A DNA stretch of 64,000 nt from Thiomicrorhabdus sp. Kp2 (GTDB taxonomy: Bacteria; Pseudomonadota; Gammaproteobacteria; Thiomicrospirales; Thiomicrospiraceae), in NCBI RefSeq assembly GCF_000478585.1, contig NZ_ARWI01000001.1, positions 806,001 to 870,000 of the forward strand. The letters are read 5' to 3'. The translations under genes were made by a program, and so were the position numbers. The notes under the pieces were generated by a model. That model made no database searches and had not been told where the DNA came from. It saw only the letters and a list, made by a program, of their open reading frames with translations. This document shows, piece by piece, positions 1 to 64,000 of the stretch (position 1 is the stretch's first letter; each line of letters opens with the position of its first letter).

Positions 1-32
1 ACTCAATAAATTTTTAAAAGTGAAATAAGAAT

Positions 33-1013
33 ATGACACAACGCTTAATCATTACCTCAGGTGAACCTGCAGGCATTGGCCCTGATTTAGTTTTACAACT
101 TGCCCAAAAAGATTGGCCCATTGAATTAGTTGTTATTGCCGATAAAGCACTTTTACAACACCGAGCTGAATTGCTAGGCTTAAATGTTGAATTTATGGAT
201 TATGATATTTCTAAACCCGCTCAACCGAGTAAAGCGCATACTATGCTGGTGGAAGAAATTAAAACCCAAGAGCCAGTCATTGATGGTCAGCTTAATCCTG
301 CGAATGCCAATTACGTTATTAAAATGTTAAAACGTGCCATTCAAGGCTGCATGAAGCATGAATTTGCTGGCATGGTTACAGGCCCTGTTCACAAAGGGGT
401 GATAAATGAAGCTGGCCTGCCTTTTACTGGCCACACCGAACTTTTAGCGGAAGACAGCCATACCGATCAAGTCGTAATGATGTTAGCGACACCAGGCCTA
501 AGAGTAGCACTTGCTACCACTCACCTACCTTTGGCGGCTGTCTCTAAAGCGATTACTCAACCTCTATTGACCGATGTACTGAATATCACTCATAACGCTT
601 TAAAAACGCAGTTTGGCATTGATAACCCACAGATTTTAGTAACGGGCTTAAACCCTCACGCAGGTGAAGGTGGTCATATGGGACGTGAAGAAATTGACGT
701 GATTGAACCTGTTTTAGAAAAGCTTGGCACACAAATGCATTTAAGTGGCCCACTGCCAGCCGACACCTTATTTACACCAAAATACTTAGAACAAGCTGAT
801 GCAGTCTTAGCCATGTACCATGACCAAGGGTTACCTGTTTTAAAACATATGGGCTTTGGTAATGCGGTTAATATCACTTTAGGCCTGCCATTTATCCGCA
901 CATCAGTCGATCATGGTACGGCATTAGATTTGGCGGGTACAGGCAAGGCCGATGTAAGAAGTTTTGAGTACGCTATTGAAGTCGCATTGCAGATGGCGCA
1001 AACCCAAGGTTAA
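33..1013 (+). CDS. pdxA: 4-hydroxythreonine-4-phosphate dehydrogenase PdxA
   Basis: PdxA oxidises 4-phosphohydroxy-L-threonine with NAD in the DXP-dependent branch of pyridoxal 5'-phosphate synthesis; it is a cytosolic dimer. The 326-residue product is full length and begins with the family's [11 protein letters not shown] segment. The three histidines expected to bind the divalent metal are visible: H164 in TTHLPL, H209 in NPHAGEGG and H263 in [10 protein letters not shown]. The gene is followed by rsmA and apaH on the same strand, the usual gammaproteobacterial order in which surA lies upstream, so the first 32 bases are probably the surA-pdxA spacer. Spacing to rsmA is 49 bp, so cotranscription is likely. 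Identification is firm. Confidence 0.97.
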
Positions 1014-1062
1014 TAAACAACCCTTGGAAGAAATCAACACCCAAATTAAAGAGTAAAACAAC

Positions 1063-1896
1063 ATGGCACAACAGCGTTCAGGACGTTCCTCAGGACACAA
1101 ACACAAAAAACAATTTGGGCAAAACTTCCTTAATAATGGTCGAGTGATTGACCAAATCGTGGCTTCTATTCGCCCCAAACCTGATAACCATATGGTTGAG
1201 ATTGGACCAGGTGAAGCGGCTTTAACTACCCCTCTGATTGATGTGGTTAAGCGAATGGATATTATTGAAATTGATAATGATCTGATTGCGCCACTTAAAA
1301 TCCGTTTCGCCTCAAAGCCCGCATTTAATTTACATCACACAGATGCTTTAGCCTTTGATTACAGCACCCTATTAGAATTTGAGCCTGAACAACCCTTACG
1401 TATTGTGGGTAACCTACCCTACAATATCTCAAGCCCGTTAATGTTTCACCTTTTAAAATATAGCGACCATATTCAAGACATGCACTTTATGTTGCAAAAA
1501 GAAGTCGTTGATCGTATTACGGCCAACCCTGGTATTAAAGCCTATGGACGTTTAAGTGTGATGATTCAATACGCTTGTGAAACTGAATACCTCTTTACGG
1601 TTGGCCCTGAAAACTTTACACCTCCACCTAAAGTAGACTCTGCCATTGTGCGTTTACTGCCCTACAAACAAAAACCTTTTGTTGCAGACGATGAAACCGC
1701 TTTTGCTGAACTGGTTAAACAAGCGTTTAGTCAAAAACGTAAAACTTTACGTAATACTTTAAAAGGCATGCTCGATGGCGAACAAATTGAATCTTGCGGT
1801 ATTAACCCAACCGCTCGTGCTGAAACAGTCAGCGTTGAAAAGTTTGTTGAATTAGCCAACCTTTATCAGCAAATTAAATTACAATCGGCACAATAA
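1063..1896 (+). CDS. rsmA: 16S rRNA dimethyladenosine transferase RsmA (KsgA)
   Basis: RsmA dimethylates two adjacent adenines in helix 45 of 16S rRNA during late 30S assembly, using S-adenosylmethionine. The 277-residue protein has the N-terminal KKQFGQNFL segment, the SAM-binding VEIGPGEAALT motif near residue 45 and the catalytic NLPYNIS motif near residue 120. A basic tail resembling other KsgA proteins follows (SQKRKTLRNTLKGML). It sits between pdxA and apaH, a conserved cluster. The ATG at 1063 is preceded by a weak purine-rich stretch. Nothing is unusual in length or motifs. Confidence 0.97.
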   Translation: MAQQRSGRSSGHKHKKQFGQNFLNNGRVIDQIVASIRPKPDNHMVEIGPGEAALTTPLIDVVKRMDIIEIDNDLIAPLKIRFASKPAFNLHHTDALAFDYSTLLEFEPEQPLRIVGNLPYNISSPLMFHLLKYSDHIQDMHFMLQKEVVDRITANPGIKAYGRLSVMIQYACETEYLFTVGPENFTPPPKVDSAIVRLLPYKQKPFVADDETAFAELVKQAFSQKRKTLRNTLKGMLDGEQIESCGINPTARAETVSVEKFVELANLYQQIKLQSAQ

Positions 1897-1936
1897 TTTT
1901 GCTCATAAATTTAACTACTTACCCTAAAACCATATT

Positions 1937-2800
1937 ATGACTACATATGTTATTGGCGACTTGCAAGGCTGTTATGACGAATTGCAAAGCCTATTAAAGC
2001 ACATAGACTACAACTCAAAAAAAGACCATCTTTGGTTTGTGGGCGACATTGTTAATCGTGGGCCAAAATCTTTAGAGTGTTTACGTTTTGTCAAAAAACT
2101 ATGTGAGAAAGGCCAAGCCGATATGGTTCTTGGCAATCATGATTTTCATCTACTCGCGGCTTATGCGGGTTTAGAAAAATTCACATCCAAGTCTGATACA
2201 TTAACCCCAATTTTAACCGCTGATGATGTGGATGAATTAATGGATTGGCTACGCAACCAACCGTTAATGGTGACACATCCAGTGTTCCATGCGGTGATGG
2301 TTCATGCTGGCATTCCGCCACAATGGTCAATTAAAGAAGCCCAAACCTATGCCAAAGAGGTTCATAAACAGTTAAAACGCCCTGATTGGCAAGAGTATAT
2401 TGTGACGCACCTATTTGGCTCTGAGCCTAATCAATGGCATGATAACTTAACGGGTTATGAACGTTTGCGCTACATTGTGAATGCTTTCGCTCGTATGCGC
2501 TATTGCGACAGCAATGGTAAATTAGAGTTTAAACTTAAATCCAGCCCTAAATCAGAGGCTGATGAAAATGACTCAGAATATCAACCTTGGTTTGTTTTTC
2601 CTAATCGTCGCAATAAGGATTATGAAATTTTTTTTGGTCATTGGTCCACGCTTGGTGCAATAGATGCTTACCATATACATGCAACCGATACAGGCTGTCT
2701 TTGGGGTGGGCAAATGACCGCTTATGCTCTAGAAACTAAACAACGCTTTACCGTAAATTGCCAACAGCAATGTAAACCTAAATTGAAAAAGAAAAAGTAA
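1937..2800 (+). CDS. apaH: Symmetrical bis(5'-nucleosyl)-tetraphosphatase ApaH
   Basis: ApaH hydrolyses Ap4A to two ADP and also removes Np4 caps from RNA 5' ends. The calcineurin-like phosphoesterase signature is complete at the N terminus: GDLQGCYDEL (residues 7-16), GDIVNRGP (about 37-44) and LGNHDFHLL (about 66-74), which supply the bimetal ligands. The length of 287 residues is close to the E. coli enzyme, and the C terminus is strongly basic (KLKKKKK). The gene lies 40 bp after rsmA and 15 bp before the next small gene, so all four are probably one transcription unit. Confidence 0.96.
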   Translation: MTTYVIGDLQGCYDELQSLLKHIDYNSKKDHLWFVGDIVNRGPKSLECLRFVKKLCEKGQADMVLGNHDFHLLAAYAGLEKFTSKSDTLTPILTADDVDELMDWLRNQPLMVTHPVFHAVMVHAGIPPQWSIKEAQTYAKEVHKQLKRPDWQEYIVTHLFGSEPNQWHDNLTGYERLRYIVNAFARMRYCDSNGKLEFKLKSSPKSEADENDSEYQPWFVFPNRRNKDYEIFFGHWSTLGAIDAYHIHATDTGCLWGGQMTAYALETKQRFTVNCQQQCKPKLKKKK

Positions 2801-2815
2801 TTTTAGCCAAGCACT

Positions 2816-3397
2816 ATGCAAACAACTGAACAAGAAGATTCGCAATATTATGAAACCATCCCTTCGCCAGAAGAGATGTTACAGCGCCTAAATTCCGTCG
2901 ATGTGCAACAGTTTAATATTGATACCATTACCACCGAACTTAAAGGCAATAAAGTATGGGTATCCATTTTAACCATCCCCGTGAGTGCCATTATTTTGGT
3001 TCTAGTGACGCTATTAGGCAGCTTTTTATTTGACCAACCCATCGTGAGCTTCTTAGTGGCTGCTGGTTTACTTTTTTGGGTCAGTCAAATGTTTGAAGGC
3101 CAAGAACGCCATTACAAAATAGCCGCACGCCATGAAGTGATGCAGAGAATCAAACAGGTAGAGGGTGACTTTGGACTACTACCGCATTTTAAAAACTTCT
3201 TGCCTAATAAATATCGACACCTGTGGCAATCACTTAAAAAAGGTAATTACCAATATATTGAACAGTATGTTCAAGCGATTTTACTATTACAAAACAAACT
3301 CCATCCTGAACAGTTCACCCGTATTTGGTATCTCACTTACCCAGAAATTGATCCAGAACGCTCCAATGAAAATTCTGAATACGAAATAGATCTATAA
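2816..3397 (+). CDS. Small membrane protein of unknown function
   Basis: I do not recognise this 193-residue protein. Two hydrophobic segments that could span the membrane are visible at roughly residues 47-70 (ILTIPVSAIILVLVTLLGSF) and 75-91 (PIVSFLVAAGLLFWVS). They are followed by a charged, presumably cytosolic C-terminal half (about 100 residues) rich in basic, aromatic and hydrophobic positions, with no catalytic motif I can name. It begins 15 bp after apaH and so is probably cotranscribed with pdxA-rsmA-apaH. It faces the convergent bolA gene, with an exact copy of the 12-bp palindrome between them. Confidence 0.75.
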   Translation: MQTTEQEDSQYYETIPSPEEMLQRLNSVDVQQFNIDTITTELKGNKVWVSILTIPVSAIILVLVTLLGSFLFDQPIVSFLVAAGLLFWVSQMFEGQERHYKIAARHEVMQRIKQVEGDFGLLPHFKNFLPNKYRHLWQSLKKGNYQYIEQYVQAILLLQNKLHPEQFTRIWYLTYPEIDPERSNENSEYEIDL

Positions 3398-3412
3398 GAG
3401 GCTATAAAAACA

Positions 3413-3424
3413 ACCAGGCCTGGT
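3413..3424. repeat. 12-bp palindrome ACCAGGCCTGGT, copy 1
   Basis: Exact copy between the convergent membrane-protein and bolA genes. No extended arms. Confidence 0.97.
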
Positions 3425-3439
3425 CAAAACCTATTTAAA

Positions 3440-3739
3440 TTAATGGCCGCCTGTACACTTGGGTGACGCTGGAATACTTTGTTCTACTGCTAGCCATTCT
3501 GTTGGTGTATAGGTATGCAACGCTAAAGCATGAAACTGCGGCATTAGCTCAGCCAATACTTTATAAATGGCCTGCTGTCTTTTCACCTTACTTAAGCCAT
3601 CAAATGACTTTGAGACCACGGTTAATTTAAAATGCGATTCAGGTGCTGGGCCAGAGTGCATATGGCTTTCATTCAGCAATTCCATAAACTGCACATCAAA
3701 TGCATCATTTATTGCTTGTTCTATTTGTGGTTGAATCAT
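3440..3739 (-). CDS. BolA family protein
   Basis: This 99-residue protein has the BolA/YrbA fold pattern: an N-terminal helix, the SHFKLTVVSKSFDGLSKVKR segment and a C-terminal FHALALHTYTPTEW strand-helix. The central SHMHSG stretch supplies histidines of the type that coordinate a shared [2Fe-2S] cluster with monothiol glutaredoxins; this role is known for the family and not shown here. It carries a Cys-x-Gly-Gly-His tail (CTGGH). It is monocistronic and convergent with the membrane protein upstream in the window. A second, shorter BolA paralogue (IbaG type) is at 55188-55406, so this one is the BolA-type member. Confidence 0.9.
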   Translation of the reverse strand: MIQPQIEQAINDAFDVQFMELLNESHMHSGPAPESHFKLTVVSKSFDGLSKVKRQQAIYKVLAELMPQFHALALHTYTPTEWLAVEQSIPASPKCTGGH

Positions 3740-3938
3740 TATTCTATCCCTAACTCATTCTTGATTAACTTGTGATTTATGCCCAATTAGCTAATTTATC
3801 TACATCGTAATAAAACTAATTAATAACTACAACAGTGAATTTTATTACAAGTTAAAGCATTCATGCAAAAATTACACATACAATAATTTATATAAATTGA
3901 ACGGTTAAGTTCAACTTTAACATTACCAGGAGAAATCA

Positions 3939-4463
3939 ATGCGTATATTCATCACCCCCCTTTTAAGTTTAAGCCTTCTTTTTTCTAGCTACGCTCATTC
4001 AGCCAGCGGTGATACCGTTAAAACCGCTAATGCAGACTTTAAATTAAAACCTGTACCAGAACTACAAGATCCACCAAGTGACCGTTTTCCAGGTGATCCT
4101 GCTGAGCACAAAGCGGTTTATATGTTCAACAAATCCGATGCCGCCTACCAAACAGGCATTTTAAATTCCATTCAAGCGATGATTAAGCGCTATGGCGGTA
4201 ATGTGGACATTGCCGTAGTGGCCATTGGACCAGGCCTGCACGTTTTAGCCAAAAAACCGCAACGCGAAGTAGAAGCTTTAACCTATGAACGAGTTGCAAG
4301 TTTTGCCAAAGATTACAACGTTCGCTGGATCGCTTGTGGTAACACCATGAACACCATTCATTGGACAGACGCCGATATGCGCCCTTTTGCTGAATACGCT
4401 GAAGTGGGTGCGGCTGCATTGATGGAGCTGCAAGAAGAAGGCTATAAACCATTAGTGTGGTAA
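3939..4463 (+). CDS. Exported DsrE/DsrF-like protein
   Basis: The 174-residue product starts with a clear Sec signal peptide (MRIFITPLLSLSLLFSSYAHSA), so the mature protein should be periplasmic. The remainder matches the DsrE/DsrF-like alpha/beta fold, with the nucleotide-like strand KAVYMFNKSD, the VAIGPGLHVL loop and one conserved cysteine, C133, in the IACGNTMN segment. DsrE-family proteins carry persulfide sulfur in sulfur oxidisers, but exported single-cysteine members are poorly characterised and the substrate here is unknown. A good ribosome binding site (CCAGGAG) precedes the ATG. The next gene, a VIT-type transporter, starts 40 bp downstream on the same strand. Confidence 0.85.
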   Translation: MRIFITPLLSLSLLFSSYAHSASGDTVKTANADFKLKPVPELQDPPSDRFPGDPAEHKAVYMFNKSDAAYQTGILNSIQAMIKRYGGNVDIAVVAIGPGLHVLAKKPQREVEALTYERVASFAKDYNVRWIACGNTMNTIHWTDADMRPFAEYAEVGAAALMELQEEGYKPLVW

Positions 4464-4503
4464 ACGCGATTAACAGACAACTCTTAACTAAGAGGCAAAA
4501 GTT

Positions 4504-5223
4504 ATGCAGTTTGAGACCAAAGAAGACTTAGATGAACATTTAGTCACGATGCATTACAGCCATAGAATGGGCTGGCTTCGCGCAGCGGTTTTAGGGGCGA
4601 ATGATGGCATTATCTCCGTGGTCAGTTTAATCGTAGGTGTCATTGCCGCTGGCGCTGAACGTGATTACATTTTACTGGTTGCAATTGCGGCTTTAGCCGC
4701 TGGGGCTATGGCTATGGCGGCGGGTGAATATGTATCGGTTAGTTCACAGTCAGACACTGAGCAAGCCGACTTAGAGATTGAAAAGAAAGCCCTTGAAGAG
4801 GATTGGGAAACCGAAAAACATGAACTCGCACTCATCTACATGGAGCGTGGGGTTACTGAACAGACCGCCCATCAAGTAGCGCATGAACTTATGGAACATG
4901 ACGCTTTGGATGCCCATCTCAGAGATGAGCTGGGGTTATCTGAAATTCATAGCGCCAATCCAATACAAGCGGCATTTGCTTCAGCCGTCTCCTTTATTAC
5001 TGGTGGTGTTATTCCAGTGATTTTAGTGGCTGTTCTACCACTAGAAAACATGGGGATTGTCATCACAGTTTCCTCACTCATATTGTTAGGTACTTTAGGA
5101 GCACTCTCTGCATGGGTAGGTGGCGCTAGCAAACTAAAAGGAGCTATGCGAGTGGTAATTTGGGGAAGTATCGCAATGGCGATTACCACCTGGGTGGGCA
5201 TGATTTTTGGCGTTGCTGGTTAA
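4504..5223 (+). CDS. VIT/CCC1-family divalent metal transporter
   Basis: The 239-residue protein is a VIT1/CCC1 homologue, a family that moves Fe(II) or Mn(II) out of the cytosol. It shows the N-terminal LGANDGIISVVSL segment, then AMAAGEYVSVSSQSDTE on helix 2, which holds the family's metal-relay residues. An acidic helical cytosolic metal-binding domain follows (about residues 85-150, rich in Glu and His, e.g. HELMEHDALDAHLRDELG), and then three more membrane segments. In bacteria the family is usually annotated as VIT or Nramp-independent iron/manganese exporter. It follows the exported DsrE-like gene by 40 bp, and a strong bidirectional terminator lies downstream. Confidence 0.92.
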   Translation: MQFETKEDLDEHLVTMHYSHRMGWLRAAVLGANDGIISVVSLIVGVIAAGAERDYILLVAIAALAAGAMAMAAGEYVSVSSQSDTEQADLEIEKKALEEDWETEKHELALIYMERGVTEQTAHQVAHELMEHDALDAHLRDELGLSEIHSANPIQAAFASAVSFITGGVIPVILVAVLPLENMGIVITVSSLILLGTLGALSAWVGGASKLKGAMRVVIWGSIAMAITTWVGMIFGVAG

Positions 5224-5239
5224 AAATCAAACGAACATT

Positions 5240-5251
5240 ACCAGGCCTGGT
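5240..5251. repeat. 12-bp palindrome, copy 2
   Basis: Exact copy between the convergent VIT and channel genes, 20 bp before their bidirectional terminator. The palindrome extends to 18 bp (ATTACC ... GGTAAT). Confidence 0.97.
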
Positions 5252-5271
5252 AATTCATTAACTTACAAAAT

Positions 5272-5309
5272 AAAAAAGGGCTTTAAACATCGGTTTAAAG
5301 CCCTTTTTT
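5272..5309. terminator. Bidirectional terminator between the VIT and channel genes
   Basis: An 11-bp stem GGGCTTTAAAC / GTTTAAAGCCC with loop ATCG is flanked by six A on the left and six T on the right, so it can stop transcription from both convergent genes. Confidence 0.92.
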
Positions 5310-5362
5310 GTTTCAATCTAAAATAAGTTACACCTGAAAAAAACCTATTTTTCTCATTAACT

Positions 5363-6217
5363 CTATTTATTCACTTGTTGTTGAGCTAAGAGTGTATCTA
5401 ACTTTTGATGCAATAAGGCTATCTCAGCTTCCATCTTTTGCTCATGATTTTGAATGGCGGTTAACTCATCCGCAACACTTTCAGCGCCCACTTCTTTAGC
5501 CGCTTCAGCTTCCATTTTTTTATGCTCTTCATCCAAAACTTCTACCACTATCCCAATCATCATATTTAAAAAGACAAACGCAGAGAAGAAGATAAAAGTA
5601 ATAAAGTAAATCCAACTTAAACTGTATAAAGTCATCGCTTCATACATCACATCTGTCCAGTCTTCAAACGTGGCTACACGGAACAGTGTTAATAATGAAA
5701 TCCCTAAATCGCCCCACAAGACTGGGTTTAATTGTGCAAACAGCATATTGCCGATAACCGCATACAGGTAAAAGATGATAAACATCAATAGTGCGACATA
5801 CCCCATTCTAGGAAGTGCTGAAATAAGAGCGCTCACCAACACTCTCAATTCTGGGATAAATGAAATTAAACGCATGACACGGAATAAACGTAACATTCTG
5901 GCAATTAAGGCATACTCAGAGTCATCGAGAGGTATTAAGCTGACCACCACAATCACAAAGTCAAAGATGTTCCAACCCTTCTTGAAAAAATCTCTAAAAC
6001 GATCCTCGGCCGCCATACGGATGGTGATCTCAATCACAAAGAACAGCGTAACCGCATAATCTAAACTAATCAAAATCGTTTCAGCCAGGCCTGGTAACTC
6101 GTAGGTACGAATACCAATCATTAAGGATGAAAAAATAATGACCGAGATAACAAACAGTTCAAACACTTTGTTATCGCGAATATGTTGAAAACGATTTTGA
6201 AAATCTAACCACGTCAT
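5363..6217 (-). CDS. Voltage-gated cation channel (BacNav/NaChBac superfamily)
   Basis: This is a single-repeat six-helix ion channel subunit of 284 residues that should assemble as a tetramer in the inner membrane. S4 has arginines every third position (R107, R110, R113, R116 in ARMLRLFRVMRLI). The pore loop ends in a selectivity filter TFEDWTD at residues 183-189. A long charged C-terminal helix (about residues 235-280) fits the family's coiled-coil tetramerisation bundle. I place the start at the ATG at 6217, preceded by AGTAGG, rather than 14 codons upstream. The two aspartates in the filter are unlike the TLESWSM filter of sodium-selective relatives and suggest calcium permeability. Confidence 0.9.
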   Translation of the reverse strand: MTWLDFQNRFQHIRDNKVFELFVISVIIFSSLMIGIRTYELPGLAETILISLDYAVTLFFVIEITIRMAAEDRFRDFFKKGWNIFDFVIVVVSLIPLDDSEYALIARMLRLFRVMRLISFIPELRVLVSALISALPRMGYVALLMFIIFYLYAVIGNMLFAQLNPVLWGDLGISLLTLFRVATFEDWTDVMYEAMTLYSLSWIYFITFIFFSAFVFLNMMIGIVVEVLDEEHKKMEAEAAKEVGAESVADELTAIQNHEQKMEAEIALLHQKLDTLLAQQQVNK

Positions 6218-6295
6218 TGTTATGCCTACTTTTGTATTTAATCTTATTATGAAAAACACTTGTTGACAGTTTGCTTATAGCTTATGGCTAATATT

Positions 6296-6307
6296 ACCAG
6301 GCCTGGT
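6296..6307. repeat. 12-bp palindrome, copy 3
   Basis: Exact copy in the divergent spacer between the channel and ferredoxin genes. No extended arms. Confidence 0.97.
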
Positions 6308-6399
6308 CAAACTGAAATTTTGGCTATTTTACTGTATTGATTCACGCATTTAATTGTTAAAATAAATTTTTTTATCACACAGTAGGAAAGTACAGAGTC

Positions 6400-6651
6400 A
6401 TGGCAAAAATTACGGTAGTAGGACAAGGTGAATGTGAATTTGATGGGCAGTTCTCAATGCTAGAAGCATTAGACGAAAATGGGTTTGATATGCCTTATAG
6501 CTGTCGTGGTGGAAATTGTGGTGCTTGCTCAGTACGATTGATCTCTGGTGAAGTTGAAGAGATTCAAGACCCCGCTTATGAAGCCCGAAAGAGTGAAATT
6601 TTAACCTGCAGTGTCATTCCAGTTTCTGATGTTGAAATTGAGTTAATTTAA
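6400..6651 (+). CDS. Plant-type [2Fe-2S] ferredoxin
   Basis: The 83-residue protein is a soluble electron carrier of the plant/adrenodoxin-type beta-grasp ferredoxin fold. The cluster ligands are plain: C35, C40 and C43 in SCRGGNCGAC, and C70 in ILTCSV, the CX4CX2C...C pattern. It is a free-standing domain with no fused reductase. It is divergent from the channel gene and convergent with pstS, with a 12-bp palindrome on each side and a bidirectional terminator downstream. The redox partner cannot be read from the context. An AGTAGGAAAG ribosome binding site precedes the ATG. Confidence 0.93.
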   Translation: MAKITVVGQGECEFDGQFSMLEALDENGFDMPYSCRGGNCGACSVRLISGEVEEIQDPAYEARKSEILTCSVIPVSDVEIELI

Positions 6652-6679
6652 ATAGAGCGCGACTGCTCTTTTAGAAACG

Positions 6680-6691
6680 ACCAGGCCTGGT
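6680..6691. repeat. 12-bp palindrome, copy 4 (24-bp arms)
   Basis: Exact copy in the convergent ferredoxin/pstS spacer. The perfect palindrome runs 6674-6697 with outer arms GAAACG / CGTTTC. The bidirectional terminator follows. Confidence 0.97.
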
Positions 6692-6715
6692 CGTTTCATA
6701 AGTTGCCACAAACAA

Positions 6716-6756
6716 AAAAGCCCGCCAGTGAAGATTCACTTCACTGGCGGGCTTTT
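6716..6756. terminator. Bidirectional terminator between ferredoxin and pstS
   Basis: A 14-bp GC-rich stem, GCCCGCCAGTGAAG with its complement around a 5-base loop, is flanked by A and T runs. It serves the two convergent genes. Confidence 0.92.
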
Positions 6757-6787
6757 AGTCTTAGCGAACTAAGTAATTAAGCTTTAA

Positions 6788-7744
6788 TTACTTTAGTTTA
6801 GCCAGTTCTTTAGCAGCAAAATCCGCTGGTACAGGGATGTAACCATCTTTAGTAACCGCTTCTTGACCTTGCTTAGAAAGTACAAGCTTCATGAACTCAC
6901 TAATTACAGGCTCTGCTGGCTTGTTAGGCGCTTTGTTTACATATACATAAAGTACACGTGAAAGAGGGTAAGTACCATTTAATGCGTTAGCATTAGTCGG
7001 CTCAACTTGCTTACCACCCGCTTTTTTAGCAATCGCTAAAGCTTTAACACCAGCCGTTTTATAACCGATACCAGAATAACCAATCGCGTTTAAAGAAGTT
7101 GAAACTGACTGTACAACTGAAGCTGAACCAGGCTGCTCATTTACAGATGACTTGTAATCACCTTTACAAAGCGCTTTTTTCTTGTAGTAACCGTAAGTAC
7201 CAGAAACTGAGTTACGACCATAAATCTGAATAGACTTATCCGCTAAAGCACCTGTTGCACCAGCTTGCCCCCAAGTAGTAATATCGTCTTTAGCACCACA
7301 CTTACGGGTAGAAGAGAAGATCGCATCCACTTGTGGAATAGATAGACCGTCAATTGGGTTATCTTTGTTTACATATACTGCTAGAGCATCAATCGCTACA
7401 CCGATTTTTGTTGGCTTATAACCATGCTTAGATTCAAACATTGCAATTTCTTTATCTTTCATTGCGCGGCTCATAGGCCCAACATTTGAAGTCCCTTCCG
7501 TTAGAGCTGGAGGAGCAGTAGAAGAACCTGCCGCCTGAATTTGGATATTTACATTAGGGTAAGCACGCTTAAACTCTTCAGCCCAAAGTGTCATTAGGTT
7601 AGCTAATGTATCCGAACCTACAGAAGATAAGTTTCCAGAAACACCAGAAACTTTTTCATAATTCGGTAATTCAGATGCATAGGCAGTAGATGTTGCAACA
7701 GAAGCTGCAAGACCCATTGCTAATAAGATGTTTGCTTTTTTCAT
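6788..7744 (-). CDS. pstS: Phosphate ABC transporter substrate-binding protein PstS
   Basis: PstS captures phosphate in the periplasm for the PstCAB importer. The 318-residue protein (start at the ATG at 7744, preceded by GGAG) has a signal peptide ending at AYA/ASA around residue 24. It also has family phosphate-contact segments, including [25 protein letters not shown] and [12 protein letters not shown]. It is transcribed away from pit across a 254-bp spacer with three TGTCA repeats that look like a Pho box, so induction by PhoB is expected. pstS is separated from pstCAB by pit, phoR, phoB and phoU, an arrangement seen in several gammaproteobacteria. Confidence 0.96.
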
Positions 7745-7823
7745 GGTTAAAACTCCAAAAATTAAATTTAATGAATTTGCTTGAATACGTTGCAAAGTAT
7801 AAGAAGCCTTCATAAAACAAAAT

Positions 7824-7850
7824 TGACACTAATATGACACTTTCGTGACA
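7824..7850 (-). promoter_or_regulatory. Pho box array upstream of pstS
   Basis: On the minus strand three copies of TGTCA lie exactly 11 bp apart (plus-strand TGACA at 7824, 7835 and 7846). This is the direct-repeat geometry of PhoB binding sites. It lies 80-106 bp upstream of the pstS start, with AT-rich -10 candidates between them. Binding by the PhoB encoded in this window is inferred. Confidence 0.85.
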
Positions 7851-7998
7851 GTAAACATGGGTACAATTACTAAATAAAGCGAAACAATAATTGCTTATGC
7901 TTAATCATGATTAACATTTCTGTAATAAAATCTGATTTGCTTGCTTATTTTTAATACAATGCGCAGACATCCCAATCCGTCAAAATAGAGTTAACGCT

Positions 7999-9570
7999 AT
8001 GGAATTTCGAGATATAAACGAGTTTGAAAACGCCACATCTCGTGGTAGAAAAGAGATGTTCCGCTTTGGAACCGCCCTACTTTTTATCATTATGATCATT
8101 CTGTTTGCCTCAAACATTCAAACTGGCACAGGTGTTGTGAGTATTGAATTGGTTGTTGCGGCAATGATTGGTGGTTATATGGCACTTAATATTGGTGCTA
8201 ATGATGTTGCTAATAATGTTGGGCCCGCAGTTGGCTCTAAAGCCCTAACACTGACGGGTGCCATTATTATTGCTGCTATCTTTGAGTCGGCAGGCGCACT
8301 GATTGCGGGTGGCGATGTGGTAAGCACAATCAAAAAAGGCATTATAGACCCCGCTCTCATTGGCGACAGTGATACCTTTATCTGGTTGATGATTGCTGCG
8401 CTATTGGCAGGGGCTTTATGGCTTAATCTAGCAACCGCAATGGGCGCACCTGTTTCAACGACTCACTCCATTGTGGGTGGCGTATTAGGTGCAGGTATTG
8501 CAGCAGCAGGTTGGTCAATTGCTAACTGGGAACAAATGGGCGCCATTGCCGCTAGCTGGATAATCTCACCCGTTATTGGTGGGCTCATTGCCGCGAGTTT
8601 CCTCTACTGGATAAAGAGGAGTATCACCTATCGAGACGACATGGTTAGCGCAGCCAAAAAAATGTTACCCATTTTGATTGCCATTATGGCTTGGGCTTTC
8701 TCAACTTATCTGATTATGAAAGGTCTAAAAAAGATCTGGAAAGTCGATTTTATTGATGCCGTCTTAATTGGTTTAGCGATTGCCACCGCTACCTATATCA
8801 CACTTAGACCCATTATCGCACGCCAGGCAAAACGTCTTGAAAATACCAAAGCGAGTGTGAATACCTTATTTACCATGCCGCTTATATTTGCCGCAGCTTT
8901 ATTAAGTTTTGCACACGGCGCTAACGATGTCGCTAATGCTGTTGGTCCACTGGCGGCCATTAATGATGCTGTACAAACACATGGAGTTTCGACTAAAGCT
9001 GAAATTCCGTTATGGGTCATGCTCATTGGGGCAATTGGTATCAGTTTAGGTCTGCTGTTATTTGGGCCTAAACTGATTAAAACGGTTGGTTCTGAGATCA
9101 CAGAACTCGACCAAATGCGCGCCTTCTCGATCGCTATGGCGGCATCCATTACCGTTATTGTTGCCTCACAACTCGGTTTACCAGTAAGCTCAACCCACAT
9201 TGCCGTAGGGGGTGTCTTTGGGGTTGGTTTCCTGCGCGAGTACTTAAAACGCAGTTATGCAAAAACGATTCAGTCTATTCGTGATCACCACCAAGGTTCA
9301 GATCAACAAGAAGTGGAAGAGTATATTATCCGTTTTGAAAAAGCCTCTCTTATTGAGAAAAAAGAGATGTTGGCGCAACTGAAAGCGAAAGAGGCCGAAG
9401 TGGCTTTAAGTAAAAAAGAGCGTAAGTCTTTAGATAAAGTTTACCAAAAAGAACTGGTAAAACGTTCTGCGTTCTTAAAAATTGTGGCCGCTTGGGTGAT
9501 TACCGTTCCAGCATCAGCCACCTTAGCCGCTTTAATTTACTTTACAATTAGAGGGATGATGCTTCCATAA
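7999..9570 (+). CDS. pit: PiT-family inorganic phosphate transporter
   Basis: This 523-residue inner-membrane protein is a PiT/PHO-4 carrier that symports metal-phosphate or phosphate with a cation. The two inverted halves each carry the family signature: GANDVANNVGPAVGSKAL near residue 66 and GANDVANAVGPLAAI near residue 308. A charged cytosolic stretch near residues 430-490 (rich in KEK and EKKE) precedes the last helix, as in longer bacterial PiT proteins. It is divergent from pstS and followed by a strong terminator. Pairing a Pho-linked high-affinity system with a PiT carrier in one locus is common; whether pit answers to PhoB is not clear from its own upstream sequence. Confidence 0.95.
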   Translation: MEFRDINEFENATSRGRKEMFRFGTALLFIIMIILFASNIQTGTGVVSIELVVAAMIGGYMALNIGANDVANNVGPAVGSKALTLTGAIIIAAIFESAGALIAGGDVVSTIKKGIIDPALIGDSDTFIWLMIAALLAGALWLNLATAMGAPVSTTHSIVGGVLGAGIAAAGWSIANWEQMGAIAASWIISPVIGGLIAASFLYWIKRSITYRDDMVSAAKKMLPILIAIMAWAFSTYLIMKGLKKIWKVDFIDAVLIGLAIATATYITLRPIIARQAKRLENTKASVNTLFTMPLIFAAALLSFAHGANDVANAVGPLAAINDAVQTHGVSTKAEIPLWVMLIGAIGISLGLLLFGPKLIKTVGSEITELDQMRAFSIAMAASITVIVASQLGLPVSSTHIAVGGVFGVGFLREYLKRSYAKTIQSIRDHHQGSDQQEVEEYIIRFEKASLIEKKEMLAQLKAKEAEVALSKKERKSLDKVYQKELVKRSAFLKIVAAWVITVPASATLAALIYFTIRGMMLP

Positions 9571-9598
9571 CCTGGTAAAAGCATAAAACCACTGAAAT

Positions 9599-9628
9599 AA
9601 AAAAGGGCCTTTTATAGGCCCTTTTTTT
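9599..9628 (+). terminator. Terminator of pit
   Basis: Stem AAAGGGCCT / AGGCCCTTT with loop TTTAT and a run of seven T, 28 bp after the pit stop. The left A-run lets it act in the reverse direction too, though phoR ends about 190 bp away. Confidence 0.9.
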
Positions 9629-9748
9629 GTACCTTGTATGACTGAACTACCAAGAAAAATCGAAGGTTTTACTATGGCTAAGTATTCTTAACTCTTCACT
9701 TGACTTGGCTCTGCACCATGAGCATTTTTTTTAATGTTTAACCAAGTT

Positions 9749-9760
9749 ACCAGGCCTGGT
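9749..9760. repeat. 12-bp palindrome, copy 5
   Basis: Exact copy between convergent pit and phoR. Arms extend imperfectly (AAGT / ACTT after one mismatch). Confidence 0.97.
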
Positions 9761-9815
9761 CACTTCAATATCTGAGTGCTTAATATTTGCTTACACGATG
9801 GTTTAAACAAATACA

Positions 9816-11102
9816 TCACCGAGCAAGCTTAATTGGAAATTCACAGCGAAAAACACTGCCCTTTCCTAAAACACTCTCAATACTCAAACGTGCTTCATGC
9901 TTTTCAAGCACATGTTTAACAATGGCTAATCCTAGACCTGTACCACCTGTAACACGAGAACGGTCTTTATCCACCCGATAAAAACGCTCTGTTAAACGTG
10001 GAATATGCTCCTGAGCAATACCTAAACCGTTGTCTTGAACTTCAAAGACAACATACTGTTTATCTTTATACCAACGAACGGTTATTTCACCGCCATCAGG
10101 AGAGTAGCGCACAGCATTAGAAAGTAAGTTCATAAACACACTTTTAAGCGGTTCAGCATAGCCCTTTATTTTAAGCGATTGATCAATCTCAAACGTAAAA
10201 TGATGGTTTTCACCCCCCAGTTGTTGTGCATCGATTTCCAGCTGTTGCAATTTCTTGGGGACATCAACCGTTTTCTTCTCTGCGGTAATCGATTCCGCTT
10301 CAATTGTGGAAAGCGTTAACAAGTCTTCAATAATCGTTTGCATTCTATGTGACTGAGTTTCCATATGCTCTAAAGGTAAACGCCAATTTTCTTGGTGTTC
10401 ACCTGGCGTATCAATCATCACCTCCAAATACCCTCTTAACACGGTTAGAGGTGTGCGAAGCTCATGGGATGCATTGGCAATAAAATCTCGACGAATTTGG
10501 GCGAGCTGGTAGAGTTCAGTAATATCTCGCACCACCAATAACTTATGATTCTCAAAATAATGAATAATTTGCATTTCATAAGTTCGTGCTGGACGGTAGC
10601 TGGAGTTAACAGTGAGGGATTTAGAAAAATCACCCGCTTTCAAATATTGAACAAAGTCAGATTGCCTAACAACCGATTCAATTTTACTGCCTTTATCTTG
10701 CTTCCTAATTCCTAATAAGGTTTTGGACACGGTATTAAACCATTCAATATTATTGTACTGATCAAGAGAGACAATAACGTCAGGAATCAGCATTGATGCG
10801 GCTTTAAATTGCTCAGATTTATAAAGATTCAAGTCGACATGCTTCTCTAATGCACGCTGTTTTTTAGAAACCAAATAAGTCAGTTCGCTCCAAAAACCAG
10901 AAACAGGTGGATAGGTGTTTTGTAATCGACCATCCATCCATTTTTCAAACTTTCGGATGCTCCACAATTGGCGTGAAATATAGAAAACAATGAATATAAA
11001 CAGTGAGATTAACCAAAAATCTGTCACCCACGCAAAAAAAAGCAACACCCATGCACTGGTAATAATCCAGGTTAACTCACGCTTTATGCCATTTGATAAC
11101 AA
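9816..11102 (-). CDS. phoR: Phosphate regulon sensor histidine kinase PhoR
   Basis: PhoR phosphorylates PhoB when the Pst system signals low phosphate. The 428-residue protein has two N-terminal membrane segments (about residues 10-40), a linker, a PAS domain, the HisKA box NASHELRTPLTVL with the phosphorylated histidine near residue 212, and HATPase boxes NAVRYSP, DNGLGI and GGTGLGLAIVK. The start is a TTG only 3 bp after the phoB stop. A GAGG ribosome binding site inside the end of phoB sits 8 bases upstream, which supports that start and translational coupling. It ends the pstC-pstA-pstB-phoU-phoB-phoR operon and is convergent with pit. Confidence 0.95.
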   Translation of the reverse strand: MLSNGIKRELTWIITSAWVLLFFAWVTDFWLISLFIFIVFYISRQLWSIRKFEKWMDGRLQNTYPPVSGFWSELTYLVSKKQRALEKHVDLNLYKSEQFKAASMLIPDVIVSLDQYNNIEWFNTVSKTLLGIRKQDKGSKIESVVRQSDFVQYLKAGDFSKSLTVNSSYRPARTYEMQIIHYFENHKLLVVRDITELYQLAQIRRDFIANASHELRTPLTVLRGYLEVMIDTPGEHQENWRLPLEHMETQSHRMQTIIEDLLTLSTIEAESITAEKKTVDVPKKLQQLEIDAQQLGGENHHFTFEIDQSLKIKGYAEPLKSVFMNLLSNAVRYSPDGGEITVRWYKDKQYVVFEVQDNGLGIAQEHIPRLTERFYRVDKDRSRVTGGTGLGLAIVKHVLEKHEARLSIESVLGKGSVFRCEFPIKLAR

Positions 11103-11105
11103 TGC

Positions 11106-11804
11106 TTATTCCTCTACAACAGAGAATCGGTAACCTGAGCCTCGAATAGTTTGAATGTAGTCCGCAACCTGAGTAGGTTCTAACAACTTACGTAAGCGAC
11201 GAATATGAACATCTACCGTACGCTCCTCAACGACCACATTCACGCCCCATACATGGTCAAGAAGTTGCGCACGCGAAAACACTCTATTTGGATGAGACAT
11301 AAAGAAATGAACCAACTTAAACTCTGTTGGCCCTAACTTGATTTCATCTTCACTGACGTAAAATCGATGCGATTCTAAGTCTAAGCGCATATTACCCGCA
11401 ATCAGTTGGTCTCCAGCTAATTGTTCAGGCATTTGACGTCGAAGTAAGGCTTGAATTCGAGCAACTAATGCTCTAGGTGAAAAAGGCTTAACCACATAAT
11501 CATCCGCACCCGCATTAAACCCTTGTACCTGGTCTTCTTCTTCGCCACGTGCGGTCAGCATAATAATAGGTATCGCTTTGGTTTTATCATTTTGACGTAA
11601 TCTTTGTGCAAGTGTCACACCTGGCGTTCCAGGCATCATCCAGTCTAATAGAATCAAATCTGGAATCTCTTCTAGAACCAGTTTCCAACCGTCTTCAGCG
11701 TTACTCGCTTCACGCACTTGATAGTTAGATGAGGACAAAGTGAACTTTAACATGTCACGTATTGCAGCTTCATCCTCAATGACTAAAATATTACTTTGCC
11801 CCAT
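11106..11804 (-). CDS. phoB: Phosphate regulon response regulator PhoB
   Basis: PhoB is the DNA-binding regulator of the phosphate regulon. The 232-residue protein has an N-terminal receiver domain with the acidic pocket EDEAAIRD and the phosphorylated aspartate at about residue 53 (LILLDWMMPG), the switch Thr in MLTARGEEED and a conserved Lys in VVKPFSP. A C-terminal OmpR-type winged helix follows (EFKLVHFFMSHPNRVFSR ... RTVDVHIRRLRKLL). I use the ATG at 11804 because GGGAG lies at proper spacing; an in-frame upstream start would add nine residues. It lies between phoU and phoR in one operon. Confidence 0.96.
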   Translation of the reverse strand: MGQSNILVIEDEAAIRDMLKFTLSSSNYQVREASNAEDGWKLVLEEIPDLILLDWMMPGTPGVTLAQRLRQNDKTKAIPIIMLTARGEEEDQVQGFNAGADDYVVKPFSPRALVARIQALLRRQMPEQLAGDQLIAGNMRLDLESHRFYVSEDEIKLGPTEFKLVHFFMSHPNRVFSRAQLLDHVWGVNVVVEERTVDVHIRRLRKLLEPTQVADYIQTIRGSGYRFSVVEE

Positions 11805-11831
11805 AGGTACTCCCAAGCGATACTGCAGCAA

Positions 11832-12569
11832 TTATTTGTCTAATGTTCCTAAAAACGCATTCAGTTTTTCAGAGTTCATATGACGAACATGCTGCCCTTT
11901 TACTAAATAAATAATGCTTTCTGCAACATTAACAATGTGGGCTGAAATACGTTCACAAGCTCTAATTGAGAAGAACATTTGCATTATATATTCAGCCAGC
12001 TCTTGTGTATCATGATTTAAAGAGTGATTAATTTCTAGTAATGCTTTCTTTTTTATCATTGTAATACGTTGATCACTTTCAAAGACATCTTCCAATCCTG
12101 ACAAATCAAGCTGTGAAAAAGAGTTTAATGTTTTGCTCAACATATCTAGGTCAATCGCCACCATCTCCATCAGCGCACCATAACCAGGTAAAATTTCACA
12201 TGGAACTTCTGCCACTTTTGACATTTTAGTAGCAAGTTTAGAAGCATTTACCGCTTCATCCCCCATACGCTCAAGATCAACAGCAATACGAATCGAACTT
12301 ACAATCAAACGTAAATCTGATGCCGTTGGTTGCTGACGAGCTAGAACGCGAGCACACAAGCTATCGATTTCTAACTCTTCTTTGTTAACAATTTTATCAA
12401 CTTGTTTGATCTCTTTAGCTAAACTTTTATCTTCACACTTAACCGCTTCTACAGTATTTTTTATTTGCGTTTCAACCAATCCACCCATAACCAGAATATG
12501 ATTAAACAGCTCTTCTAAGTTTTGGTTGTACTGCCCAGAAATATGCGAATTAAATAATTTTCTTTCCAT
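11832..12569 (-). CDS. phoU: Phosphate signalling protein PhoU
   Basis: PhoU links the state of the PstSCAB transporter to the PhoR kinase and limits phosphate uptake. The 245-residue protein has the two PhoU three-helix repeats, including metal-binding ExxxD-type segments (VDLERMGDEAVNASKLA in the first, IRACERISAHIVNVAESI in the second). Length and motifs are standard. It is 54 bp downstream of pstB and 27 bp upstream of the phoB start, with no terminator in either gap, which supports a single operon. Confidence 0.96.
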   Translation of the reverse strand: MERKLFNSHISGQYNQNLEELFNHILVMGGLVETQIKNTVEAVKCEDKSLAKEIKQVDKIVNKEELEIDSLCARVLARQQPTASDLRLIVSSIRIAVDLERMGDEAVNASKLATKMSKVAEVPCEILPGYGALMEMVAIDLDMLSKTLNSFSQLDLSGLEDVFESDQRITMIKKKALLEINHSLNHDTQELAEYIMQMFFSIRACERISAHIVNVAESIIYLVKGQHVRHMNSEKLNAFLGTLDK

Positions 12570-12623
12570 TTTGTTTTCCTATGCACAATTTATAAACGAC
12601 AAGTTATTGGTTATAAAAACTTA

Positions 12624-13442
12624 TTAGCCATAACGACCCGTAATATAGTCCTCAGTACGTTTAACTTGTGGGTTAGTAAACAAACTGTCGGTATCGGTAT
12701 ATTCAATCAAATCACCCATATACATAAACGCTGTATAATCAGATACACGTGCGGCTTGTTGCATATTGTGTGTCACAATTAAGATTGTGAATTCTTTTTT
12801 CAATTCAAAAATCAGCTCTTCAATCGCTAATGTTGAAATCGGGTCAAGTGCAGAAGTTGGTTCATCAAGTAGTAACACCTCTGGCTTAATTGCGATAGCT
12901 CTGGCAATACACAAACGTTGTTGCTGACCACCAGACATACCTAAGGCATTTTCATCTAGACGATCCTTAACTTCTTCCCAAAGCCCAGCGCCCTTCAATG
13001 CCCACTCAACTGCTTCATCAAGCGTATTTTTATCCTTAACACCTTGAAGTCTTAATCCATAACAGACATTTTCATAGATTGATTTGGGAAAAGGATTCGG
13101 CTTTTGAAACACCATACCAACACGACGACGTAATGCGGATACATCCATGTTTTTAGCATACATGTCATCGCCATGTAGTGTCATTTGGCCATCGACATTC
13201 ACAATATCAATTAAGTCATTCATACGGTTAAAACAACGTAATAAAGTAGATTTACCACAACCTGACGGCCCAATAAACGCGGTTACGCGGTTCTCTGGAA
13301 TATCCATATTAATAGAATTTAAGGCCTGCTTTTTCCCGTAAAAAAGATTCCAATCTCTAACCTCAATGGCAATTTTTTCATTGGCTAAAGACATGGCTCT
13401 ATCTTCTCTATCTAATGAAATTGATAAGTTTTGATCACTCAT
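12624..13442 (-). CDS. pstB: Phosphate ABC transporter ATP-binding protein PstB
   Basis: PstB is the ATPase of the high-affinity phosphate importer. The 272-residue protein carries Walker [12 protein letters not shown] (about residue 57), the Q-loop segment [16 protein letters not shown], the signature [16 protein letters not shown] and Walker [14 protein letters not shown], all intact. The N terminus has about 20 extra residues before the ABC domain, and an internal in-frame ATG (MSLANEKIA) could be used instead. The gene follows pstA after a 111-bp AT-rich gap, where an internal promoter or processing site could sit, but I see no clear one. Confidence 0.97.
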
Positions 13443-13553
13443 AAAAACTTCCTTATATCATTGATTTATAAAAAGTAAATCAACACGTAATATTTAAATA
13501 ATGTTTAACTGACGTCATCTTGAATAAACGTCAATTGAATTTATAAAACTGGA

Positions 13554-15194
13554 TTAATGCTCTAAGGCTTTATATTTCTCACGTAAACGATTGCGGATAG
13601 AAATGGCGCCAATGTTTAAACCGACAATAATAATAACGAGCAATAAAGAGGTGGCGTAAACCAACGGTTGCGATGCCTCTACGTTTGGACTTTGGAAACC
13701 AACATCATAAATATGGAAACCTAAGTGCATAAACTTACGATCTAAATGTACAAACGGTGCAATTGCATCAACAGGAAGCTCTGGAGCAAGCTTAACAACC
13801 CCCACTAACATCAATGGGGCAACTTCACCCGCGGCTCGAGCGATGGCAAGTATTAAACCAGTCATAATCGCTGGTGTTGCCATTGGAAGCACAATCTTCA
13901 TAATCGTTTCTGATTTAGTCGCCCCTAATGCCAAGCCACCTTCTCTCAGTGAACGTGGTATACGAGACAAACCCTCTTCGGTAGAAACAATAACAACTGG
14001 CAAGGTTAATAAAGCCATGGTTAAGGCGGCCCACAATAAACCTGGCGTACCAAAAGTTGGGCTTGGTAAGGCGTAATCATAGAAAAGCTCGTCTATTGAG
14101 CCCCCTAAAATATAGACAAAGAACCCTAAACCAAAAATACCAAATACAATCGACGGCACCCCTGCTAAGTTGTTGATGGATATTCTAACCATTCTCAACA
14201 CAGGGCCATCTTTAGCATACTCACGCATATAGATTGCGGCCACCACCCCCATCGGTGTCACTAAAATGGTCATTAATAACACCATGGTGATCGTGCCAAT
14301 CATCGCGGGGAAAATCCCCCCTTCAGTATTTGCTTCACGAGGATCATCAAGTAAGAAATTTTTAAGAGAGTGACCAAAGAAACCGAGTTTTTCGGCAAAA
14401 TTCATATTATTAGGTTGCCATAAATCAACAATCTTTTTAAAAGGAATCGTTAAATTTTGACCACCAGTAATGGTGACCGTTAAATCACCATAGCCATCTA
14501 ATTTTTTGTATAAAACCTGAGTCTGCTGTTGATATGCCGTAAATTCTTTTTGTAAAGCCGAGCGTTCCGCAGCTAATCTTGCCGCTTCTTCATCGGTAAA
14601 AGCCTCTTTTAGTCGCAGTTTTTTCTCTTCAAAACGAAGCTGCTCAATTTGATAATTAATCTTACCAATTTTAATTTTTTCGATATGACGGATCTCGTCA
14701 TGTGTCTTAGAACTCAGCTCTACTTGCTTTTTAATCAATGCTAATAAATTTGTTTTATCGACAATCTTTTTGCCATCAATATCGGCACTCGCAAGATGTC
14801 CAAAGACATTGCCGTATTCATAACGTTCAATGACTAAAACATCTTTTGACAATTTATCCATTTCACTGGCAATCACATTGTCGTTAACCCATCTAAAGTC
14901 GATACCGTAAACATCACGATTACCAATCTTTATGAGATATTGTGAAACGGGGGTTTCAACACCTGTAACTGGGTCAGTCACATGACCTTGTTTTTCATCA
15001 CGCAACTCCCCAACAACCATCTCTTTTTGACCATTCTGCTCAAGCTGGATTTCATAAACAGCATGCGGCCAAAAGTGCACGGCACCTTTGTAAGCGATCA
15101 TTCCCATTAACCCCAGCACCAGTACAACACTGATACTGACCATAGCTGAACTCATCCAAATCCAATGTTCGCCTTTGTTAAACCATTCTTTCAT
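13554..15194 (-). CDS. pstA: Phosphate ABC transporter permease PstA, long form
   Basis: PstA is one of the two inner-membrane permeases of the phosphate importer. At 546 residues it is nearly twice the size of E. coli PstA. After the first membrane helix (about 14-34) there is a large soluble insertion up to about residue 270. It contains a predicted coiled coil rich in K, E and Q (about 150-220) and should face the periplasm. The permease core follows (MIGTITMVLLMTILVTPMGV onward, with the EAA-type loop SLREGGLALGATKSETIMK). Long PstA forms are known in Pseudomonas and Vibrio. The start is preceded by AGGAG and lies 11 bp after pstC. Confidence 0.94.
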   Translation of the reverse strand: MKEWFNKGEHWIWMSSAMVSISVVLVLGLMGMIAYKGAVHFWPHAVYEIQLEQNGQKEMVVGELRDEKQGHVTDPVTGVETPVSQYLIKIGNRDVYGIDFRWVNDNVIASEMDKLSKDVLVIERYEYGNVFGHLASADIDGKKIVDKTNLLALIKKQVELSSKTHDEIRHIEKIKIGKINYQIEQLRFEEKKLRLKEAFTDEEAARLAAERSALQKEFTAYQQQTQVLYKKLDGYGDLTVTITGGQNLTIPFKKIVDLWQPNNMNFAEKLGFFGHSLKNFLLDDPREANTEGGIFPAMIGTITMVLLMTILVTPMGVVAAIYMREYAKDGPVLRMVRISINNLAGVPSIVFGIFGLGFFVYILGGSIDELFYDYALPSPTFGTPGLLWAALTMALLTLPVVIVSTEEGLSRIPRSLREGGLALGATKSETIMKIVLPMATPAIMTGLILAIARAAGEVAPLMLVGVVKLAPELPVDAIAPFVHLDRKFMHLGFHIYDVGFQSPNVEASQPLVYATSLLLVIIIVGLNIGAISIRNRLREKYKALEH

Positions 15195-15205
15195 TTCATG
15201 ATCTC

Positions 15206-17476
15206 CTATAACGAACCGTATTTACGACGCATACGTTGACGAACAACTTCTGCTAAGGTGTTAAAAATAAAGGTAAAAATAAACAATACCAGGCCTGCTA
15301 AAAATAAAACTCGATAGTGTGAACTGGATACTTCTGCTTCGGCCATTTCTACTGCTAAGTTAGCCGATAGAGTTCTCATACCCTCAAAGATATTCACTTC
15401 CATTAATGGTGTATTACCTGAAGCCATCAAGACAATCATTGTCTCCCCAACACCACGACCAAAACCAAGCATAATCGCTGAAAAGATACCTGGACTGGCG
15501 GTTGGCAAAACAACACCAACAAGAGTCTGCCAACCACTCGCACCGAGCGCTAAAGAACCATTCACTAAATAACTCGGCACGTTATAGATAGCATCTTCTG
15601 TTACCGAGAAAATGGTCGGTATTAAGGCAAAGCCCATGGCAAACCCGATAACCATCGCATTACGCTGATCAAAATCGATACCTGCTGATGCGGTTAACCA
15701 GTGACGCATATTGCCGTCAAACATCGCATTTTCAATCGGCCCACTGAGTTGTAATGAAAACCACCCCAAAAAGACAATTACAGGAATCATTAGCACGGCA
15801 CGTTTGCCAACTGGAATGAATAGACGAATGCTTTCAGGCAATCTTGACCAAGCATAACCAAACAAGATAATGCCAAGTGGTAAAACAATCAGTATGGCAA
15901 AGAACCCTGGTAAGTTTGCCTCCATATAGGGAGCAAGCCACAAACCTGCTAAGAAACCTAAAATAACGGTTGGTAAAGCTTCAATCATCTCGACCGAAGG
16001 CTTAACCCATTGGCGAGTGGCTTTATCCATAAAGAATGCGGTATAAATCGCAGCTAGAATAGCAATAGGAACAGCAAATAACATTGAGTAGAGTGCCGCT
16101 TTAATGGTACCGAACGTCAATGGCATTAAGGAGAACTTAGGTTCAAAATCTGAACTCGCAGATGAAGATTGCCAAGTATAAGTTGGCTCTTCATAACCTT
16201 CATACCAAACCTTACCCCATAAGCTGGAAACAGAAACATCAGGATGCTCATTTTCAATCGTAAAATGAGTTAAGAGTCCATCGTTCGTTTCAACTATGGC
16301 ACCATTAGCTCGAGGAGCAATGGTTACTAAATTTGCGCCAACAGAACTGACTTCTTCCGAAGCTAAGTGGCGCTCAGACGTAGAATGGAACAAGTTAAAG
16401 CGACCGCTTGCATCCGATGTGGCAAAGCCTTTACGAGCAAGCTCAATACCTATCGACTCAACGGCTGAATCACCTACATGAAATTTACGGATTGGTTTTA
16501 ATGCAAAATCATTTGACTCATCACGCACAGGAAACCACTGATAAACATTTCCTTTATCAGAACCAATCATTAAGGAATAATCACCCAATAAAAAACGAAT
16601 AACCGTAGGTGTCTCACCTTGAGGCATTAAATTAACATGTTGAATTAATTCAGGGCTTTCAACATTTCTAATATCGTAATAATCAGCCACACCTGCCTGA
16701 GAGATGGTATATAAATTACGGCCACTCGTATCAATCATCAACCATTTCAAGGAGATATTACTATCAAAATGACCACTTCCGTCTTCTTCAAGTACGACTG
16801 AATCCGTAAGCATCGACTCAATCTTAGTAAAGGATTTAAGTGTAATGGTTTTTGAACCCTCAACTTGATAAGCCAACCTTAGCTCTGACTCAAATGCTTT
16901 TACCGCAAGATTGGTAATTTTTCCATCGGCCAAAGCAATAGGCTCCTGACCAAATGGGTAGACCACCTTTGGAGAAATCTTACGCACATTATTAGGATAA
17001 CTAACGTCATAATCGTATTTAGCAAACAACACACTACCATTTGATAAACCAAAAACCAATAAACGGTCTAACTCACTAACCACTTTATAGGTAGTGATTT
17101 CTGCGCCATTTAACGGAAGCCTCTCTTTAAAATTAATGGTGCCATCTTTAACATCAAAACCAACCAAATCGCCCGAATCCGTAAAGCGAATAGCCGTCGT
17201 CTGATACTCATCAATGCCATAATACAAAGTTCTCTCTTGCTGACTTCCTGGGATTGAATACTGAGCCGTTTTCTCGATAGTTGCAGGCACAAAGAGAGGT
17301 AATACAACATACAACAAAAAGAACATAATCAGCAATACCGCTAAAATAACGCTCATACCGCCTACTGATATTCCATATTTAGAAATACTGTCTTTTAAAT
17401 TTCTTCGTCGAATACGCTTTTCAAACGCTTTACCGCTTAAAGCCTGATCCAATTTAGTCTGAATCGTTGCACTCAT
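15206..17476 (-). CDS. pstC: Phosphate ABC transporter permease PstC, long form
   Basis: PstC pairs with PstA to form the phosphate channel. At 756 residues it is more than twice the length of the E. coli protein. A first membrane helix (about residues 39-62) is followed by a soluble region to about residue 450 with repeated beta-rich blade-like segments, such as the GNVYQWFPV and GRFNLFHS stretches, which suggest a beta-propeller in the periplasm. The permease core occupies the last 300 residues, with the EAA loop SYLVNGSLALGASGWQTLV. Long PstC proteins occur in Pseudomonas and relatives. It heads the operon, and an 11-mer shared with the pstS Pho box lies upstream at 17585. Confidence 0.94.
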   Translation of the reverse strand: MSATIQTKLDQALSGKAFEKRIRRRNLKDSISKYGISVGGMSVILAVLLIMFFLLYVVLPLFVPATIEKTAQYSIPGSQQERTLYYGIDEYQTTAIRFTDSGDLVGFDVKDGTINFKERLPLNGAEITTYKVVSELDRLLVFGLSNGSVLFAKYDYDVSYPNNVRKISPKVVYPFGQEPIALADGKITNLAVKAFESELRLAYQVEGSKTITLKSFTKIESMLTDSVVLEEDGSGHFDSNISLKWLMIDTSGRNLYTISQAGVADYYDIRNVESPELIQHVNLMPQGETPTVIRFLLGDYSLMIGSDKGNVYQWFPVRDESNDFALKPIRKFHVGDSAVESIGIELARKGFATSDASGRFNLFHSTSERHLASEEVSSVGANLVTIAPRANGAIVETNDGLLTHFTIENEHPDVSVSSLWGKVWYEGYEEPTYTWQSSSASSDFEPKFSLMPLTFGTIKAALYSMLFAVPIAILAAIYTAFFMDKATRQWVKPSVEMIEALPTVILGFLAGLWLAPYMEANLPGFFAILIVLPLGIILFGYAWSRLPESIRLFIPVGKRAVLMIPVIVFLGWFSLQLSGPIENAMFDGNMRHWLTASAGIDFDQRNAMVIGFAMGFALIPTIFSVTEDAIYNVPSYLVNGSLALGASGWQTLVGVVLPTASPGIFSAIMLGFGRGVGETMIVLMASGNTPLMEVNIFEGMRTLSANLAVEMAEAEVSSSHYRVLFLAGLVLFIFTFIFNTLAEVVRQRMRRKYGSL

Positions 17477-17715
17477 AAATGATCAACCTATTTAATTCAC
17501 TCGATTTATTCGATTTAGCCTCCAGACTCACTTAAATTAAAAATGAATCTAGATACCTAATTATTTAATCCGAATAATAACGACCTAATATGACAACCAA
17601 ATTGCATTTTGAGCCAACCCCTATTAATTCTTGTAATATTTCTGTAACAATTTCAACTGGTACAATAAGAGCCTTCTTGAACGGCTAACAGATCTCTGTT
17701 TGAATTTATAAAAAA

Positions 17716-17747
17716 TGCACCATATCTTTTTAAAAAACGCACCATAT
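17716..17747 (+). promoter_or_regulatory. Candidate NtrC-binding half-sites upstream of glnA
   Basis: GCACCATAT occurs at 17717-17725 and again at 17739-17747, 22 bp or two helical turns apart. NtrC sites have the form GCACC-N5-GGTGC, and E. coli site 2 contains a closely similar GCACTATATTG; here the right half-sites are degenerate. They lie about 110-135 bp upstream of the sigma-54 promoter, a normal enhancer distance. Confidence 0.6.
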
Positions 17748-17851
17748 TGTTTCTTTTTTGAAATTAAAGTCCTTATGCAAATTTATAAAACAATCACTTA
17801 ACCTCTTGAAAAAAAAGCTCTTTAAAACATTCGTAAAAATTATTGGATTCC

Positions 17852-17867
17852 TGGCACGGTTCACGCT
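17852..17867 (+). promoter_or_regulatory. Sigma-54 promoter of glnA
   Basis: TGGCACG begins at 17852 and the GC of the -12 element is at 17865-17866, giving the exact 24/12 spacing of sigma-54 promoters. The -12 box reads ACGCT against the consensus TTGCW. Transcription would start near 17878, about 42 bases before glnA. Together with the upstream NtrC-like repeats it indicates nitrogen control. Confidence 0.85.
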
Positions 17868-17919
17868 ATTATCATCATGTTATAATTTATATTCACATAG
17901 ATGAAAAAGGACATAAACA

Positions 17920-19326
17920 ATGCCACAAGCAATTTTTGATGTAATCAAAGAGAATGATGTTAAATGGGTAGATTTACGTTTTACGGATACTCACGGTAAG
18001 GAGCAGCATGTAACAATTCCTGCTGCAAACGTTGATGAAGACTTTTTTACTGATGGAGAAACATTTGATGGTTCTTCAATTCAAGGCTGGAAAGGCATCA
18101 ATAACTCTGACATGATTCTTATGCCACAAACTGATGGCTATGTTATGGACCCTTTCACTAACGATCCAACACTGATTATTCGTTGCATGATTGTTGAACC
18201 AGCTACGATGGAAGGTTACGAAAAAGACCCACGTGCCATCGCTCAAAAAGCCGAAGCTTACCTAAAATCTACAGGTATTGCTGATTCTGCATTCTTTGGT
18301 CCTGAACCAGAGTTCTTTGTATTTGATGATGTTCGCTGGGGTGCAGACATGTCAGGTTCTTTCGTTAAGATTGATGCTGATGAAGCTTCTTGGAACTCTG
18401 AAAAAGTCTTTACTGACGGTAACGTAGGTCACCGCCCAAGCATTAAAGGTGGTTACTTCCCTGTACCGCCTGTAGATCAGTTACACGAACTACGTGCTGA
18501 TATCTGTGCTATGGCAGAAGCAATGGGACTAGATATTGAAGCTCACCATCACGAAGTAGCCACAGCTGGTCAGTGTGAACTTGCTGTTGCAGGTAATACC
18601 TTAACAGCTAAAGCTGATGAAGTTCAGATTCTAAAATATTGTGTACACAACACAGCTCACGCTTTAGGAAAGACGGCGACATTTATGCCTAAGCCGATCG
18701 TTGGTGATAACGGTTCTGGTATGCACATCAATATGTCTTTATCTAAAGATGGTAAAAACATTTTTGCTGGTGACGTTTACTCAGGTCTTTCACAAGAAGC
18801 TATCTACTACATCGGTGGTTTAATGAAGCATGCTCGCGCATTAAACGCATTCACAAACCCAGGAACAAACTCTTATAAACGTTTAGTACCTGGTTTTGAA
18901 GCACCAATCCTTCTTGCTTACTCTGGTTCTAACCGTTCAGCTTCTATCCGTATCCCGTATGCGCCTTCTGAGCGTTCACGTCGCGTAGAGCTTCGTTTCC
19001 CAGATCCTACAGCTAACCCATACCTAGCGTTCGCAGCATCAATGATGGCTGGTCTTGACGGTATCATCAACAAAATCGATCCAGGCGCTCCCGCTGAAAA
19101 AGATCTATATGACCTACCTCCAGAAGAAGAAGCTACTTACAAAACAGTTTGTGCTTCTCTAGAAGAAGCTTTAGATGCTCTTGATCAAGACCGTGAGTTC
19201 TTGAAAGCAGGTGGTGTTATGACTGACTTAGCTATCGATTCATACATCAAACTAAAAATGGAAGAAGTAACACGTCTGCGTGCAACTACTCACCCAATTG
19301 AGTTTGACATGTACTACTCTGCTTAA
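17920..19326 (+). CDS. glnA: Glutamine synthetase type I
   Basis: GlnA makes glutamine from glutamate and ammonia as a dodecamer. The 468-residue protein matches the GSI-beta class: FDGSSIQGW near residue 50, the [13 protein letters not shown] and [14 protein letters not shown] active-site segments, and the latch NRSASIRIP. The adenylylation tyrosine is exactly Y397 in DLYDLPPEE, so activity should be controlled by GlnE, which is encoded next door. A sigma-54 promoter and two NtrC-like half-sites lie upstream, giving nitrogen control of transcription as well. An AGGA ribosome binding site precedes the ATG. Its terminator has been split by an IS element. Confidence 0.98.
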
Positions 19327-19347
19327 TCTTAGATTAAACTGAAATCA

Positions 19348-19362
19348 AAAAAACCGCCTTGA
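19348..19362 (+). terminator. Left half of the glnA/glnE terminator, split by the IS
   Basis: CAAAAAAACCGCCT followed by the loop TGA is the left arm of a hairpin whose right arm, AGGCGG plus eight T, is now at 20790-20803. The IS150-like element occupies the loop, with TGA duplicated on both sides. Without the insertion, this would be a perfect bidirectional terminator for the convergent glnA and glnE genes. Confidence 0.9.
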
Positions 19363-19406
19363 TGAAGTGACCCCCAAATGTTGGACACCAACTTTGGGGG
19401 TTTTTC

Positions 19407-19919
19407 ATGTCCAAATACAATCGAGAATTTAAACTGGCGATTGCTAAGCAATGCCTTTCTCATGAATCCAGTCTGTCCATTTCCAAGCGACTCGGTATTC
19501 CAGATCGCTATATCCGTTACTGGACACAAGTCTATCGTTTCCATGGTCAAAATGCGTTTATCAAACGAAACACACCATACTCTTTTGAAGACAAATATCG
19601 TATCCTAAAACACATGCGTGAAAATAACTGGTCTATTAGTTATACCAGTATTGTCCATAACATGAGTTCTCCAGGTACGATTTCTACTTGGCTCACTCAA
19701 TTCGAACGGTTCGGCCTTTCAGGCTTGCAGCCTAAAAAGCAGGGTAGAAAAATGAAAAAAAACCAAAAGCAAGAAACCATTAAACCAACCGAACAAATGA
19801 GCCTAGAAGAGTTACGAGAAGAACTCGAATACCGTCGAGCGGAGAATGCCTATTTAAAAAAGCTCGATGCCCTGCTTCAGGAAAAAGAACGCCAAACCAA
19901 GAAAAAGCAGGGCTCATAG
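19407..19919 (+). CDS. IS150-like transposase OrfA
   Basis: OrfA is the DNA-binding part of the IS3-family transposase. The 170-residue protein has an N-terminal helix-turn-helix (SISKRLGIPDRYIRYWTQVY), a second HTH (about residues 75-110) and a C-terminal leucine-zipper-like coiled coil (MSLEELREELEYRRAENAYL). Near its end are two candidate -1 slippage sites: AAAAAAG at 19856-19862, the classic IS3-family heptamer in the right phase, and GAAAAAG at 19901-19907. The second would join the frames without an extra out-of-place linker and looks the better fit to IS150-type fusions. Confidence 0.93.
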   Translation: MSKYNREFKLAIAKQCLSHESSLSISKRLGIPDRYIRYWTQVYRFHGQNAFIKRNTPYSFEDKYRILKHMRENNWSISYTSIVHNMSSPGTISTWLTQFERFGLSGLQPKKQGRKMKKNQKQETIKPTEQMSLEELREELEYRRAENAYLKKLDALLQEKERQTKKKQGS

Positions 19920-20755
19920 ATCAGCTTAGAAAGTTCTATCCACTTAAACATCTTCTCAAGGCCGCAGGGCTTGCGCGCAGTGTGTTTTATTACCATCAGG
20001 CGCGCAATGCGCTGCCTGATCGTTATGCGGACGTTAAAAGAGCGATTCAACAACTCTGTAATGAGCATAAAGGTCGTTATGGGTATCGACGCATGACCTA
20101 TGCGTTAAGACGCTTAGGTCACTTTTTAAACAAGAAGGCCGTTCAACGTTTAATGCAAGAACTGAACTTAAAGTCATTCGTCAGGCCAAAGCGTTACCGA
20201 TCCTATAGAGGTCAAGTAGGCCGAATTGCCGAAAATGTGCTTCAAAGAAACTTCCGTGTTGATGCACCAGATAAAAAATGGGTAACCGATGTCACGGAGT
20301 TTAAAGTCGGAGAACAGCGAGTTTACTTATCCCCAGTGATTGACCTGTTTAACCAAGAAGTGATTAGTTATCGAGTGGCCAAGAGTGCACGGCTACCACT
20401 GGTGACCGACATGCTAAAAGAAGCAGTCAATAAGTTAACAGGCAAAGTCAAACCGATATTCCACAGTGATCAAGGCTGGCAGTATCAGCATAGTGATGTA
20501 CAGAAGTTACTGAAAGAGAATGGATTAACTCAGAGCATGTCAAGAAAAGGGAACTGTTTAGATAATGCGGTTGCTGAGAACTTTTTTGGAATCCTCAAAA
20601 CCGAGATGTATCATCGTAAGAAGTTCAATAGCGCTGAGCATCTAATGGAAGAAATTAAAGACTATATTGAGTATTACAATACAAAACGAATCAAGGTGAA
20701 ACTAAAAGGCCTGACTCCGATAGAATATCGAAATCAGGCCTTAAGTGCCGTTTAA
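19907..20755 (+). CDS. IS150-like transposase OrfB catalytic part (made by -1 frameshift)
   Basis: This is the catalytic half of the transposase, read in the -1 frame relative to orfA; the interval starts just after the likely slip site. It opens with AGLIDQLRKFYPLKHLLKAA, as in IS150 OrfB, then an HTH_21-like region. The rve integrase core carries the DDE triad: D in WVTDVTEF, D in FHSDQGWQY and E in ENFFGILKTE. It ends with the family's YYNTKRIKVKLKGLTPIEYR. A GTG at 19982 lies inside the conserved region, so it is unlikely to be the true start. The active protein should be the OrfAB fusion. Confidence 0.92.
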   Translation, partial: AGLIDQLRKFYPLKHLLKAAGLARSVFYYHQARNALPDRYADVKRAIQQLCNEHKGRYGYRRMTYALRRLGHFLNKKAVQRLMQELNLKSFVRPKRYRSYRGQVGRIAENVLQRNFRVDAPDKKWVTDVTEFKVGEQRVYLSPVIDLFNQEVISYRVAKSARLPLVTDMLKEAVNKLTGKVKPIFHSDQGWQYQHSDVQKLLKENGLTQSMSRKGNCLDNAVAENFFGILKTEMYHRKKFNSAEHLMEEIKDYIEYYNTKRIKVKLKGLTPIEYRNQALSAV

Positions 20756-20786
20756 CTAAAATGTCCAACTTTTTGGGGTCACTTCA

Positions 20787-20803
20787 TGAAGGCGGTTTTT
20801 TTT
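20787..20803 (+). terminator. Right half of the split glnA/glnE terminator
   Basis: The duplicated loop TGA is followed by AGGCGG and a run of eight T. This arm can no longer pair with its partner (19353-19358) except across the 1.4-kb element. Confidence 0.9.
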
Positions 20804-20846
20804 GTGTCTACTTTTTAATAGACTAAATGAAGACAGATAAAAGAAC

Positions 20847-23582
20847 TCACGCCATTAAACAATTCCAAACGCCTTTTACCGCTTCTCGTTCTTCCACGTA
20901 ACAACCCTGCTCAACAATCGGCTTTTCATTTTGTAATGCCACTCGATGATACTTTGAACGATAAACCTTATAAGAACCTATCAATTGTTCAACCTGCTCA
21001 TCTGTCAATAGACCTACTCGCTCAATCGCTTCCAATATTCTCACATTATCCGAGTATTCAGTTAATGATGGATGCACATTAGCATAGGCTAAAACCAGAT
21101 ACTGAACCATAAATTCAATATCAACAATTCCACCAACACCTTGCTTTAAATCAAACTGCTCTGCATTAGATTTATCCAACGCTTCTCGCATTTTGTCACG
21201 CATTGCTACCACCTCTTGCTTTACCACCTCAATCTCTCTCGGTCTTTGCAAGTATTGACTTTTGAACGTCTCAAATGCAGAGCGACTTTGTTCATCACCA
21301 ACAACCGCTCTCACTCTAGTTAAAGCTTGATGCTCCCAGTTCCATGCCTTATTTTCAATATAAGCCTTATAGCTTTCAAAATCGGTCACAATCATTCCCG
21401 ATGCGCCGTTTGGACGTAAACGAGTATCTACCTCATAGAGAATTCCCGCTGGCATTAAAGTTGTCATTAAAGAGATAATCTTCTGCCCCATACGAACAAA
21501 AAACAGCGAGTTCTCTAGTTGTCGCCCTCTCTCATTAGTCGCAGAATCACTTGGACTTAACCCCTCATACAAAAGCACAATATCTAAATCTGAACCATAC
21601 CCCAACTCAATACCACCGACCTTGCCGTAACCCAATACTAAAAATGGATTTCTTATATTGTCTGGATCAAGCCCTCCTGGCACCCCACTTTTTTGTAGCA
21701 TTAATTGCCAAGCAAATTCAACAACACCATTTAGCACCGCCTCTGCTATCCAGGTTAAGTAATCACTTACTTTCATAACAGGAACATTTCCAGTTACATC
21801 TGCCGCAGCCACTTTAAAGACCTGCGCGTGACGCCACTGCCTAATCTGCTCCATAAAACACTCTTCATCTCCTTCACAACCCTGCAAAACATTGGCCACT
21901 TCAGCATTTAGAGAGTTAAGTTCGAGTGGAGCATATAAAGAACGTTCATCAATTAATTGATCCATCAAGGCTGGATACTTTGCCAACATATCTGTTAACC
22001 AAGGGCTGACCTCAACTAAAGCAACTAGGTTCTTTAACGCCTGTGGATTCTCATTTAAGAGTACGAGATAAACACTACGTTGAACGACATTTTCAACAAT
22101 TTTAAGAGCACGAATTAACATCTCTTCACTATAACCTTGCTGAAATAACTCATTAAGCAACAATGGCATAAAAGCATTTAGGCGCTCTATACCCTCGGCA
22201 CCCAACCTTCCAACGGATCTGCTCTGCTTAAACCCTTTAATATGCCTAACAAAAGCCCCAGGGTCTTCTAAATCAAACTCTGCTAAATCTTCTTCACTTT
22301 CAATGCCACTTAACCAGATTTTACGCCAGTGATTTACTTCAGTACTGACAGCCTCAACGGCAAAAACCTCGTTAAACTGAGCGCTCACAAAATCACGGTG
22401 CGCATCAAGTTTTTCTTTAAAGGTGGCGTAATTTTCAAACCCCATGGATTCCGCTAAACAGACCTGTTGATGTTCATCAGAAGGCAGATCATGCGTTTGT
22501 TGATCATTCCACTCTTGTAAACGATTCTCAGCTCTACGTAAAAAAACATAAGCCTCTAACAATGCATCATGCTCTTTTTGCTCGATAAAGCCACGTTCTA
22601 ATAAATGGCCAAGCGTTGGAATAAGTCTACGCCCCTGTAAACCATGATCTCTTCCACCATGAACTAACTGAAAAGCCTGTACAATAAATTCAACTTCACG
22701 AATCCCACCTGGCCCAAGCTTAACATTTTGCAACATGCCTTTCTTTTGCACTTCGACCATAATCATTTGCTTCAATTCTCGAAGCGATTCCATTGCACTA
22801 AAATCAACGTAACGACGATATACAAAAGGCCTGAGTATATCAAACATATACTTAGACTCATCTTTATCCCCCGCCATCGCTCGAGCTTTAACCAAGGCAT
22901 ATCGCTCCCAGGCACGTCCATGCAGCTCATAATAGTGCTCTAGCCCAGCAAAACTTACTGCTAATGGCCCTGAATCACCAAAAGGTCGTAAACGCATATC
23001 CACTCTATACACAAATCCATCTTCAGTGTAATCTACCAGCGATTTATTCAGAGCCTGCCCCAAACGTATAAAAAACTGTTCATTGGGAATACTTCTTGAT
23101 GCACCTTGCGTAGCACCATGTTCAGGATAGGCAAAAATCAAATCGATATCAGAAGAGAAATTAAGCTCCTTACCTCCTAACTTGCCCATTCCAATAACAA
23201 TCATTTTTTGAGCTGTGTTTGATTCCATTCCCATTGGCGTGCCATAACGAACACAAAACCGTTCATAATGCCAATCTAACGCAGAATTAACCAAAGCATC
23301 CGCTAGTTCAGAAGTAGCCAGCATGACCTCTTCTAACTCCGAAAGCCCCATCAAATCACGCAATGCAATTCGACCCATCTGCCAATTACGCTGAATACGT
23401 AATTTTTTAGCCAGCTCCTTGTCATCCACTGCCTGAATAACATCGCTATAGACACGCTGATAAAGCTCACCTTGAGGCCACTGTTCACAATAACTTTCCT
23501 CACTGAGCAGGTCAGGAAATTTCTGCGTTAAGCGTTCAGTAAACGGACTCCAAGATAGAGCTTGGGCAACAGAATAAGACAT
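20847..23582 (-). CDS. glnE: Glutamine synthetase adenylyltransferase / adenylyl-removing enzyme GlnE
   Basis: GlnE adds and removes AMP on Tyr397 of glutamine synthetase in response to PII and glutamine. The 911-residue protein has both nucleotidyltransferase domains. The N-terminal adenylyl-removing domain has GMGKLGGKELNFSSDIDLIF near residue 130, and the C-terminal adenylylating domain has GYGKVGGIELGYGSDLDIV near residue 640. Each is followed by a GlnD/GlnE PII-uridylyl-type helical domain, and the GPGGIREVEF and GVGGIVDIEF motifs are intact. It is convergent with glnA, so regulator and target are adjacent. The IS element between them disrupts their shared terminator. Confidence 0.97.
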   Translation of the reverse strand: MSYSVAQALSWSPFTERLTQKFPDLLSEESYCEQWPQGELYQRVYSDVIQAVDDKELAKKLRIQRNWQMGRIALRDLMGLSELEEVMLATSELADALVNSALDWHYERFCVRYGTPMGMESNTAQKMIVIGMGKLGGKELNFSSDIDLIFAYPEHGATQGASRSIPNEQFFIRLGQALNKSLVDYTEDGFVYRVDMRLRPFGDSGPLAVSFAGLEHYYELHGRAWERYALVKARAMAGDKDESKYMFDILRPFVYRRYVDFSAMESLRELKQMIMVEVQKKGMLQNVKLGPGGIREVEFIVQAFQLVHGGRDHGLQGRRLIPTLGHLLERGFIEQKEHDALLEAYVFLRRAENRLQEWNDQQTHDLPSDEHQQVCLAESMGFENYATFKEKLDAHRDFVSAQFNEVFAVEAVSTEVNHWRKIWLSGIESEEDLAEFDLEDPGAFVRHIKGFKQSRSVGRLGAEGIERLNAFMPLLLNELFQQGYSEEMLIRALKIVENVVQRSVYLVLLNENPQALKNLVALVEVSPWLTDMLAKYPALMDQLIDERSLYAPLELNSLNAEVANVLQGCEGDEECFMEQIRQWRHAQVFKVAAADVTGNVPVMKVSDYLTWIAEAVLNGVVEFAWQLMLQKSGVPGGLDPDNIRNPFLVLGYGKVGGIELGYGSDLDIVLLYEGLSPSDSATNERGRQLENSLFFVRMGQKIISLMTTLMPAGILYEVDTRLRPNGASGMIVTDFESYKAYIENKAWNWEHQALTRVRAVVGDEQSRSAFETFKSQYLQRPREIEVVKQEVVAMRDKMREALDKSNAEQFDLKQGVGGIVDIEFMVQYLVLAYANVHPSLTEYSDNVRILEAIERVGLLTDEQVEQLIGSYKVYRSKYHRVALQNEKPIVEQGCYVEEREAVKGVWNCLMA

Positions 23583-23633
23583 TTTTTCTCCAAAAAATCG
23601 AATACAAATTTGTTCTACTTTACAAACAAAACA

Positions 23634-23645
23634 ACCAGGCCTGGT
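23634..23645. repeat. 12-bp palindrome, copy 6 (24-bp arms)
   Basis: Exact copy between the methyltransferase-like gene and glnE. The perfect palindrome runs 23628-23651 with outer arms AAAACA / TGTTTT. Confidence 0.97.
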
Positions 23646-23705
23646 TGTTTTATGTCAATATTTCAAACAGTAAAAATAAGACATTTATTTTATAGGTTAT
23701 CCATC

Positions 23706-24464
23706 CTAGATATTATATATATATAAAACCGTTTTACGCTCATCTGAAAGCTCCCAGACTTCACTTGGTTCAACACCCAAAACTGCAAAACTATTACTAA
23801 TAAAAACAGAGCCAGGAAACATTTCCTCTTTGACTTTTTGCCACAGTCTAGGCATGGGCTCAGGCGATAAAAAGGCGTAAACCACATCATAATACCCTAA
23901 GTCGGTATTCCATATGTCCATAGCAAAAGTACTCCCCCCTCTAAAAGAGGTATACAATTTAGAGATAATGTAAGGAATTGGGGCGGTTTCAACACCATGA
24001 GACTCAACAATGGCTTTTTGCTGAGACATAAATGCAACATTCCCCCCTAAACCACACCCTAAATCTAAAAAACGAAGGTTTTTCTTACGTTTTACTAAGG
24101 ATTTCAATGCTTCTCGTGTTGTATTATTGGTTAAATAAAGTGGCACCCGCTCTTTAAATGCATTTGAAAATACCAGCCAAACTAAAAGAAACAGAGCCAA
24201 AGCCCAGATAGGATTAAACTCAAGAACAATACCTATATAAAGACCCACTGGAAGCAAAAACTGAATCCAACGCCACCAGCAAGGTAAGCCCAATTTACAA
24301 CTTACCAAAGCTGCTACAGAACCTTGAATTAATACCAAAACCCAATAAGGATATGGCGGTTGGACAAAAAACTGAGCAATATAAACCCCCGCTCCCAAAA
24401 ACAATAACACCCCTAACTGTATAAACAGAGCTAAAAATATCTTAGGAAACTTAAACAAATTCAT
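23706..24464 (-). CDS. Membrane-anchored class I SAM-dependent methyltransferase-like protein
   Basis: The first 110 residues of this 252-residue protein are hydrophobic, with about four membrane segments (e.g. FLALFIQLGVLLFLGAGVYI, YWVLVLIQGSVAALVS, FLLPVGLYIGIVLEF). A soluble Rossmann-type domain follows with the SAM-binding motif LRFLDLGCGLGGNVAFMS near residue 130 and further strands (VESHGVETAP, YDVVYAFLSPEPMP). Similar proteins are usually annotated as class I SAM methyltransferases, and the substrate is unknown. It sits between glnE and the divergent glnK-amtB operon, but nothing in it points to nitrogen metabolism. Confidence 0.75.
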   Translation of the reverse strand: MNLFKFPKIFLALFIQLGVLLFLGAGVYIAQFFVQPPYPYWVLVLIQGSVAALVSCKLGLPCWWRWIQFLLPVGLYIGIVLEFNPIWALALFLLVWLVFSNAFKERVPLYLTNNTTREALKSLVKRKKNLRFLDLGCGLGGNVAFMSQQKAIVESHGVETAPIPYIISKLYTSFRGGSTFAMDIWNTDLGYYDVVYAFLSPEPMPRLWQKVKEEMFPGSVFISNSFAVLGVEPSEVWELSDERKTVLYIYNI

Positions 24465-24600
24465 TACCCCTTAAAATCCGCACCAAACAAAAACATACAA
24501 GCACCAAAAAAGAACATTAAAATTTCACAGGCTTAGATTTTCATTAAAAAAACATAAGCGACAAGTCATAACTAATTGTTTTTTAACAAATTAAATACCA

Positions 24601-24616
24601 TGGCACATCGAATGTT
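24601..24616 (+). promoter_or_regulatory. Degenerate sigma-54-like element upstream of glnK
   Basis: TGGCAC at 24601-24606 is a perfect -24 half, but the -12 position reads GT (24614-24615) where GC is expected. It lies 48 bases upstream of glnK at a sensible distance. Nitrogen control of glnK-amtB is usual, but the weak -12 box keeps this tentative. Confidence 0.4.
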
Positions 24617-24663
24617 ATTGTAACAACGAACATTATTTCTTTAATTTTATCCGAGAGGTTAGT

Positions 24664-25002
24664 ATGAAACTGGTAGTTGCAATTATCAAACCTTTTAAAC
24701 TCGATGACGTACGTGAGGCACTTCATGATATTGATGTGCAAGGTATGACTGTAACAGAGTCTAAAGGTTTTGGCCGTCAAAAGGGTCACACTGAAATTTA
24801 TCGTGGAGCAGAATACGCGATTGAGTTTTTACCAAAAATCCGCCTAGAAATCGCTGTTAGCGACGACAAACTAGATAGCGTTATTGAAGCTATCACTGAG
24901 TCTGCAAAAACTGGCAAAATTGGTGACGGCAAAATCTTTGTTATGCCTCTAGAACAAACTGTACGTATTCGTACGGAAGAAACTGGCGACATCGCTCTTT
25001 AA
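24664..25002 (+). CDS. glnK: Nitrogen regulatory protein PII (GlnK type)
   Basis: PII is a trimeric sensor of ATP/ADP and 2-oxoglutarate that binds AmtB, GlnE and NtrB. The 112-residue protein is full length, starts MKLVVAIIKPFKLDDVREAL, and has the T-loop with the uridylylation site Y51 in GHTEIYRGAEYAIEF. The C-terminal loop segment GKIGDGKIFVMPLEQTVRIR is also present. It lies 15 bp upstream of amtB, and this linkage defines it as a GlnK-type PII that should plug the ammonium channel when nitrogen is plentiful. A degenerate sigma-54-like element lies 50-60 bp upstream of the start. Confidence 0.96.
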   Translation: MKLVVAIIKPFKLDDVREALHDIDVQGMTVTESKGFGRQKGHTEIYRGAEYAIEFLPKIRLEIAVSDDKLDSVIEAITESAKTGKIGDGKIFVMPLEQTVRIRTEETGDIAL

Positions 25003-25017
25003 GAAAGGAATTTAATT

Positions 25018-26265
25018 ATGGAACAAGTATTTCAATTAAGTTACGCACTTGATACCTTTTACTTCCTAATGTCTGGTGCATTAGTAATGTGGATGGCCGC
25101 TGGTTTTGCCATGCTCGAAGCAGGTATGGTTCGTACAAAAAACACAACCGAAATTTTAGCTAAAAACGTAGGTCTTTTTGCCATCGCTTGTATTATGTAC
25201 ATGCTAGTTGGTTATAACATTATGTATCCTGGTGAAGCAGTAAACAGCTTCTTCCCTGGTATCAGCTTCCTAATCGGTGGTGATAACGCAGTGGCTGATG
25301 TGATTGCTGGCGGTGATGATGCACCTTATTACTCAGGTATGTCTGACTTCTTCTTCCAAGTTGTATTCGTAGCTACTGCAATGTCAGTTGTTTCTGGTGC
25401 CGTTGCTGAACGTATGAAGTTAATGTCGTTTTTCGCTTTCGCCATCGTTTTCACAGCGTTCATTTACCCAATGCAAGGTTTCTGGAAATGGGGTGGTGGT
25501 TTCCTAGATGGTTTAGGTTTCCTTGACTTCGCAGGTTCTGGTGTTGTTCATATGGCGGGTGCAACTGCTGCTCTAGCTGGTGTATTACTACTAGGTGCTC
25601 GTAAAGGTAAATATGGTCCAAACGGTGAGTCTCGTGCTATCCCTGGTGCTAACCTTCCACTTGCTACTTTAGGTACTTTCATCCTATGGTTAGGCTGGTT
25701 TGGTTTCAACGGTGGTTCTGAGCTTAAAATCTCAAACGTTGACGAAGCAAATGCGGTAGCAATGATTTTTGTTAACACACTTATGGCCGCTGCTGGTGGT
25801 GTAATTGGTGCGTTATTAATGTCTAAGATCAAGTTTGGTAAAGCGGATTTAACTATGATGTTAAACGGTGCTCTAGCGGGTCTTGTAGCAATCACTGCTG
25901 AACCTCTAACGCCTTCAGCTTTAGAAGCAACTTTAATCGGTCTTGTAGGTGGTATCATCGTTGTATTAGCTATCCTAATCATCGATTCTAAATTTAAAAT
26001 TGATGATCCTGTAGGTGCTATCTCAGTTCACGGTGTTGTAGGTATCTTCGGTCTTATCGCAGTTACTTTCACTAACCCTGATGCTTCAATCGTAGCTCAG
26101 CTGACTGGTATCGGTGTGATCTTTGCATGGGTATTCGTAACAAGCTTAATTGTTTGGGGAATCATCAAAGCAGTTATGGGCATCCGCGTTACTGAAGAAG
26201 AAGAGTACGAAGGTGTTGACCAATCAGAATGTGGAATGGAAGCTTACCCAGAATTTACAAAGTAA
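25018..26265 (+). CDS. amtB: Ammonium transporter AmtB
   Basis: This 415-residue inner-membrane protein belongs to the Amt/Rh family and moves ammonium as a trimer. About eleven membrane helices are visible. The twin pore histidines lie in VVHMAGATAALAG and ISVHGVVGIFG. The aromatic gate segment and the conserved Asp region FLDFAGSGVVHM are present. It lacks the cleaved N-terminal signal peptide seen in E. coli AmtB; the N terminus begins directly with helix 1. The gene is cotranscribed with glnK and ends at a strong GC-rich terminator. Confidence 0.96.
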   Translation: MEQVFQLSYALDTFYFLMSGALVMWMAAGFAMLEAGMVRTKNTTEILAKNVGLFAIACIMYMLVGYNIMYPGEAVNSFFPGISFLIGGDNAVADVIAGGDDAPYYSGMSDFFFQVVFVATAMSVVSGAVAERMKLMSFFAFAIVFTAFIYPMQGFWKWGGGFLDGLGFLDFAGSGVVHMAGATAALAGVLLLGARKGKYGPNGESRAIPGANLPLATLGTFILWLGWFGFNGGSELKISNVDEANAVAMIFVNTLMAAAGGVIGALLMSKIKFGKADLTMMLNGALAGLVAITAEPLTPSALEATLIGLVGGIIVVLAILIIDSKFKIDDPVGAISVHGVVGIFGLIAVTFTNPDASIVAQLTGIGVIFAWVFVTSLIVWGIIKAVMGIRVTEEEEYEGVDQSECGMEAYPEFTK

Positions 26266-26335
26266 TATTCCAATCCCTTTATAAACTAAATAGTGTTTAT
26301 CTAGAAAACACAGTCTCCTCAACGACTTAGTTTAG

Positions 26336-26360
26336 ACCCCGCTCCCGCGGGGTTTTTTTT
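26336..26360 (+). terminator. Terminator of glnK-amtB
   Basis: Stem CCCCGC / GCGGGG with loop TCCC is followed by eight T, about 70 bp after the amtB stop. Confidence 0.92.
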
Positions 26361-26467
26361 ATCCCTTAACATCTTCAAAATCAACACTGCTAAAGCTGTG
26401 TTATTAAGCTAAAATAGACTCATATTAAGAACCTAGCTAATTCAAACTATTATTCAAGAGCGTATCA

Positions 26468-26947
26468 ATGAAGTCTCAACCCTTTTCCTTGTCTTTAATA
26501 AAAAATTTATTAAGTACCACACTACTATCCATACTTACCCTAACACCTGTTTACAGCATTGCGAGTGATAACGAAGTTTCAAGTTACTCACCAAAATACA
26601 AACAGTTTGAAGCCCCTGCTGAACGTATCCCTAAATACTTTTCAATGGATAAGGTGGTGGTGAACTTTAGAGGTGAAGGTAAGGCAAAATTTTTAGCTGT
26701 CGACTTTAAATTTATGTCTTATTACCCTCAGATTGTTGAAACAGAGATGGAGCACTTACGCCCCATTTTAAAAAATGACATTGATCGCCTGTTACGCAAT
26801 CAAACCTACACAAAACTCAAAGCGCCTGATGGTCCAGACCAACTTCGTTCAGAAGTGTTACAAGTAGCACGAAACATTTTAGAAAAACACAAACTGTATC
26901 CAGACCTATTAGAAGACGTCTACTTAGATCGCTTTGTTATGCAGTAA
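26468..26947 (+). CDS. FliL-like flagellar basal-body-associated protein
   Basis: The 159-residue protein has an N-terminal signal-anchor or signal peptide (SLIKNLLSTTLLSILTLTPV). It is followed by a single FliL-type domain: VVNFRGEGKAKFLAVDFKFM, then the helix TEMEHLRPILKNDIDRLLRNQ and the C-terminal LLEDVYLDRFVMQ. FliL surrounds the stator units of the flagellar motor. This one is monocistronic and away from any fliM/fliN cluster, so it is more likely a FliL paralogue than the main copy. It is followed by its own terminator. A flagellin gene lies 660 bp downstream. Confidence 0.82.
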   Translation: MKSQPFSLSLIKNLLSTTLLSILTLTPVYSIASDNEVSSYSPKYKQFEAPAERIPKYFSMDKVVVNFRGEGKAKFLAVDFKFMSYYPQIVETEMEHLRPILKNDIDRLLRNQTYTKLKAPDGPDQLRSEVLQVARNILEKHKLYPDLLEDVYLDRFVMQ

Positions 26948-26980
26948 CACAAAAAAACATTCTTTAAAGCGTCTAAAACG

Positions 26981-27010
26981 AAGAAGCCCCAAAGTTAAAT
27001 GGGGCTTCTT
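26981..27010 (+). terminator. Terminator of the FliL-like gene
   Basis: Stem AAGAAGCCCC / GGGGCTTCTT around a 10-base AT-rich loop, 34 bp after the stop codon. A 12-bp palindrome copy follows 30 bp later. Confidence 0.85.
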
Positions 27011-27039
27011 TATATCCAAAATACACTTTTATACAAGTT

Positions 27040-27051
27040 ACCAGGCCTGGT
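27040..27051. repeat. 12-bp palindrome, copy 7
   Basis: Exact copy between the convergent FliL-like and cysteine-rich protein genes, 30 bp after the terminator. Confidence 0.97.
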
Positions 27052-27102
27052 ATACCCAGCAGTCAGCAGTGTTAGCCAAACACAGCGTAAATCCGAATCA
27101 CG

Positions 27103-27537
27103 CTATAAATTTCGAATTTTATATAACCAGTTTAATAAAATCATTTTTAATGTCGGCTTTACTTCTATAGGATGGTTAAATCTTAATAAAACTGCCGTTT
27201 CATCTGGACTATAAAGTGGGTGGTTTTTCCAATCCATTAAATCCTCATAAGAAAAACCACTATCTAAAGCCACAATTTGCCAAGGGTAACTTTGTTCAGA
27301 AAACGCATCCATTGGAACAGGTCCGTTATCCGTTATTCTAAGCGGAATTTTCTCTTCTAACAGCACAGGTTTCGCCTTGCCATTTTGCATCCAAATACGC
27401 ACAGTTTCTCCAGCTTCCAGCAAAGTACCATAAGGTAAAAATTGATAAGTTGCGTCTAATGAAGCCACCGCATTATCGACCAGAGGTGGCCCTTCTGGAA
27501 ACTTAAACTGACAGTAACCACCTGAACAACAAGACAT
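27103..27537 (-). CDS. Small protein with a cysteine-rich N terminus, unknown function
   Basis: I do not recognise this 144-residue protein. It starts MSCCSGGYC, with three cysteines in nine residues, then QFKFPEGPPLV. This could bind a metal or a cluster, but no standard motif is completed later in the chain. The middle is beta-rich (GETVRIWMQNGKAKPVLLEE) and the end is basic and hydrophobic (LKMILLNWLYKIRNL). I choose the ATG at 27537 because AAGGAAG lies seven bases upstream; a start five codons earlier is possible. It is divergent from the flagellin gene and convergent with the FliL-like gene. Confidence 0.65.
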   Translation of the reverse strand: MSCCSGGYCQFKFPEGPPLVDNAVASLDATYQFLPYGTLLEAGETVRIWMQNGKAKPVLLEEKIPLRITDNGPVPMDAFSEQSYPWQIVALDSGFSYEDLMDWKNHPLYSPDETAVLLRFNHPIEVKPTLKMILLNWLYKIRNL

Positions 27538-27610
27538 TTTTCTTCCTTTCAATCATTAAAAAGCGTAAACTAAAAATATAAATTAAAGACTCTCTACAGG
27601 AGATTTTATC

Positions 27611-28402
27611 ATGCCAATAAATGGTTATTCTTCAATTTCAACCAACATGTACACACCAAGTGTAAGCCAAACCTCACAGAGCTTAGCATCTGGTTTGCGC
27701 ATCAACCAGTCTGCCGACGATGCAGCAGGTTCTGCTGTTGTTAGTGTTTTAACGACTCAAATTAACACCCAAGATATGGGGGTACAAAATGCCAATAGTG
27801 GCATTTCGCTGCTACAAACAGCAGATGGTGCTAGTAGCTCAATAAATAGCTACTTACAGCGCATGAATGAGCTTGCCATTCAAGCGTCCAATGGCACTTT
27901 AAGTGACTCTCAACGTAATAACCTAAACCAAGAATTTCAGCAAAACTTACAAGGTATTAATCAAATTGCTGAGTCAACCTCTTTTAATCAGCAAAACCTA
28001 TTAAATGGCGATACTAGCAGCATTAATTTGGCTCTAGGTGATTCAAACACAACTCTAAGCTTACCAACTTTAACAACAGATGGTTTAGCCGTTTCAGGTT
28101 TAGATATTAGCAACCCAGCCAATGCCGCCAACGCCTTGCAAAATTTAGGCAGTGCAATTGAACAGCTGGGAGTCCAACGTGCTGAATTTGGTGCACAACA
28201 AAGTGGCTTATCTTCTTATATTGACAATACACAAGGTCAAAACATCAATAATTTTGCGGCTCGTAGCCAAATAAATGATACCAACTATGCACAAGCACTT
28301 ACTGAACAGGTGAGACAAAATGTTCTACAAGACAGTAACATTGCGATGCAAGCGCAAAGCAACCAGTCTCGTGCCTCTGTATTACAGTTACTCAACAGTT
28401 AA
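27611..28402 (+). CDS. Short flagellin-like protein
   Basis: At 263 residues this is a flagellin reduced to the conserved D0/D1 regions. The N-terminal part has SLASGLRINQSADDAAGSAV and NSGISLLQTADGASSSINSY followed by the LQRMNELAIQASNGTLSD helix. The C-terminal part has ARSQINDTNYAQALTEQVRQ and ends LQLLNS. No variable D2/D3 domain is present. The extreme N terminus (MPINGYSSISTNMYTP) is shorter and less typical than in main flagellins. It is a single gene with a strong terminator and an AGGAG ribosome binding site. It may be a minor filament or hook-associated subunit; I cannot decide from the sequence. Confidence 0.85.
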   Translation: MPINGYSSISTNMYTPSVSQTSQSLASGLRINQSADDAAGSAVVSVLTTQINTQDMGVQNANSGISLLQTADGASSSINSYLQRMNELAIQASNGTLSDSQRNNLNQEFQQNLQGINQIAESTSFNQQNLLNGDTSSINLALGDSNTTLSLPTLTTDGLAVSGLDISNPANAANALQNLGSAIEQLGVQRAEFGAQQSGLSSYIDNTQGQNINNFAARSQINDTNYAQALTEQVRQNVLQDSNIAMQAQSNQSRASVLQLLNS

Positions 28403-28424
28403 CCCCTCTTCCTCCGAGTAACTT

Positions 28425-28450
28425 ACGGCAGCTTTAGCTGCCGTTTTTTT
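28425..28450 (+). terminator. Terminator of the flagellin gene
   Basis: Stem ACGGCAGC / GCTGCCGT with loop TTTA and a T run, 23 bp after the stop. Confidence 0.93.
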
Positions 28451-28645
28451 ATTTTTAGATTTAAATGGCTTTTGAGCCAACCACTCTACTTAGCTAAGAA
28501 AATGACTATTTCCAAACAAATAGGACTGTCTTTTAAAGTAAAAAAATTCCATTAATCTATTCAGTTAGTTAAGACATAAGGCTTGTCGATTGTTATAATC
28601 CTCCGATTATTATTTACAAAAAATGACAAGCAGATTAAGAGTTCT

Positions 28646-31414
28646 ATGGAAAAGCATTTCGACCCCAATACAATCGAGACTAAGTGGTACCAAACCTGGG
28701 AAAACCAAGGTTATTTCAAACCACAAAACCCTGACGCAGACCCTTACAGCATTATGATTCCGCCACCCAATGTAACGGGTAGCCTGCACATGGGTCACGC
28801 TTTTCAAGACACCATTATGGATACCTTAATTCGCTACAATCGAATGAAAGGTAATGACACGCTTTGGCAGCCTGGTACAGACCATGCAGGTATTGCAACG
28901 CAAATGGTGGTTGAACGCCAACTAGCTGCACAAGGCCTAACGCGTCATGACCTTGGACGTGATAAATTCATTGAAAAAATCTGGGAATGGAAAGAGGAAT
29001 CTGGCGGAACCATTACCAAACAGCTACGCCGTATGGGAGCTTCTCCAGACTGGAGTCGTGAACGCTTTACCATGGATGATGGTTTATCCGATGCCGTTAA
29101 AGAGGTCTTTGTAAAACTCTATGAAGAAGACCTTATTTACCGTGGTAAACGCCTTGTAAACTGGGATCCAATTCTGCACACCGCCGTATCAGATCTTGAA
29201 GTTATCTCTGAAGAAGAGCAAGGCAACCTGTGGCATATGCGCTATCCTCTTTCCGATGGCTCTGGTCATTTAGTGGTAGCAACCACTCGTCCAGAAACCA
29301 TGTTGGGTGACCAAGCGGTTGCTGTTAACCCAGAAGATGAACGTTACCAACACTTAGTGGGTAAAACCATTACTTTGCCGTTAGTTGGGCGTGAAATTCC
29401 AATCATTGCCGATGATTACGTTGACTTAGAATTTGGGACAGGTTGCGTCAAAATCACCCCTGCTCACGATTTTAACGATTACGAAATGGGTAAACGCCAC
29501 AACCTACCTATGCTCAATATTTTTACTATTGATGCTGCAATTAACGAAGAAGCGCCTGAAAAATATCAAGGTTTAGACCGCTACGAAGCACGTAAACAAA
29601 TTATTGCTGACCTTGAAGCTTTAGGCCTAATGGAAGACATTAAACCGCACACCTTGATGGTTCCTCGTGGTGACCGTTCGCATGCAGTAATTGAGCCTTT
29701 CTTAACAGACCAATGGTATGTTGCGGTTGAGTCTTTAGCTAAACCTGCCATTGATGCGGTTAAGAATGGCGACATTGAATTTGTACCTAAAAACTGGGAA
29801 AACACCTATTTTGAGTGGATGAACAATATTCAAGACTGGTGTATCTCTCGTCAAATTTGGTGGGGACATCGTATCCCCGCTTGGTATGACAATGAGGGCA
29901 AAGTGTATGTAGGGCGTGACGAAGCAGAAGTCCGAGCCAATCATAACCTAGGTACAGAGATAGAACTTAGCCAAGACAATGACGTTTTAGACACTTGGTT
30001 TAGCTCTGCTCTTTGGACATTTTCTACTTTAGGTTGGCCAGAAAAAACCCCTGAGCTTGAAAAATTTCACCCTACTTCAGTACTGGTAACAGGTTTTGAC
30101 ATCATCTTTTTCTGGGTCGCCAGAATGATTATGATGGGCTTAAAATTCACAGGTGAAGTCCCCTTTAAACAGATTTATGTACACGGTTTAGTACGCGATG
30201 GCGAAGGCCAAAAAATGTCTAAATCAAAAGGTAACGTACTGGATCCAATTGACCTAATTGACGGTATTGAGCTTGAAGACCTGGTTCAAAAACGTACCTA
30301 TGGCATGATGCAACCAGAAAAAGCGGCGCAAATTGAAAAAGCGACTCGTAAACAATTTGCAGACGGAATCCCCGCTTTTGGTACCGATGCCATTCGATTT
30401 ACATTTGCCTCTTTAGCGTCAACTGGGCGAGACATTCGTTTTGATTTAAATCGTGCTGAAGGGTACCGTAATTTCTGTAATAAATTATGGAACGCAACCC
30501 GTTACGTCCTTATGAACACCGAAGGTTTTGATACAGGCGTTGACGAATCCTTAGAAGTCGAATATTCACTGGCTGACCGATGGATTACTTCTCGCCTGCA
30601 AGAAGTGGAAGCGGAAGTAGCTAAACACTTTGCTACCTATCGTTTTGACTTAGCTGCAACCACACTGTATGAATTTACTTGGAATGAATACTGTGATTGG
30701 TATCTAGAATTAGCTAAACCCATTCTTAACAAAGACAGTTCTGACGCTGCAAAACGCGGAACACGCAAAACATTAGTACGTGTATTAGAAGCGATGCTAC
30801 GTTTGCTACATCCTATTATTCCATTCATCACCGAAGAAGCTTGGCAAGCGGTTGCTCCGCTAGCAGGCCAACATGGCAATACCATTATGCTACAACCTTA
30901 TCCACAAGCGGATGAAAGCAAAATTGACGCAGATGCGGTTGCCGAACTGGAATGGGTAAAACAGTTTATTGTGGGTGTGCGTAAGATTCGTTCAGAGATG
31001 GACATTGCTCCAAGCAAAGCCTTAGACGTGCTACTTGCAGGGTTAAATGAAAATGACCAGGCCTGGTTAAATAATAACCAGGTTTATTTACAATCATTGG
31101 CCAAGCTTGAAAGCATTACTGTTTTAGACAACGAAGCAGATGCACCTGAATCAGCAGTAGCGCTTGTTGGTGAAATGAAAGTATTGATTCCTATGGCTGG
31201 ACTCATTGATAAAGATGCTGAGCTCGCGCGTTTAAGCAAGGAAATAGGCAAACTTCAAGGTGAAATAAAACGCCTAAGTGGCAAACTCAACAACGCAGGG
31301 TTTGTAGCTAAAGCACCAGAAGATGTTGTGGCTAATGAACGCAAAAAACTTAGCGATTACGAAACTGCACTTAAAAACCTAGAGGCTCAAAATGAAAAAA
31401 TTCAGCAGCTATAA
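28646..31414 (+). CDS. valS: Valyl-tRNA synthetase
   Basis: ValS charges tRNA-Val and edits mis-charged threonine. The 922-residue class Ia enzyme shows the HIGH-type motif [15 protein letters not shown] near residue 40 and the editing domain ([18 protein letters not shown] near residue 215). The KMSKS loop ([14 protein letters not shown]) and the C-terminal coiled-coil arm (residues about 850-922) are also present. I place the start at the ATG at 28646, which gives the usual MEKHFDPN start, rather than at an upstream TTG that would add 21 residues. A 12-bp palindrome copy lies inside the gene at 31056. The last 23 bp overlap the next gene. Confidence 0.97.
31056..31067. repeat. 12-bp palindrome, copy 8 (inside valS)
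   Basis: Exact copy within the C-terminal coding region of valS, read as DQAWL. No extended arms. Confidence 0.97.
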
Positions 31415-32114
31415 CCCTTTCCGAAAAAGTGCCTTAAGTTTAGCACTTATCGCAGTAGTGGGTTTCAGTGCACCTGTTTGCTCAACGCATGCAGCCGAAA
31501 AAGGCTACACCAACTACATTAGTGACTCTTTAGAAGTTCCAATGCGACGAGGAGCAGGCTATAAGTACAAAATTTCTCGCATGTTGAAATCAGGTGAAGC
31601 TGTCAAAATTTTAGAAGTGGATAAATCAGGCTGGGCACAAGTTCAATACAGAAAATCAGGAAAAACCTATATAGGTTGGATGCCATCCATTGTCTTGCAA
31701 AGTCAACCCGTTGCCAAAGACCGTTTAGCCGCACAAATCAAAAAGACAACGGATGTTGAAGAAAAATACAACGCACTTCAGCAAGAACTCGACACCTTAA
31801 AAACTCGTTATACCGAGACGGACAGCGAGCTTTCCACAATCAAGCAAGAGAAATTTGAACTCGGTAAAGAGCTTGATCGTCTTAAAGCCATCTCAACAAA
31901 TGCGGTAGAGCTTGATGAGCAAAACCAAGAGATGAAAATTCGCTTAACACAACTCGAAAATCAAAATGCCATTATGAAAGAGCAGATTGATGAATCGGAT
32001 GATTCTGTAAAACGCCAATGGTTCTTAACAGGTGGTGGAGTTTTATTACTAGGTTTAATTCTTGGTCGTTTCTTTAGACCACCTACTAAACGTAAAAAAT
32101 GGGGTGAGCTTTAA
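31392..32114 (+). CDS. SH3-domain membrane-anchored protein (TIGR04211/YgiM-like)
   Basis: The 240-residue protein has a signal peptide ([20 protein letters not shown]) and a bacterial SH3 domain (about 35-105: [20 protein letters not shown] ... [10 protein letters not shown]). A long coiled coil (about 120-200) and a C-terminal membrane helix ([19 protein letters not shown]) with a basic tail follow. This order matches the SH3-and-anchor family that includes YgiM of E. coli. The periplasmic SH3 domain would contact envelope components, though the ligand is unknown. It overlaps valS by 23 bp, so it is probably translated from the same message. Confidence 0.88.
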
Positions 32115-32484
32115 ACCCTATATTCATCCAACACCTAAAAAGCCTGAATTTTCAGGCTTTTTTACCCCCCCCCTTTTTTTAGAAACAAATCTTCTAACGA
32201 CCCTTTACAATTTAAAACAAACTGCTTCCCAATACAACGTGTGTATTTCTTTGTAAACACTTGACTTCAATAAGAACCATTTTGGCACATGATGCACCAG
32301 TTTTATCTTCAATAAAATACAATAAAAAATACAAGCGATTGATATTAATAACTTTAATACCTTTGGTTAGCATCTTGCAGAACCTAGTTAACCACTAAGG
32401 TTTTAATTCCCTCTATTTATTTTCTACTCATGGTTAAACAGACAACGCCGTCCTATATGCCATTTTTCAAAAGGATACTAAGCT
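32115..32484. other. 370-bp spacer before the rhodanese gene
   Basis: Contains the upstream terminator (32137-32167) and a homopolymer tract of nine C and seven T. The rest is AT-rich sequence in which I see no gene. An AAAAGGAT ribosome binding site precedes the rhodanese start. No clear promoter is recognised. Confidence 0.6.
32137..32167 (+). terminator. Terminator of valS and the SH3 gene
   Basis: Stem AAAAGCCTGAA / TTCAGGCTTTT with a small loop and trailing T run. It is followed directly by a tract of nine C then seven T (32165-32180). Confidence 0.88.
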
Positions 32485-33333
32485 ATGTCAAACCCATTGT
32501 TAATTAATGCATCAGAATTAAAAGAAATGGCTAAAAGCGACGATGTCGTAATTATCGATACCCGCTCCCCAGAAGCTTTTGCTATTGGACATATTCCAAA
32601 CGCCGTTAATATTCACGATATCTTTACTTTTCTTGCTAGCTCAACCCCAGAAGGACTTGATGAACTCAAATCAAACTTTGCTCAAATCTTCGGTGCCGCA
32701 GGCCTTTCGGGAAAAGAAACCGCTGTTTTATATGAAGAATCTCTGGATACAGGGTTTGGACAATCCTGCCGAGGTTACTTTTTATTAACTTACATGGGAT
32801 ATGAAAAAGTTAAAATCTTACAAGGAGGTTATCAAAGCTGGGTAGCCGAAGGCTTTACCGCTAGCAAAGAACCCTCAACCCCTGAAGCTAAAACATTCCC
32901 TCTTAAAGACACGGGTAACACCTTTATGGTTAATAAGGACGAAGTATTGGCTGCTTTAGATAGTGACATCACCTTACTTGATGTTCGTGATGTTGATGAG
33001 TGGATTGCAGATAGCTCTTCACCTTATGGCAAAGATTTTAGCCCTCGTAAAGGTCGTTTACCTGGTGCTGTTTGGATTGAATGGTACCGCATGATGAAAC
33101 CAGGTGTTACTCCGATGTTCAAATCACCTGAAGAAATTTTGGCCGAATGTAAGACGGTTGGCATCAGCAAAGACACGCCTGTCTACCTATACTGCTTTAA
33201 AGGTGCCCGAGCATCAAATACCTTAGTTGCACTAAAATCTGCTGGTATCGATAATGTAAAAATGTACTTTGGTTCATGGAACGAGTGGTCACAAGACCCA
33301 GCACTTCCAATTGAGGAAGGACTTCCTTTCTAA
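32485..33333 (+). CDS. Two-domain rhodanese-type sulfurtransferase
   Basis: This 282-residue protein has two rhodanese domains: an N-terminal one (about 1-125, DTRSPEAFAIGHIPNAVNIH) without the active-site cysteine loop, and a C-terminal one (about 150-282, LLDVRDVDEWIADS). The latter has the catalytic C237 in YLYCFKGARASN. Proteins of this layout transfer sulfane sulfur from thiosulfate or persulfides. No signal peptide is visible, so it should be cytosolic, unlike SseA-type exported forms. It stands alone with its own terminator. A role in sulfur oxidation fits the presumed host but is inference. Confidence 0.9.
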   Translation: MSNPLLINASELKEMAKSDDVVIIDTRSPEAFAIGHIPNAVNIHDIFTFLASSTPEGLDELKSNFAQIFGAAGLSGKETAVLYEESLDTGFGQSCRGYFLLTYMGYEKVKILQGGYQSWVAEGFTASKEPSTPEAKTFPLKDTGNTFMVNKDEVLAALDSDITLLDVRDVDEWIADSSSPYGKDFSPRKGRLPGAVWIEWYRMMKPGVTPMFKSPEEILAECKTVGISKDTPVYLYCFKGARASNTLVALKSAGIDNVKMYFGSWNEWSQDPALPIEEGLPF

Positions 33334-33346
33334 AAGGCATTCAAAC

Positions 33347-33373
33347 AAAAACGCCCTTTTGAAAGGGCGTTTT
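33347..33373 (+). terminator. Terminator of the rhodanese gene
   Basis: Stem AACGCCCTTT / AAAGGGCGTT with a 2-base loop flanked by A and T runs, 14 bp after the stop. It could also serve dsbC from the other side. Confidence 0.88.
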
Positions 33374-33440
33374 ATTATCTAATCAATAGACACGAACTGT
33401 CGTTCGATACGTTTATATAAACTCTCAACATCTAGCCATA

Positions 33441-34193
33441 TTAAGATGAAGATTTTAACATCTCAATCAATTTTTTAGCTGGTACATACCCTGGTAGCAA
33501 CTCACCGCTGTCCAAAATAATATTTGGTGTACCGTTTACCTCAAACCTTTCAGCTTGCATCATATGATCTCTTACTGGATTTACACACTGCTTACCCTCT
33601 GGAGCAATACCTGCCATAGCATCATCCATCGTTTTGTTTTTATCGGCAGAACACCAAACCGAAACGGCTTTTAAATAGGATGGTGAACCCATACCTGCTC
33701 TAGGGTAAGAGATATAGCGCACATTAATCCCCGCCTCATTCAATGCAGGAATCTCTTTGTGTAGCTTTGCGCAATATGGGCAGTCAATATCGGTGAACAC
33801 GGTAATGGTATGTTTAGCTTTATCTTTACCCTCTTTGGCAGGATAAACAATCATACTTTTTCCAGGCACCTCTGCTAATGCAAGCTTGCGTGCTTTAGAT
33901 TGAGCTTGTTTAGTTAAGTTTGTTTGAGTATCTAAATTAATCAAATTCCCATTCACTAAAAACTGACCATCTTGAGACATGTAAACAACCGTCATACCCA
34001 ACTGAATTTGATACAAGCCCGTGATTGCAGTTTTAGAAATTTCTGCGTTAGCGGCATCTGGACCAACAATCTCTTGCAAACGCTTTTGAATGGCAGAACT
34101 ATCGTCCGCGGCTTGTACAAATGCAGTACAACCAATCAATAGCGTACCCGAGACAAATCCAATTAACGTCTTTTTGTATATTGCTTTAAGCAT
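33441..34193 (-). CDS. dsbC: Thiol:disulfide interchange protein DsbC
   Basis: DsbC is a periplasmic disulfide isomerase. The 250-residue precursor has a signal peptide (LIGFVSGTLLIGCTAFVQA), the N-terminal dimerisation domain and a thioredoxin domain with active site CPYC (residues about 137-140) in the TDIDCPYCAKLHKEI context. The cis-proline loop is VNGTPNIIL, and a second disulfide pair (C in VWCSAD and KQCVNP) is also present. E. coli DsbC has CGYC; CPYC is a common variant. I use the ATG at 34193, which gives a proper signal peptide; upstream in-frame starts add 15 residues. It lies 107 bp upstream of xerD on the same strand (xerD is separately transcribed or read through). Confidence 0.92.
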   Translation of the reverse strand: MLKAIYKKTLIGFVSGTLLIGCTAFVQAADDSSAIQKRLQEIVGPDAANAEISKTAITGLYQIQLGMTVVYMSQDGQFLVNGNLINLDTQTNLTKQAQSKARKLALAEVPGKSMIVYPAKEGKDKAKHTITVFTDIDCPYCAKLHKEIPALNEAGINVRYISYPRAGMGSPSYLKAVSVWCSADKNKTMDDAMAGIAPEGKQCVNPVRDHMMQAERFEVNGTPNIILDSGELLPGYVPAKKLIEMLKSSS

Positions 34194-34300
34194 AAATTTA
34201 GCCCTTTTAAGATTATTCAATTTTGCTGTACGCATCATAATACATTAATGCCAATTAACAACCCTGACACAAAGATTAAGAATCGCATATTTGATGGTCG

Positions 34301-35224
34301 CTATCCGCGTGGGTGATGCTGTTGATGTAATTTATGAAGGCGCTCTTTAGCGACATGGGTATAAATTTGCGTGGTGGATAAATCACTATGCCCTAAAAGC
34401 AGCTGAACGGTTCTTAAATCCGCACCATGATTAAGTAAATGGGTGGCAAAAGCATGGCGAAGTGTATGCGGTGATAATTTTAGATGAATCCCCGCATCAA
34501 ACGCTAAATTATTCACTCTATGCCACAAGGTCTGTCGAGTCATTGGACGACCAATGCGAGATACAAATAAAGTATGAACCCACTTATTCTTTACCAGGCT
34601 AGGACGCGCTTCTTTAATGTATTTTTCAATCCATTCAACGGCCATTTCACCTATAGGCACAATACGTTCTTTATTCCCTTTTCCCGTTACTTGCACCAGG
34701 CCTGCTGACAAATTCACTTGTTCGAAAGGCAGCTCTACCACCTCCGAGACTCGCAAACCACTGGCATACATTAATTCCAAAATCGCCCGATCACGAATCC
34801 CTAAAGGAGTGTATTCATCAGGCGAATATAACAAGGCCTCTATTTGTGCTTCAGTGATGGTTTTAGGAATACTTTTAGGTAATTTAGGGGCTTTTACTAA
34901 AGCAGTTGGGTCCGCCTCAAAATATTCATTGCTTGCCCCCCACTGATAAAAGCGTTTAAGGGTAGAAAGCAAACGTGCATTACTTTTCTCTTTTCGCCCT
35001 TCATCATGCAAATAGAGCATAAAGGATTCTATACCTTCGTTGGAAATTTGCTCAACTTTTGACTGCTGGACATCAATTAACCAGGCCTGGTAAAGTTTTA
35101 AATCCGTTTGGTAGGCAGAAAGCGTATTAGCACTCAAACCTTCAGAAAGCGATAAGTAACTGAGAAATTCAGTCATTCTTGGATGAAGTAGGTTGACTGA
35201 TTTTTTAGGCTTTGATTGTATCAT
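34301..35224 (-). CDS. xerD: Site-specific tyrosine recombinase XerD
   Basis: XerD works with XerC at dif to resolve chromosome dimers. The 307-residue protein has the N-terminal SAM-like core-binding domain (FLSYLSLSEGLSANTLSAYQ) and a catalytic domain with the conserved residues R (SGLRVSEVVEL), K (TGKGNKERIVPI), HxxR (SPHTLRHAFATHLL), H (LGHSDLSTTQ) and Y in the IYTHV segment. It is closer to XerD than XerC by its C-terminal HVAKERLHKLH. The gene carries one exact copy of the 12-bp palindrome near its start (35080) and one near-copy (34698). Another exact copy is in the intergenic DNA upstream. Confidence 0.94.
   Translation of the reverse strand: MIQSKPKKSVNLLHPRMTEFLSYLSLSEGLSANTLSAYQTDLKLYQAWLIDVQQSKVEQISNEGIESFMLYLHDEGRKEKSNARLLSTLKRFYQWGASNEYFEADPTALVKAPKLPKSIPKTITEAQIEALLYSPDEYTPLGIRDRAILELMYASGLRVSEVVELPFEQVNLSAGLVQVTGKGNKERIVPIGEMAVEWIEKYIKEARPSLVKNKWVHTLFVSRIGRPMTRQTLWHRVNNLAFDAGIHLKLSPHTLRHAFATHLLNHGADLRTVQLLLGHSDLSTTQIYTHVAKERLHKLHQQHHPRG
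35080..35091. repeat. 12-bp palindrome, copy 9 (inside xerD)
   Basis: Exact copy within xerD, read on the minus strand as YQAWL. Confidence 0.97.
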
Positions 35225-35302
35225 GGGGATTAGTATAGCCGAGAGTTCAGTTTTGTGTCATCTCGATAGACTGTGACGGCGACTGATATTTAAATTCGTT
35301 TT

Positions 35303-35314
35303 ACCAGGCCTGGT
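35303..35314. repeat. 12-bp palindrome, copy 10
   Basis: Exact copy upstream of xerD, extending to 18 bp (TTTACC ... GGTAAA, 35300-35317). Confidence 0.97.
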
Positions 35315-35436
35315 AAATTAGGATAATCAATATTGAATTTAGTTCTAATTTAAGTGCTTGTGGTTTCGAATAACAACCACGGCTTAAATAGTTATTTGCA
35401 TCGCAATTCAGATTTAAAACGCACCTCGTTAAATAC

Positions 35437-35475
35437 AAAAACGCCCCGTAACCAAAAGATTACGAGGCGTTTTTT
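35437..35475 (-). terminator. Terminator of the rpsP-rimM-trmD-rplS operon
   Basis: An inverted repeat with AAAACGCC and GGCGTTTT arms, extended by CGTAA/TTACG with one mismatch, lies 45 bp after rplS on the minus strand. On that strand the repeat ends in a T run. Confidence 0.88.
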
Positions 35476-35519
35476 GTACAAGAAAAATCTTGAATCCTGC
35501 GGGATAAACTCCCGTTTGA

Positions 35520-35864
35520 TTATACTTTTTCTTTGATACGTGCTGCTTTACCAGATAGATCACGTAGGTAGTATAGTTTCGCACGACGTACCGCACCTTT
35601 ACGTTTAACAGCAATGCTGTCAACTAATGGGCTGTAAGTTTGGAAAGTACGTTCTACACCAACACCGTGTGAAATCTTACGCACGATGAAGTTAGAGTTA
35701 ATGCCGCGGTTTTTCTTAGCAATAACAACACCTTCATATGCCTGAAGACGTTCGTTTTTACCTTCAACAACTTTAACCTGTACTACAACAGTGTCACCAG
35801 GAGCAAAAGTAGGGATTTCCTTAGTCATTTGCTCTGCTTCAATACGCTTAATGATATCGCTCAT
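35520..35864 (-). CDS. rplS: 50S ribosomal protein L19
   Basis: L19 lies at the 30S-50S interface. The 114-residue protein shows [18 protein letters not shown] near the N terminus, [18 protein letters not shown] in the middle and [19 protein letters not shown] at the end. I place the start at the ATG at 35864, preceded by GGAGAAGC; five upstream codons would add MEKLK. It is the last gene of rpsP-rimM-trmD-rplS and is followed by a rho-independent terminator. Confidence 0.98.
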
Positions 35865-36010
35865 TTTAAGCTTCTCCATTTATGTGGCTCGTTCATTTAA
35901 GATTATGAGCCTGAGACATTTTGGTCTCTTAACTTTATCCAACAATAACTAACGCTGTTAGCCAGAGGTTGAATCCGAATTTTTTAAATATTCAACAAAG
36001 AATATTTTTA

Positions 36011-36709
36011 CTATTTTTTACCAGAGAGTAGATCTGGCCGACGTTGCTCTGTTCTTGCTAATTTTTGTTCTTGTCGCCAAGCATCAATTTTAGCGTGATT
36101 GCCCTCCAGTAAAACTGTAGGAACCGTCATTCCATCGACCTCTTCAGGTCGTGTGTAATGCGGACAATCTAACAAGCCGTCGGAAAACGAATCTTGTTCT
36201 GCTGACTGGTTATGCCCTAATGCGCCTGGAATCAGTCTAATGACAGCATCCATTAACATCATGGCAGGGAGCTCCCCCCCACTCACTACAAAATCACCAA
36301 TGCTGATTTCTTCATCAACTGATGATTCAATCAAACGCTCGTCAACGCCTTCATAGCGTCCACATAGCAAGGTAATGTTTTTATACTGAGTTAACGCTTC
36401 AACCTTCTGCTGAGTAAGTGGTTGACCTTGTGGTGATAAATACACCACATGGGGTTTTACACCATTCTCAACATCACACTCAGCTTCAATCGCTGTCAGC
36501 GAGTCTTTTAACGGTTGATACATCATAACCATTCCTGGCCCGCCCCCGTAAGGACGATCATCAACCGTTTTGTGTTTATCTAAAGTAAATTGACGCGGAT
36601 TCCAGGTTTTAAGTTGGTACAGCCCAGATTGATTTGCTCTACGACTGACACCTGATTCCGTTAATGCACTAAACATTTCCGGAAACAAGGTAATCACATC
36701 AAATCTCAC
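36011..36709 (-). CDS. trmD: tRNA (guanine-N1)-methyltransferase TrmD
   Basis: TrmD methylates G37 of tRNAs that read CNN-type codons and prevents +1 frameshifting. The 232-residue SPOUT-family enzyme has the SAM-knot segments [34 protein letters not shown] and [13 protein letters not shown]. The start is a GTG at 36709 ([13 protein letters not shown]), which matches the N terminus of other TrmD proteins. A reading frame extending 18 codons further upstream is open but lies inside rimM. The GTG gives an 11-bp overlap with rimM. It precedes rplS in the same operon. Confidence 0.96.
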
Positions 36710-37217
36710 TGTCTGATTCCAATTCCCAGTCAACCACAATCTGTTTTTTGTCGGTATCGACACTTAAAATGAATCGATCCATAACAAATGGAATCAACTC
36801 TTCCTGTTCGCCTGCGACACGCAAAACATCATGAACACCTGTTTCTATTAAATCTTTAACCGTACCAATGACAGTGCCATCTTCTAGCAGCACTTGGCAA
36901 CCGATTAAATCAATCCAATAAAGCGAGTCTTTGCGGTTTTTTAATTGCGACTCTTCAATCGCAATTTCACACCCCATAAACTCACGGGCGACATCTCGGT
37001 CATCTACTTTATCTAGTTTGGCCACCAAGGTTTTTCCACCCTGCTGTACCTTCGAGTCAACAATGCTGACTTGACGCCATTCGCCTTTGCATTTAATCCA
37101 CCAAGGCGAATAACTTAAAATATTTTCGCGCGGGTCGGTATGAGAAAAAATCTTTACCCACCCATTAACGCCAAAAACACCATTTATTGAACCGACAATC
37201 AGTTTTTCTGCAGACAT
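36699..37217 (-). CDS. rimM: Ribosome maturation factor RimM
   Basis: RimM binds S19 and helps assemble the 30S head. The 172-residue protein has the N-terminal RimM barrel ([20 protein letters not shown]) and the C-terminal PRC-barrel domain ([20 protein letters not shown]). I use the ATG at 37217, with a GGAGAG ribosome binding site; a TTG immediately before it is in frame. It starts 29 bp after rpsP and overlaps trmD by 11 bp, in the canonical operon. Confidence 0.96.
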
Positions 37218-37246
37218 CAATCTACTCTCCGTTGTCGGTTAAAAAA

Positions 37247-37483
37247 TTATGCGTTTTTAAGAACGTTTTTTACACGTGGGCTAACTTGAGCGCCTTGAGC
37301 AACCCAGTAATCAACTCTCGCCTGATCAACACGGATTTTTTCTTCTTGTCCACGAGCGATTGGGTTATAGAAACCAACTTGCTCAATGAAACGACCAGTC
37401 GCACTGAAACGCTGATCAGCAACAACTAACTTGTAAAAAGGACGCTTTTTAGAACCACCACGGGCTAGACGTACAACTACCAT
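37247..37483 (-). CDS. rpsP: 30S ribosomal protein S16
   Basis: The 78-residue protein is a complete S16, opening with [19 protein letters not shown] and including [12 protein letters not shown] and the [11 protein letters not shown] segment. It is the first gene of rpsP-rimM-trmD-rplS. A near-consensus sigma-70 promoter (TTGAAC, 17 bp, TATAAT) lies about 100 bp upstream on the minus strand. The leader between them holds no structure I can name. Confidence 0.98.
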
Positions 37484-37581
37484 AATAATATTCCTTATAT
37501 TTATCAGGCGATGAGAGGAAATCCCCCCAACAATTTCTTTTGTTTATTGATTTTCACCAATATGACTTGGCGAATCGCGGG

Positions 37582-37610
37582 ATTATACAGAAAAAATCAA
37601 AAACGTTCAA
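37582..37610 (-). promoter_or_regulatory. Sigma-70 promoter of the rpsP operon
   Basis: On the minus strand TTGAAC (37605-37610) and TATAAT (37582-37587) are separated by 17 bp. The position, about 100 bp upstream of rpsP, suits a strong ribosomal protein promoter. Confidence 0.8.
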
Positions 37611-37692
37611 TGGTTTATCTGTAAATTATTTGACCATAGGTAATGTGTCAATTTCAAAGAAAAAACAACTAGTTAACACATACCTAAAAGAA

Positions 37693-37727
37693 AAAACCTT
37701 TAGCTAAATCCACTAAGCTAAAGGTTT
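37693..37727 (-). terminator. Terminator of ffh
   Basis: Stem AAAACCTTTAGCT with its complement AGCTAAAGGTTTT around a 9-base loop, about 90 bp downstream of ffh; on the minus strand it ends in a T run. Confidence 0.85.
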
Positions 37728-37749
37728 TGCTGTAATTAAAATTAAAGTT

Positions 37750-37761
37750 ACCAGGCCTGGT
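37750..37761. repeat. 12-bp palindrome, copy 11 (24-bp arms)
   Basis: Exact copy downstream of ffh beside its terminator. The perfect palindrome runs 37744-37767 with outer arms AAAGTT / AACTTT. Confidence 0.97.
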
Positions 37762-37818
37762 AACTTTCGTTCTAAATTCGTTTTAGAGTGTTTGATTATT
37801 CAAAACTACGAATAATGA

Positions 37819-39204
37819 TTAACGCATTCCAGGTGGTAACCCACCCATTCCTCCCATACCTGGCGGAAGTTTTCCTGCAAGACCGCGCATCATATTTTTC
37901 ATACCGCCGCCTTTCATTTTTTTCATCATTTTTTGCATTTGGGTAAACTGTTTTAGTAACTTGTTTACATCTTGTACAGAGGTGCCCGAACCACTAGCAA
38001 TACGGCGTTTACGCGATCCTTTTATCACAGCAGGGAAACGGCGCTCTTTTTTAGTCATTGAGTGAATAATCGCTTCAAGACGTTTAAACTCTCTTGCGGC
38101 AACATCTTCATCCACCTGGCCTTTTAGCTGTCCCATTCCAGGCAATTTACCCATAAGGCCGCCTACACCGCCCATACTGTTTATTTGCTGAAGCTGCTCC
38201 AAGAAGTCTTCTAAATCAAACTCACCCGACTTTTGAATCTTTTGAGCAAACTTCTGAGCTTTCTTATGGTCAATTTTGGCTTCAGCTTCTTCAATTAAGC
38301 TCAAGACATCGCCCATGCCCAAAATACGACCTGCCATACGGTCTGGATGGAATGGTTCTAAAGCATCGGTTTTTTCACCCGCACCAATAAACTTAATCGG
38401 TTTACCCGTGATTTCGCGAATCGACAGAGCCGCACCACCACGCGCATCACCATCTGTTTTGGTTAAGATTACCCCAGTTAGCGGTAAGGCATCGTTAAAT
38501 GCTTTGGCGGTGTTCGCTGCATCTTGCCCTGTCATAGAATCTACAACAAACAGCGTTTCACACGGTTTAATGCTAGCGTGCAGTTTTTGCACTTCTTGCA
38601 TCATTTCATCATCAATATGCAAACGACCTGCAGTATCTAAAATAAGTACATCGGCAAATTGTTTTTTGGCTTCCGCATGTGCATTCTTAGCGATGGTAAT
38701 CGGATCTTGATCGGCGCTTGATGGAAAGAACAACACATCAACTTGTTCAGCTAAAGTTTCTAACTGTTTAATCGCCGCAGGGCGATAAACATCGGCAGAA
38801 ACCACCATAACCTTTTTCTTTTCACGCTCTTTAAGCCACTTGGCCAGCTTACCAACCGATGTTGTTTTACCCGCACCTTGTAAACCCGCTACCATGATCA
38901 CCGCTGGCGGTTCTACATTAAAGTTTAGGGGTTCGGCTTCTTTACCCATTACCTCTGCAAGCTGTTCTCGAACAACCTTAATAAAGGCTTGACCAGGGTT
39001 TAGACTGGTTGATACTTCCTGACCAATGGCGCGCTCTTGCACCTGGGTAATAAAGTTTTTGACAACAGGCAAGGCAACATCCGCCTCTAACAACGCACGG
39101 CGTACATCACGCAATGCATCCTTAATATTTGCCTCGGTCAAACGTCCCTGGCCACGAAGAGCCTTAAAGGTCTTGTTTAAACGATCCGATAAATTGTCAA
39201 ACAT
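37819..39204 (-). CDS. ffh: Signal recognition particle protein Ffh
   Basis: Ffh with 4.5S RNA targets nascent inner-membrane proteins to FtsY. The 461-residue protein has the N domain, the G domain with G1 GLQGAGKTTS, G3 DTAGR, G4 TKTDGDARGG and G5 GAGEKTDALEPF, and the methionine-rich M domain (MQKMMKKMKGGGMKN), ending in glycine/methionine/proline repeats. It is transcribed alone with its own hairpin terminator. The divergent neighbour is a CcsA/HemX-like gene, as in many gammaproteobacteria. Confidence 0.97.
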   Translation of the reverse strand: MFDNLSDRLNKTFKALRGQGRLTEANIKDALRDVRRALLEADVALPVVKNFITQVQERAIGQEVSTSLNPGQAFIKVVREQLAEVMGKEAEPLNFNVEPPAVIMVAGLQGAGKTTSVGKLAKWLKEREKKKVMVVSADVYRPAAIKQLETLAEQVDVLFFPSSADQDPITIAKNAHAEAKKQFADVLILDTAGRLHIDDEMMQEVQKLHASIKPCETLFVVDSMTGQDAANTAKAFNDALPLTGVILTKTDGDARGGAALSIREITGKPIKFIGAGEKTDALEPFHPDRMAGRILGMGDVLSLIEEAEAKIDHKKAQKFAQKIQKSGEFDLEDFLEQLQQINSMGGVGGLMGKLPGMGQLKGQVDEDVAAREFKRLEAIIHSMTKKERRFPAVIKGSRKRRIASGSGTSVQDVNKLLKQFTQMQKMMKKMKGGGMKNMMRGLAGKLPPGMGGMGGLPPGMR

Positions 39205-39479
39205 GAAAACTCCTAAAACAGACTTTAAATCTATATTTTAGATTTAAAAATGTCGTCTTGTCTAAAACGAAAAATGAATTGCAGTATTATAGCGGAAATA
39301 GAGTTGAGAATCTGCTTTGACTTAATTGATTAGACACACCATCAGGCCTGGTAATTAATAAAGCCCAAATTTACGTCGTAAATCTCATAGATAGTTTGTT
39401 TATTTACGTATTGTCTGAGTTACAATAGTTGCAACTATTTCAAAAACAGTTCACATAATATTATTAAGGTTTGATATCA

Positions 39480-40271
39480 ATGTTATTCACCGGATTCAGT
39501 GCAGTATTAGCCAGCCTACTCTACTTTTTTGCTAGTGCAATTATCTGGAAAAAAATTCAATCACCCGCTCAAAAAGAGATTCGTCCAACCATCATCAAGG
39601 TCATTACGCTTGCTATTGCTTTACATTTATATGCTTTAAGTGCAACGCTTTGGATGGATTCAAATATCTTTTTTGATATTGGTAACGGTTTATCATTAGT
39701 GCTTGTTTTGACCTCAATGATTTTATTAATTACACACTTAAATAAACCAACAGAAACCTTGGGTATTTTCATCTATCCACTAGCCGCACTGAGCACCTTA
39801 GCACCACTTGCTATAAATGAAAGAATTCAGCTGCCTCTTGAACTGGGAAGCCATGTACTTATATCGATTGCGGCCTATAGCATTATGGGGATTGCAACCG
39901 CTCAGGCCATTTTATATGGTGTACAGGAGCGTAACTTTAAGGCCAAACGCTTAACAAAACTAATGAAAGCGCTCCCTCCTTTACAAGTTATGGAAAGCAC
40001 CTTATTGCAACTTGTCAAAATAGGTTTTATCTTTTTAACCTTTGCCTTAATTAGCGGTGCTTTTTTTGTAGAAAACTTATTTGAACAACACCTGATTCAT
40101 AAAACCTTTTTTGCCATATTAGCCTGGGTGGTTTATGGCGTCTTTTTATTTGGCCAAGCAAAGTATGGTTGGCGTGGTCAAACGGCCGCTCGTTACACTG
40201 TGTGGGCTTATTTTTTATTAATTTTAAGCTATATAGGAACCACCATCGTAATTGGTTTTATCGCCTCTTAA
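39480..40271 (+). CDS. CcsA/HemX-like membrane protein (YpjD family)
   Basis: This 263-residue inner-membrane protein resembles the CcsA/HemX/YpjD group of cytochrome c assembly proteins: about eight helices, including LGSHVLISIAAYSIMGIATA and HKTFFAILAWVVYGVFLFGQ, with histidines in the positions that bind heme in CcsA. The tryptophan-rich WWD loop of true CcsA/CcmC is not evident, so heme export is not supported. I place the start at the ATG at 39480; a TTG three codons upstream is in frame. The order ffh / YpjD / CorC-type gene is conserved in gammaproteobacteria. Confidence 0.88.
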   Translation: MLFTGFSAVLASLLYFFASAIIWKKIQSPAQKEIRPTIIKVITLAIALHLYALSATLWMDSNIFFDIGNGLSLVLVLTSMILLITHLNKPTETLGIFIYPLAALSTLAPLAINERIQLPLELGSHVLISIAAYSIMGIATAQAILYGVQERNFKAKRLTKLMKALPPLQVMESTLLQLVKIGFIFLTFALISGAFFVENLFEQHLIHKTFFAILAWVVYGVFLFGQAKYGWRGQTAARYTVWAYFLLILSYIGTTIVIGFIAS

Positions 40272-40408
40272 CCGATTGATTTCATAGCCGGATTGGTGAA
40301 TAGATACAAACTTTAAAACCGACCTTTTCAACTTTATGAATCTTTGTTTGGTGCAAAAGTCGTTGAAAAGGTATAATTCCGTTTCATTCATAACATACTA
40401 GAAAGACA

Positions 40409-41713
40409 TTGAATTCTTTAGACATTTCGATCCTCTTTGGGATTTTAGCCCTACTTATCATTCTTTCCGCTCTGTTCTCTAGCTCTGAAACCAGTATGAT
40501 GGCGCTCAACCGCTATCGTCTCAAACATCAGGCTAAATCTGGCCATAAAGGTGCTGAACTCGCCCAAAAGCTACTGGAAAAACCAGACCGTTTGTTAGGA
40601 GTCATTCTTTTAGGCAATAACTTTGTCAATATCTTTGCCTCTTCCATCGCCACCATTATCGCCATGAAACTCATCGGTGAAGCGGGCATAGCCTTGGCCG
40701 CAGGGTTATTGACCATGGTGGTGTTAATCTTTGCAGAGGTTGCGCCTAAGACCTTAGCTGCTCTACACCCAGAAAAAATTGCCTACCCTGCCGCTTATGT
40801 ATTAACACCACTGTTAAAACTATTCTCCCCCATTGTTTGGTTAGTTAACTTTTTTGCGAACGGTTTCTTAAAAATACTTGGGGTCAATATCCATAATGTT
40901 GAAGATGCCCATGCGTTATCAAATGAAGAGCTGCAAACGCTGATTTATGAAGCAACCAGCCAACTGCCTGAACAATATCGTTCAATGCTATCAAGCGTTC
41001 TCTCTTTAGAAAGCGTTACCGTTGAAGATGTCATGATTCCTAAACAGGATATGTATGCGGTTGATGTTGACCAACCTATTGAGCAAATATTGAAAAATAT
41101 TCAAAAATCACCCTATACGCGAGTGCCCATTTACCGCTCTTCTTTAGATGAAGATTTGATTGGAATTTTAAATTTACGACGTGCTTTACCTATTTTGATG
41201 CGAGATGAAGTCACCTTAAAAGATATTATTCGCATCACTCGCCCAGCCTATTTTGTACCAGAAACCACTTCATTAAATGTACAACTTGGTAAATTTAATG
41301 AGAACAAACGCCGTATGGCTTTAATTGTGGATGAATATGGTGATTTACAAGGCCTCCTGACAATGGAAGACTTGCTCGAGGAAATAGTAGGCAAACTCTC
41401 GACCGATGCTAAAGCCAAACCTATTGAAGATGCTGTTGCTCTGCATGACGATGGCAGTATGACCATTGACGCTTCTGAGTTCATTCGTGATTTAAACAAA
41501 GAGTATGAATTACAACTGCCAACGGATGGTCCTAAAACCCTTAACGGTTTAATTCAAGAAGTATTAGAAGAACTGCCCTCTCCAGGTACCTGCATTAAAG
41601 TCCAAGACTATGTTTTAGAGGTGATTGAAACATCAACCAATGCTATTGAGGCCGTAAAGCTTTCCACTTACAGCACTAAAAAGAAAAAAAGAAAGAAGGC
41701 GAGCCATGAGTAA
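40409..41713 (+). CDS. CorC/HlyC-type transporter (CNNM, CBS and CorC domains)
   Basis: The 434-residue protein has a DUF21/CNNM transmembrane domain (about 1-180, LFSSSETSMMALNRYRLKH), a pair of CBS domains (about 200-330, VEDVMIPKQDMYAVDVD and TLKDIIRITRPAYFVP) and a C-terminal CorC_HlyC domain (DGSMTIDASEFIRDLNKEY). Members such as YfjD of E. coli are linked to Mg/Co efflux. The start is TTG; the next ATG would remove the first membrane helix, so TTG is favoured. The stop overlaps the next gene by eight bases. Confidence 0.92.
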   Translation: MNSLDISILFGILALLIILSALFSSSETSMMALNRYRLKHQAKSGHKGAELAQKLLEKPDRLLGVILLGNNFVNIFASSIATIIAMKLIGEAGIALAAGLLTMVVLIFAEVAPKTLAALHPEKIAYPAAYVLTPLLKLFSPIVWLVNFFANGFLKILGVNIHNVEDAHALSNEELQTLIYEATSQLPEQYRSMLSSVLSLESVTVEDVMIPKQDMYAVDVDQPIEQILKNIQKSPYTRVPIYRSSLDEDLIGILNLRRALPILMRDEVTLKDIIRITRPAYFVPETTSLNVQLGKFNENKRRMALIVDEYGDLQGLLTMEDLLEEIVGKLSTDAKAKPIEDAVALHDDGSMTIDASEFIRDLNKEYELQLPTDGPKTLNGLIQEVLEELPSPGTCIKVQDYVLEVIETSTNAIEAVKLSTYSTKKKKRKKASHE

Positions 41714-42527
41714 TTCACCAGTACAAAACCACCCTTTTAACAACGATACAGAGTGGCAAAAACTGCTTTCAGGCATTAAAAAGATTGCCAAAATTGAAGT
41801 ATTAGCGCGTTTTGAACAAGTCTCGGCTGAAGAAAAATCAGACGGCTCTTTGTTAACGGAAGCCGATACCGAAATGCAAAAGAAAACCCAGCAGTTTCTT
41901 GAAATTAATTGGCCACAATACGCTTTTTTGGGTGAAGAGTCTTCATCAGAGGAACAAGAACAGGCTATGAACAGTGATTCAGGTTGTTGGATTCTTGATC
42001 CTGTGGATGGAACCAGTAACTTTGCTATTGGCATTCCTGTCTATTCGGTCTCTTTAGCCTTAATGGTAAAAGGCAAATTATTAGCAGGCCTGGTCTATGA
42101 TCCAAGTCGAGATGAAATGTTTTCTGCTCGCATTGGTCAAGGAGCCACCATCAATAATCAATCGCTCAAAGCCAGCACACCTAAACAAGCTTTAAAACAG
42201 TGCAGTGGCATTATTGACTTTAAACGTCTTTCAGCCCCTTTAGCGACTAAGTTAGCGACACAATGTCCTTACTCTTCACAACGTAGTTTTGGTTCAGTGG
42301 CTTTAGATTGGTGTTGGATTGCAGCAGGCCGTGGCCAAATTTATTTGCATGGTGCTCAAAACATTTGGGATTACGCCGCTGGTTGGTTAATTTTGCATGA
42401 AGCTGGCGGGTTTAGCTCTACCTTAGAGAATGATTGTGTGGTAACACCTAAAGTTGTAAAACGTTCTGCTGTAGCGGCTACCACAAAAAGCCTATTTGAT
42501 GAGTGGCAAACGTTTTTAGAAATCTAA
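41706..42527 (+). CDS. Inositol monophosphatase-family phosphatase
   Basis: The 273-residue protein belongs to the Li-sensitive IMPase/CysQ/FBPase superfamily. The metal site is recognisable: GEESSSEEQ near residue 77, WILDPVDGTSNFAIGIP near residue 97 and the downstream IWDYAAGWLILHEAGG. Substrates of bacterial members include inositol phosphate, PAP and fructose bisphosphate; the sequence does not decide among them. The gene overlaps the upstream CorC-type gene by eight bases and is followed by an inverted repeat. Confidence 0.9.
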   Translation: MSNSPVQNHPFNNDTEWQKLLSGIKKIAKIEVLARFEQVSAEEKSDGSLLTEADTEMQKKTQQFLEINWPQYAFLGEESSSEEQEQAMNSDSGCWILDPVDGTSNFAIGIPVYSVSLALMVKGKLLAGLVYDPSRDEMFSARIGQGATINNQSLKASTPKQALKQCSGIIDFKRLSAPLATKLATQCPYSSQRSFGSVALDWCWIAAGRGQIYLHGAQNIWDYAAGWLILHEAGGFSSTLENDCVVTPKVVKRSAVAATTKSLFDEWQTFLEI

Positions 42528-42536
42528 CGAACAAGC

Positions 42537-42559
42537 CCCCCTTTTTTAAAGGGGGATTT
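42537..42559 (+). terminator. Possible terminator of the IMPase-family gene
   Basis: Stem CCCCCTTT / AAAGGGGG with loop TTT then ATTTTC, nine bases after the stop. The T tract is short, so strength is uncertain. Confidence 0.65.
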
Positions 42560-42617
42560 TCAGTACCGTTAATAAAATACTTTAGCGATATTCAACCTCT
42601 AAACTTAGGGCTGCTAG

Positions 42618-44885
42618 TTAAATAGAACCCCATTTAGCCAGGGTTTTTTTGAGTGCTTCAATGTTTACAGGCTTACTCAGATAATCATTCATGCCTGATG
42701 CGATAACCGCTTCATAACTCTCTTCATAACTGTTAGCAGATAAAGCAATAATAGGAACATTCCCCTCATGCCCAGGTAGCATACGAATTTGCTGAGTTGA
42801 CTCTAGCCCATTCATCTCTGGCATCTGCATATCCATTAAAACCAAATCAAAAACATTATTGCTATCTTGCATCATTTCATAGGCTTCTAAGCCATTATTA
42901 GCAATTTTTACATGGTGCCCTAGTTTGCTAAGAATTGTTTTAATGAGAAATTGATTAGGTAAATTATCTTCAGCGACCAATACTGACAAAGGCTTAATAT
43001 CCTGCTCCTCTGTAAGCACTTCAGCCGTGGTTTGAACGACTTCTTCTGATTTTTTCAAAGGAATTTCAAACCAAAAAGTACTTCCCACGCCTTCTGTACT
43101 AACAATACCGATTTCTCCATTCATCGCTTCAACCAGCTTTTTGCTGATTGACAAGCCTAAACCGCTCCCTCCAAATCGTCTTGAGGTTGAAGAATCCGCC
43201 TGGGAAAATTCCGCAAATAACTTAGGTATATTTTCTTCAGAAATACCAATGCCAGAATCTTTAACCTCAAACCTCACTGAACCGACTGTACCAGAAGTAT
43301 TGTTTTTCGAAAAAGCTTTACCTGGAAAAACAGAGATTGCAACACCACCCGCTGAGGTGAATTTGATGGCATTACCGACCAAATTTAACAACACTTGCCT
43401 TAGTCGACCCTCATCACCAAGATAGTGACTATTTAATTCTTCAGAAATCTCAGATGTTAAGTCTATATGTTTGAGCTTGGCATTCGTTACTGACATTTCA
43501 ATAACAGTTTGAACTTGTTGTGGCAAGGAAAAAGGCCTTTGCTCTAACTGAACCTTACCCGCCTCTAACTTATTAAAGTCCAAGATATCATTAATCAAAT
43601 ACAGAAGATGATCGCCTGAACGCTTAATCATCTCAACATGATCCGCCAAATGAGAGTCAAGGTCTTCGCTTAAAAGCAAGCTGGCATTACCAATAACCGA
43701 ATTAAGCGGTGTTCGGATTTCATGACTCATCACCGACAAGAAATCCGCTTTAGCTTTTGCCGCTTGCTCTGCGATATTTCTTGCCGCCTTAAGCTCTTCT
43801 TCCATCTTTTTTCGTTCAGTAATGTCTAGCGCAAAACTCAGTAACCATGTCTCATAATTCTGGTTAAACTGCTTAACATGCATAGGTACTTTGCCGTGAA
43901 GCATCCAGTGAGTTTGCTCATTAAACTGAGCCTCTTCCTCAAACAAAACTACTTTTTCAGTACTCTGAATCTCTTTATCTTTTGTCGCTTGCTTAACTGC
44001 AAAGGTAATTGGGTAGGCCTCAAAATCTGTTCTACCGAGCATTTGCCCACGCACTTTACCCGTTAAATTTTCAGCCTCCTTATTAAAAAAGCGATAACAC
44101 CCTTGGGCATCTTTTACGTAAATAGAAATAGGCAGCGCATCAATCATCTGTTCTATTAGTAATTCACGCTGTCTTAATTGCTGTTCAGCCTGTTTTCGGT
44201 TTGAAATATTGGTTAAGGTTCCAGCGAGTCGAATGGGCTTATCATCTTGCCATTGAGCTTGCCCTGTCATATAAATCCATTCAAATTGCTGTTTATTATT
44301 TAAAATCCTAAACTCAACATTCAATGGCCACTTATGTTGCAAATGGTCATCTATGGCATTAACCACCGCTTCAACATCTTTTTCACAAATCCGACTGATT
44401 AATTTATTGTAACTTGAACCGATAATAGTGCCATTTACACCAAAGACCTCATGGGCTTTTTGATTCAACTGAACAAAATCTTTTTCAATGTCCCAGTCAT
44501 AAATACCAAATGCAGAAGATTCTATAATGAGTGAATGAATACCTGTCTTCTCTTCTCCTGTTGCATACCCTGCACCGTTCTCCTTACGATTGGCTAAAAA
44601 CTGAATTAATAAGGCATTTTCATGTGGTGTGGCAATAAAACGGTACTTCTCAATTGCACCTGGAATTTGATAATCAAAGACAGAAGGAACCACTTGAGAA
44701 AGTGCATCCATCAATTCAAGTTTAAATGCTGGGTCACTGGTAACATCAAACGTTCCCCAGGTAGAATAAGCGGTTTCATTCTGCCATCGGTGTTGCCATA
44801 CCCCATCTTCATCTCGCTCAAACACGGCCGTAGCAATAGATAAGTGACTGTATAACTCTTTGACTTGTTTTAAAAAAGATTTCAT
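42618..44885 (-). CDS. Soluble hybrid sensor histidine kinase with PAS domains and receiver
   Basis: The 755-residue protein has no membrane segment. The order is an N-terminal uncharacterised region (about 1-120), a PAS domain with its PAC (about 125-235), a second PAS with PAC (about 240-370) and HisKA (MSHEIRTPLNSVIGN, histidine near residue 385). HATPase follows (NAIKFTSAGG, DSGIGI, GGSGLGLSISKKLV), then a C-terminal receiver with the phosphorylated aspartate near residue 682 (LVLMDMQMPEMNGLE). It probably passes phosphate to an Hpt protein encoded elsewhere. The stimulus is unknown; no cofactor-binding cysteines or histidines stand out in the PAS domains. Confidence 0.93.
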   Translation of the reverse strand: MKSFLKQVKELYSHLSIATAVFERDEDGVWQHRWQNETAYSTWGTFDVTSDPAFKLELMDALSQVVPSVFDYQIPGAIEKYRFIATPHENALLIQFLANRKENGAGYATGEEKTGIHSLIIESSAFGIYDWDIEKDFVQLNQKAHEVFGVNGTIIGSSYNKLISRICEKDVEAVVNAIDDHLQHKWPLNVEFRILNNKQQFEWIYMTGQAQWQDDKPIRLAGTLTNISNRKQAEQQLRQRELLIEQMIDALPISIYVKDAQGCYRFFNKEAENLTGKVRGQMLGRTDFEAYPITFAVKQATKDKEIQSTEKVVLFEEEAQFNEQTHWMLHGKVPMHVKQFNQNYETWLLSFALDITERKKMEEELKAARNIAEQAAKAKADFLSVMSHEIRTPLNSVIGNASLLLSEDLDSHLADHVEMIKRSGDHLLYLINDILDFNKLEAGKVQLEQRPFSLPQQVQTVIEMSVTNAKLKHIDLTSEISEELNSHYLGDEGRLRQVLLNLVGNAIKFTSAGGVAISVFPGKAFSKNNTSGTVGSVRFEVKDSGIGISEENIPKLFAEFSQADSSTSRRFGGSGLGLSISKKLVEAMNGEIGIVSTEGVGSTFWFEIPLKKSEEVVQTTAEVLTEEQDIKPLSVLVAEDNLPNQFLIKTILSKLGHHVKIANNGLEAYEMMQDSNNVFDLVLMDMQMPEMNGLESTQQIRMLPGHEGNVPIIALSANSYEESYEAVIASGMNDYLSKPVNIEALKKTLAKWGSI

Positions 44886-45061
44886 AAGAATGAATATTAT
44901 AGATTTTATTGAATTAAAGCTATTCTATTACCTGTAGAGAGGGTTTTATATCTAATTTTAAATTTTTAAACTCAATATATTAATAACCAAAATTAACAGA
45001 CCAGTTTCAATACAATTTTATAAAGAATGCTTGTTAACTAAAATATTAAGCGCTATAAAAC

Positions 45062-45090
45062 AAAAAAGCCTGTCAACTGAACAGGCTTTA
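45062..45090 (-). terminator. Terminator of the FadL-type gene
   Basis: On the minus strand AAAGCCTGT / ACAGGCTTT with a 7-base loop runs into a T tract. A 20-bp palindrome centred on ACCAGGCCTGGT lies between it and the gene. Confidence 0.88.
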
Positions 45091-45109
45091 GAGAAATAAA
45101 GTTCAAGTT

Positions 45110-45121
45110 ACCAGGCCTGGT
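45110..45121. repeat. 12-bp palindrome, copy 12
   Basis: Exact copy between the FadL-type gene and its terminator, extending to 20 bp (AGTT / AACT arms, 45106-45125). Confidence 0.97.
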
Positions 45122-45143
45122 AACTATAATAATTTATATCTTT

Positions 45144-46388
45144 TTAATATTTCCAAACCAATTGGGCACTGAAAATATCCACAGCTGAATCATAAGAACC
45201 CACTAAATACTGCACATTATCCGTTGAATAGTTCACCTTTGATTTATCCGCAAAAAGATGGCTATACCCAATATCCAAATCCATAGTTGGACTCACTTTA
45301 TAACCTAAACCTAAGGCTAGCCATTTGCGGTCAGAATCAGGTGTGCGTGGACTACGATGTGTTTCATTCGAAACAGGAGTTTGGTCAAATGCCACACCCG
45401 CTCTTAATTTCATATCATCATTCAACTGATAGATACCACCCAATGATAAACGCCAGCTGTCTTTAAAGTCTTGTCGAGTGTCAGTAATCTCTACTCCCGA
45501 AGCATTTTCGATGATTAAAGAACCATAATCACTCCATTTTGTCCAAGTTGCATCGGTAAGAACGGTGAATCTATTGTATTGATGGGATAGACTTAAAGAA
45601 GCAGAAGCAGGAAGGCTAACAGTTGAAGAAATTTTTCCATCTAATCCACTAAGAGCATCAGGATAAGCAATCGTACCTTTTGCATCCTGAGTAACTGATG
45701 AACGGTAAGCTAAACCAATATTTGTTTTGGCTTGTGGTTTCCATAAAAAACCAAAGTTATAGCCATACCCCCAGCTATCTGCCTTAATTTTTAGACCGTC
45801 ATCACCAGCTGTTCCTGTCGAGCTTCCAAGATTGACCTGCTGTTCCATGACCAAATCCACATATTGAGCATTCAATCCAAAACCAAAAGAAAATTCTTCA
45901 TTGATTTTGCGTGCTATAGCAGGGTTGATATTAATGGTTTTAAGGTTTGTTTCAGTTGCATGATAACGACCGACCCAATCATCCTCATAAGAGATATGCT
46001 GACCAAAAGGCACATTGATACCTAAACCGATATCGTAATCCCCCGCTTTGCCTTTCCAGTAAATATTCGGCACAAAACCAATTGTAGCACCATCATCACC
46101 ACTTCCCTCTAGCCTGTTCGCTTCAACAGCTAGATATGAACCATCATTAGAAAACTTGGCCATTGGCGAAATAATATGCCCACCAATAATTGCTTGATTA
46201 CCTTTAATCTCGGTTAACCCAGCAGGGTTAAACCACATGACACTGGCATCTTCGGCATTGGCGGCCGCACCTGCATAGGCGGTACCTTGCCCACTAGCAC
46301 TTTGTTCAATTAAGGCAAACCCTGAAGCTTGTACAGTTTGCGATGCGAGCGCTAATAAAACGGCTGTGGTTAATTTATTAAATGGCAT
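45144..46388 (-). CDS. FadL/OmpP1-family outer-membrane channel
   Basis: The 414-residue protein has a signal peptide (KLTTAVLLALASQTVQA) and the FadL hallmark after it: SGFALIEQSASGQGTAYAGA and the NPAGL hatch segment. A beta-barrel follows with alternating aromatic residues and a terminal aromatic strand (SAQLVWKY). Family members take up long-chain fatty acids or hydrocarbons. In sulfur-oxidising autotrophs, homologues have been suggested in sulfur or hydrophobic substrate handling, which is inference here. It has its own terminator and an exact copy of the 12-bp palindrome on both sides. Confidence 0.92.
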   Translation of the reverse strand: MPFNKLTTAVLLALASQTVQASGFALIEQSASGQGTAYAGAAANAEDASVMWFNPAGLTEIKGNQAIIGGHIISPMAKFSNDGSYLAVEANRLEGSGDDGATIGFVPNIYWKGKAGDYDIGLGINVPFGQHISYEDDWVGRYHATETNLKTININPAIARKINEEFSFGFGLNAQYVDLVMEQQVNLGSSTGTAGDDGLKIKADSWGYGYNFGFLWKPQAKTNIGLAYRSSVTQDAKGTIAYPDALSGLDGKISSTVSLPASASLSLSHQYNRFTVLTDATWTKWSDYGSLIIENASGVEITDTRQDFKDSWRLSLGGIYQLNDDMKLRAGVAFDQTPVSNETHRSPRTPDSDRKWLALGLGYKVSPTMDLDIGYSHLFADKSKVNYSTDNVQYLVGSYDSAVDIFSAQLVWKY

Positions 46389-46494
46389 TTGTTCTCCTAA
46401 TATTCTAAGCTACTTATAGACATGCGTGATTCTACCACCCACAAAGTATTACTCATAATTCAAAAATTACGATGTGTGATAAATAAATTAAATT

Positions 46495-46506
46495 ACCAGG
46501 CCTGGT
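46495..46506. repeat. 12-bp palindrome, copy 13
   Basis: Exact copy between radA and the FadL-type gene, extending to 16 bp. Confidence 0.97.
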
Positions 46507-46535
46507 AAAGTGTGTTTAGGCTTAAAGACGAGCGG

Positions 46536-47900
46536 TTATAAAACGTCTAACGCTTGCTGTAAACTCTTAACGCCAATAATTTCCATGCCTGGAATACCAT
46601 TTTTTGGCACATTACCAATTGGTACAATGGCACGTTTAAAGCCGTGTTTTGCCGCTTCAATAATACGTTCTTGCCCACTAGGTACAGGACGAATCTCCCC
46701 TGCAAGCCCCACCTCTCCAAAAATAATCAGCTCTTGCGATAAAGGTTGATTTCGCATACTGGACAGAATGGAACATAAAACAGCCAAGTCCGCACTGGTT
46801 TCAGAGACTTTTACGCCACCCACCACATTGACATAGACATCTTGATCACTTGCTTGAATACCACCATGGCGATGCATAACTGCTAACAGCATGGCCATAC
46901 GATTTTGATCCAGACCGACGGTAACTCGCTTTGGCGCACCATAAGGAGAATCATCAACCAATGCTTGAATCTCAACCAATAGCGGGCGTGAACCCTCCCA
47001 AACCACCATCACGACTGAGCCTGGAGCCGCATCTTCACCTCTTGATAAAAAGATGGCGGATGGGTTTTTAATCTGCTTCATGCCTTTTTCAGTCATGGCA
47101 AATACACCCAACTCATTAACCGCACCAAAACGGTTTTTAATGGCTCTTAGGGTTCTAAAACGACTGTCGGATTGCCCTTCTAAAAAGACCACTGTATCTA
47201 CAATGTGCTCTAAAACCCTAGGCCCCGCCACCTCACCAGATTTAGTCACATGCCCCACTAAAAATATGGCCACATTGTTTTGTTTTGCGTAACGAGTTAA
47301 ATAGGCCGCACTCTCTCTTACTTGAGAAACACCGCCTGCACCACCACTCACTTCAGCCAATTGCATGGTTTGTATAGAGTCGACCACCATAACCTTAGGT
47401 TTTTCATTTTCTGAGGCAACGGTAATCGTTTCAACGTCTGTTTCAGTAAACAACCTTAATTTTTCATCAGGCAACTGCATACGTTTGGCTCTTTGTGCAA
47501 CCTGTTGCAATGACTCTTCACCAGTCACATAGAGTACGTTTTGCTGAGTACTTAAATGACACATCACTTGCAAAAGAATAGAGGATTTACCTACTCCAGG
47601 ATCTCCACCAATCAATACAACAGAGCCTGGTACAATCCCTCCACCTAAAACCCTGTCTAATTCAGACATGCCCGATGAGATGCGTGGCACCACAGATAAA
47701 TCGACATCATTAATGGATTGAACCTTATTTTGGGTCGTACCAGCATAGCCTTTAGAGCCCGTCCCAGTCGATTTTTTAGCTGGAGACAGCTTAAACTCTT
47801 TTAACGTATTCCAAGCATGACAAACTTGGCATTGCCCTTGCCATTGAGCGTGTTCTGCTCCACATTCGGTACACACATAAGCGGATTTATTTTTGGCCAT
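46536..47900 (-). CDS. radA: DNA repair protein RadA
   Basis: RadA is a RecA-like helicase for branched DNA in recombination. The 454-residue protein has the N-terminal zinc finger (CTECGAEHAQWQGQCQVC), Walker A GGDPGVGKSSIL near residue 95, Walker B VMVVDSIQTMQ, the RadA motif KNRFG (AIKNRFGAVNELG) and a C-terminal Lon-protease-like domain (ADLAVLCSILSSMRNQPLSQ). All are intact. It is monocistronic, and a MITE-like repeat lies immediately upstream of its start. Confidence 0.97.
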   Translation of the reverse strand: MAKNKSAYVCTECGAEHAQWQGQCQVCHAWNTLKEFKLSPAKKSTGTGSKGYAGTTQNKVQSINDVDLSVVPRISSGMSELDRVLGGGIVPGSVVLIGGDPGVGKSSILLQVMCHLSTQQNVLYVTGEESLQQVAQRAKRMQLPDEKLRLFTETDVETITVASENEKPKVMVVDSIQTMQLAEVSGGAGGVSQVRESAAYLTRYAKQNNVAIFLVGHVTKSGEVAGPRVLEHIVDTVVFLEGQSDSRFRTLRAIKNRFGAVNELGVFAMTEKGMKQIKNPSAIFLSRGEDAAPGSVVMVVWEGSRPLLVEIQALVDDSPYGAPKRVTVGLDQNRMAMLLAVMHRHGGIQASDQDVYVNVVGGVKVSETSADLAVLCSILSSMRNQPLSQELIIFGEVGLAGEIRPVPSGQERIIEAAKHGFKRAIVPIGNVPKNGIPGMEIIGVKSLQQALDVL

Positions 47901-47931
47901 AGAAGTTACTTCTTAAATTTTAAATTAATAA

Positions 47932-48092
47932 GAGACCTTTGCACGAGTCGATGAACGTATAAAAACGGCTATAACCCTCTATCTTCAGGCTAAAAAATCC
48001 GCCCAATAACTCGTTATTATGCGTATTTTTTAGCCTAAATCTAAAGAATTCTATCTCGTTTTTCTTACGTCCCTGACTCGTACAAAGGTCTC
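47932..48092 (-). mobile_element. MITE-like element, copy 1 (161 bp)
   Basis: Terminal inverted repeats begin GAGACCTTTGCACGAGTC on the left and read GAGACCTTTGTACGAGTC from the right, 17 of 18 identical. Inside is a hairpin with arms GGCTAAAAAAT and ATTTTTTAGCC around AATAACTCGTTATT. Its reverse complement aligns patchily along its length with copy 2 at 61287. No coding capacity. It lies between radA and petC. No clear target duplication is seen. Confidence 0.75.
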
Positions 48093-48175
48093 AATGAATT
48101 CAAATGATTTTAATCACTTTCACCCTAAATGTCTGTTTTGTTTTCTAACAGTTTTTTCTTACAACCCTTAGATAC

Positions 48176-48202
48176 AAAAAGACCCGCAAATGCGGGTCTT
48201 TT
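48176..48202 (-). terminator. Terminator of petABC
   Basis: Stem AAAAGACCCGCA / TGCGGGTCTTTT with a 2-base loop, 18 bp after petC on the minus strand. Confidence 0.92.
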
Positions 48203-48219
48203 GTAAGAAGGAAATGATA

Positions 48220-48879
48220 TTAATGTTTAATATCTCTCCAATACTCTCTCTTAAGTAGATAAGTTAAGAGCAGTAACACTAATAAGAAAGCAATAACTTT
48301 CCAACCTAAGTCTAAACGTTCAAGTTTGGCTGGTTCACCAACATATTCTAAAAAGTTAGATATATCACGTGCCGCTTGCGCATACTCTTCAGGCTTAGCA
48401 TGACGCTGAATACCTTCTAAAACATTCGGCATTGAGGTACCTTTTAGGGCATGGTTATCCCAATTTCCTTTCTCATCTTGATAGTACTCTGTTAGGAAGG
48501 TGTAGATATAATCTGTTCCTTTTAAACGAGCCATCAACGATAAATCAGGTGGAACCGTCCCCAAAACCTGCGTTGCAACACCATCAACCATTCGAGTTTC
48601 AACCGTATCTACAACCTTATTTTGACCGTAAGCCATTTTTTGAATAATCTCTTCATCTGTCCAACCAATATCACGCGCAATGCGGTTATAACGCATATAT
48701 TTAACAGAGTGGCAAGCCATACAGTAGTTAGAGAACAAAACCGCACCACGTTTTAGAGAGTCTTGGTCTCGCAAGTTATTTTCGGCTGGTTTTAATTCAA
48801 TGCCATGTCCACCTGCTGCTTGCACAGGTGAAACGAAAGGCAATAAAAATAAGCTCAATAGCATCAGTAACTTTTTCAT
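48220..48879 (-). CDS. petC: Ubiquinol-cytochrome c reductase cytochrome c1
   Basis: Cytochrome c1 passes electrons from the Rieske protein to cytochrome c. The 219-residue precursor has a signal peptide (MLLSLFLLPFVSPVQA), the heme site C53-x-x-C56-H57 in NYCMACHSVKYM, a methionine ligand candidate in GTSMPNVLEG, and a C-terminal membrane anchor (VIAFLLVLLLLTYLLKREY). It is the last gene of petA-petB-petC and is followed by a strong terminator. Confidence 0.97.
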   Translation of the reverse strand: MKKLLMLLSLFLLPFVSPVQAAGGHGIELKPAENNLRDQDSLKRGAVLFSNYCMACHSVKYMRYNRIARDIGWTDEEIIQKMAYGQNKVVDTVETRMVDGVATQVLGTVPPDLSLMARLKGTDYIYTFLTEYYQDEKGNWDNHALKGTSMPNVLEGIQRHAKPEEYAQAARDISNFLEYVGEPAKLERLDLGWKVIAFLLVLLLLTYLLKREYWRDIKH

Positions 48880-50132
48880 TATTGCACCCTCTCTGGAACA
48901 GGTTTGGTCTTCTCATGCTTGGAGGTAAACGGTAATATCAAAAAGAACATGAAATACAAAGCGGTAAAGATTTGCGCTAGTTTTGTTAGCTCAGGCGTAG
49001 CTGGCTGCGTACCTAACCAACCTAATACAACAAAACTAATGATAAATACCGTCAATAAGACTTTGAACGACATACCACGATAGCGAATAGACTTAACCTT
49101 ACAACGGTCTAGCCAAGGCATTGCAAATAACACCGCAATCGCTCCGCCCATTGCCACCACCCCTAAGAACTTATCAGGGATAGCTCGCAAGATGGCATAG
49201 AATGGCGTGAAATACCAAACAGGTGCAATGTGTTCTGGCGTTTTTAATGGATTTGCTGGTTCAAAGTTAGGCGGTTCAATAAAGTAACCTCCACCTTCTG
49301 GCATATAGAACATGACAATAGCAAAAATCAAAATAAAGAACACCGCACCCATAGAGTCTTTAACAGAATAATAAGGGTGGAAGGGAATACCATCCATTGG
49401 CAAACCTTGGGCATTTTTTACTTTTTTGATTTCAACACCATCTGGGTTATTTGAACCCACTTGGTGAAGCGCAACAATGTGCATAAACACCAAAATTAAT
49501 AGCACTAAAGGCAAGGCAATAACATGCAAAGCAAAGAAACGGTTTAAGGTAGCATCTGAAATAACAAAGTCACCACGTACCCATAAGGCTAAATCTGGCC
49601 CGATTACTGGAATAGCGCCAAATAGAGAGATAATAACTTGCGCACCCCAATAGGACATTTGCCCCCATGGTAATAGGTAACCCATAAAGGCTTCGGCCAT
49701 TAAGACCACAAATAACAACATACCGATTATCCACACAAGCTCCCGCGGTTCCTTATAGGAGCCATACAGCAGACCACGAGTCATATGCAAATAAACCACA
49801 ATAAAGAAGGCTGATGCACCCGTTGAGTGCATATAGCGAATCAACCAACCCCAGTCGACATCACGCATAATGTATTCAACAGAGTTAAAAGCTTCTGCTG
49901 CACTTGGCTTATAACTCATGGTTAACCAAATACCAGTAACTAACTGGTTAATTAAGACTAATAGAGCAAGAGAACCAAAGAAGTACCAAAAGTTAAAGTT
50001 TTTAGGTGCATAGTATTCACCAACGTGCTCGTTCCAAGTACTAACCAATGGGTAACGCGCATCAAACCAGGCCAGTAAAGAGCCTTTTTTAGGCTGCTTT
50101 GAATCTAAATCATTCATATTGTTTTCAGACAT
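48879..50132 (-). CDS. petB: Cytochrome b subunit of the bc1 complex
   Basis: The 417-residue protein binds the two b hemes and forms the quinol sites. Eight membrane helices and the paired histidines are visible (IRYMHSTGASAFFIVVYLHM and RFFALHVIALPLVLLILVFM). The Qo-site motif reads PVWY (IAPVWYFTPFYAILRAIP) rather than the PEWY of mitochondria; such variants are known in bacteria. It is full-length cytochrome b, not split. It overlaps petA by one base and abuts petC. Confidence 0.97.
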   Translation of the reverse strand: MSENNMNDLDSKQPKKGSLLAWFDARYPLVSTWNEHVGEYYAPKNFNFWYFFGSLALLVLINQLVTGIWLTMSYKPSAAEAFNSVEYIMRDVDWGWLIRYMHSTGASAFFIVVYLHMTRGLLYGSYKEPRELVWIIGMLLFVVLMAEAFMGYLLPWGQMSYWGAQVIISLFGAIPVIGPDLALWVRGDFVISDATLNRFFALHVIALPLVLLILVFMHIVALHQVGSNNPDGVEIKKVKNAQGLPMDGIPFHPYYSVKDSMGAVFFILIFAIVMFYMPEGGGYFIEPPNFEPANPLKTPEHIAPVWYFTPFYAILRAIPDKFLGVVAMGGAIAVLFAMPWLDRCKVKSIRYRGMSFKVLLTVFIISFVVLGWLGTQPATPELTKLAQIFTALYFMFFLILPFTSKHEKTKPVPERVQ

Positions 50133-50746
50133 TATGCAACTCCCTCTTTGGCATCTTCACCAATACGAATAATCGAATCCGATAGATAATGATGAGGTGG
50201 AATTTCCAAGTTAGTTGGTGCTGGTACCGATTGGAACACACGACCAGCTAAATCAAATCTTGAACCATGACACGGGCAAAAGAAGCCACCCTGCCAATCT
50301 GCACCCACATCTGGAGAACCGATTGCTGGACGATACAATGGTGCGCAACCCAAATGCGTACAGACACCAACAACCACTAAATATTCACTATTGATAGCAC
50401 GTGTTTCATTTTGGCAATATTCTGGCTGCTCTGACTCTGCAGAAGCTGGGTCACGTAGTTGACCATCTAATGGTGCTAGACCATTGACCATTTCAGGTGT
50501 ACGACGTACAACCCATACAGGCTTACCACGCCAAGCAACCGTAAGCATTTGCCCTGGTAATAGTTGACTCACATCGGCATTCACAGGTGCCCCTGCTGCC
50601 TTAGCTTTTTCACTAGGTTGCCATGAGCTCACAAACGGTACCGCCAAAAAAGTTGCGCCCGTTGCACCAACTACTCCCGTTGCGCCCGTTAAAATTTTAC
50701 GGCGCTGAAGATTTACACTAGATGCGTTTTGTTCTTCTGTCGACAT
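50132..50746 (-). CDS. petA: Rieske iron-sulfur subunit of the bc1 complex
   Basis: The 204-residue protein has a twin-arginine-type N terminus (RRKILTGATGVVGATGATFL), consistent with Tat export while keeping a membrane anchor. The Rieske cluster ligands are in CTHLGCAPLY and CPCHGSRFD, with an extended loop between them. It is first in petA-petB-petC. An inverted repeat TTATGAC-GT-GTCATAA lies about 100 bp upstream and may be an operator. The host should use this complex in sulfur or other respiratory electron flow. Confidence 0.97.
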   Translation of the reverse strand: MSTEEQNASSVNLQRRKILTGATGVVGATGATFLAVPFVSSWQPSEKAKAAGAPVNADVSQLLPGQMLTVAWRGKPVWVVRRTPEMVNGLAPLDGQLRDPASAESEQPEYCQNETRAINSEYLVVVGVCTHLGCAPLYRPAIGSPDVGADWQGGFFCPCHGSRFDLAGRVFQSVPAPTNLEIPPHHYLSDSIIRIGEDAKEGVA

Positions 50747-50846
50747 AGGTTTGTCTTCCCTTTAATTGCAAGCAAATTCTGGCTATTCTACCCAAGCTTG
50801 CGTTTAACTTAAATCAGTATCTTCTCATACTGTCATAAATATTTAC

Positions 50847-50862
50847 TTATGACGTGTCATAA
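50847..50862. promoter_or_regulatory. Inverted repeat upstream of petABC
   Basis: TTATGAC-GT-GTCATAA is a perfect 7-bp inverted repeat with a 2-bp spacer. A third half-site, GTCATAA, lies 24 bp away at 50832-50838. It lies about 100-115 bp upstream of petA in an AT-rich 186-bp spacer. The form suits a dimeric regulator. It is not FNR- or CRP-like, and the half-site resembles a Pho box half but in inverted rather than direct orientation. The protein is unknown. Confidence 0.45.
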
Positions 50863-50932
50863 ATTATTTTATTTATCTTTTATTTCAACAAGTTATTCAT
50901 ATAAAAATTTTACTTAAAAAAATCTAATTTAT

Positions 50933-51673
50933 TTACACTGGATTTTCAATATCAACAAAAAAACACTGTAAATCAAACTTTTTCTCTAAATGTTCACCCA
51001 ATGCTTTAATCCCCAAACGCTCTGTAGCATGATGCCCTGCTGATAGATAATGCAGACCACACTCTTTGGCTAGATGGGTGGTCTGCTCAGAGACTTCACC
51101 GCTAATATAAACATCAGCACCCCACTCAATCGCTTGGTCTATATAACCTTGCGCTCCACCACTGCACCAAGCAATACGTCTTACCAACTCTTTACCACCA
51201 GGCAAGTGCAAAGCATCACGCTGTAAACTGTGAGATACCATGGTTTTAAATTCTTCAATAGAGACTGATTCTGGTAACTCTCCTAATCTTACCAGGCCTG
51301 GTAAAGGAGTAATATCGGTAAGCCCCCATAACTGACCTAATAAGGCATTATTACCCAACTCTTCATGGGCATCTAACGGCAAGTGATAACCAAAGAGGTT
51401 AATATCATTAAGTAGTAAGCTTTTGATACGCTTTTGCTTAAAACCAGTAATGACCTCTGGCTCACTTTTCCAAAAATAGCCGTGATGTACCAAAATTGCA
51501 TCGGCATTTAAATCAATCGCTTGATCAATTAATGCCTGACAGGCTGTGACACCCGTCACGATTGTTTTTATCTGCTCACAACCCTCAACCTGCAAACCAT
51601 TGGGGGCGTAATCTTTAAAATCGTTTACCTTCAAGTAGCTTTGTAAATAATCTTGCAACTCTTGTCGTAACAT
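50933..51673 (-). CDS. Nif3-like dinuclear metal centre protein
   Basis: The 246-residue protein belongs to the NIF3/YbgI family (GTP cyclohydrolase I type 2-like). Metal-ligand segments are LVHHGYFW near residue 64, the histidine in GYHLPLDAHEELG and the C-terminal SAGHHATERLG. E. coli YbgI forms a hexameric ring with a dinuclear metal site; its physiological role is not settled. The gene lies between hisD and petA. Codons for LPGLV carry an exact copy of the 12-bp palindrome at 51291. Confidence 0.93.
   Translation of the reverse strand: MLRQELQDYLQSYLKVNDFKDYAPNGLQVEGCEQIKTIVTGVTACQALIDQAIDLNADAILVHHGYFWKSEPEVITGFKQKRIKSLLLNDINLFGYHLPLDAHEELGNNALLGQLWGLTDITPLPGLVRLGELPESVSIEEFKTMVSHSLQRDALHLPGGKELVRRIAWCSGGAQGYIDQAIEWGADVYISGEVSEQTTHLAKECGLHYLSAGHHATERLGIKALGEHLEKKFDLQCFFVDIENPV
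51291..51302. repeat. 12-bp palindrome, copy 14 (inside the nif3-like gene)
   Basis: Exact copy within the coding region, read on the minus strand as LPGLV. Confidence 0.97.
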
Positions 51674-51749
51674 GAATCTACTCTCCGTTTACTTTTGTCA
51701 ACTCTCAAAACGATGCTTTTGCACTTTACCTAAGGCGCTAGTCCATCAT

Positions 51750-51785
51750 AAAAAAGCCACCAGGCCTGATAGGCAATGGTGGCTT
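51750..51785 (-). terminator. Terminator of hisG-hisD containing a palindrome near-copy
   Basis: Arms AAGCCACC and GGTGGCTT form the hairpin on the minus strand, followed by a T run. The plus strand reads CACCAGGCCTGAT within it, one base from the 12-bp palindrome, so the two structures overlap. Confidence 0.85.
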
Positions 51786-51824
51786 CATTCAAAGCTGTAA
51801 GCAGTTTATAAGACGATTACAAAC

Positions 51825-53126
51825 TTAATCCGTTACACGGTAACGTGCTGACATAGCGTGCGCTTGTAAGCCTTCACCATCTGCTAGAATACCTGCAACC
51901 TTACCTAGTTCATTAGAACCTTCAGGTGAACACATAATCAAGCTCGAACGCTTCTGAAAGTCATATACACCCAATGGTGATGAAAAACGAGCGGTACGTG
52001 AAGTTGGCAACACGTGGTTAGGACCTGCACAATAATCACCTAAGGCTTCAGCCGTGAAACGCCCCATAAAGATAGCCCCAGCGTGGCGAATCTTTGGTAG
52101 CAATGCTTTAGGGTCATCAACTGATAGCTCCAAATGCTCAGGAGCGATAACATTAATCATCTCAATCGCTTGCTCTTCATTATCTACAACAATAATCGCC
52201 CCACGGTCATCTAATGCGGTGCGAATAATTTTTTCACGTGGCATCGTTGGCAGTAAACGATTCATACTTTCGTAAACCTTTTCAGCAAACTCAGCGTCTT
52301 GAGTAACCAAAATAGACTGTGCATCTTCATCATGCTCAGCTTGTGAGAACAGGTCAACCGCAATCCAATCTGGATTGGTCTTACCATCACAATAAACTAA
52401 GATTTCAGATGGCCCAGCAATCATATCGATACCAACTGTACCAAATACCATACGTTTTGCGGTAGCCACAAAGATATTACCAGGCCCTACAATTTTATCC
52501 ACAGCTGGAACCGTTTCAGTACCGTAAGCTAAAGCGGCAACCGCTTGAGCACCACCTAAGGTAAATACGGCATCCACTTCACAAATAGCGGCTGCAGCTA
52601 ATACCATATCGTTCACTTCACCATCTGGCGTTGGCACAACCATGATTAATTTCTCAACCCCTGCTACTTTTGCAGGAATGGCATTCATAATTACTGATGA
52701 AGGATAAGCGGCTTTACCACCTGGCACATAAAGACCAACACTATCAAGAGGTGTCACTTGCTGCCCCAGCATCGTTCCATTAGCTTCTTCATAGGTCCAA
52801 GAATTTTGTACTTGTTTTTCGTGATAGTCGCGAACGCGATCAGCAGACAGCTGAAGTGCATCACGCTGCTCAGCAGGAATCCTTTCTAAAGCGGCGTGTA
52901 AACGCTCTTTAGAGATTTCCAACTCGGCACCAGAGTTTAAGGTTAAACGGTCAAAACGTGCCGTGTACTCTAGTAATGCAGCATCACCTTGAGTACGAAC
53001 GTTATTCACCACTTCTTTAACGATATCGTTAACTGAATCATTAGAGACCGTTTCCCATGCTAGTAAACGATCTAATTCCTCTCTAAAACCTTCTGCATTA
53101 GCAGATAAACGACGAATATTAAGCAT
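51825..53126 (-). CDS. hisD: Histidinol dehydrogenase
   Basis: HisD oxidises L-histidinol to histidine in two NAD-dependent steps. The 433-residue protein has the family's [35 protein letters not shown] and the zinc-site stretch [10 protein letters not shown]. It overlaps hisG by eight bases and terminates in a hairpin that contains a near-copy of the 12-bp palindrome. The hisG-hisD pair beside murA is typical of gammaproteobacteria; the rest of the his pathway is elsewhere. Confidence 0.97.
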
Positions 53127-53760
53127 TTTCTTTCTCTATCACTGTTTTAAACTGTTGAATAATAGTATTGATTTGATCAAACTTCGTTTTATAAGCGTGC
53201 TGATTCACAATCAAACGTGAACTAATATCAGCAATATGTTCCATCGGCACTAAACCATTGGCTTTTAAAGTATTACCTGTATCAACCAGGTCCACAATGC
53301 GATCAGCTAGGTCGATTAATGGTGCAATTTCCATTGAGCCATACAGTTTGATTAAATCAACCTGTTCACCTTTTTCAGCATAATACGCTTGAGCCGATTT
53401 TAGATATTTAGTTGCGATTTTAAGACGATGCCCATGTGGCTTTTCAATTTCAGGGCCTGCCACCATCAATTTACACTTAGCAATCTGTAAATCTAAAAGC
53501 TCATACAGGTTATCGCTCGGCGCTTCCATTAATACATCTTTACCCGCCACACCAATATCTGCTGCACCATGAGCCACATAAGTTGGCGCATCGGTTGCAC
53601 GAACAATCAACAAACGTACGTTTGGCTGGTTGGTAGGTAAGATTAATTTACGGCTTTTACTTGGATCTTCTAAAGGTTCAATACCTGCCGCTTCAAGTAG
53701 CGGTAAAGTATCTTTATAAATACGCCCTTTAGATAGCGCAATGGTTAACTGGTTATTCAT
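53119..53760 (-). CDS. hisG: ATP phosphoribosyltransferase, short form HisG
   Basis: HisG catalyses the first step of histidine synthesis. At 213 residues it is the short form, lacking the regulatory C-terminal domain, and such enzymes need the HisZ subunit for activity. The PRPP-binding segment [13 protein letters not shown] and the N-terminal IALSKGRIY are intact. No hisZ is in the window, so it should be elsewhere. It overlaps hisD by eight bases and follows murA by 85 bp. Confidence 0.96.
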
Positions 53761-53845
53761 AACTCGGTAAACTTTTTAATAATTTTAAATTGGTTTTTTT
53801 AGCCACCTTTACAACATAAAGCATAATGGTGGGCTAACTTAAATT

Positions 53846-55120
<1,275 letters not shown>

Positions 55121-55187
55121 TCATTTTTCATATTAGTGCTTCTAGACAAACCCATAACAGAGCATTTATCTAAAATTAAGTTTATTT

Positions 55188-55406
55188 TTAAGGTGTTTGC
55201 GCTTTGATAGATAGCGCATGCAGCTCACCACTGGCAAATTGCGCTTTAAAAATATCATTTACCATACGATGACGTTGAATTGGGCTTTTGCCCTCAAACG
55301 CTGCACTGGTTACGGTAATTGAAGAAGTGCAATCTGCTCCACTTAGGTCAACCACTGCACCTGGAATTTCTGCTTCAATCATCTCTTTAATTTGTTCTGG
55401 AGACAT
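55188..55406 (-). CDS. ibaG: IbaG-type BolA family protein
   Basis: This 72-residue protein is the short BolA paralogue found next to murA and the mla genes (IbaG/YrbA). It has PEQIKEMIEAEIPGAVVDLS, a cysteine in SGADCTSSI, and the FEGKSPIQRHRMVNDIFKA helix. Family members bind [2Fe-2S] with monothiol glutaredoxins. The distance to murA is 79 bp and to the upstream permease 23 bp, so it is likely in one operon with the ABC exporter. Confidence 0.93.
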   Translation of the reverse strand: MSPEQIKEMIEAEIPGAVVDLSGADCTSSITVTSAAFEGKSPIQRHRMVNDIFKAQFASGELHALSIKAQTP

Positions 55407-55429
55407 AACTTGCTTCTCTCTAAAAATTT

Positions 55430-56221
55430 TTATTGGCGTATTTTAACGCCTTTATTCAATAAAATCAGATTTATCGCAGAAACCAAAATAACAAAGAAGC
55501 TCGTTACCGCCAAACTCAAATAAACCGATACGTCAGACTGCTCAAAAAATCCGTATCTAAACCCATCTACCATATAAAAGAATGGATTAAAGTGCGAAGC
55601 TTGCTGCCAAACCTCTGGTAATGCATGAATAGAGTAAAACACCCCACTCAAAAAAGTCAGTGGCATAATAATAAAATTCTGAAACGCAGCAAGATGGTCA
55701 TATTTTTCGGAAACAATGCCTGCTAACATGCCTAATCCCCCCATCATAGCTGCACTTAATACGGCAAAAACAATAATCCAAAGGGGTTGATGCCAAGTTA
55801 AATCAAACCACATAATACCAATGACTAAAATACCTAAACCCACTGCAACACCACGAACAATTGAGGCTGCTACAAAGGCCATATACAACTCAAAAGGTGA
55901 GATTGGGCTCAGTAACACAAAGGTTAAGTTGCCGTGCATTTTTGACTGAATTAAACTCGATGAACTATTTGAAAATGCATTTTGCAATATCGCCATCATT
56001 ACCAGGCCTGGTATCAAGAACTGGCTGTATGATAATCCTGAATAGGTTTCAATTTGTGAAGCGATAACTTGGCCAAAAACCAATAAATATAATAGGGTTG
56101 ATACCACTGGGGCAAAAACCGTTTGCACCACCACAGAATAAAAACGGCGAATCTCTTTAATAAACAGAGCCCAAAATCCCGTAAAATTAAAGCTAAACAT
56201 AGAGAATAAACTAGACAACAT
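55430..56221 (-). CDS. ABC-2 type exporter permease
   Basis: The 263-residue inner-membrane protein has six membrane segments in the ABC-2 pattern (YadH/NodJ-like). It begins with an amphipathic FWALFIKEIRRFYSVVVQTV and has the family's FLSGVFYSIHALPEVWQQ near residue 190. It overlaps its ATPase partner by one base. The substrate is unknown; in other gammaproteobacteria the same pair sits between mlaB and ibaG/murA. An exact 12-bp palindrome copy lies in the gene at 56001. Confidence 0.92.
   Translation of the reverse strand: MLSSLFSMFSFNFTGFWALFIKEIRRFYSVVVQTVFAPVVSTLLYLLVFGQVIASQIETYSGLSYSQFLIPGLVMMAILQNAFSNSSSSLIQSKMHGNLTFVLLSPISPFELYMAFVAASIVRGVAVGLGILVIGIMWFDLTWHQPLWIIVFAVLSAAMMGGLGMLAGIVSEKYDHLAAFQNFIIMPLTFLSGVFYSIHALPEVWQQASHFNPFFYMVDGFRYGFFEQSDVSVYLSLAVTSFFVILVSAINLILLNKGVKIRQ
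56001..56012. repeat. 12-bp palindrome, copy 15 (inside the ABC-2 permease gene)
   Basis: Exact copy within the coding region, read on the minus strand as IPGLVM. Confidence 0.97.
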
Positions 56222-57138
56222 TACGCCACCCCCTCAGAAGTTAAATCTAAAAACACCTCTTCCAAAGTAGCATCTCGACTGCTGACATCGGTAACATCTA
56301 AACCTGCCTTTTCAATCAAGCCCAAGACCTCTGCCATTGAACTATTTTTATCAATTTGAAATACATAGCTATTGTGCTCTTTTTCAACCAATAAATCCGC
56401 TAAAGATCCCGTTAACTCATTGGCCAATTTAGCCACATTAACTCGCAGATAGCGATAGGGATGTTTTGATAATAACGCTTGGGTATTATCTAGCGCCTTT
56501 ATTTGGCCTTTTTGCATAATGGCCACTCTGTCACACAAGGCTTCCGCCTCTTCTAAATAGTGGGTGGTTAAGATAATCGTATGCCCTTGTTGGTGTAGCT
56601 CTTTGGTGAATTCCCATAAGGTTCTGCGTAAATCCACATCCACACCTGCGGTAGGCTCATCTAACACCAAAACCTTAGGTTTATGCACCAACGCCATGGC
56701 AATCAGAACACGACGTTTCATCCCCCCAGAAAGCTGACTGGTATTAGCATCCGCTTTATCCGCCAGTGCTAAACGTTCTAAAAGTTCATTAATCCATTTT
56801 TTTTGCTGGGGGCCTTTCATACCAAAATAACCCGACTGCAACTCAAGCAACTCTTTAATTGAAAAAAATGGATCCGCAATTAACTCTTGTGGCACTAACC
56901 CCAATAGGCGACGAGTGTGGCGATAATCATCAATCACATCATAACCTTGAACTTGAATATTGCCCGAAGTAGGCACTACCAAACCAGACATCGCATTGAT
57001 TAAAGTCGATTTACCTGCCCCATTAGGGCCTAATAAACCAAAAAAAGCGCCCTCTTCCACATCAAAAGAAACGCCTTTCAATGCTTGTAATTCAGCGTAA
57101 TCTTTAACCACATTGTTAAATTGAACAGCTAATGCCAT
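56221..57138 (-). CDS. ABC-2 type exporter ATP-binding protein
   Basis: The 305-residue protein has Walker A GLLGPNGAGKSTLINAMSG, Q-loop VPQELIADPF, signature LSGGMKRRVLIAMALVH and Walker B VLVLDEPTAGVDVDLR, plus a C-terminal extension of about 80 residues seen in CcmA/YadG-type subunits. I start it at the ATG at 57138 because AAGGG precedes it; nine upstream codons are also open. It pairs with the permease immediately downstream. Confidence 0.94.
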   Translation of the reverse strand: MALAVQFNNVVKDYAELQALKGVSFDVEEGAFFGLLGPNGAGKSTLINAMSGLVVPTSGNIQVQGYDVIDDYRHTRRLLGLVPQELIADPFFSIKELLELQSGYFGMKGPQQKKWINELLERLALADKADANTSQLSGGMKRRVLIAMALVHKPKVLVLDEPTAGVDVDLRRTLWEFTKELHQQGHTIILTTHYLEEAEALCDRVAIMQKGQIKALDNTQALLSKHPYRYLRVNVAKLANELTGSLADLLVEKEHNSYVFQIDKNSSMAEVLGLIEKAGLDVTDVSSRDATLEEVFLDLTSEGVA

Positions 57139-57244
57139 TAACAAACCCTTTTTTAAAATCTTCAAAATGAAAATAGGGCCAATAAGCCCTATATAAAAAC
57201 CGTTCTATTAGAAAATTGCCTTCTAATAGAAAATAAGCATCACC

Positions 57245-57544
57245 CTATACCAAGGCCAACACCTCATCTAAATCATATAATTTAATGAGTGTTTGCAAAT
57301 CTTCTGGCAGCTGAATGACCTGTAATTTTTCATCTAAATTAGACGACCAAATTAATAACACCGCAAATATTGCGCTATCCGCTTTAATAACCTGACTAAA
57401 GTCTACTTTTTTAACGGGTAAACTTAGCCAACCATTCTCCTTTATTAAAGCAGCCAATTGATTTATGCCTAATTGAGCAGGTAAAACCAGTTTGGACTCG
57501 ACTGAATCCCAATGAATTAATTTGCCTTCATTCGTCGTTGTCAT
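57245..57544 (-). CDS. mlaB: STAS-domain protein MlaB
   Basis: MlaB is the small STAS subunit that stabilises the MlaF ATPase in the inner-membrane lipid transporter. The 99-residue sequence is divergent but has the STAS strand-helix pattern (KVDFSQVIKADSAIFAVLLI) with a serine in the position of the family's conserved residue. It overlaps mlaC by one base and is the last of mlaF-E-D-C-B. Identification relies mostly on context and length. Confidence 0.85.
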   Translation of the reverse strand: MTTTNEGKLIHWDSVESKLVLPAQLGINQLAALIKENGWLSLPVKKVDFSQVIKADSAIFAVLLIWSSNLDEKLQVIQLPEDLQTLIKLYDLDEVLALV

Positions 57545-58218
57545 TAAGCGTTACCATTAAAGTCAGCGTTTTTTGACTGCATCTCTGTAATCACCTCATC
57601 CAAACCTTTTTTAGAGATATCTGAATCATACGCTTTACGGTAACTTAACAGCATACTGATGCCCTCTACCGCTACATCATAAAGCATCCACTTTTGAGTG
57701 GTTTTATTTAAATAAACACGATAGATAACATCCGATTTATTGCCATCAGACTGCAAAACGCTCGAAGCCACCGTAACTCGACCTGGTTTCTCTTGTTGCG
57801 CATTTTTTACTTCAACAGAATCAATATTTAGTTTAAGCAAACTTTGTGAATAGGAGCGAATCAATGTATTAGTAAAAGCGTTAACAAACTCCGTTTTTTG
57901 CTTATCCGTTGCTGTTCGCCAATGTTTTCCCATAACATATCGCGCCATTTTCTCTGTATCGATATAAGGCAAAACAAAAGAGGTTGCAAATACCTTAACC
58001 TGAGCTGGATCACTCTCCAAAGCCTCACGATTTGTATTTAACTCGGCGATGACTTTATTTGACAACGCCAACACCATCGCTTGTGGATCATCTTGATTAA
58101 TTAACTCCACTTCAGCAAATGCAGAGCTATTGAATAGCGCAACAAAAACCATTGTTAAAAACAGTTTAAAACTTTGAGAGAGCTTAAAAGACACGTACTT
58201 AACGTTTTTTGACAACAC
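57544..58218 (-). CDS. mlaC: Periplasmic phospholipid-binding protein MlaC
   Basis: MlaC carries phospholipids between the outer-membrane MlaA complex and the MlaFEDB complex. The 224-residue protein has a signal peptide (LFLTMVFVALFNSSAFA) and the Ttg2/MlaC domain (FVLPYIDTEKMARYVMGKHW; WMLYDVAVEGISMLLSYR). The start is uncertain: a GTG at 58218 lies one base after the mlaD stop with GGAG 9 bases upstream, and I prefer it. GTG at 58239 or 58194 are alternatives. Confidence 0.92.
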   Translation of the reverse strand: MLSKNVKYVSFKLSQSFKLFLTMVFVALFNSSAFAEVELINQDDPQAMVLALSNKVIAELNTNREALESDPAQVKVFATSFVLPYIDTEKMARYVMGKHWRTATDKQKTEFVNAFTNTLIRSYSQSLLKLNIDSVEVKNAQQEKPGRVTVASSVLQSDGNKSDVIYRVYLNKTTQKWMLYDVAVEGISMLLSYRKAYDSDISKKGLDEVITEMQSKNADFNGNA

Positions 58219-58219
58219 C

Positions 58220-58690
58220 TTAATTATCTCCACTTTCACTAAATTTCACTAAAAACTGACCAATTAAATCCTCTAGTACAAGAGCTGATTGGGTTAAATC
58301 AATTTGACTACCGTCCTTTAGAGATTCCTCTTCACCCCCAATTTCTATCCCCACATACTGGTCACCCAGTAGACCTGAAGTTAAGATTGAAGCAGAAGAG
58401 TCCATTGGTAACTCATTATAGGTGTTATCCATTTTCATAATCACCTTGGCTTTAAATGAGACAGGATCGACCATAATTTCAGTCACTCGTCCAATCACAA
58501 CACCACTCATTTTTACTGGCGCTCGTACTTTTAAACCACCAATATTGTCAAACAGTGCACTGATTTGATAACTTGGCTTCTCTTTCCAACTACTGAAGTT
58601 ACTTACTTGCAAAGCAATCATCACCAAGGCGAGTATGCTCATTAAGACAAATGCGCCCACCCAAATTTCAATTTTTGCTTGTCGCTTCAT
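58220..58690 (-). CDS. mlaD: MCE-domain protein MlaD
   Basis: MlaD forms a hexameric ring anchored in the inner membrane and contacts MlaC. The 156-residue protein has one N-terminal membrane helix (EIWVGAFVLMSILALVMIAL) and an MCE domain (FDNIGGLKVRAPVKMSGVVI ... SGLLGDQYVGIE). The C-terminal helix LVLEDLIGQFLVKFSE closes the hydrophobic pore in homologues. It lies between mlaE (37 bp) and mlaC. Confidence 0.95.
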   Translation of the reverse strand: MKRQAKIEIWVGAFVLMSILALVMIALQVSNFSSWKEKPSYQISALFDNIGGLKVRAPVKMSGVVIGRVTEIMVDPVSFKAKVIMKMDNTYNELPMDSSASILTSGLLGDQYVGIEIGGEEESLKDGSQIDLTQSALVLEDLIGQFLVKFSESGDN

Positions 58691-58727
58691 GTGATTTTTC
58701 CCTTTAAATCATATTGCTTACACGACA

Positions 58728-59537
58728 TTAATTAAACATCAATGTCGTTAAAATAAAGTCTAGCCCAAGTACACCCAATGAACTGTGCACCACGGTTCGA
58801 GTGGTTGCACCACTCACGCCCTCAGAGGTTGGAATAGCATCAAACCCTTGATACAAAGCAATGATGGCAATCAAAATCGCAAATGCAATCGATTTAATAA
58901 TGCCGTTCATTACATCCTCTTGCCAATCAACATGGCTATTCATTTGTGACCAAAAAGAGCCCTCATCAACCCCCAACCAACCTACGGCAACCATATAGCC
59001 GCCAATAATACCTAATGCGGTAAATAACAGAGTTAGTAAAGGTAGCGCAATAATCGCTGCGGTGAAGCGTGGAGCATAGATATATTTAAGAGGATCAATT
59101 GCCATCATTTCTAATGCGGATATCTGTTCTGTTGAGCGCATTAAACCAATTTCTGCCGTTAGTGCTGAACCCGCTCTACCTGCAAATAACAGTGCGGCAA
59201 CCACTGGACCAAGTTCACGCAACAGAGATAAAGCGGTCATGGTTCCCACCGCTTCTTCTGAATTATAGTCCACTAAAACATTGTAGCCTTGCAGGCTTAG
59301 AACCATACCAACAAATAGACCTGCTGTAAGGATGATAGGCAGGGATAACACCCCTGCCACATAAATCTGTTTAGTTAATAAATCGATACGCCACAAAGAG
59401 TAAGGTATGGCAGGAAATAACGATACTAAAAAGAACGCCCCACGACCAAACGAACCAAGGATATTTAAGGTTTTTTTACCCAGCTCCTGTAAAAGTTTTA
59501 ATCCAAAAACAGGTTGTTTATTGATTTGTTGACTCAT
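58728..59537 (-). CDS. mlaE: Lipid ABC transporter permease MlaE
   Basis: MlaE is the inner-membrane permease of the Mla lipid transporter. The 269-residue protein shows the MlaE family core (VLSLQGYNVLVDYNSEEAVG, AGRAGSALTAEIGLMRSTEQ, EMMAIDPLKYIYAPRF). It starts five bases after mlaF and contains about five to six membrane helices. The standard gene order suggests that the system maintains outer-membrane lipid asymmetry. Confidence 0.96.
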   Translation of the reverse strand: MSQQINKQPVFGLKLLQELGKKTLNILGSFGRGAFFLVSLFPAIPYSLWRIDLLTKQIYVAGVLSLPIILTAGLFVGMVLSLQGYNVLVDYNSEEAVGTMTALSLLRELGPVVAALLFAGRAGSALTAEIGLMRSTEQISALEMMAIDPLKYIYAPRFTAAIIALPLLTLLFTALGIIGGYMVAVGWLGVDEGSFWSQMNSHVDWQEDVMNGIIKSIAFAILIAIIALYQGFDAIPTSEGVSGATTRTVVHSSLGVLGLDFILTTLMFN

Positions 59538-59542
59538 CAGTC

Positions 59543-60364
59543 TTACACACTTTGATTATTGGTTTTAAAAGGTGTCATATCATCCAGATACGAATCTTTT
59601 GAATAGTGAAATGGCACTGGACCATCAGGCAACCCATGAATAAACTGGTTAACATAGCCTGTTTTTTCATTAAGTAACTCTTCTTTGGTGCCCTGAGCAA
59701 TAATCTTACCTTCTGACATGACACACACATAATCGGCAATCGACAACACCTCATTCACATCATGGGAAACTACAACACTGGTTAAATTAAGACTGTCATT
59801 TAACTTACGAATTAACTCAACCAATACACCCATTGTAATAGGGTCTTGCCCAACAAAAGGCTCATCATAAAAAATCATCTCAGGATCGAGTGCAATACCA
59901 CGTGCTAAGGCGACTCTTCGCGACATACCACCAGAGAGTTCGGCTGGCATTAAGTCTTTAGCACCGCGCAAACCAACCGCCTGCAATTTCATTAATACCA
60001 GCGGATAGATTACCGACTCGGGTAATTTAGTATGCTCTCTTAATGGGAAAGCCACATTATCAAAAACATTTAAATCCGTTAACAGAGCACCACTTTGAAA
60101 AAGCATACCCATCTTTCTTCTTAGCTGATAAAGTTTTTTACGAGGTAGTTTATGAACATTTTCACCTTCAACAAAAATCTCACCAATATCTGGCTGAAGC
60201 TGACCTGCAATTAATTTAAGAAGAGTTGTTTTCCCAGAACCACTAGGCCCCATAATTGCAGTCACTTTGCCTCTTGGAATACTCAACGAAATATCATCAA
60301 AGATTTTTCGTTCACCACGCATAAAGGATAAATTTTTAATTTCTATTAATGTCTGATTTTGCAT
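59543..60364 (-). CDS. mlaF: Lipid ABC transporter ATP-binding protein MlaF
   Basis: MlaF powers the MlaFEDB lipid transporter. The 273-residue protein has Walker A GPSGSGKTTLLKLIAG, signature LSGGMSRRVALARGIA and Walker B MIFYDEPFVGQDP, all intact, and a C-terminal tail of about 25 residues beyond the ABC domain. It is first in mlaF-E-D-C-B. An exact 12-bp palindrome copy lies 39 bp upstream of its start. Confidence 0.96.
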   Translation of the reverse strand: MQNQTLIEIKNLSFMRGERKIFDDISLSIPRGKVTAIMGPSGSGKTTLLKLIAGQLQPDIGEIFVEGENVHKLPRKKLYQLRRKMGMLFQSGALLTDLNVFDNVAFPLREHTKLPESVIYPLVLMKLQAVGLRGAKDLMPAELSGGMSRRVALARGIALDPEMIFYDEPFVGQDPITMGVLVELIRKLNDSLNLTSVVVSHDVNEVLSIADYVCVMSEGKIIAQGTKEELLNEKTGYVNQFIHGLPDGPVPFHYSKDSYLDDMTPFKTNNQSV

Positions 60365-60402
60365 ATTAATTAATGTCGATTGCGACTGTCGCTTTTCATG
60401 TT

Positions 60403-60414
60403 ACCAGGCCTGGT
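60403..60414. repeat. 12-bp palindrome, copy 16
   Basis: Exact copy 39 bp upstream of mlaF, extending to 14 bp. Confidence 0.97.
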
Positions 60415-60542
60415 ATTTTATCGTATTTATTGAACCATCATTATAAAGATAGACAATAAACCTTTTAATAAAAGAGTTAATTTCATTAAAACATGACTAA
60501 ATAGTTAATATGTAAAAACCAAAAAACCATTTTTTATAGCGC

Positions 60543-61145
60543 TTAATAGCCTAAAAACTCACCAATCGTTTTTAAATTAAACAACTGCTTCATATTAACA
60601 TTTTCAGCCTTAACCAATAAAGCGCCACCTTGAAGCGTTTCTGGCAAACTTTTCATATAACTTTGCAATAACTCAGTTTGCGCTTTTGCATCGTCACTCA
60701 CACCCTCAACCACACCACACAAAGCGCCTGAACAAGTCTGATTGCCATAAACCCATTGCCAACCTGGAAGTATTTGGGTTTTTGACACTAAAGTCACAGG
60801 CAAACCTGCACACGTTAATGGCGTACCCTGCTCCTCAGAAAACATAACAACACCTGCTGAAAGTGAGGATAACTTCTCAACAATTGCCGTTAATTGACTT
60901 TCTTTTGTTTCATCACAAGCGTCTCGCACTTCAAAATAAAAGCTAAAGTCACCTTCTACAGCATCGACAACCTCTTCTATTTGCTCATCATTCCAGCTTA
61001 ACCAGTTAACTTGTGGCACGAGTACAACTCTATAAGCATTGCTGTAATAATCCAACATCCACTCTTCTGGCAAATCATCAGGGTAAAAACCGCCTCTCCA
61101 AGAATCGTATTGCCATCCAAAAGTACCGATTTGTAGATTTTCCAT
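60543..61145 (-). CDS. Short DUF72/YecE-like protein
   Basis: The first 40 residues resemble the DUF72/YecE family (IGTFGWQYDSWRGGFYPDDL ... YYSNAYRVV), a TIM-barrel-like group of unknown function. The remaining 160 residues match less clearly. At 200 residues it is shorter than typical members (about 240-290). Whether it is a reduced but functional version or a diverged relative cannot be said. It stands alone between the mla operon and a MITE-like repeat. Confidence 0.65.
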   Translation of the reverse strand: MENLQIGTFGWQYDSWRGGFYPDDLPEEWMLDYYSNAYRVVLVPQVNWLSWNDEQIEEVVDAVEGDFSFYFEVRDACDETKESQLTAIVEKLSSLSAGVVMFSEEQGTPLTCAGLPVTLVSKTQILPGWQWVYGNQTCSGALCGVVEGVSDDAKAQTELLQSYMKSLPETLQGGALLVKAENVNMKQLFNLKTIGEFLGY

Positions 61146-61603
61146 TCACACTATCCTTAAGCATTTCATACTAAAAAACCAGTGGCTATTTTATCTCTTA
61201 TAAAATAAAACAATGCTTTTTCTTAGCCAAGACAAGATGATTAACCTCTTTAATGAGCTGCGTTTTTCACACCTAAAATTATTTATGAGACCTTTGCACG
61301 AGTGAGGTGCGTGGGAAAAAATAGACGTAAGTACCCCTTGAGGGTATAAAATTTACCTGATTGCGGCGAAAAACGCAGTGAATAGCTAGCTATTCGCCAG
61401 TTTTTTAACAAAAAACAGGCGAATTTTAGCCATTTTTAACCGTGTCTCGACTCGTTCAAAGGTCTTATTTATAAAATGCCTTAAAATAAACCATCATAAA
61501 ATCAAACCACTAGAGACTCATAAACAAAGTTTATTTCAGCAATGATTTTAGTTATAATCCTTCCCTCAATTTTTATGAAAGATTTAAAAAGGCAGATGTA
61601 CAC
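61146..61603. other. 458-bp spacer between the DUF72-like and antiporter genes
   Basis: The two genes diverge. The spacer holds MITE-like copy 2 (61287-61466). The rest is AT-rich and presumably carries both promoters; I recognise no other structure. Confidence 0.7.
61287..61466 (+). mobile_element. MITE-like element, copy 2 (180 bp)
   Basis: Begins GAGACCTTTGCACGAGT and ends with the inverse ACTCGTTCAAAGGTCTT. The six bases ATTTAT flank both sides (61281-61286 and 61467-61472), a probable target duplication. Inside is a perfect palindrome GAATAGCTAGCTATTC (16 bp). The ends resemble those of IS5-type elements, but I cannot identify the parent. It has no coding capacity. Confidence 0.75.
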
Positions 61604-62593
61604 ATGTTAACAGCGCTATTGCTACCCAGCATACTTCTCATTATTGGATTAGCACTCCTCGTATGGAGTTCTGATATCTTTATTGAAGGTGCTGCCAGCA
61701 CAGCGAAACACCATAACATTTCGCCTTTGGTTATCGGTGTAGTGGTACTTGGTTTTGGTACTTCCATGCCCGAAGTTGTGGTGGCTGTTCTCGCCTCTTT
61801 AGATAACAGCCCTGGCCTGGCTGTCGGTAATGCCGTTGGTTCAAACATTGCCAATATTGCCTTAGTACTTGGTGCAACCGCGTTAATAGCACCTATCGCA
61901 GTAAAGTCATCTATTCTAAAACGCGAACTTCCTGTACTTCTAGCCATTTCTATTGGCGCTTACCTTCTTGTTTTAGATGGTTACCTAACGGTTATTGATG
62001 GTGCGATATTAGTTGTCGCACTAATATTAGTCATGTTTTGGATGATTAAGGCAAATAAATCAATAAACCCTAGTGACCCTCTTGCAAAAGAGACAAAAAG
62101 TGAATTAGATGAACTCCCTGAACTGAGCAAAGAAAAAGCACTCGCTTACCTATTAGGCGGTCTGGTTATTTTAATGATAAGCGCCAAAATGATGGTTTCT
62201 GGTGCTGAAAGCATTGCCCATTTTTTTGAAGTGCCTGATGTTGTCATCGGTTTAACCATTATTGCCATTGGCACAAGCTTGCCAGAACTTGCTGCTGCCA
62301 TTGCCGCAGCCCGTAAAAATGAAGCCGACTTAATGATTGGTAACATTCTTGGTTCCAACCTATTCAACATTCTGGCCGTTTTAGCTGTACCAGCTTTATT
62401 AGCGCCCGCAGCACTAGATAAAGATGTCTTAAATATCGATATACCCATTATGCTTGGCTTCACACTGCTTATGTTGTTGATGGCTATCCCACGAAAAGGT
62501 GGCGCTGTCATCTATAAAACTAAAGGGTTCCTCCTAGTTTCTCTTTTCGTTGCTTACTTAATCTTACTTTACTTCCGCTCGACAGCTGTTTAA
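61604..62593 (+). CDS. Calcium/sodium antiporter (CaxA/YrbG family)
   Basis: The 329-residue inner-membrane protein has the two inverted alpha repeats of the CaCA superfamily: GFGTSMPEVVVAVLASLD with GNAVGSNIANIALVLG, and AIGTSLPELAAAIAAARK with GNILGSNLFNILAVLA. It has about ten helices. In E. coli the homologue yrbG heads yrbG-kdsD-kdsC-lptC-lptA. Here it directly precedes kdsC, with no kdsD in between. Confidence 0.95.
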   Translation: MLTALLLPSILLIIGLALLVWSSDIFIEGAASTAKHHNISPLVIGVVVLGFGTSMPEVVVAVLASLDNSPGLAVGNAVGSNIANIALVLGATALIAPIAVKSSILKRELPVLLAISIGAYLLVLDGYLTVIDGAILVVALILVMFWMIKANKSINPSDPLAKETKSELDELPELSKEKALAYLLGGLVILMISAKMMVSGAESIAHFFEVPDVVIGLTIIAIGTSLPELAAAIAAARKNEADLMIGNILGSNLFNILAVLAVPALLAPAALDKDVLNIDIPIMLGFTLLMLLMAIPRKGGAVIYKTKGFLLVSLFVAYLILLYFRSTAV

Positions 62594-62666
62594 AGTATAA
62601 GCCCAATAGACTGACGTTCAGTTAAGTAACAAGAGACTTACTTAACTTCACTTAAAAGGCTGATTC

Positions 62667-63209
62667 ATGAACATTCCTGAGCATCTCATCGCGAAAGCGC
62701 AAAAAATTAAACTTCTAATCTTAGATGTTGATGGTGTCATGACCGACAACCGTCTTTTTTACAGCGATGATGGCATTGAATATAAATCATTCAATACTCG
62801 CGATGGCCACGGCATGGTTTTATTACAGAAAAGCCAAGTTGATATAGGCATTATCACAGGCCGCAAATCTCAACTGGTTACCAACCGTATGAAAGACCTA
62901 AAGGTCAAACATGTCTATCAAGGTGTGCCTGATAAACTTCCTACTTTCCTCAAACTGGTTGAAACATTAAATTTAGAACTGGATGAAATTGCTTATATTG
63001 GCGATGATATTTTAGATTTACCGATATTATTGCGTGTTGGATTAGGCGTTACACCCGCTGATGGCGATAATGAAGTTAAATCAAGAGTACACTATATTTC
63101 TCAATATGGTGGTGGCCAAGGTTGTGTAAGAGAGGTGTGTGAAATGATTATGCGCTCACAAGGTTCATGGCAACAACACATGGATTTCTTTTTAAGAGAT
63201 TTAAGCTAA
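62667..63209 (+). CDS. kdsC: 3-deoxy-D-manno-octulosonate 8-phosphate phosphatase KdsC
   Basis: KdsC removes phosphate from KDO 8-phosphate in lipopolysaccharide core synthesis. The 180-residue HAD-superfamily protein lacks a cap domain and has the nucleophile pair D20 and D22 in LLILDVDGVMTD. It also has the GITGRKSQLV segment and IAYIGDDILDLP near residue 110. It precedes lptC by 26 bp, as usual. Confidence 0.96.
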   Translation: MNIPEHLIAKAQKIKLLILDVDGVMTDNRLFYSDDGIEYKSFNTRDGHGMVLLQKSQVDIGIITGRKSQLVTNRMKDLKVKHVYQGVPDKLPTFLKLVETLNLELDEIAYIGDDILDLPILLRVGLGVTPADGDNEVKSRVHYISQYGGGQGCVREVCEMIMRSQGSWQQHMDFFLRDLS

Positions 63210-63235
63210 TTCTGTTGAGTTGGAAACCCTAATCC

Positions 63236-63847
63236 ATGCGCCTTTCAAGATTACGAATCCTACTTTTAAGCTTACTACTTGCCACAATCAGCTTATGGAT
63301 AACCAACCAACAATCGCAATCGACCGTCAGTGACACAAATCAACAAAAAACCGAGCTAGGATATAGCTGGCAGGCCAGCCAAACAATTGTATGGAATATA
63401 TCGCCAAACGAACCCGATAAACAATCAGTTCTGCAAGCCAAAACAATTCTCTATAAAGAGAGTGAACAAAGAAGTGAATACCAACAACCGTATATTGAAC
63501 TCACTGATTTACAGAGTACCACGACCTTAACCAGTGACTACGGCGAAAGCTTAGATGATAAAGTTTTTCACTTTACCAATCATGTGGTTATGACTCAAAA
63601 AGAAAACCTTCAGCCCACGCAAGCAGTCCAGCAAACAACTCTTAAAACCCAACAGTTAACCTATAACCTACAAACAAATGAACTATCAACAGATGCAAAA
63701 GTTGTCATTACACAATACAATGGCCAAACGAGTGGAACAGGGTTAAAAGCCAATCTCAAAACATCAGAACTTGAATTGTTATCTGATGTAAAAGGCACCT
63801 ACTATCCGCAACAAATGCAAAACACCGTTCAAGTTAAAGAGCCATAG
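63236..63847 (+). CDS. lptC: LPS export protein LptC
   Basis: LptC is the bitopic inner-membrane protein that receives lipopolysaccharide from LptBFG and passes it to LptA. The 203-residue protein has one N-terminal membrane helix (ILLLSLLLATISLWIT) and a periplasmic beta-jellyroll with the family's late strand pattern (QQLTYNLQTNELSTDAKV). Divergence is normal for LptC, and context with kdsC and lptA supports the call. Confidence 0.92.
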   Translation: MRLSRLRILLLSLLLATISLWITNQQSQSTVSDTNQQKTELGYSWQASQTIVWNISPNEPDKQSVLQAKTILYKESEQRSEYQQPYIELTDLQSTTTLTSDYGESLDDKVFHFTNHVVMTQKENLQPTQAVQQTTLKTQQLTYNLQTNELSTDAKVVITQYNGQTSGTGLKANLKTSELELLSDVKGTYYPQQMQNTVQVKEP

Positions 63848-63848
63848 C

Positions 63849-64000
63849 ATGCAATATACACATTCACGCTTCATCACATTCATCAGTATAATCGGCTTTT
63901 TTTTAAGCACTAGCATTGCTTGCGCAGCGACCAAAAAACAGAATACGCCAGATGAACAACAACCTGTTAATATTAGCGCCAATAGCCTGCTAGCGAGTGA
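63849..64000 (+). CDS. lptA: LPS transport periplasmic protein LptA (5' part, runs off the window)
   Basis: Only the first 50 codons are inside the window. They begin one base after the lptC stop. The start MQYTHSRFITFISIIGFFLS is a signal peptide, and the mature region begins the LptA pattern (PVNISANSLLASE). LptA forms the periplasmic bridge for lipopolysaccharide between LptC and LptD. The call rests on gene order and this short match. Confidence 0.85.
   Translation, partial: MQYTHSRFITFISIIGFFLSTSIACAATKKQNTPDEQQPVNISANSLLAS

Follow-up and report, generated by a model that had tools for sequence, protein, structure and literature searches.

The 12-mer ACCAGGCCTGGT, which recurs throughout the genome of Thiomicrorhabdus sp. 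Kp2, probably forms the core of a DNA uptake sequence used for self-recognition. It is best read as a member of a third, previously undescribed family of DNA-uptake-sequence-like repeats that includes palindromic dialects and has a putative role in uptake. The literature surveyed documents self-specific uptake sequences in two families, the Neisseriaceae and the Pasteurellaceae. If this reading is true, sulfur oxidizers supply a third case, in which 62 genomes show at least five dialects, and it would permit independent tests of why uptake signals evolve, of how receptor and genome coevolve, and of gene exchange by dialect in these bacteria. It would also make natural transformation accessible to testing in genera on which the open-licence literature searched yielded no reports of uptake or competence. 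An earlier note on this DNA had likened the repeat to HIP1 of cyanobacteria or to uptake signals, rather than to a transcription factor operator, and had called it undescribed; the last point agrees with our searches of open-licence papers.

Abundance and distribution of the palindrome

Sixteen exact copies of ACCAGGCCTGGT are present in the window (i.e., the whole 64,000-nucleotide stretch of DNA that was analyzed), all where the earlier note had placed them. According to the ORF list, 12 are intergenic. These lie at 3413 to 3424 (16 bp past the stop of ORF 2816-3397, plus strand), 5240 to 5251 (the convergent gap behind a VIT-family ORF, 4504-5223, plus strand), 6296 to 6307 (a minus-strand ORF on each side), 6680 to 6691 (97 bp downstream of ORF 6788-7813, minus strand), 9749 to 9760 (a convergent gap), 23634 to 23645 (61 bp downstream of ORF 23706-24464, minus strand), 27040 to 27051 (93 bp downstream of ORF 26468-26947, plus strand), 35303 to 35314 (minus-strand ORFs on either side), 37750 to 37761 (58 bp downstream of an SRP54-family gene, 37819-39204, minus strand), 45110 to 45121 (23 bp downstream of a FadL/TodX-family gene, 45144-46388, minus strand), 46495 to 46506 (30 bp downstream of ORF 46536-47900, minus strand), and 60403 to 60414 (129 bp downstream of ORF 60543-61145, minus strand). 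The arms lengthen into longer hairpins at 6680, 23634, 37750, and 45110; folding at 9749 was no better than that of shuffled sequences. The other four copies are within genes for valyl-tRNA synthetase (31056 to 31067; gene 28583-31414, plus strand), a tyrosine recombinase (35080 to 35091; 34301-35224, minus strand), an NIF3-like protein (51291 to 51302; 50933-51673, minus strand), and an ABC-2 transporter (56001 to 56012; 55430-56221, minus strand).

Six one-mismatch sites, all recorded on the plus strand, accompany the exact copies. They are found at 6084 to 6095 (an outer-base change, within ORF 5363-6259, minus strand), 15288 to 15299 (ORF 15206-17476, minus strand), 34695 to 34706 (ORF 34301-35224, minus strand), 39341 to 39352 (a divergent gap), 42083 to 42094 (ORF 41706-42527, plus strand), and 51759 to 51770 (intergenic). 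Their number was as claimed before, and two positions had to be corrected (34695 and 42083, not 34698 and 42086).

The expectation that chance would give less than one copy in the window was borne out: with up to one mismatch allowed, matches averaged 0.07 over 100 shuffles, with a maximum of 1. The whole genome (2.73 Mb) contains 557 exact copies (0 for the control) and 861 copies with up to one mismatch (1 for the reversed word), which excludes a feature confined to the window. Across 864 kb sampled, window included, 170 exact copies were observed versus 0.12 expected under an order-3 Markov model, and the commonest other 12-bp palindrome, among all 4,096 compared, occurred 5 times. Base composition and chance are thus ruled out as causes. 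The copies are spread in a Poisson-like manner (variance/mean, 0.87 over 40 stretches), and no chromosomal domain pattern was seen across these stretches. An 83-kb stretch without the motif holds relaxase and sugar-polymer genes. An Rfam search of the window returned no matches. A phage-borne motif was also rejected: the 14-mer TACCAGGCCTGGTA was present in 36 of 2.9 million viral contigs, as a single copy in each stretch fetched.

Genomic context and hairpins

Beyond the window, the intergenic share of exact copies is smaller than within it. With gene positions taken from our own simple gene caller, the 170 copies were divided into 76 in coding sequence, 53 in tandem gaps, 30 in convergent gaps, 10 in divergent gaps, and 1 at a stretch edge, with enrichment in convergent gaps and close to stop codons. 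Such enrichment, together with the longer hairpins around some sites, is what would be expected if the repeats were favored intrinsic terminator hairpins and nothing more. As a whole explanation this is refuted by the existence of the coding copies (76 of 170), in which there is little of the arm covariation that is present in noncoding copies; moreover, terminator function does not call for a single invariant sequence in genomes whose G+C content ranges from 36 to 57%. We therefore regard it as very unlikely. Terminator use by itself does fit the intergenic enrichment for part of the copies.

Extended consensus and origin of the sites

The 12-mer sits at the center of a 22-bp dyad, AANYT-ACCAGGCCTGGT-ARNTT, and no conserved sequence was found around the copies outside about 22 bp. 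The inner 8-bp core is strict; in 93 of 95 one-mismatch variants, the change is in the two outer positions. Where one arm is broken, the consensus is still visible on the broken side, which suits a dimeric binder.

Homologous genes were informative about how coding sites originate. The same alignment column carries a site in up to 19 genomes, and no insertion is involved in 35 of 41 coding site columns. At 32 of the 41 columns, the peptide encoded by the site is absent from all homologs in CAGGCCTG-free genomes. These alignments indicate that the coding sites arose by substitution. Hundreds of dispersed copies with a patchy occurrence among relatives could also be produced by a mobile or REP/MITE-like self-copying element, but the end of conservation at about 22 bp and the 35 columns without insertion are at odds with this explanation. 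It is largely refuted by the ungapped homologs, and we consider it extremely improbable.

Dialects across the family

The 12-mer represents one dialect within a family of motifs, and counts of 84 to 718 copies were obtained in 27 of the 62 genomes of the order. The ACCGGCCGGT dialect has 1,025 copies in a single genome (G024) and 0 to 15 in the others, and a further dialect takes A(A/G)CAGGCCTG forms. Three dialects are palindromic (ACCAGGCCTGGT, ACCGGCCGGT, and AGCAGGCCTGCT forms). The other two are asymmetric, with the consensus sequences AAAATCTRCCAGGTTGGGG (45 sites) and AAAACTCAACAGGCCGGGT (52 sites), and both have A-tracts upstream of the core; in AAAACTCAACAGGCCGGGT, A-rich columns at -9 to -4 recur at -20 to -18, so that the tracts are about 12 to 13 bp apart. 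A degenerate search pattern covering the asymmetric forms gave 321 to 562 matches in 5 of the 62 genomes (562 in G021, 335 in G004, and 321 in G063) versus 1 to 61 in the other 57. Matches were alike on both strands (138 versus 183 in the most uneven genome). Of the close pairs in the two asymmetric dialects, 4 of 6 in one and 8 of 8 in the other (12 of 14 in total) were in the +- orientation, forming inverted hairpin pairs. Three hairpins formed by such pairs had folding energies of -44.3, -39.9, and -31.2 kcal/mol, which no shuffle equaled.

The dialects follow phylogeny, and some members lack any; branch support is weak (65 to 67) just around G021. With the patterns used, no word was detected in 25 of the 62 genomes, and no over-represented dispersed word was clear in G003, G025, and G020 (80 to 100 kb each) or in G014 (59 kb). 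The same test on 16 to 20 kb (G011, G013, G027, G058, G063, and G069) was uninformative, since it missed G063 with its 321 matches.

The dialects bear on what maintains the repeat. A dimeric chromosome-organizing or global regulatory protein with hundreds of binding sites, whose changes the dialects track, would account for the symmetric 22-bp site with constraint on both arms, the strict 8-bp core, and the uniform spread of copies. We judge it unlikely: two dialects are asymmetric, and the domain pattern is missing. Relatives replace hundreds of sites or have none, which is hard to reconcile with a protein whose sites have to be retained. Furthermore, 76 of the 170 copies are in genes, some in the frame that encodes QAW, and at 5 of 14 QAW columns at most one of the CAGGCCTG-free homologs has Trp. 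Chromosome sites of the Noc, SlmA, and MatP type are likewise palindromes for a dimeric protein. The repeat differs from them in being present hundreds to a thousand times, with an even spread along the chromosome and a patchy occurrence among relatives.

Cyanobacterial HIP1 (GCGATCGC) and its alternates are, like this word, highly iterated GC-rich palindromes that are swapped for others in some relatives and have their deviations at outer bases (PMC4390886). A palindrome of the HIP1 type, generated and maintained by a methyltransferase together with methylation-coupled repair, would be consistent with the three palindromic dialects, with GGCC in 4 of 5 consensus words, and with deviations that fall outside the inner word, as is reported for those of HIP1 (PMC4390886). 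However, at a threshold of an E value of ≤0.001, 11 of the 27 genomes with at least 84 copies had no match to either methyltransferase family searched, PF00145 (C5) or PF01555 (N4/N6), although two of the 11 (G010 and G079) are <90% complete; G024 and G021 also had no match to either. A C5 or N4/N6 methyltransferase is thus rejected as a marker of the motif. Because these models do not track the repeat, and with asymmetric, A-tract-bearing dialects in the family, the HIP1-like half of the earlier interpretation is disfavored, and we think such an origin improbable. The Thiomicrospiraceae word is also longer than HIP1 and A/T flanked. The description of the core as two CCWGG sites around GGCC does not extend to the family, since, among the five consensus words, three lack CCWGG and one lacks GGCC.

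Comparison with known uptake sequences

The uptake-like half of that interpretation was strengthened by the dialects, the asymmetric relatives with A-tracts, the mostly +- hairpins, the coding sites made by substitution, and the motif-free accessory region. Like the Pasteurellaceae uptake signal sequence (USS; AAGTGCGGT), the repeat has many dispersed copies, both coding and intergenic. USS has A/T tracts beside the core (PMC1852404, section 10; PMC7811141), and one Thiomicrospiraceae dialect has two A-rich tracts. An extended motif and a bias toward +- pairs are features of USS and of the Neisseria DNA uptake sequence (DUS) (PMC1852404, section 10), and +- pairs of USS serve as terminators (PMC1852404, section 10; PMC7811141). 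Inverted DUS pairs likewise occur in terminators (PMC3630211). The asymmetric dialects with A-tracts and inverted hairpin pairs resemble both systems, and their hairpins are predicted to have a terminator role here. PMC3630211 also describes DUS dialects that follow phylogeny, members of the Neisseriaceae without any, and a short core common to all; each of these has its counterpart in the several dialects, the word-free members, and the shared short core of the Thiomicrospiraceae.

The word itself is unrelated to USS and DUS, and its two-armed palindromic core, a dyad in three dialects, differs from both; its uptake, unlike that of USS, is putative. ComP_DUS, the Neisseria receptor family, had no match over the cutoff in the 62 genomes (one match, in G020, was below it). 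There is roughly an even chance that the Thiomicrospiraceae evolved their own uptake sequence system independently of the Neisseriaceae and Pasteurellaceae, with a receptor that recognizes either a two-armed palindrome or a one-armed word extended by A-tracts, depending on the lineage; a change of dialect would then alter both letters and symmetry.

Proposed uptake mechanism and competence genes

Under an uptake sequence system, a surface DNA receptor, probably within a type IV-like (MSHA-type) pilus that delivers DNA to ComEC, would favor fragments that bear the word. If the word behaves like DUS and USS, recombination after the preferred uptake of DNA from kin could spread and maintain it wherever a gene or spacer tolerates it. 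Self-complementary or closely placed copies may have been co-opted as transcription terminators. Drift of the receptor would lead either to the rewriting of the genome to a new dialect or to decay of the word, as the dialects seen suggest. The minor pilin ComN/PpdA is the predicted USS receptor of the Pasteurellaceae (PMC12616744).

Competence machinery does not appear to track the motif. A ComEC model was matched in 56 of the 62 genomes, and G003 has ComEC and an MSHA operon, yet 100 kb of it yielded no dispersed word. In three incomplete genomes with the motif, matches were missing to ComEC (G006 and G004) or to the secretin model (G010 and G004), which is too broad for separating groups. 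The PilP model, for classical type IVa pili, was matched in 1 of the 62 genomes, and the GspH/FimT model was matched in 3. In the one-third of G000 examined, no PilT-like gene was present; G021 has two PilT-family genes. MSHA-type operons were found in G000, G003, G062, and G064, and in G000 both ComEC and MshL scored above their NCBIfam cutoffs.

Abundance and anatomy of the word

All 16 exact and 6 one-mismatch copies of the palindrome ACCAGGCCTGGT that an earlier note, made from the sequence alone, had listed in the window were found again. Over the entire genome, a single contig of 2,725,706 bases, we counted 557 exact copies, compared with 0 for the reversed-word control, and 861 copies with at most one mismatch (control, 1). 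Set against a Markov background, as the earlier note had proposed, the excess held: 170 exact copies in 864 kb (the window together with 40 stretches, each of 20 kb) versus 0.026 to 0.44 expected at orders 1 to 4. The order-5 expectation was higher (9.4), because the motif itself inflates the 6-mer counts on which it rests. The runner-up among all 4,096 palindromic 12-mers occurred five times. Each 20 kb held one to nine copies with a variance/mean ratio of 0.87; the spread is therefore Poisson-like.

The inner core word, CAGGCCTG, had 368 copies in the same 864 kb. Flank columns extended the site to a 22-bp dyad, AANYT-ACCAGGCCTGGT-ARNTT, seen in noncoding and coding copies, more faintly in the latter. 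Among 95 one-mismatch variants, the changed base was one of the outer two of an arm in 93 and fell within the core in 2. Where one arm was broken, a faint consensus persisted on that side (150 sites, a few perhaps counted twice).

Distribution and dialects among relatives

Across 62 genomes of the order (one family, Thiomicrospiraceae; G-numbers, with G000 the genome under study), the 12-mer occurred 84 to 718 times in 27 rich genomes, 16 to 38 times in 4, and 0 to 6 times in 31; 21 class members outside the order had 0 or 1 copy each. Among the matches listed in a scan of named genomes with TACCAGGCCTGGTA (80 of 117 stretches), many were from Thiomicrorhabdus sp. Milos-T2, some from other Thiomicrorhabdus, Thiomicrospira, and Hydrogenovibrio halophilus, and unrelated taxa gave mostly single occurrences. 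The G+C content of motif genomes in the comEC region ranged from 36 to 57%.

Variant words (dialects) were found in several relatives. That of G024, ACCGGCCGGT, had 1,025 copies, versus 0 to 15 in other genomes. A(A/G)CAGGCCTG forms occurred in G005, G018, and G026 (16 to 25 copies of the 12-mer) and G008 (38 copies), and were mixed with the 12-mer in G035, G075, and G082 (181 to 212 copies). The degenerate pattern MCAGGYYGGGK, which covers the dialects of G064 and G068 (AAAATCTRCCAGGTTGGGG) and of G021 (AAAACTCAACAGGCCGGGT), matched 353, 407, and 562 times in G064, G068, and G021, respectively, 321 times in G063 (word listed mainly as CCAGGCTGGGG/T), 335 times in G004, and 1 to 61 times in the other 57 genomes. 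By these counts, another word is therefore present in 6 of the 31 genomes with 0 to 6 copies, and none by these patterns in 25. Aligned by eye, the dialects share a left half that runs from an A-tract through CT to ACCAGG or a close variant. In a seven-gene tree of 39 genomes, G063, G064, and G068 formed one clade (support, 100), and G021 grouped with G005, G026, G018, and G008 (support, 100 for the group, 65 to 95 inside).

No clear dispersed word was found in 80 to 100 kb each of G003, G025, and G020, or in 59 kb of G014. In G020 (stretches L236 to L238), ACCTCTTATAAA occurred 15 times in 60 kb and left the top list once copies <150 bp apart were merged; it is therefore probably a tandem or CRISPR-like array. 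In G014 (L334-L335, L249), a weakly enriched word, AAAAACGCCC, could be part of a terminator or another dialect.

Resemblance to DNA uptake sequences

The G021 word (52 sites, 260 kb) had A-rich columns at -9 to -4 and at -20 to -18, the latter at the edge of the scored range, and its close pairs were +- in 8 of 8 cases. The G064 word (45 sites, 300 kb) had only the first A-tract, with four +- and two -+ pairs. Three G021/G064 pairs folded at -44.3, -39.9, and -31.2 kcal/mol, with no shuffle equally good. In published work, the Pasteurellaceae and Neisseriaceae uptake sequences are described as equally frequent on both strands, extended by A-led motifs, biased to +- pairs, and enriched tail to tail (PMC1852404). 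Dialects, word-free family members, and a short core shared by every dialect are described for Neisseriaceae (PMC3630211), and uptake words are located in terminators of both families (PMC13020248). Judged by sequence, the dialect-forming iterated words across much of this family bear hallmarks of DNA uptake sequences, and their putative function is most likely, with fair probability, DNA uptake specificity. The main rival, in which the words are sites of a dimeric chromosome-binding protein, seems unlikely. The 12-mer string was absent from the open-licence literature searched, where we also found no report of uptake sequences in Thiomicrospira or other Thiomicro- genera, of natural transformation in Thiomicrorhabdus, or of natural competence in Hydrogenovibrio, which does not prove absence in print; PMC6501319 and PMC5217627 have no bearing on the question.

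The earlier note had also likened the word to HIP1, the iterated cyanobacterial palindrome. Methyltransferase models PF00145 and PF01555 each matched in 24 of 62 genomes (E ≤ 0.001), and neither matched at that threshold in 11 of the 27 rich genomes (G028, G015, G010, G022, G062, G065, G067, G079, G080, G082, and G033), nor in G024 and G021. These missing matches count against an origin of the kind that PMC4390886 proposes for HIP1.

Placement of copies and origin of coding sites

According to our own simple gene caller, on which these classes rest, 76 of the 170 copies were coding and 1 lay at an edge; tandem, convergent, and divergent gaps held 53, 30, and 10, respectively. Densities were 0.10 copies per kb in coding sequence and 1.04, 2.03, and 0.37 in the three kinds of gap. 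In tandem gaps, 39 of 53 copies lay closer to the stop than to the next start. Arms of noncoding copies covaried beyond the core (offset +3, 0.49 versus 0.27 with arms shuffled), those of coding copies little (+3, 0.33 versus 0.28; +1, 0.47 versus 0.37). Of five window sites picked by us, mostly for visible extension, four folded into extended hairpins (z, -2.3 to -3.1) and site 9749 did not (z, 0.27). Given this placement, covariation, and folding, some intergenic copies resemble terminator hairpins.

The 76 coding copies were read as PGLV (40), QAW (25), or TRPG (11). The comEC region of 40 genomes, 13 of them free of CAGGCCTG (4 of these with an asymmetric dialect), had 41 site columns, of which 6, all ACCGGCCGGT-type, came from G024 only; 35 of the 41 lay outside insertions. 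Homologues from CAGGCCTG-free genomes had the site peptide in no case at 32 columns, in some at 4, and in half or more at 5. At one column, 19 genomes spanning several genera had the site, each time read as QAW, compared with 0 of 12 CAGGCCTG-free homologues; two others had the word in 13 and 9 genomes. These alignments indicate that the word arises mostly by substitution and, once at a given position, can stay there for a long time. The Trp that ends the peptide at QAW columns was present in most CAGGCCTG-free homologues at 9 of 14 columns and in one or none at 5, which suggests that it is often conserved regardless of the word. Three core words lie within the 2.6 kb of the G000 comEC gene (L244, 8415 to 11048), a higher density than coding DNA has on average; tolerance of the protein to change may be the sole reason.

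Import machinery and foreign DNA

A ComEC model matched in 56 of 62 genomes, motif-free ones among them, and the G000 protein exceeded the NCBIfam cutoff; no match was found in G004 and G006, both incomplete and both with motif copies. A secretin model matched in 57 genomes and missed the motif-bearing G004 and G010, both incomplete. Among the products of the MSHA-type operon of G000 are MshL (above cutoff), an MshEN-domain ATPase, and a T2SSF-type protein. Of nine neighboring proteins, nine matched in motif-free G003, nine in G062 (one weakly), and eight in G064. PilT-family genes numbered two in G021 and none in the third of G000 that was read; PilP matched in 1 of 62 genomes, and ComP_DUS exceeded the cutoff in none of the 62. 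By gene content, a candidate DNA import route is plausibly present, motif-free genomes included. An integrase-core transposase gene (L316, 5650 to 6423) lies upstream of the G000 operon. A second MshL-type secretin of G000, above cutoff (G000:C1 1820001 to 1840000, L319), occurs with several long prepilin-like proteins and lies beside a type II secretion cluster headed by GspD (L318).

The 14-mer was found in 36 viral contigs, as a single copy per stretch. Among the first 68 listed places in G036, one motif gap, a single case noticed after the fact, spanned 83 kb; other gaps averaged 4.6 kb. Four stretches read in that region (L320 to L323, G036:C1 212001 to 292000) held no exact copy and three core words. 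A TrwC relaxase, GspD, and glycosyltransferases were among ten proteins tested from it; PhoX, type II secretion genes, and sugar-polymer genes also lie there.
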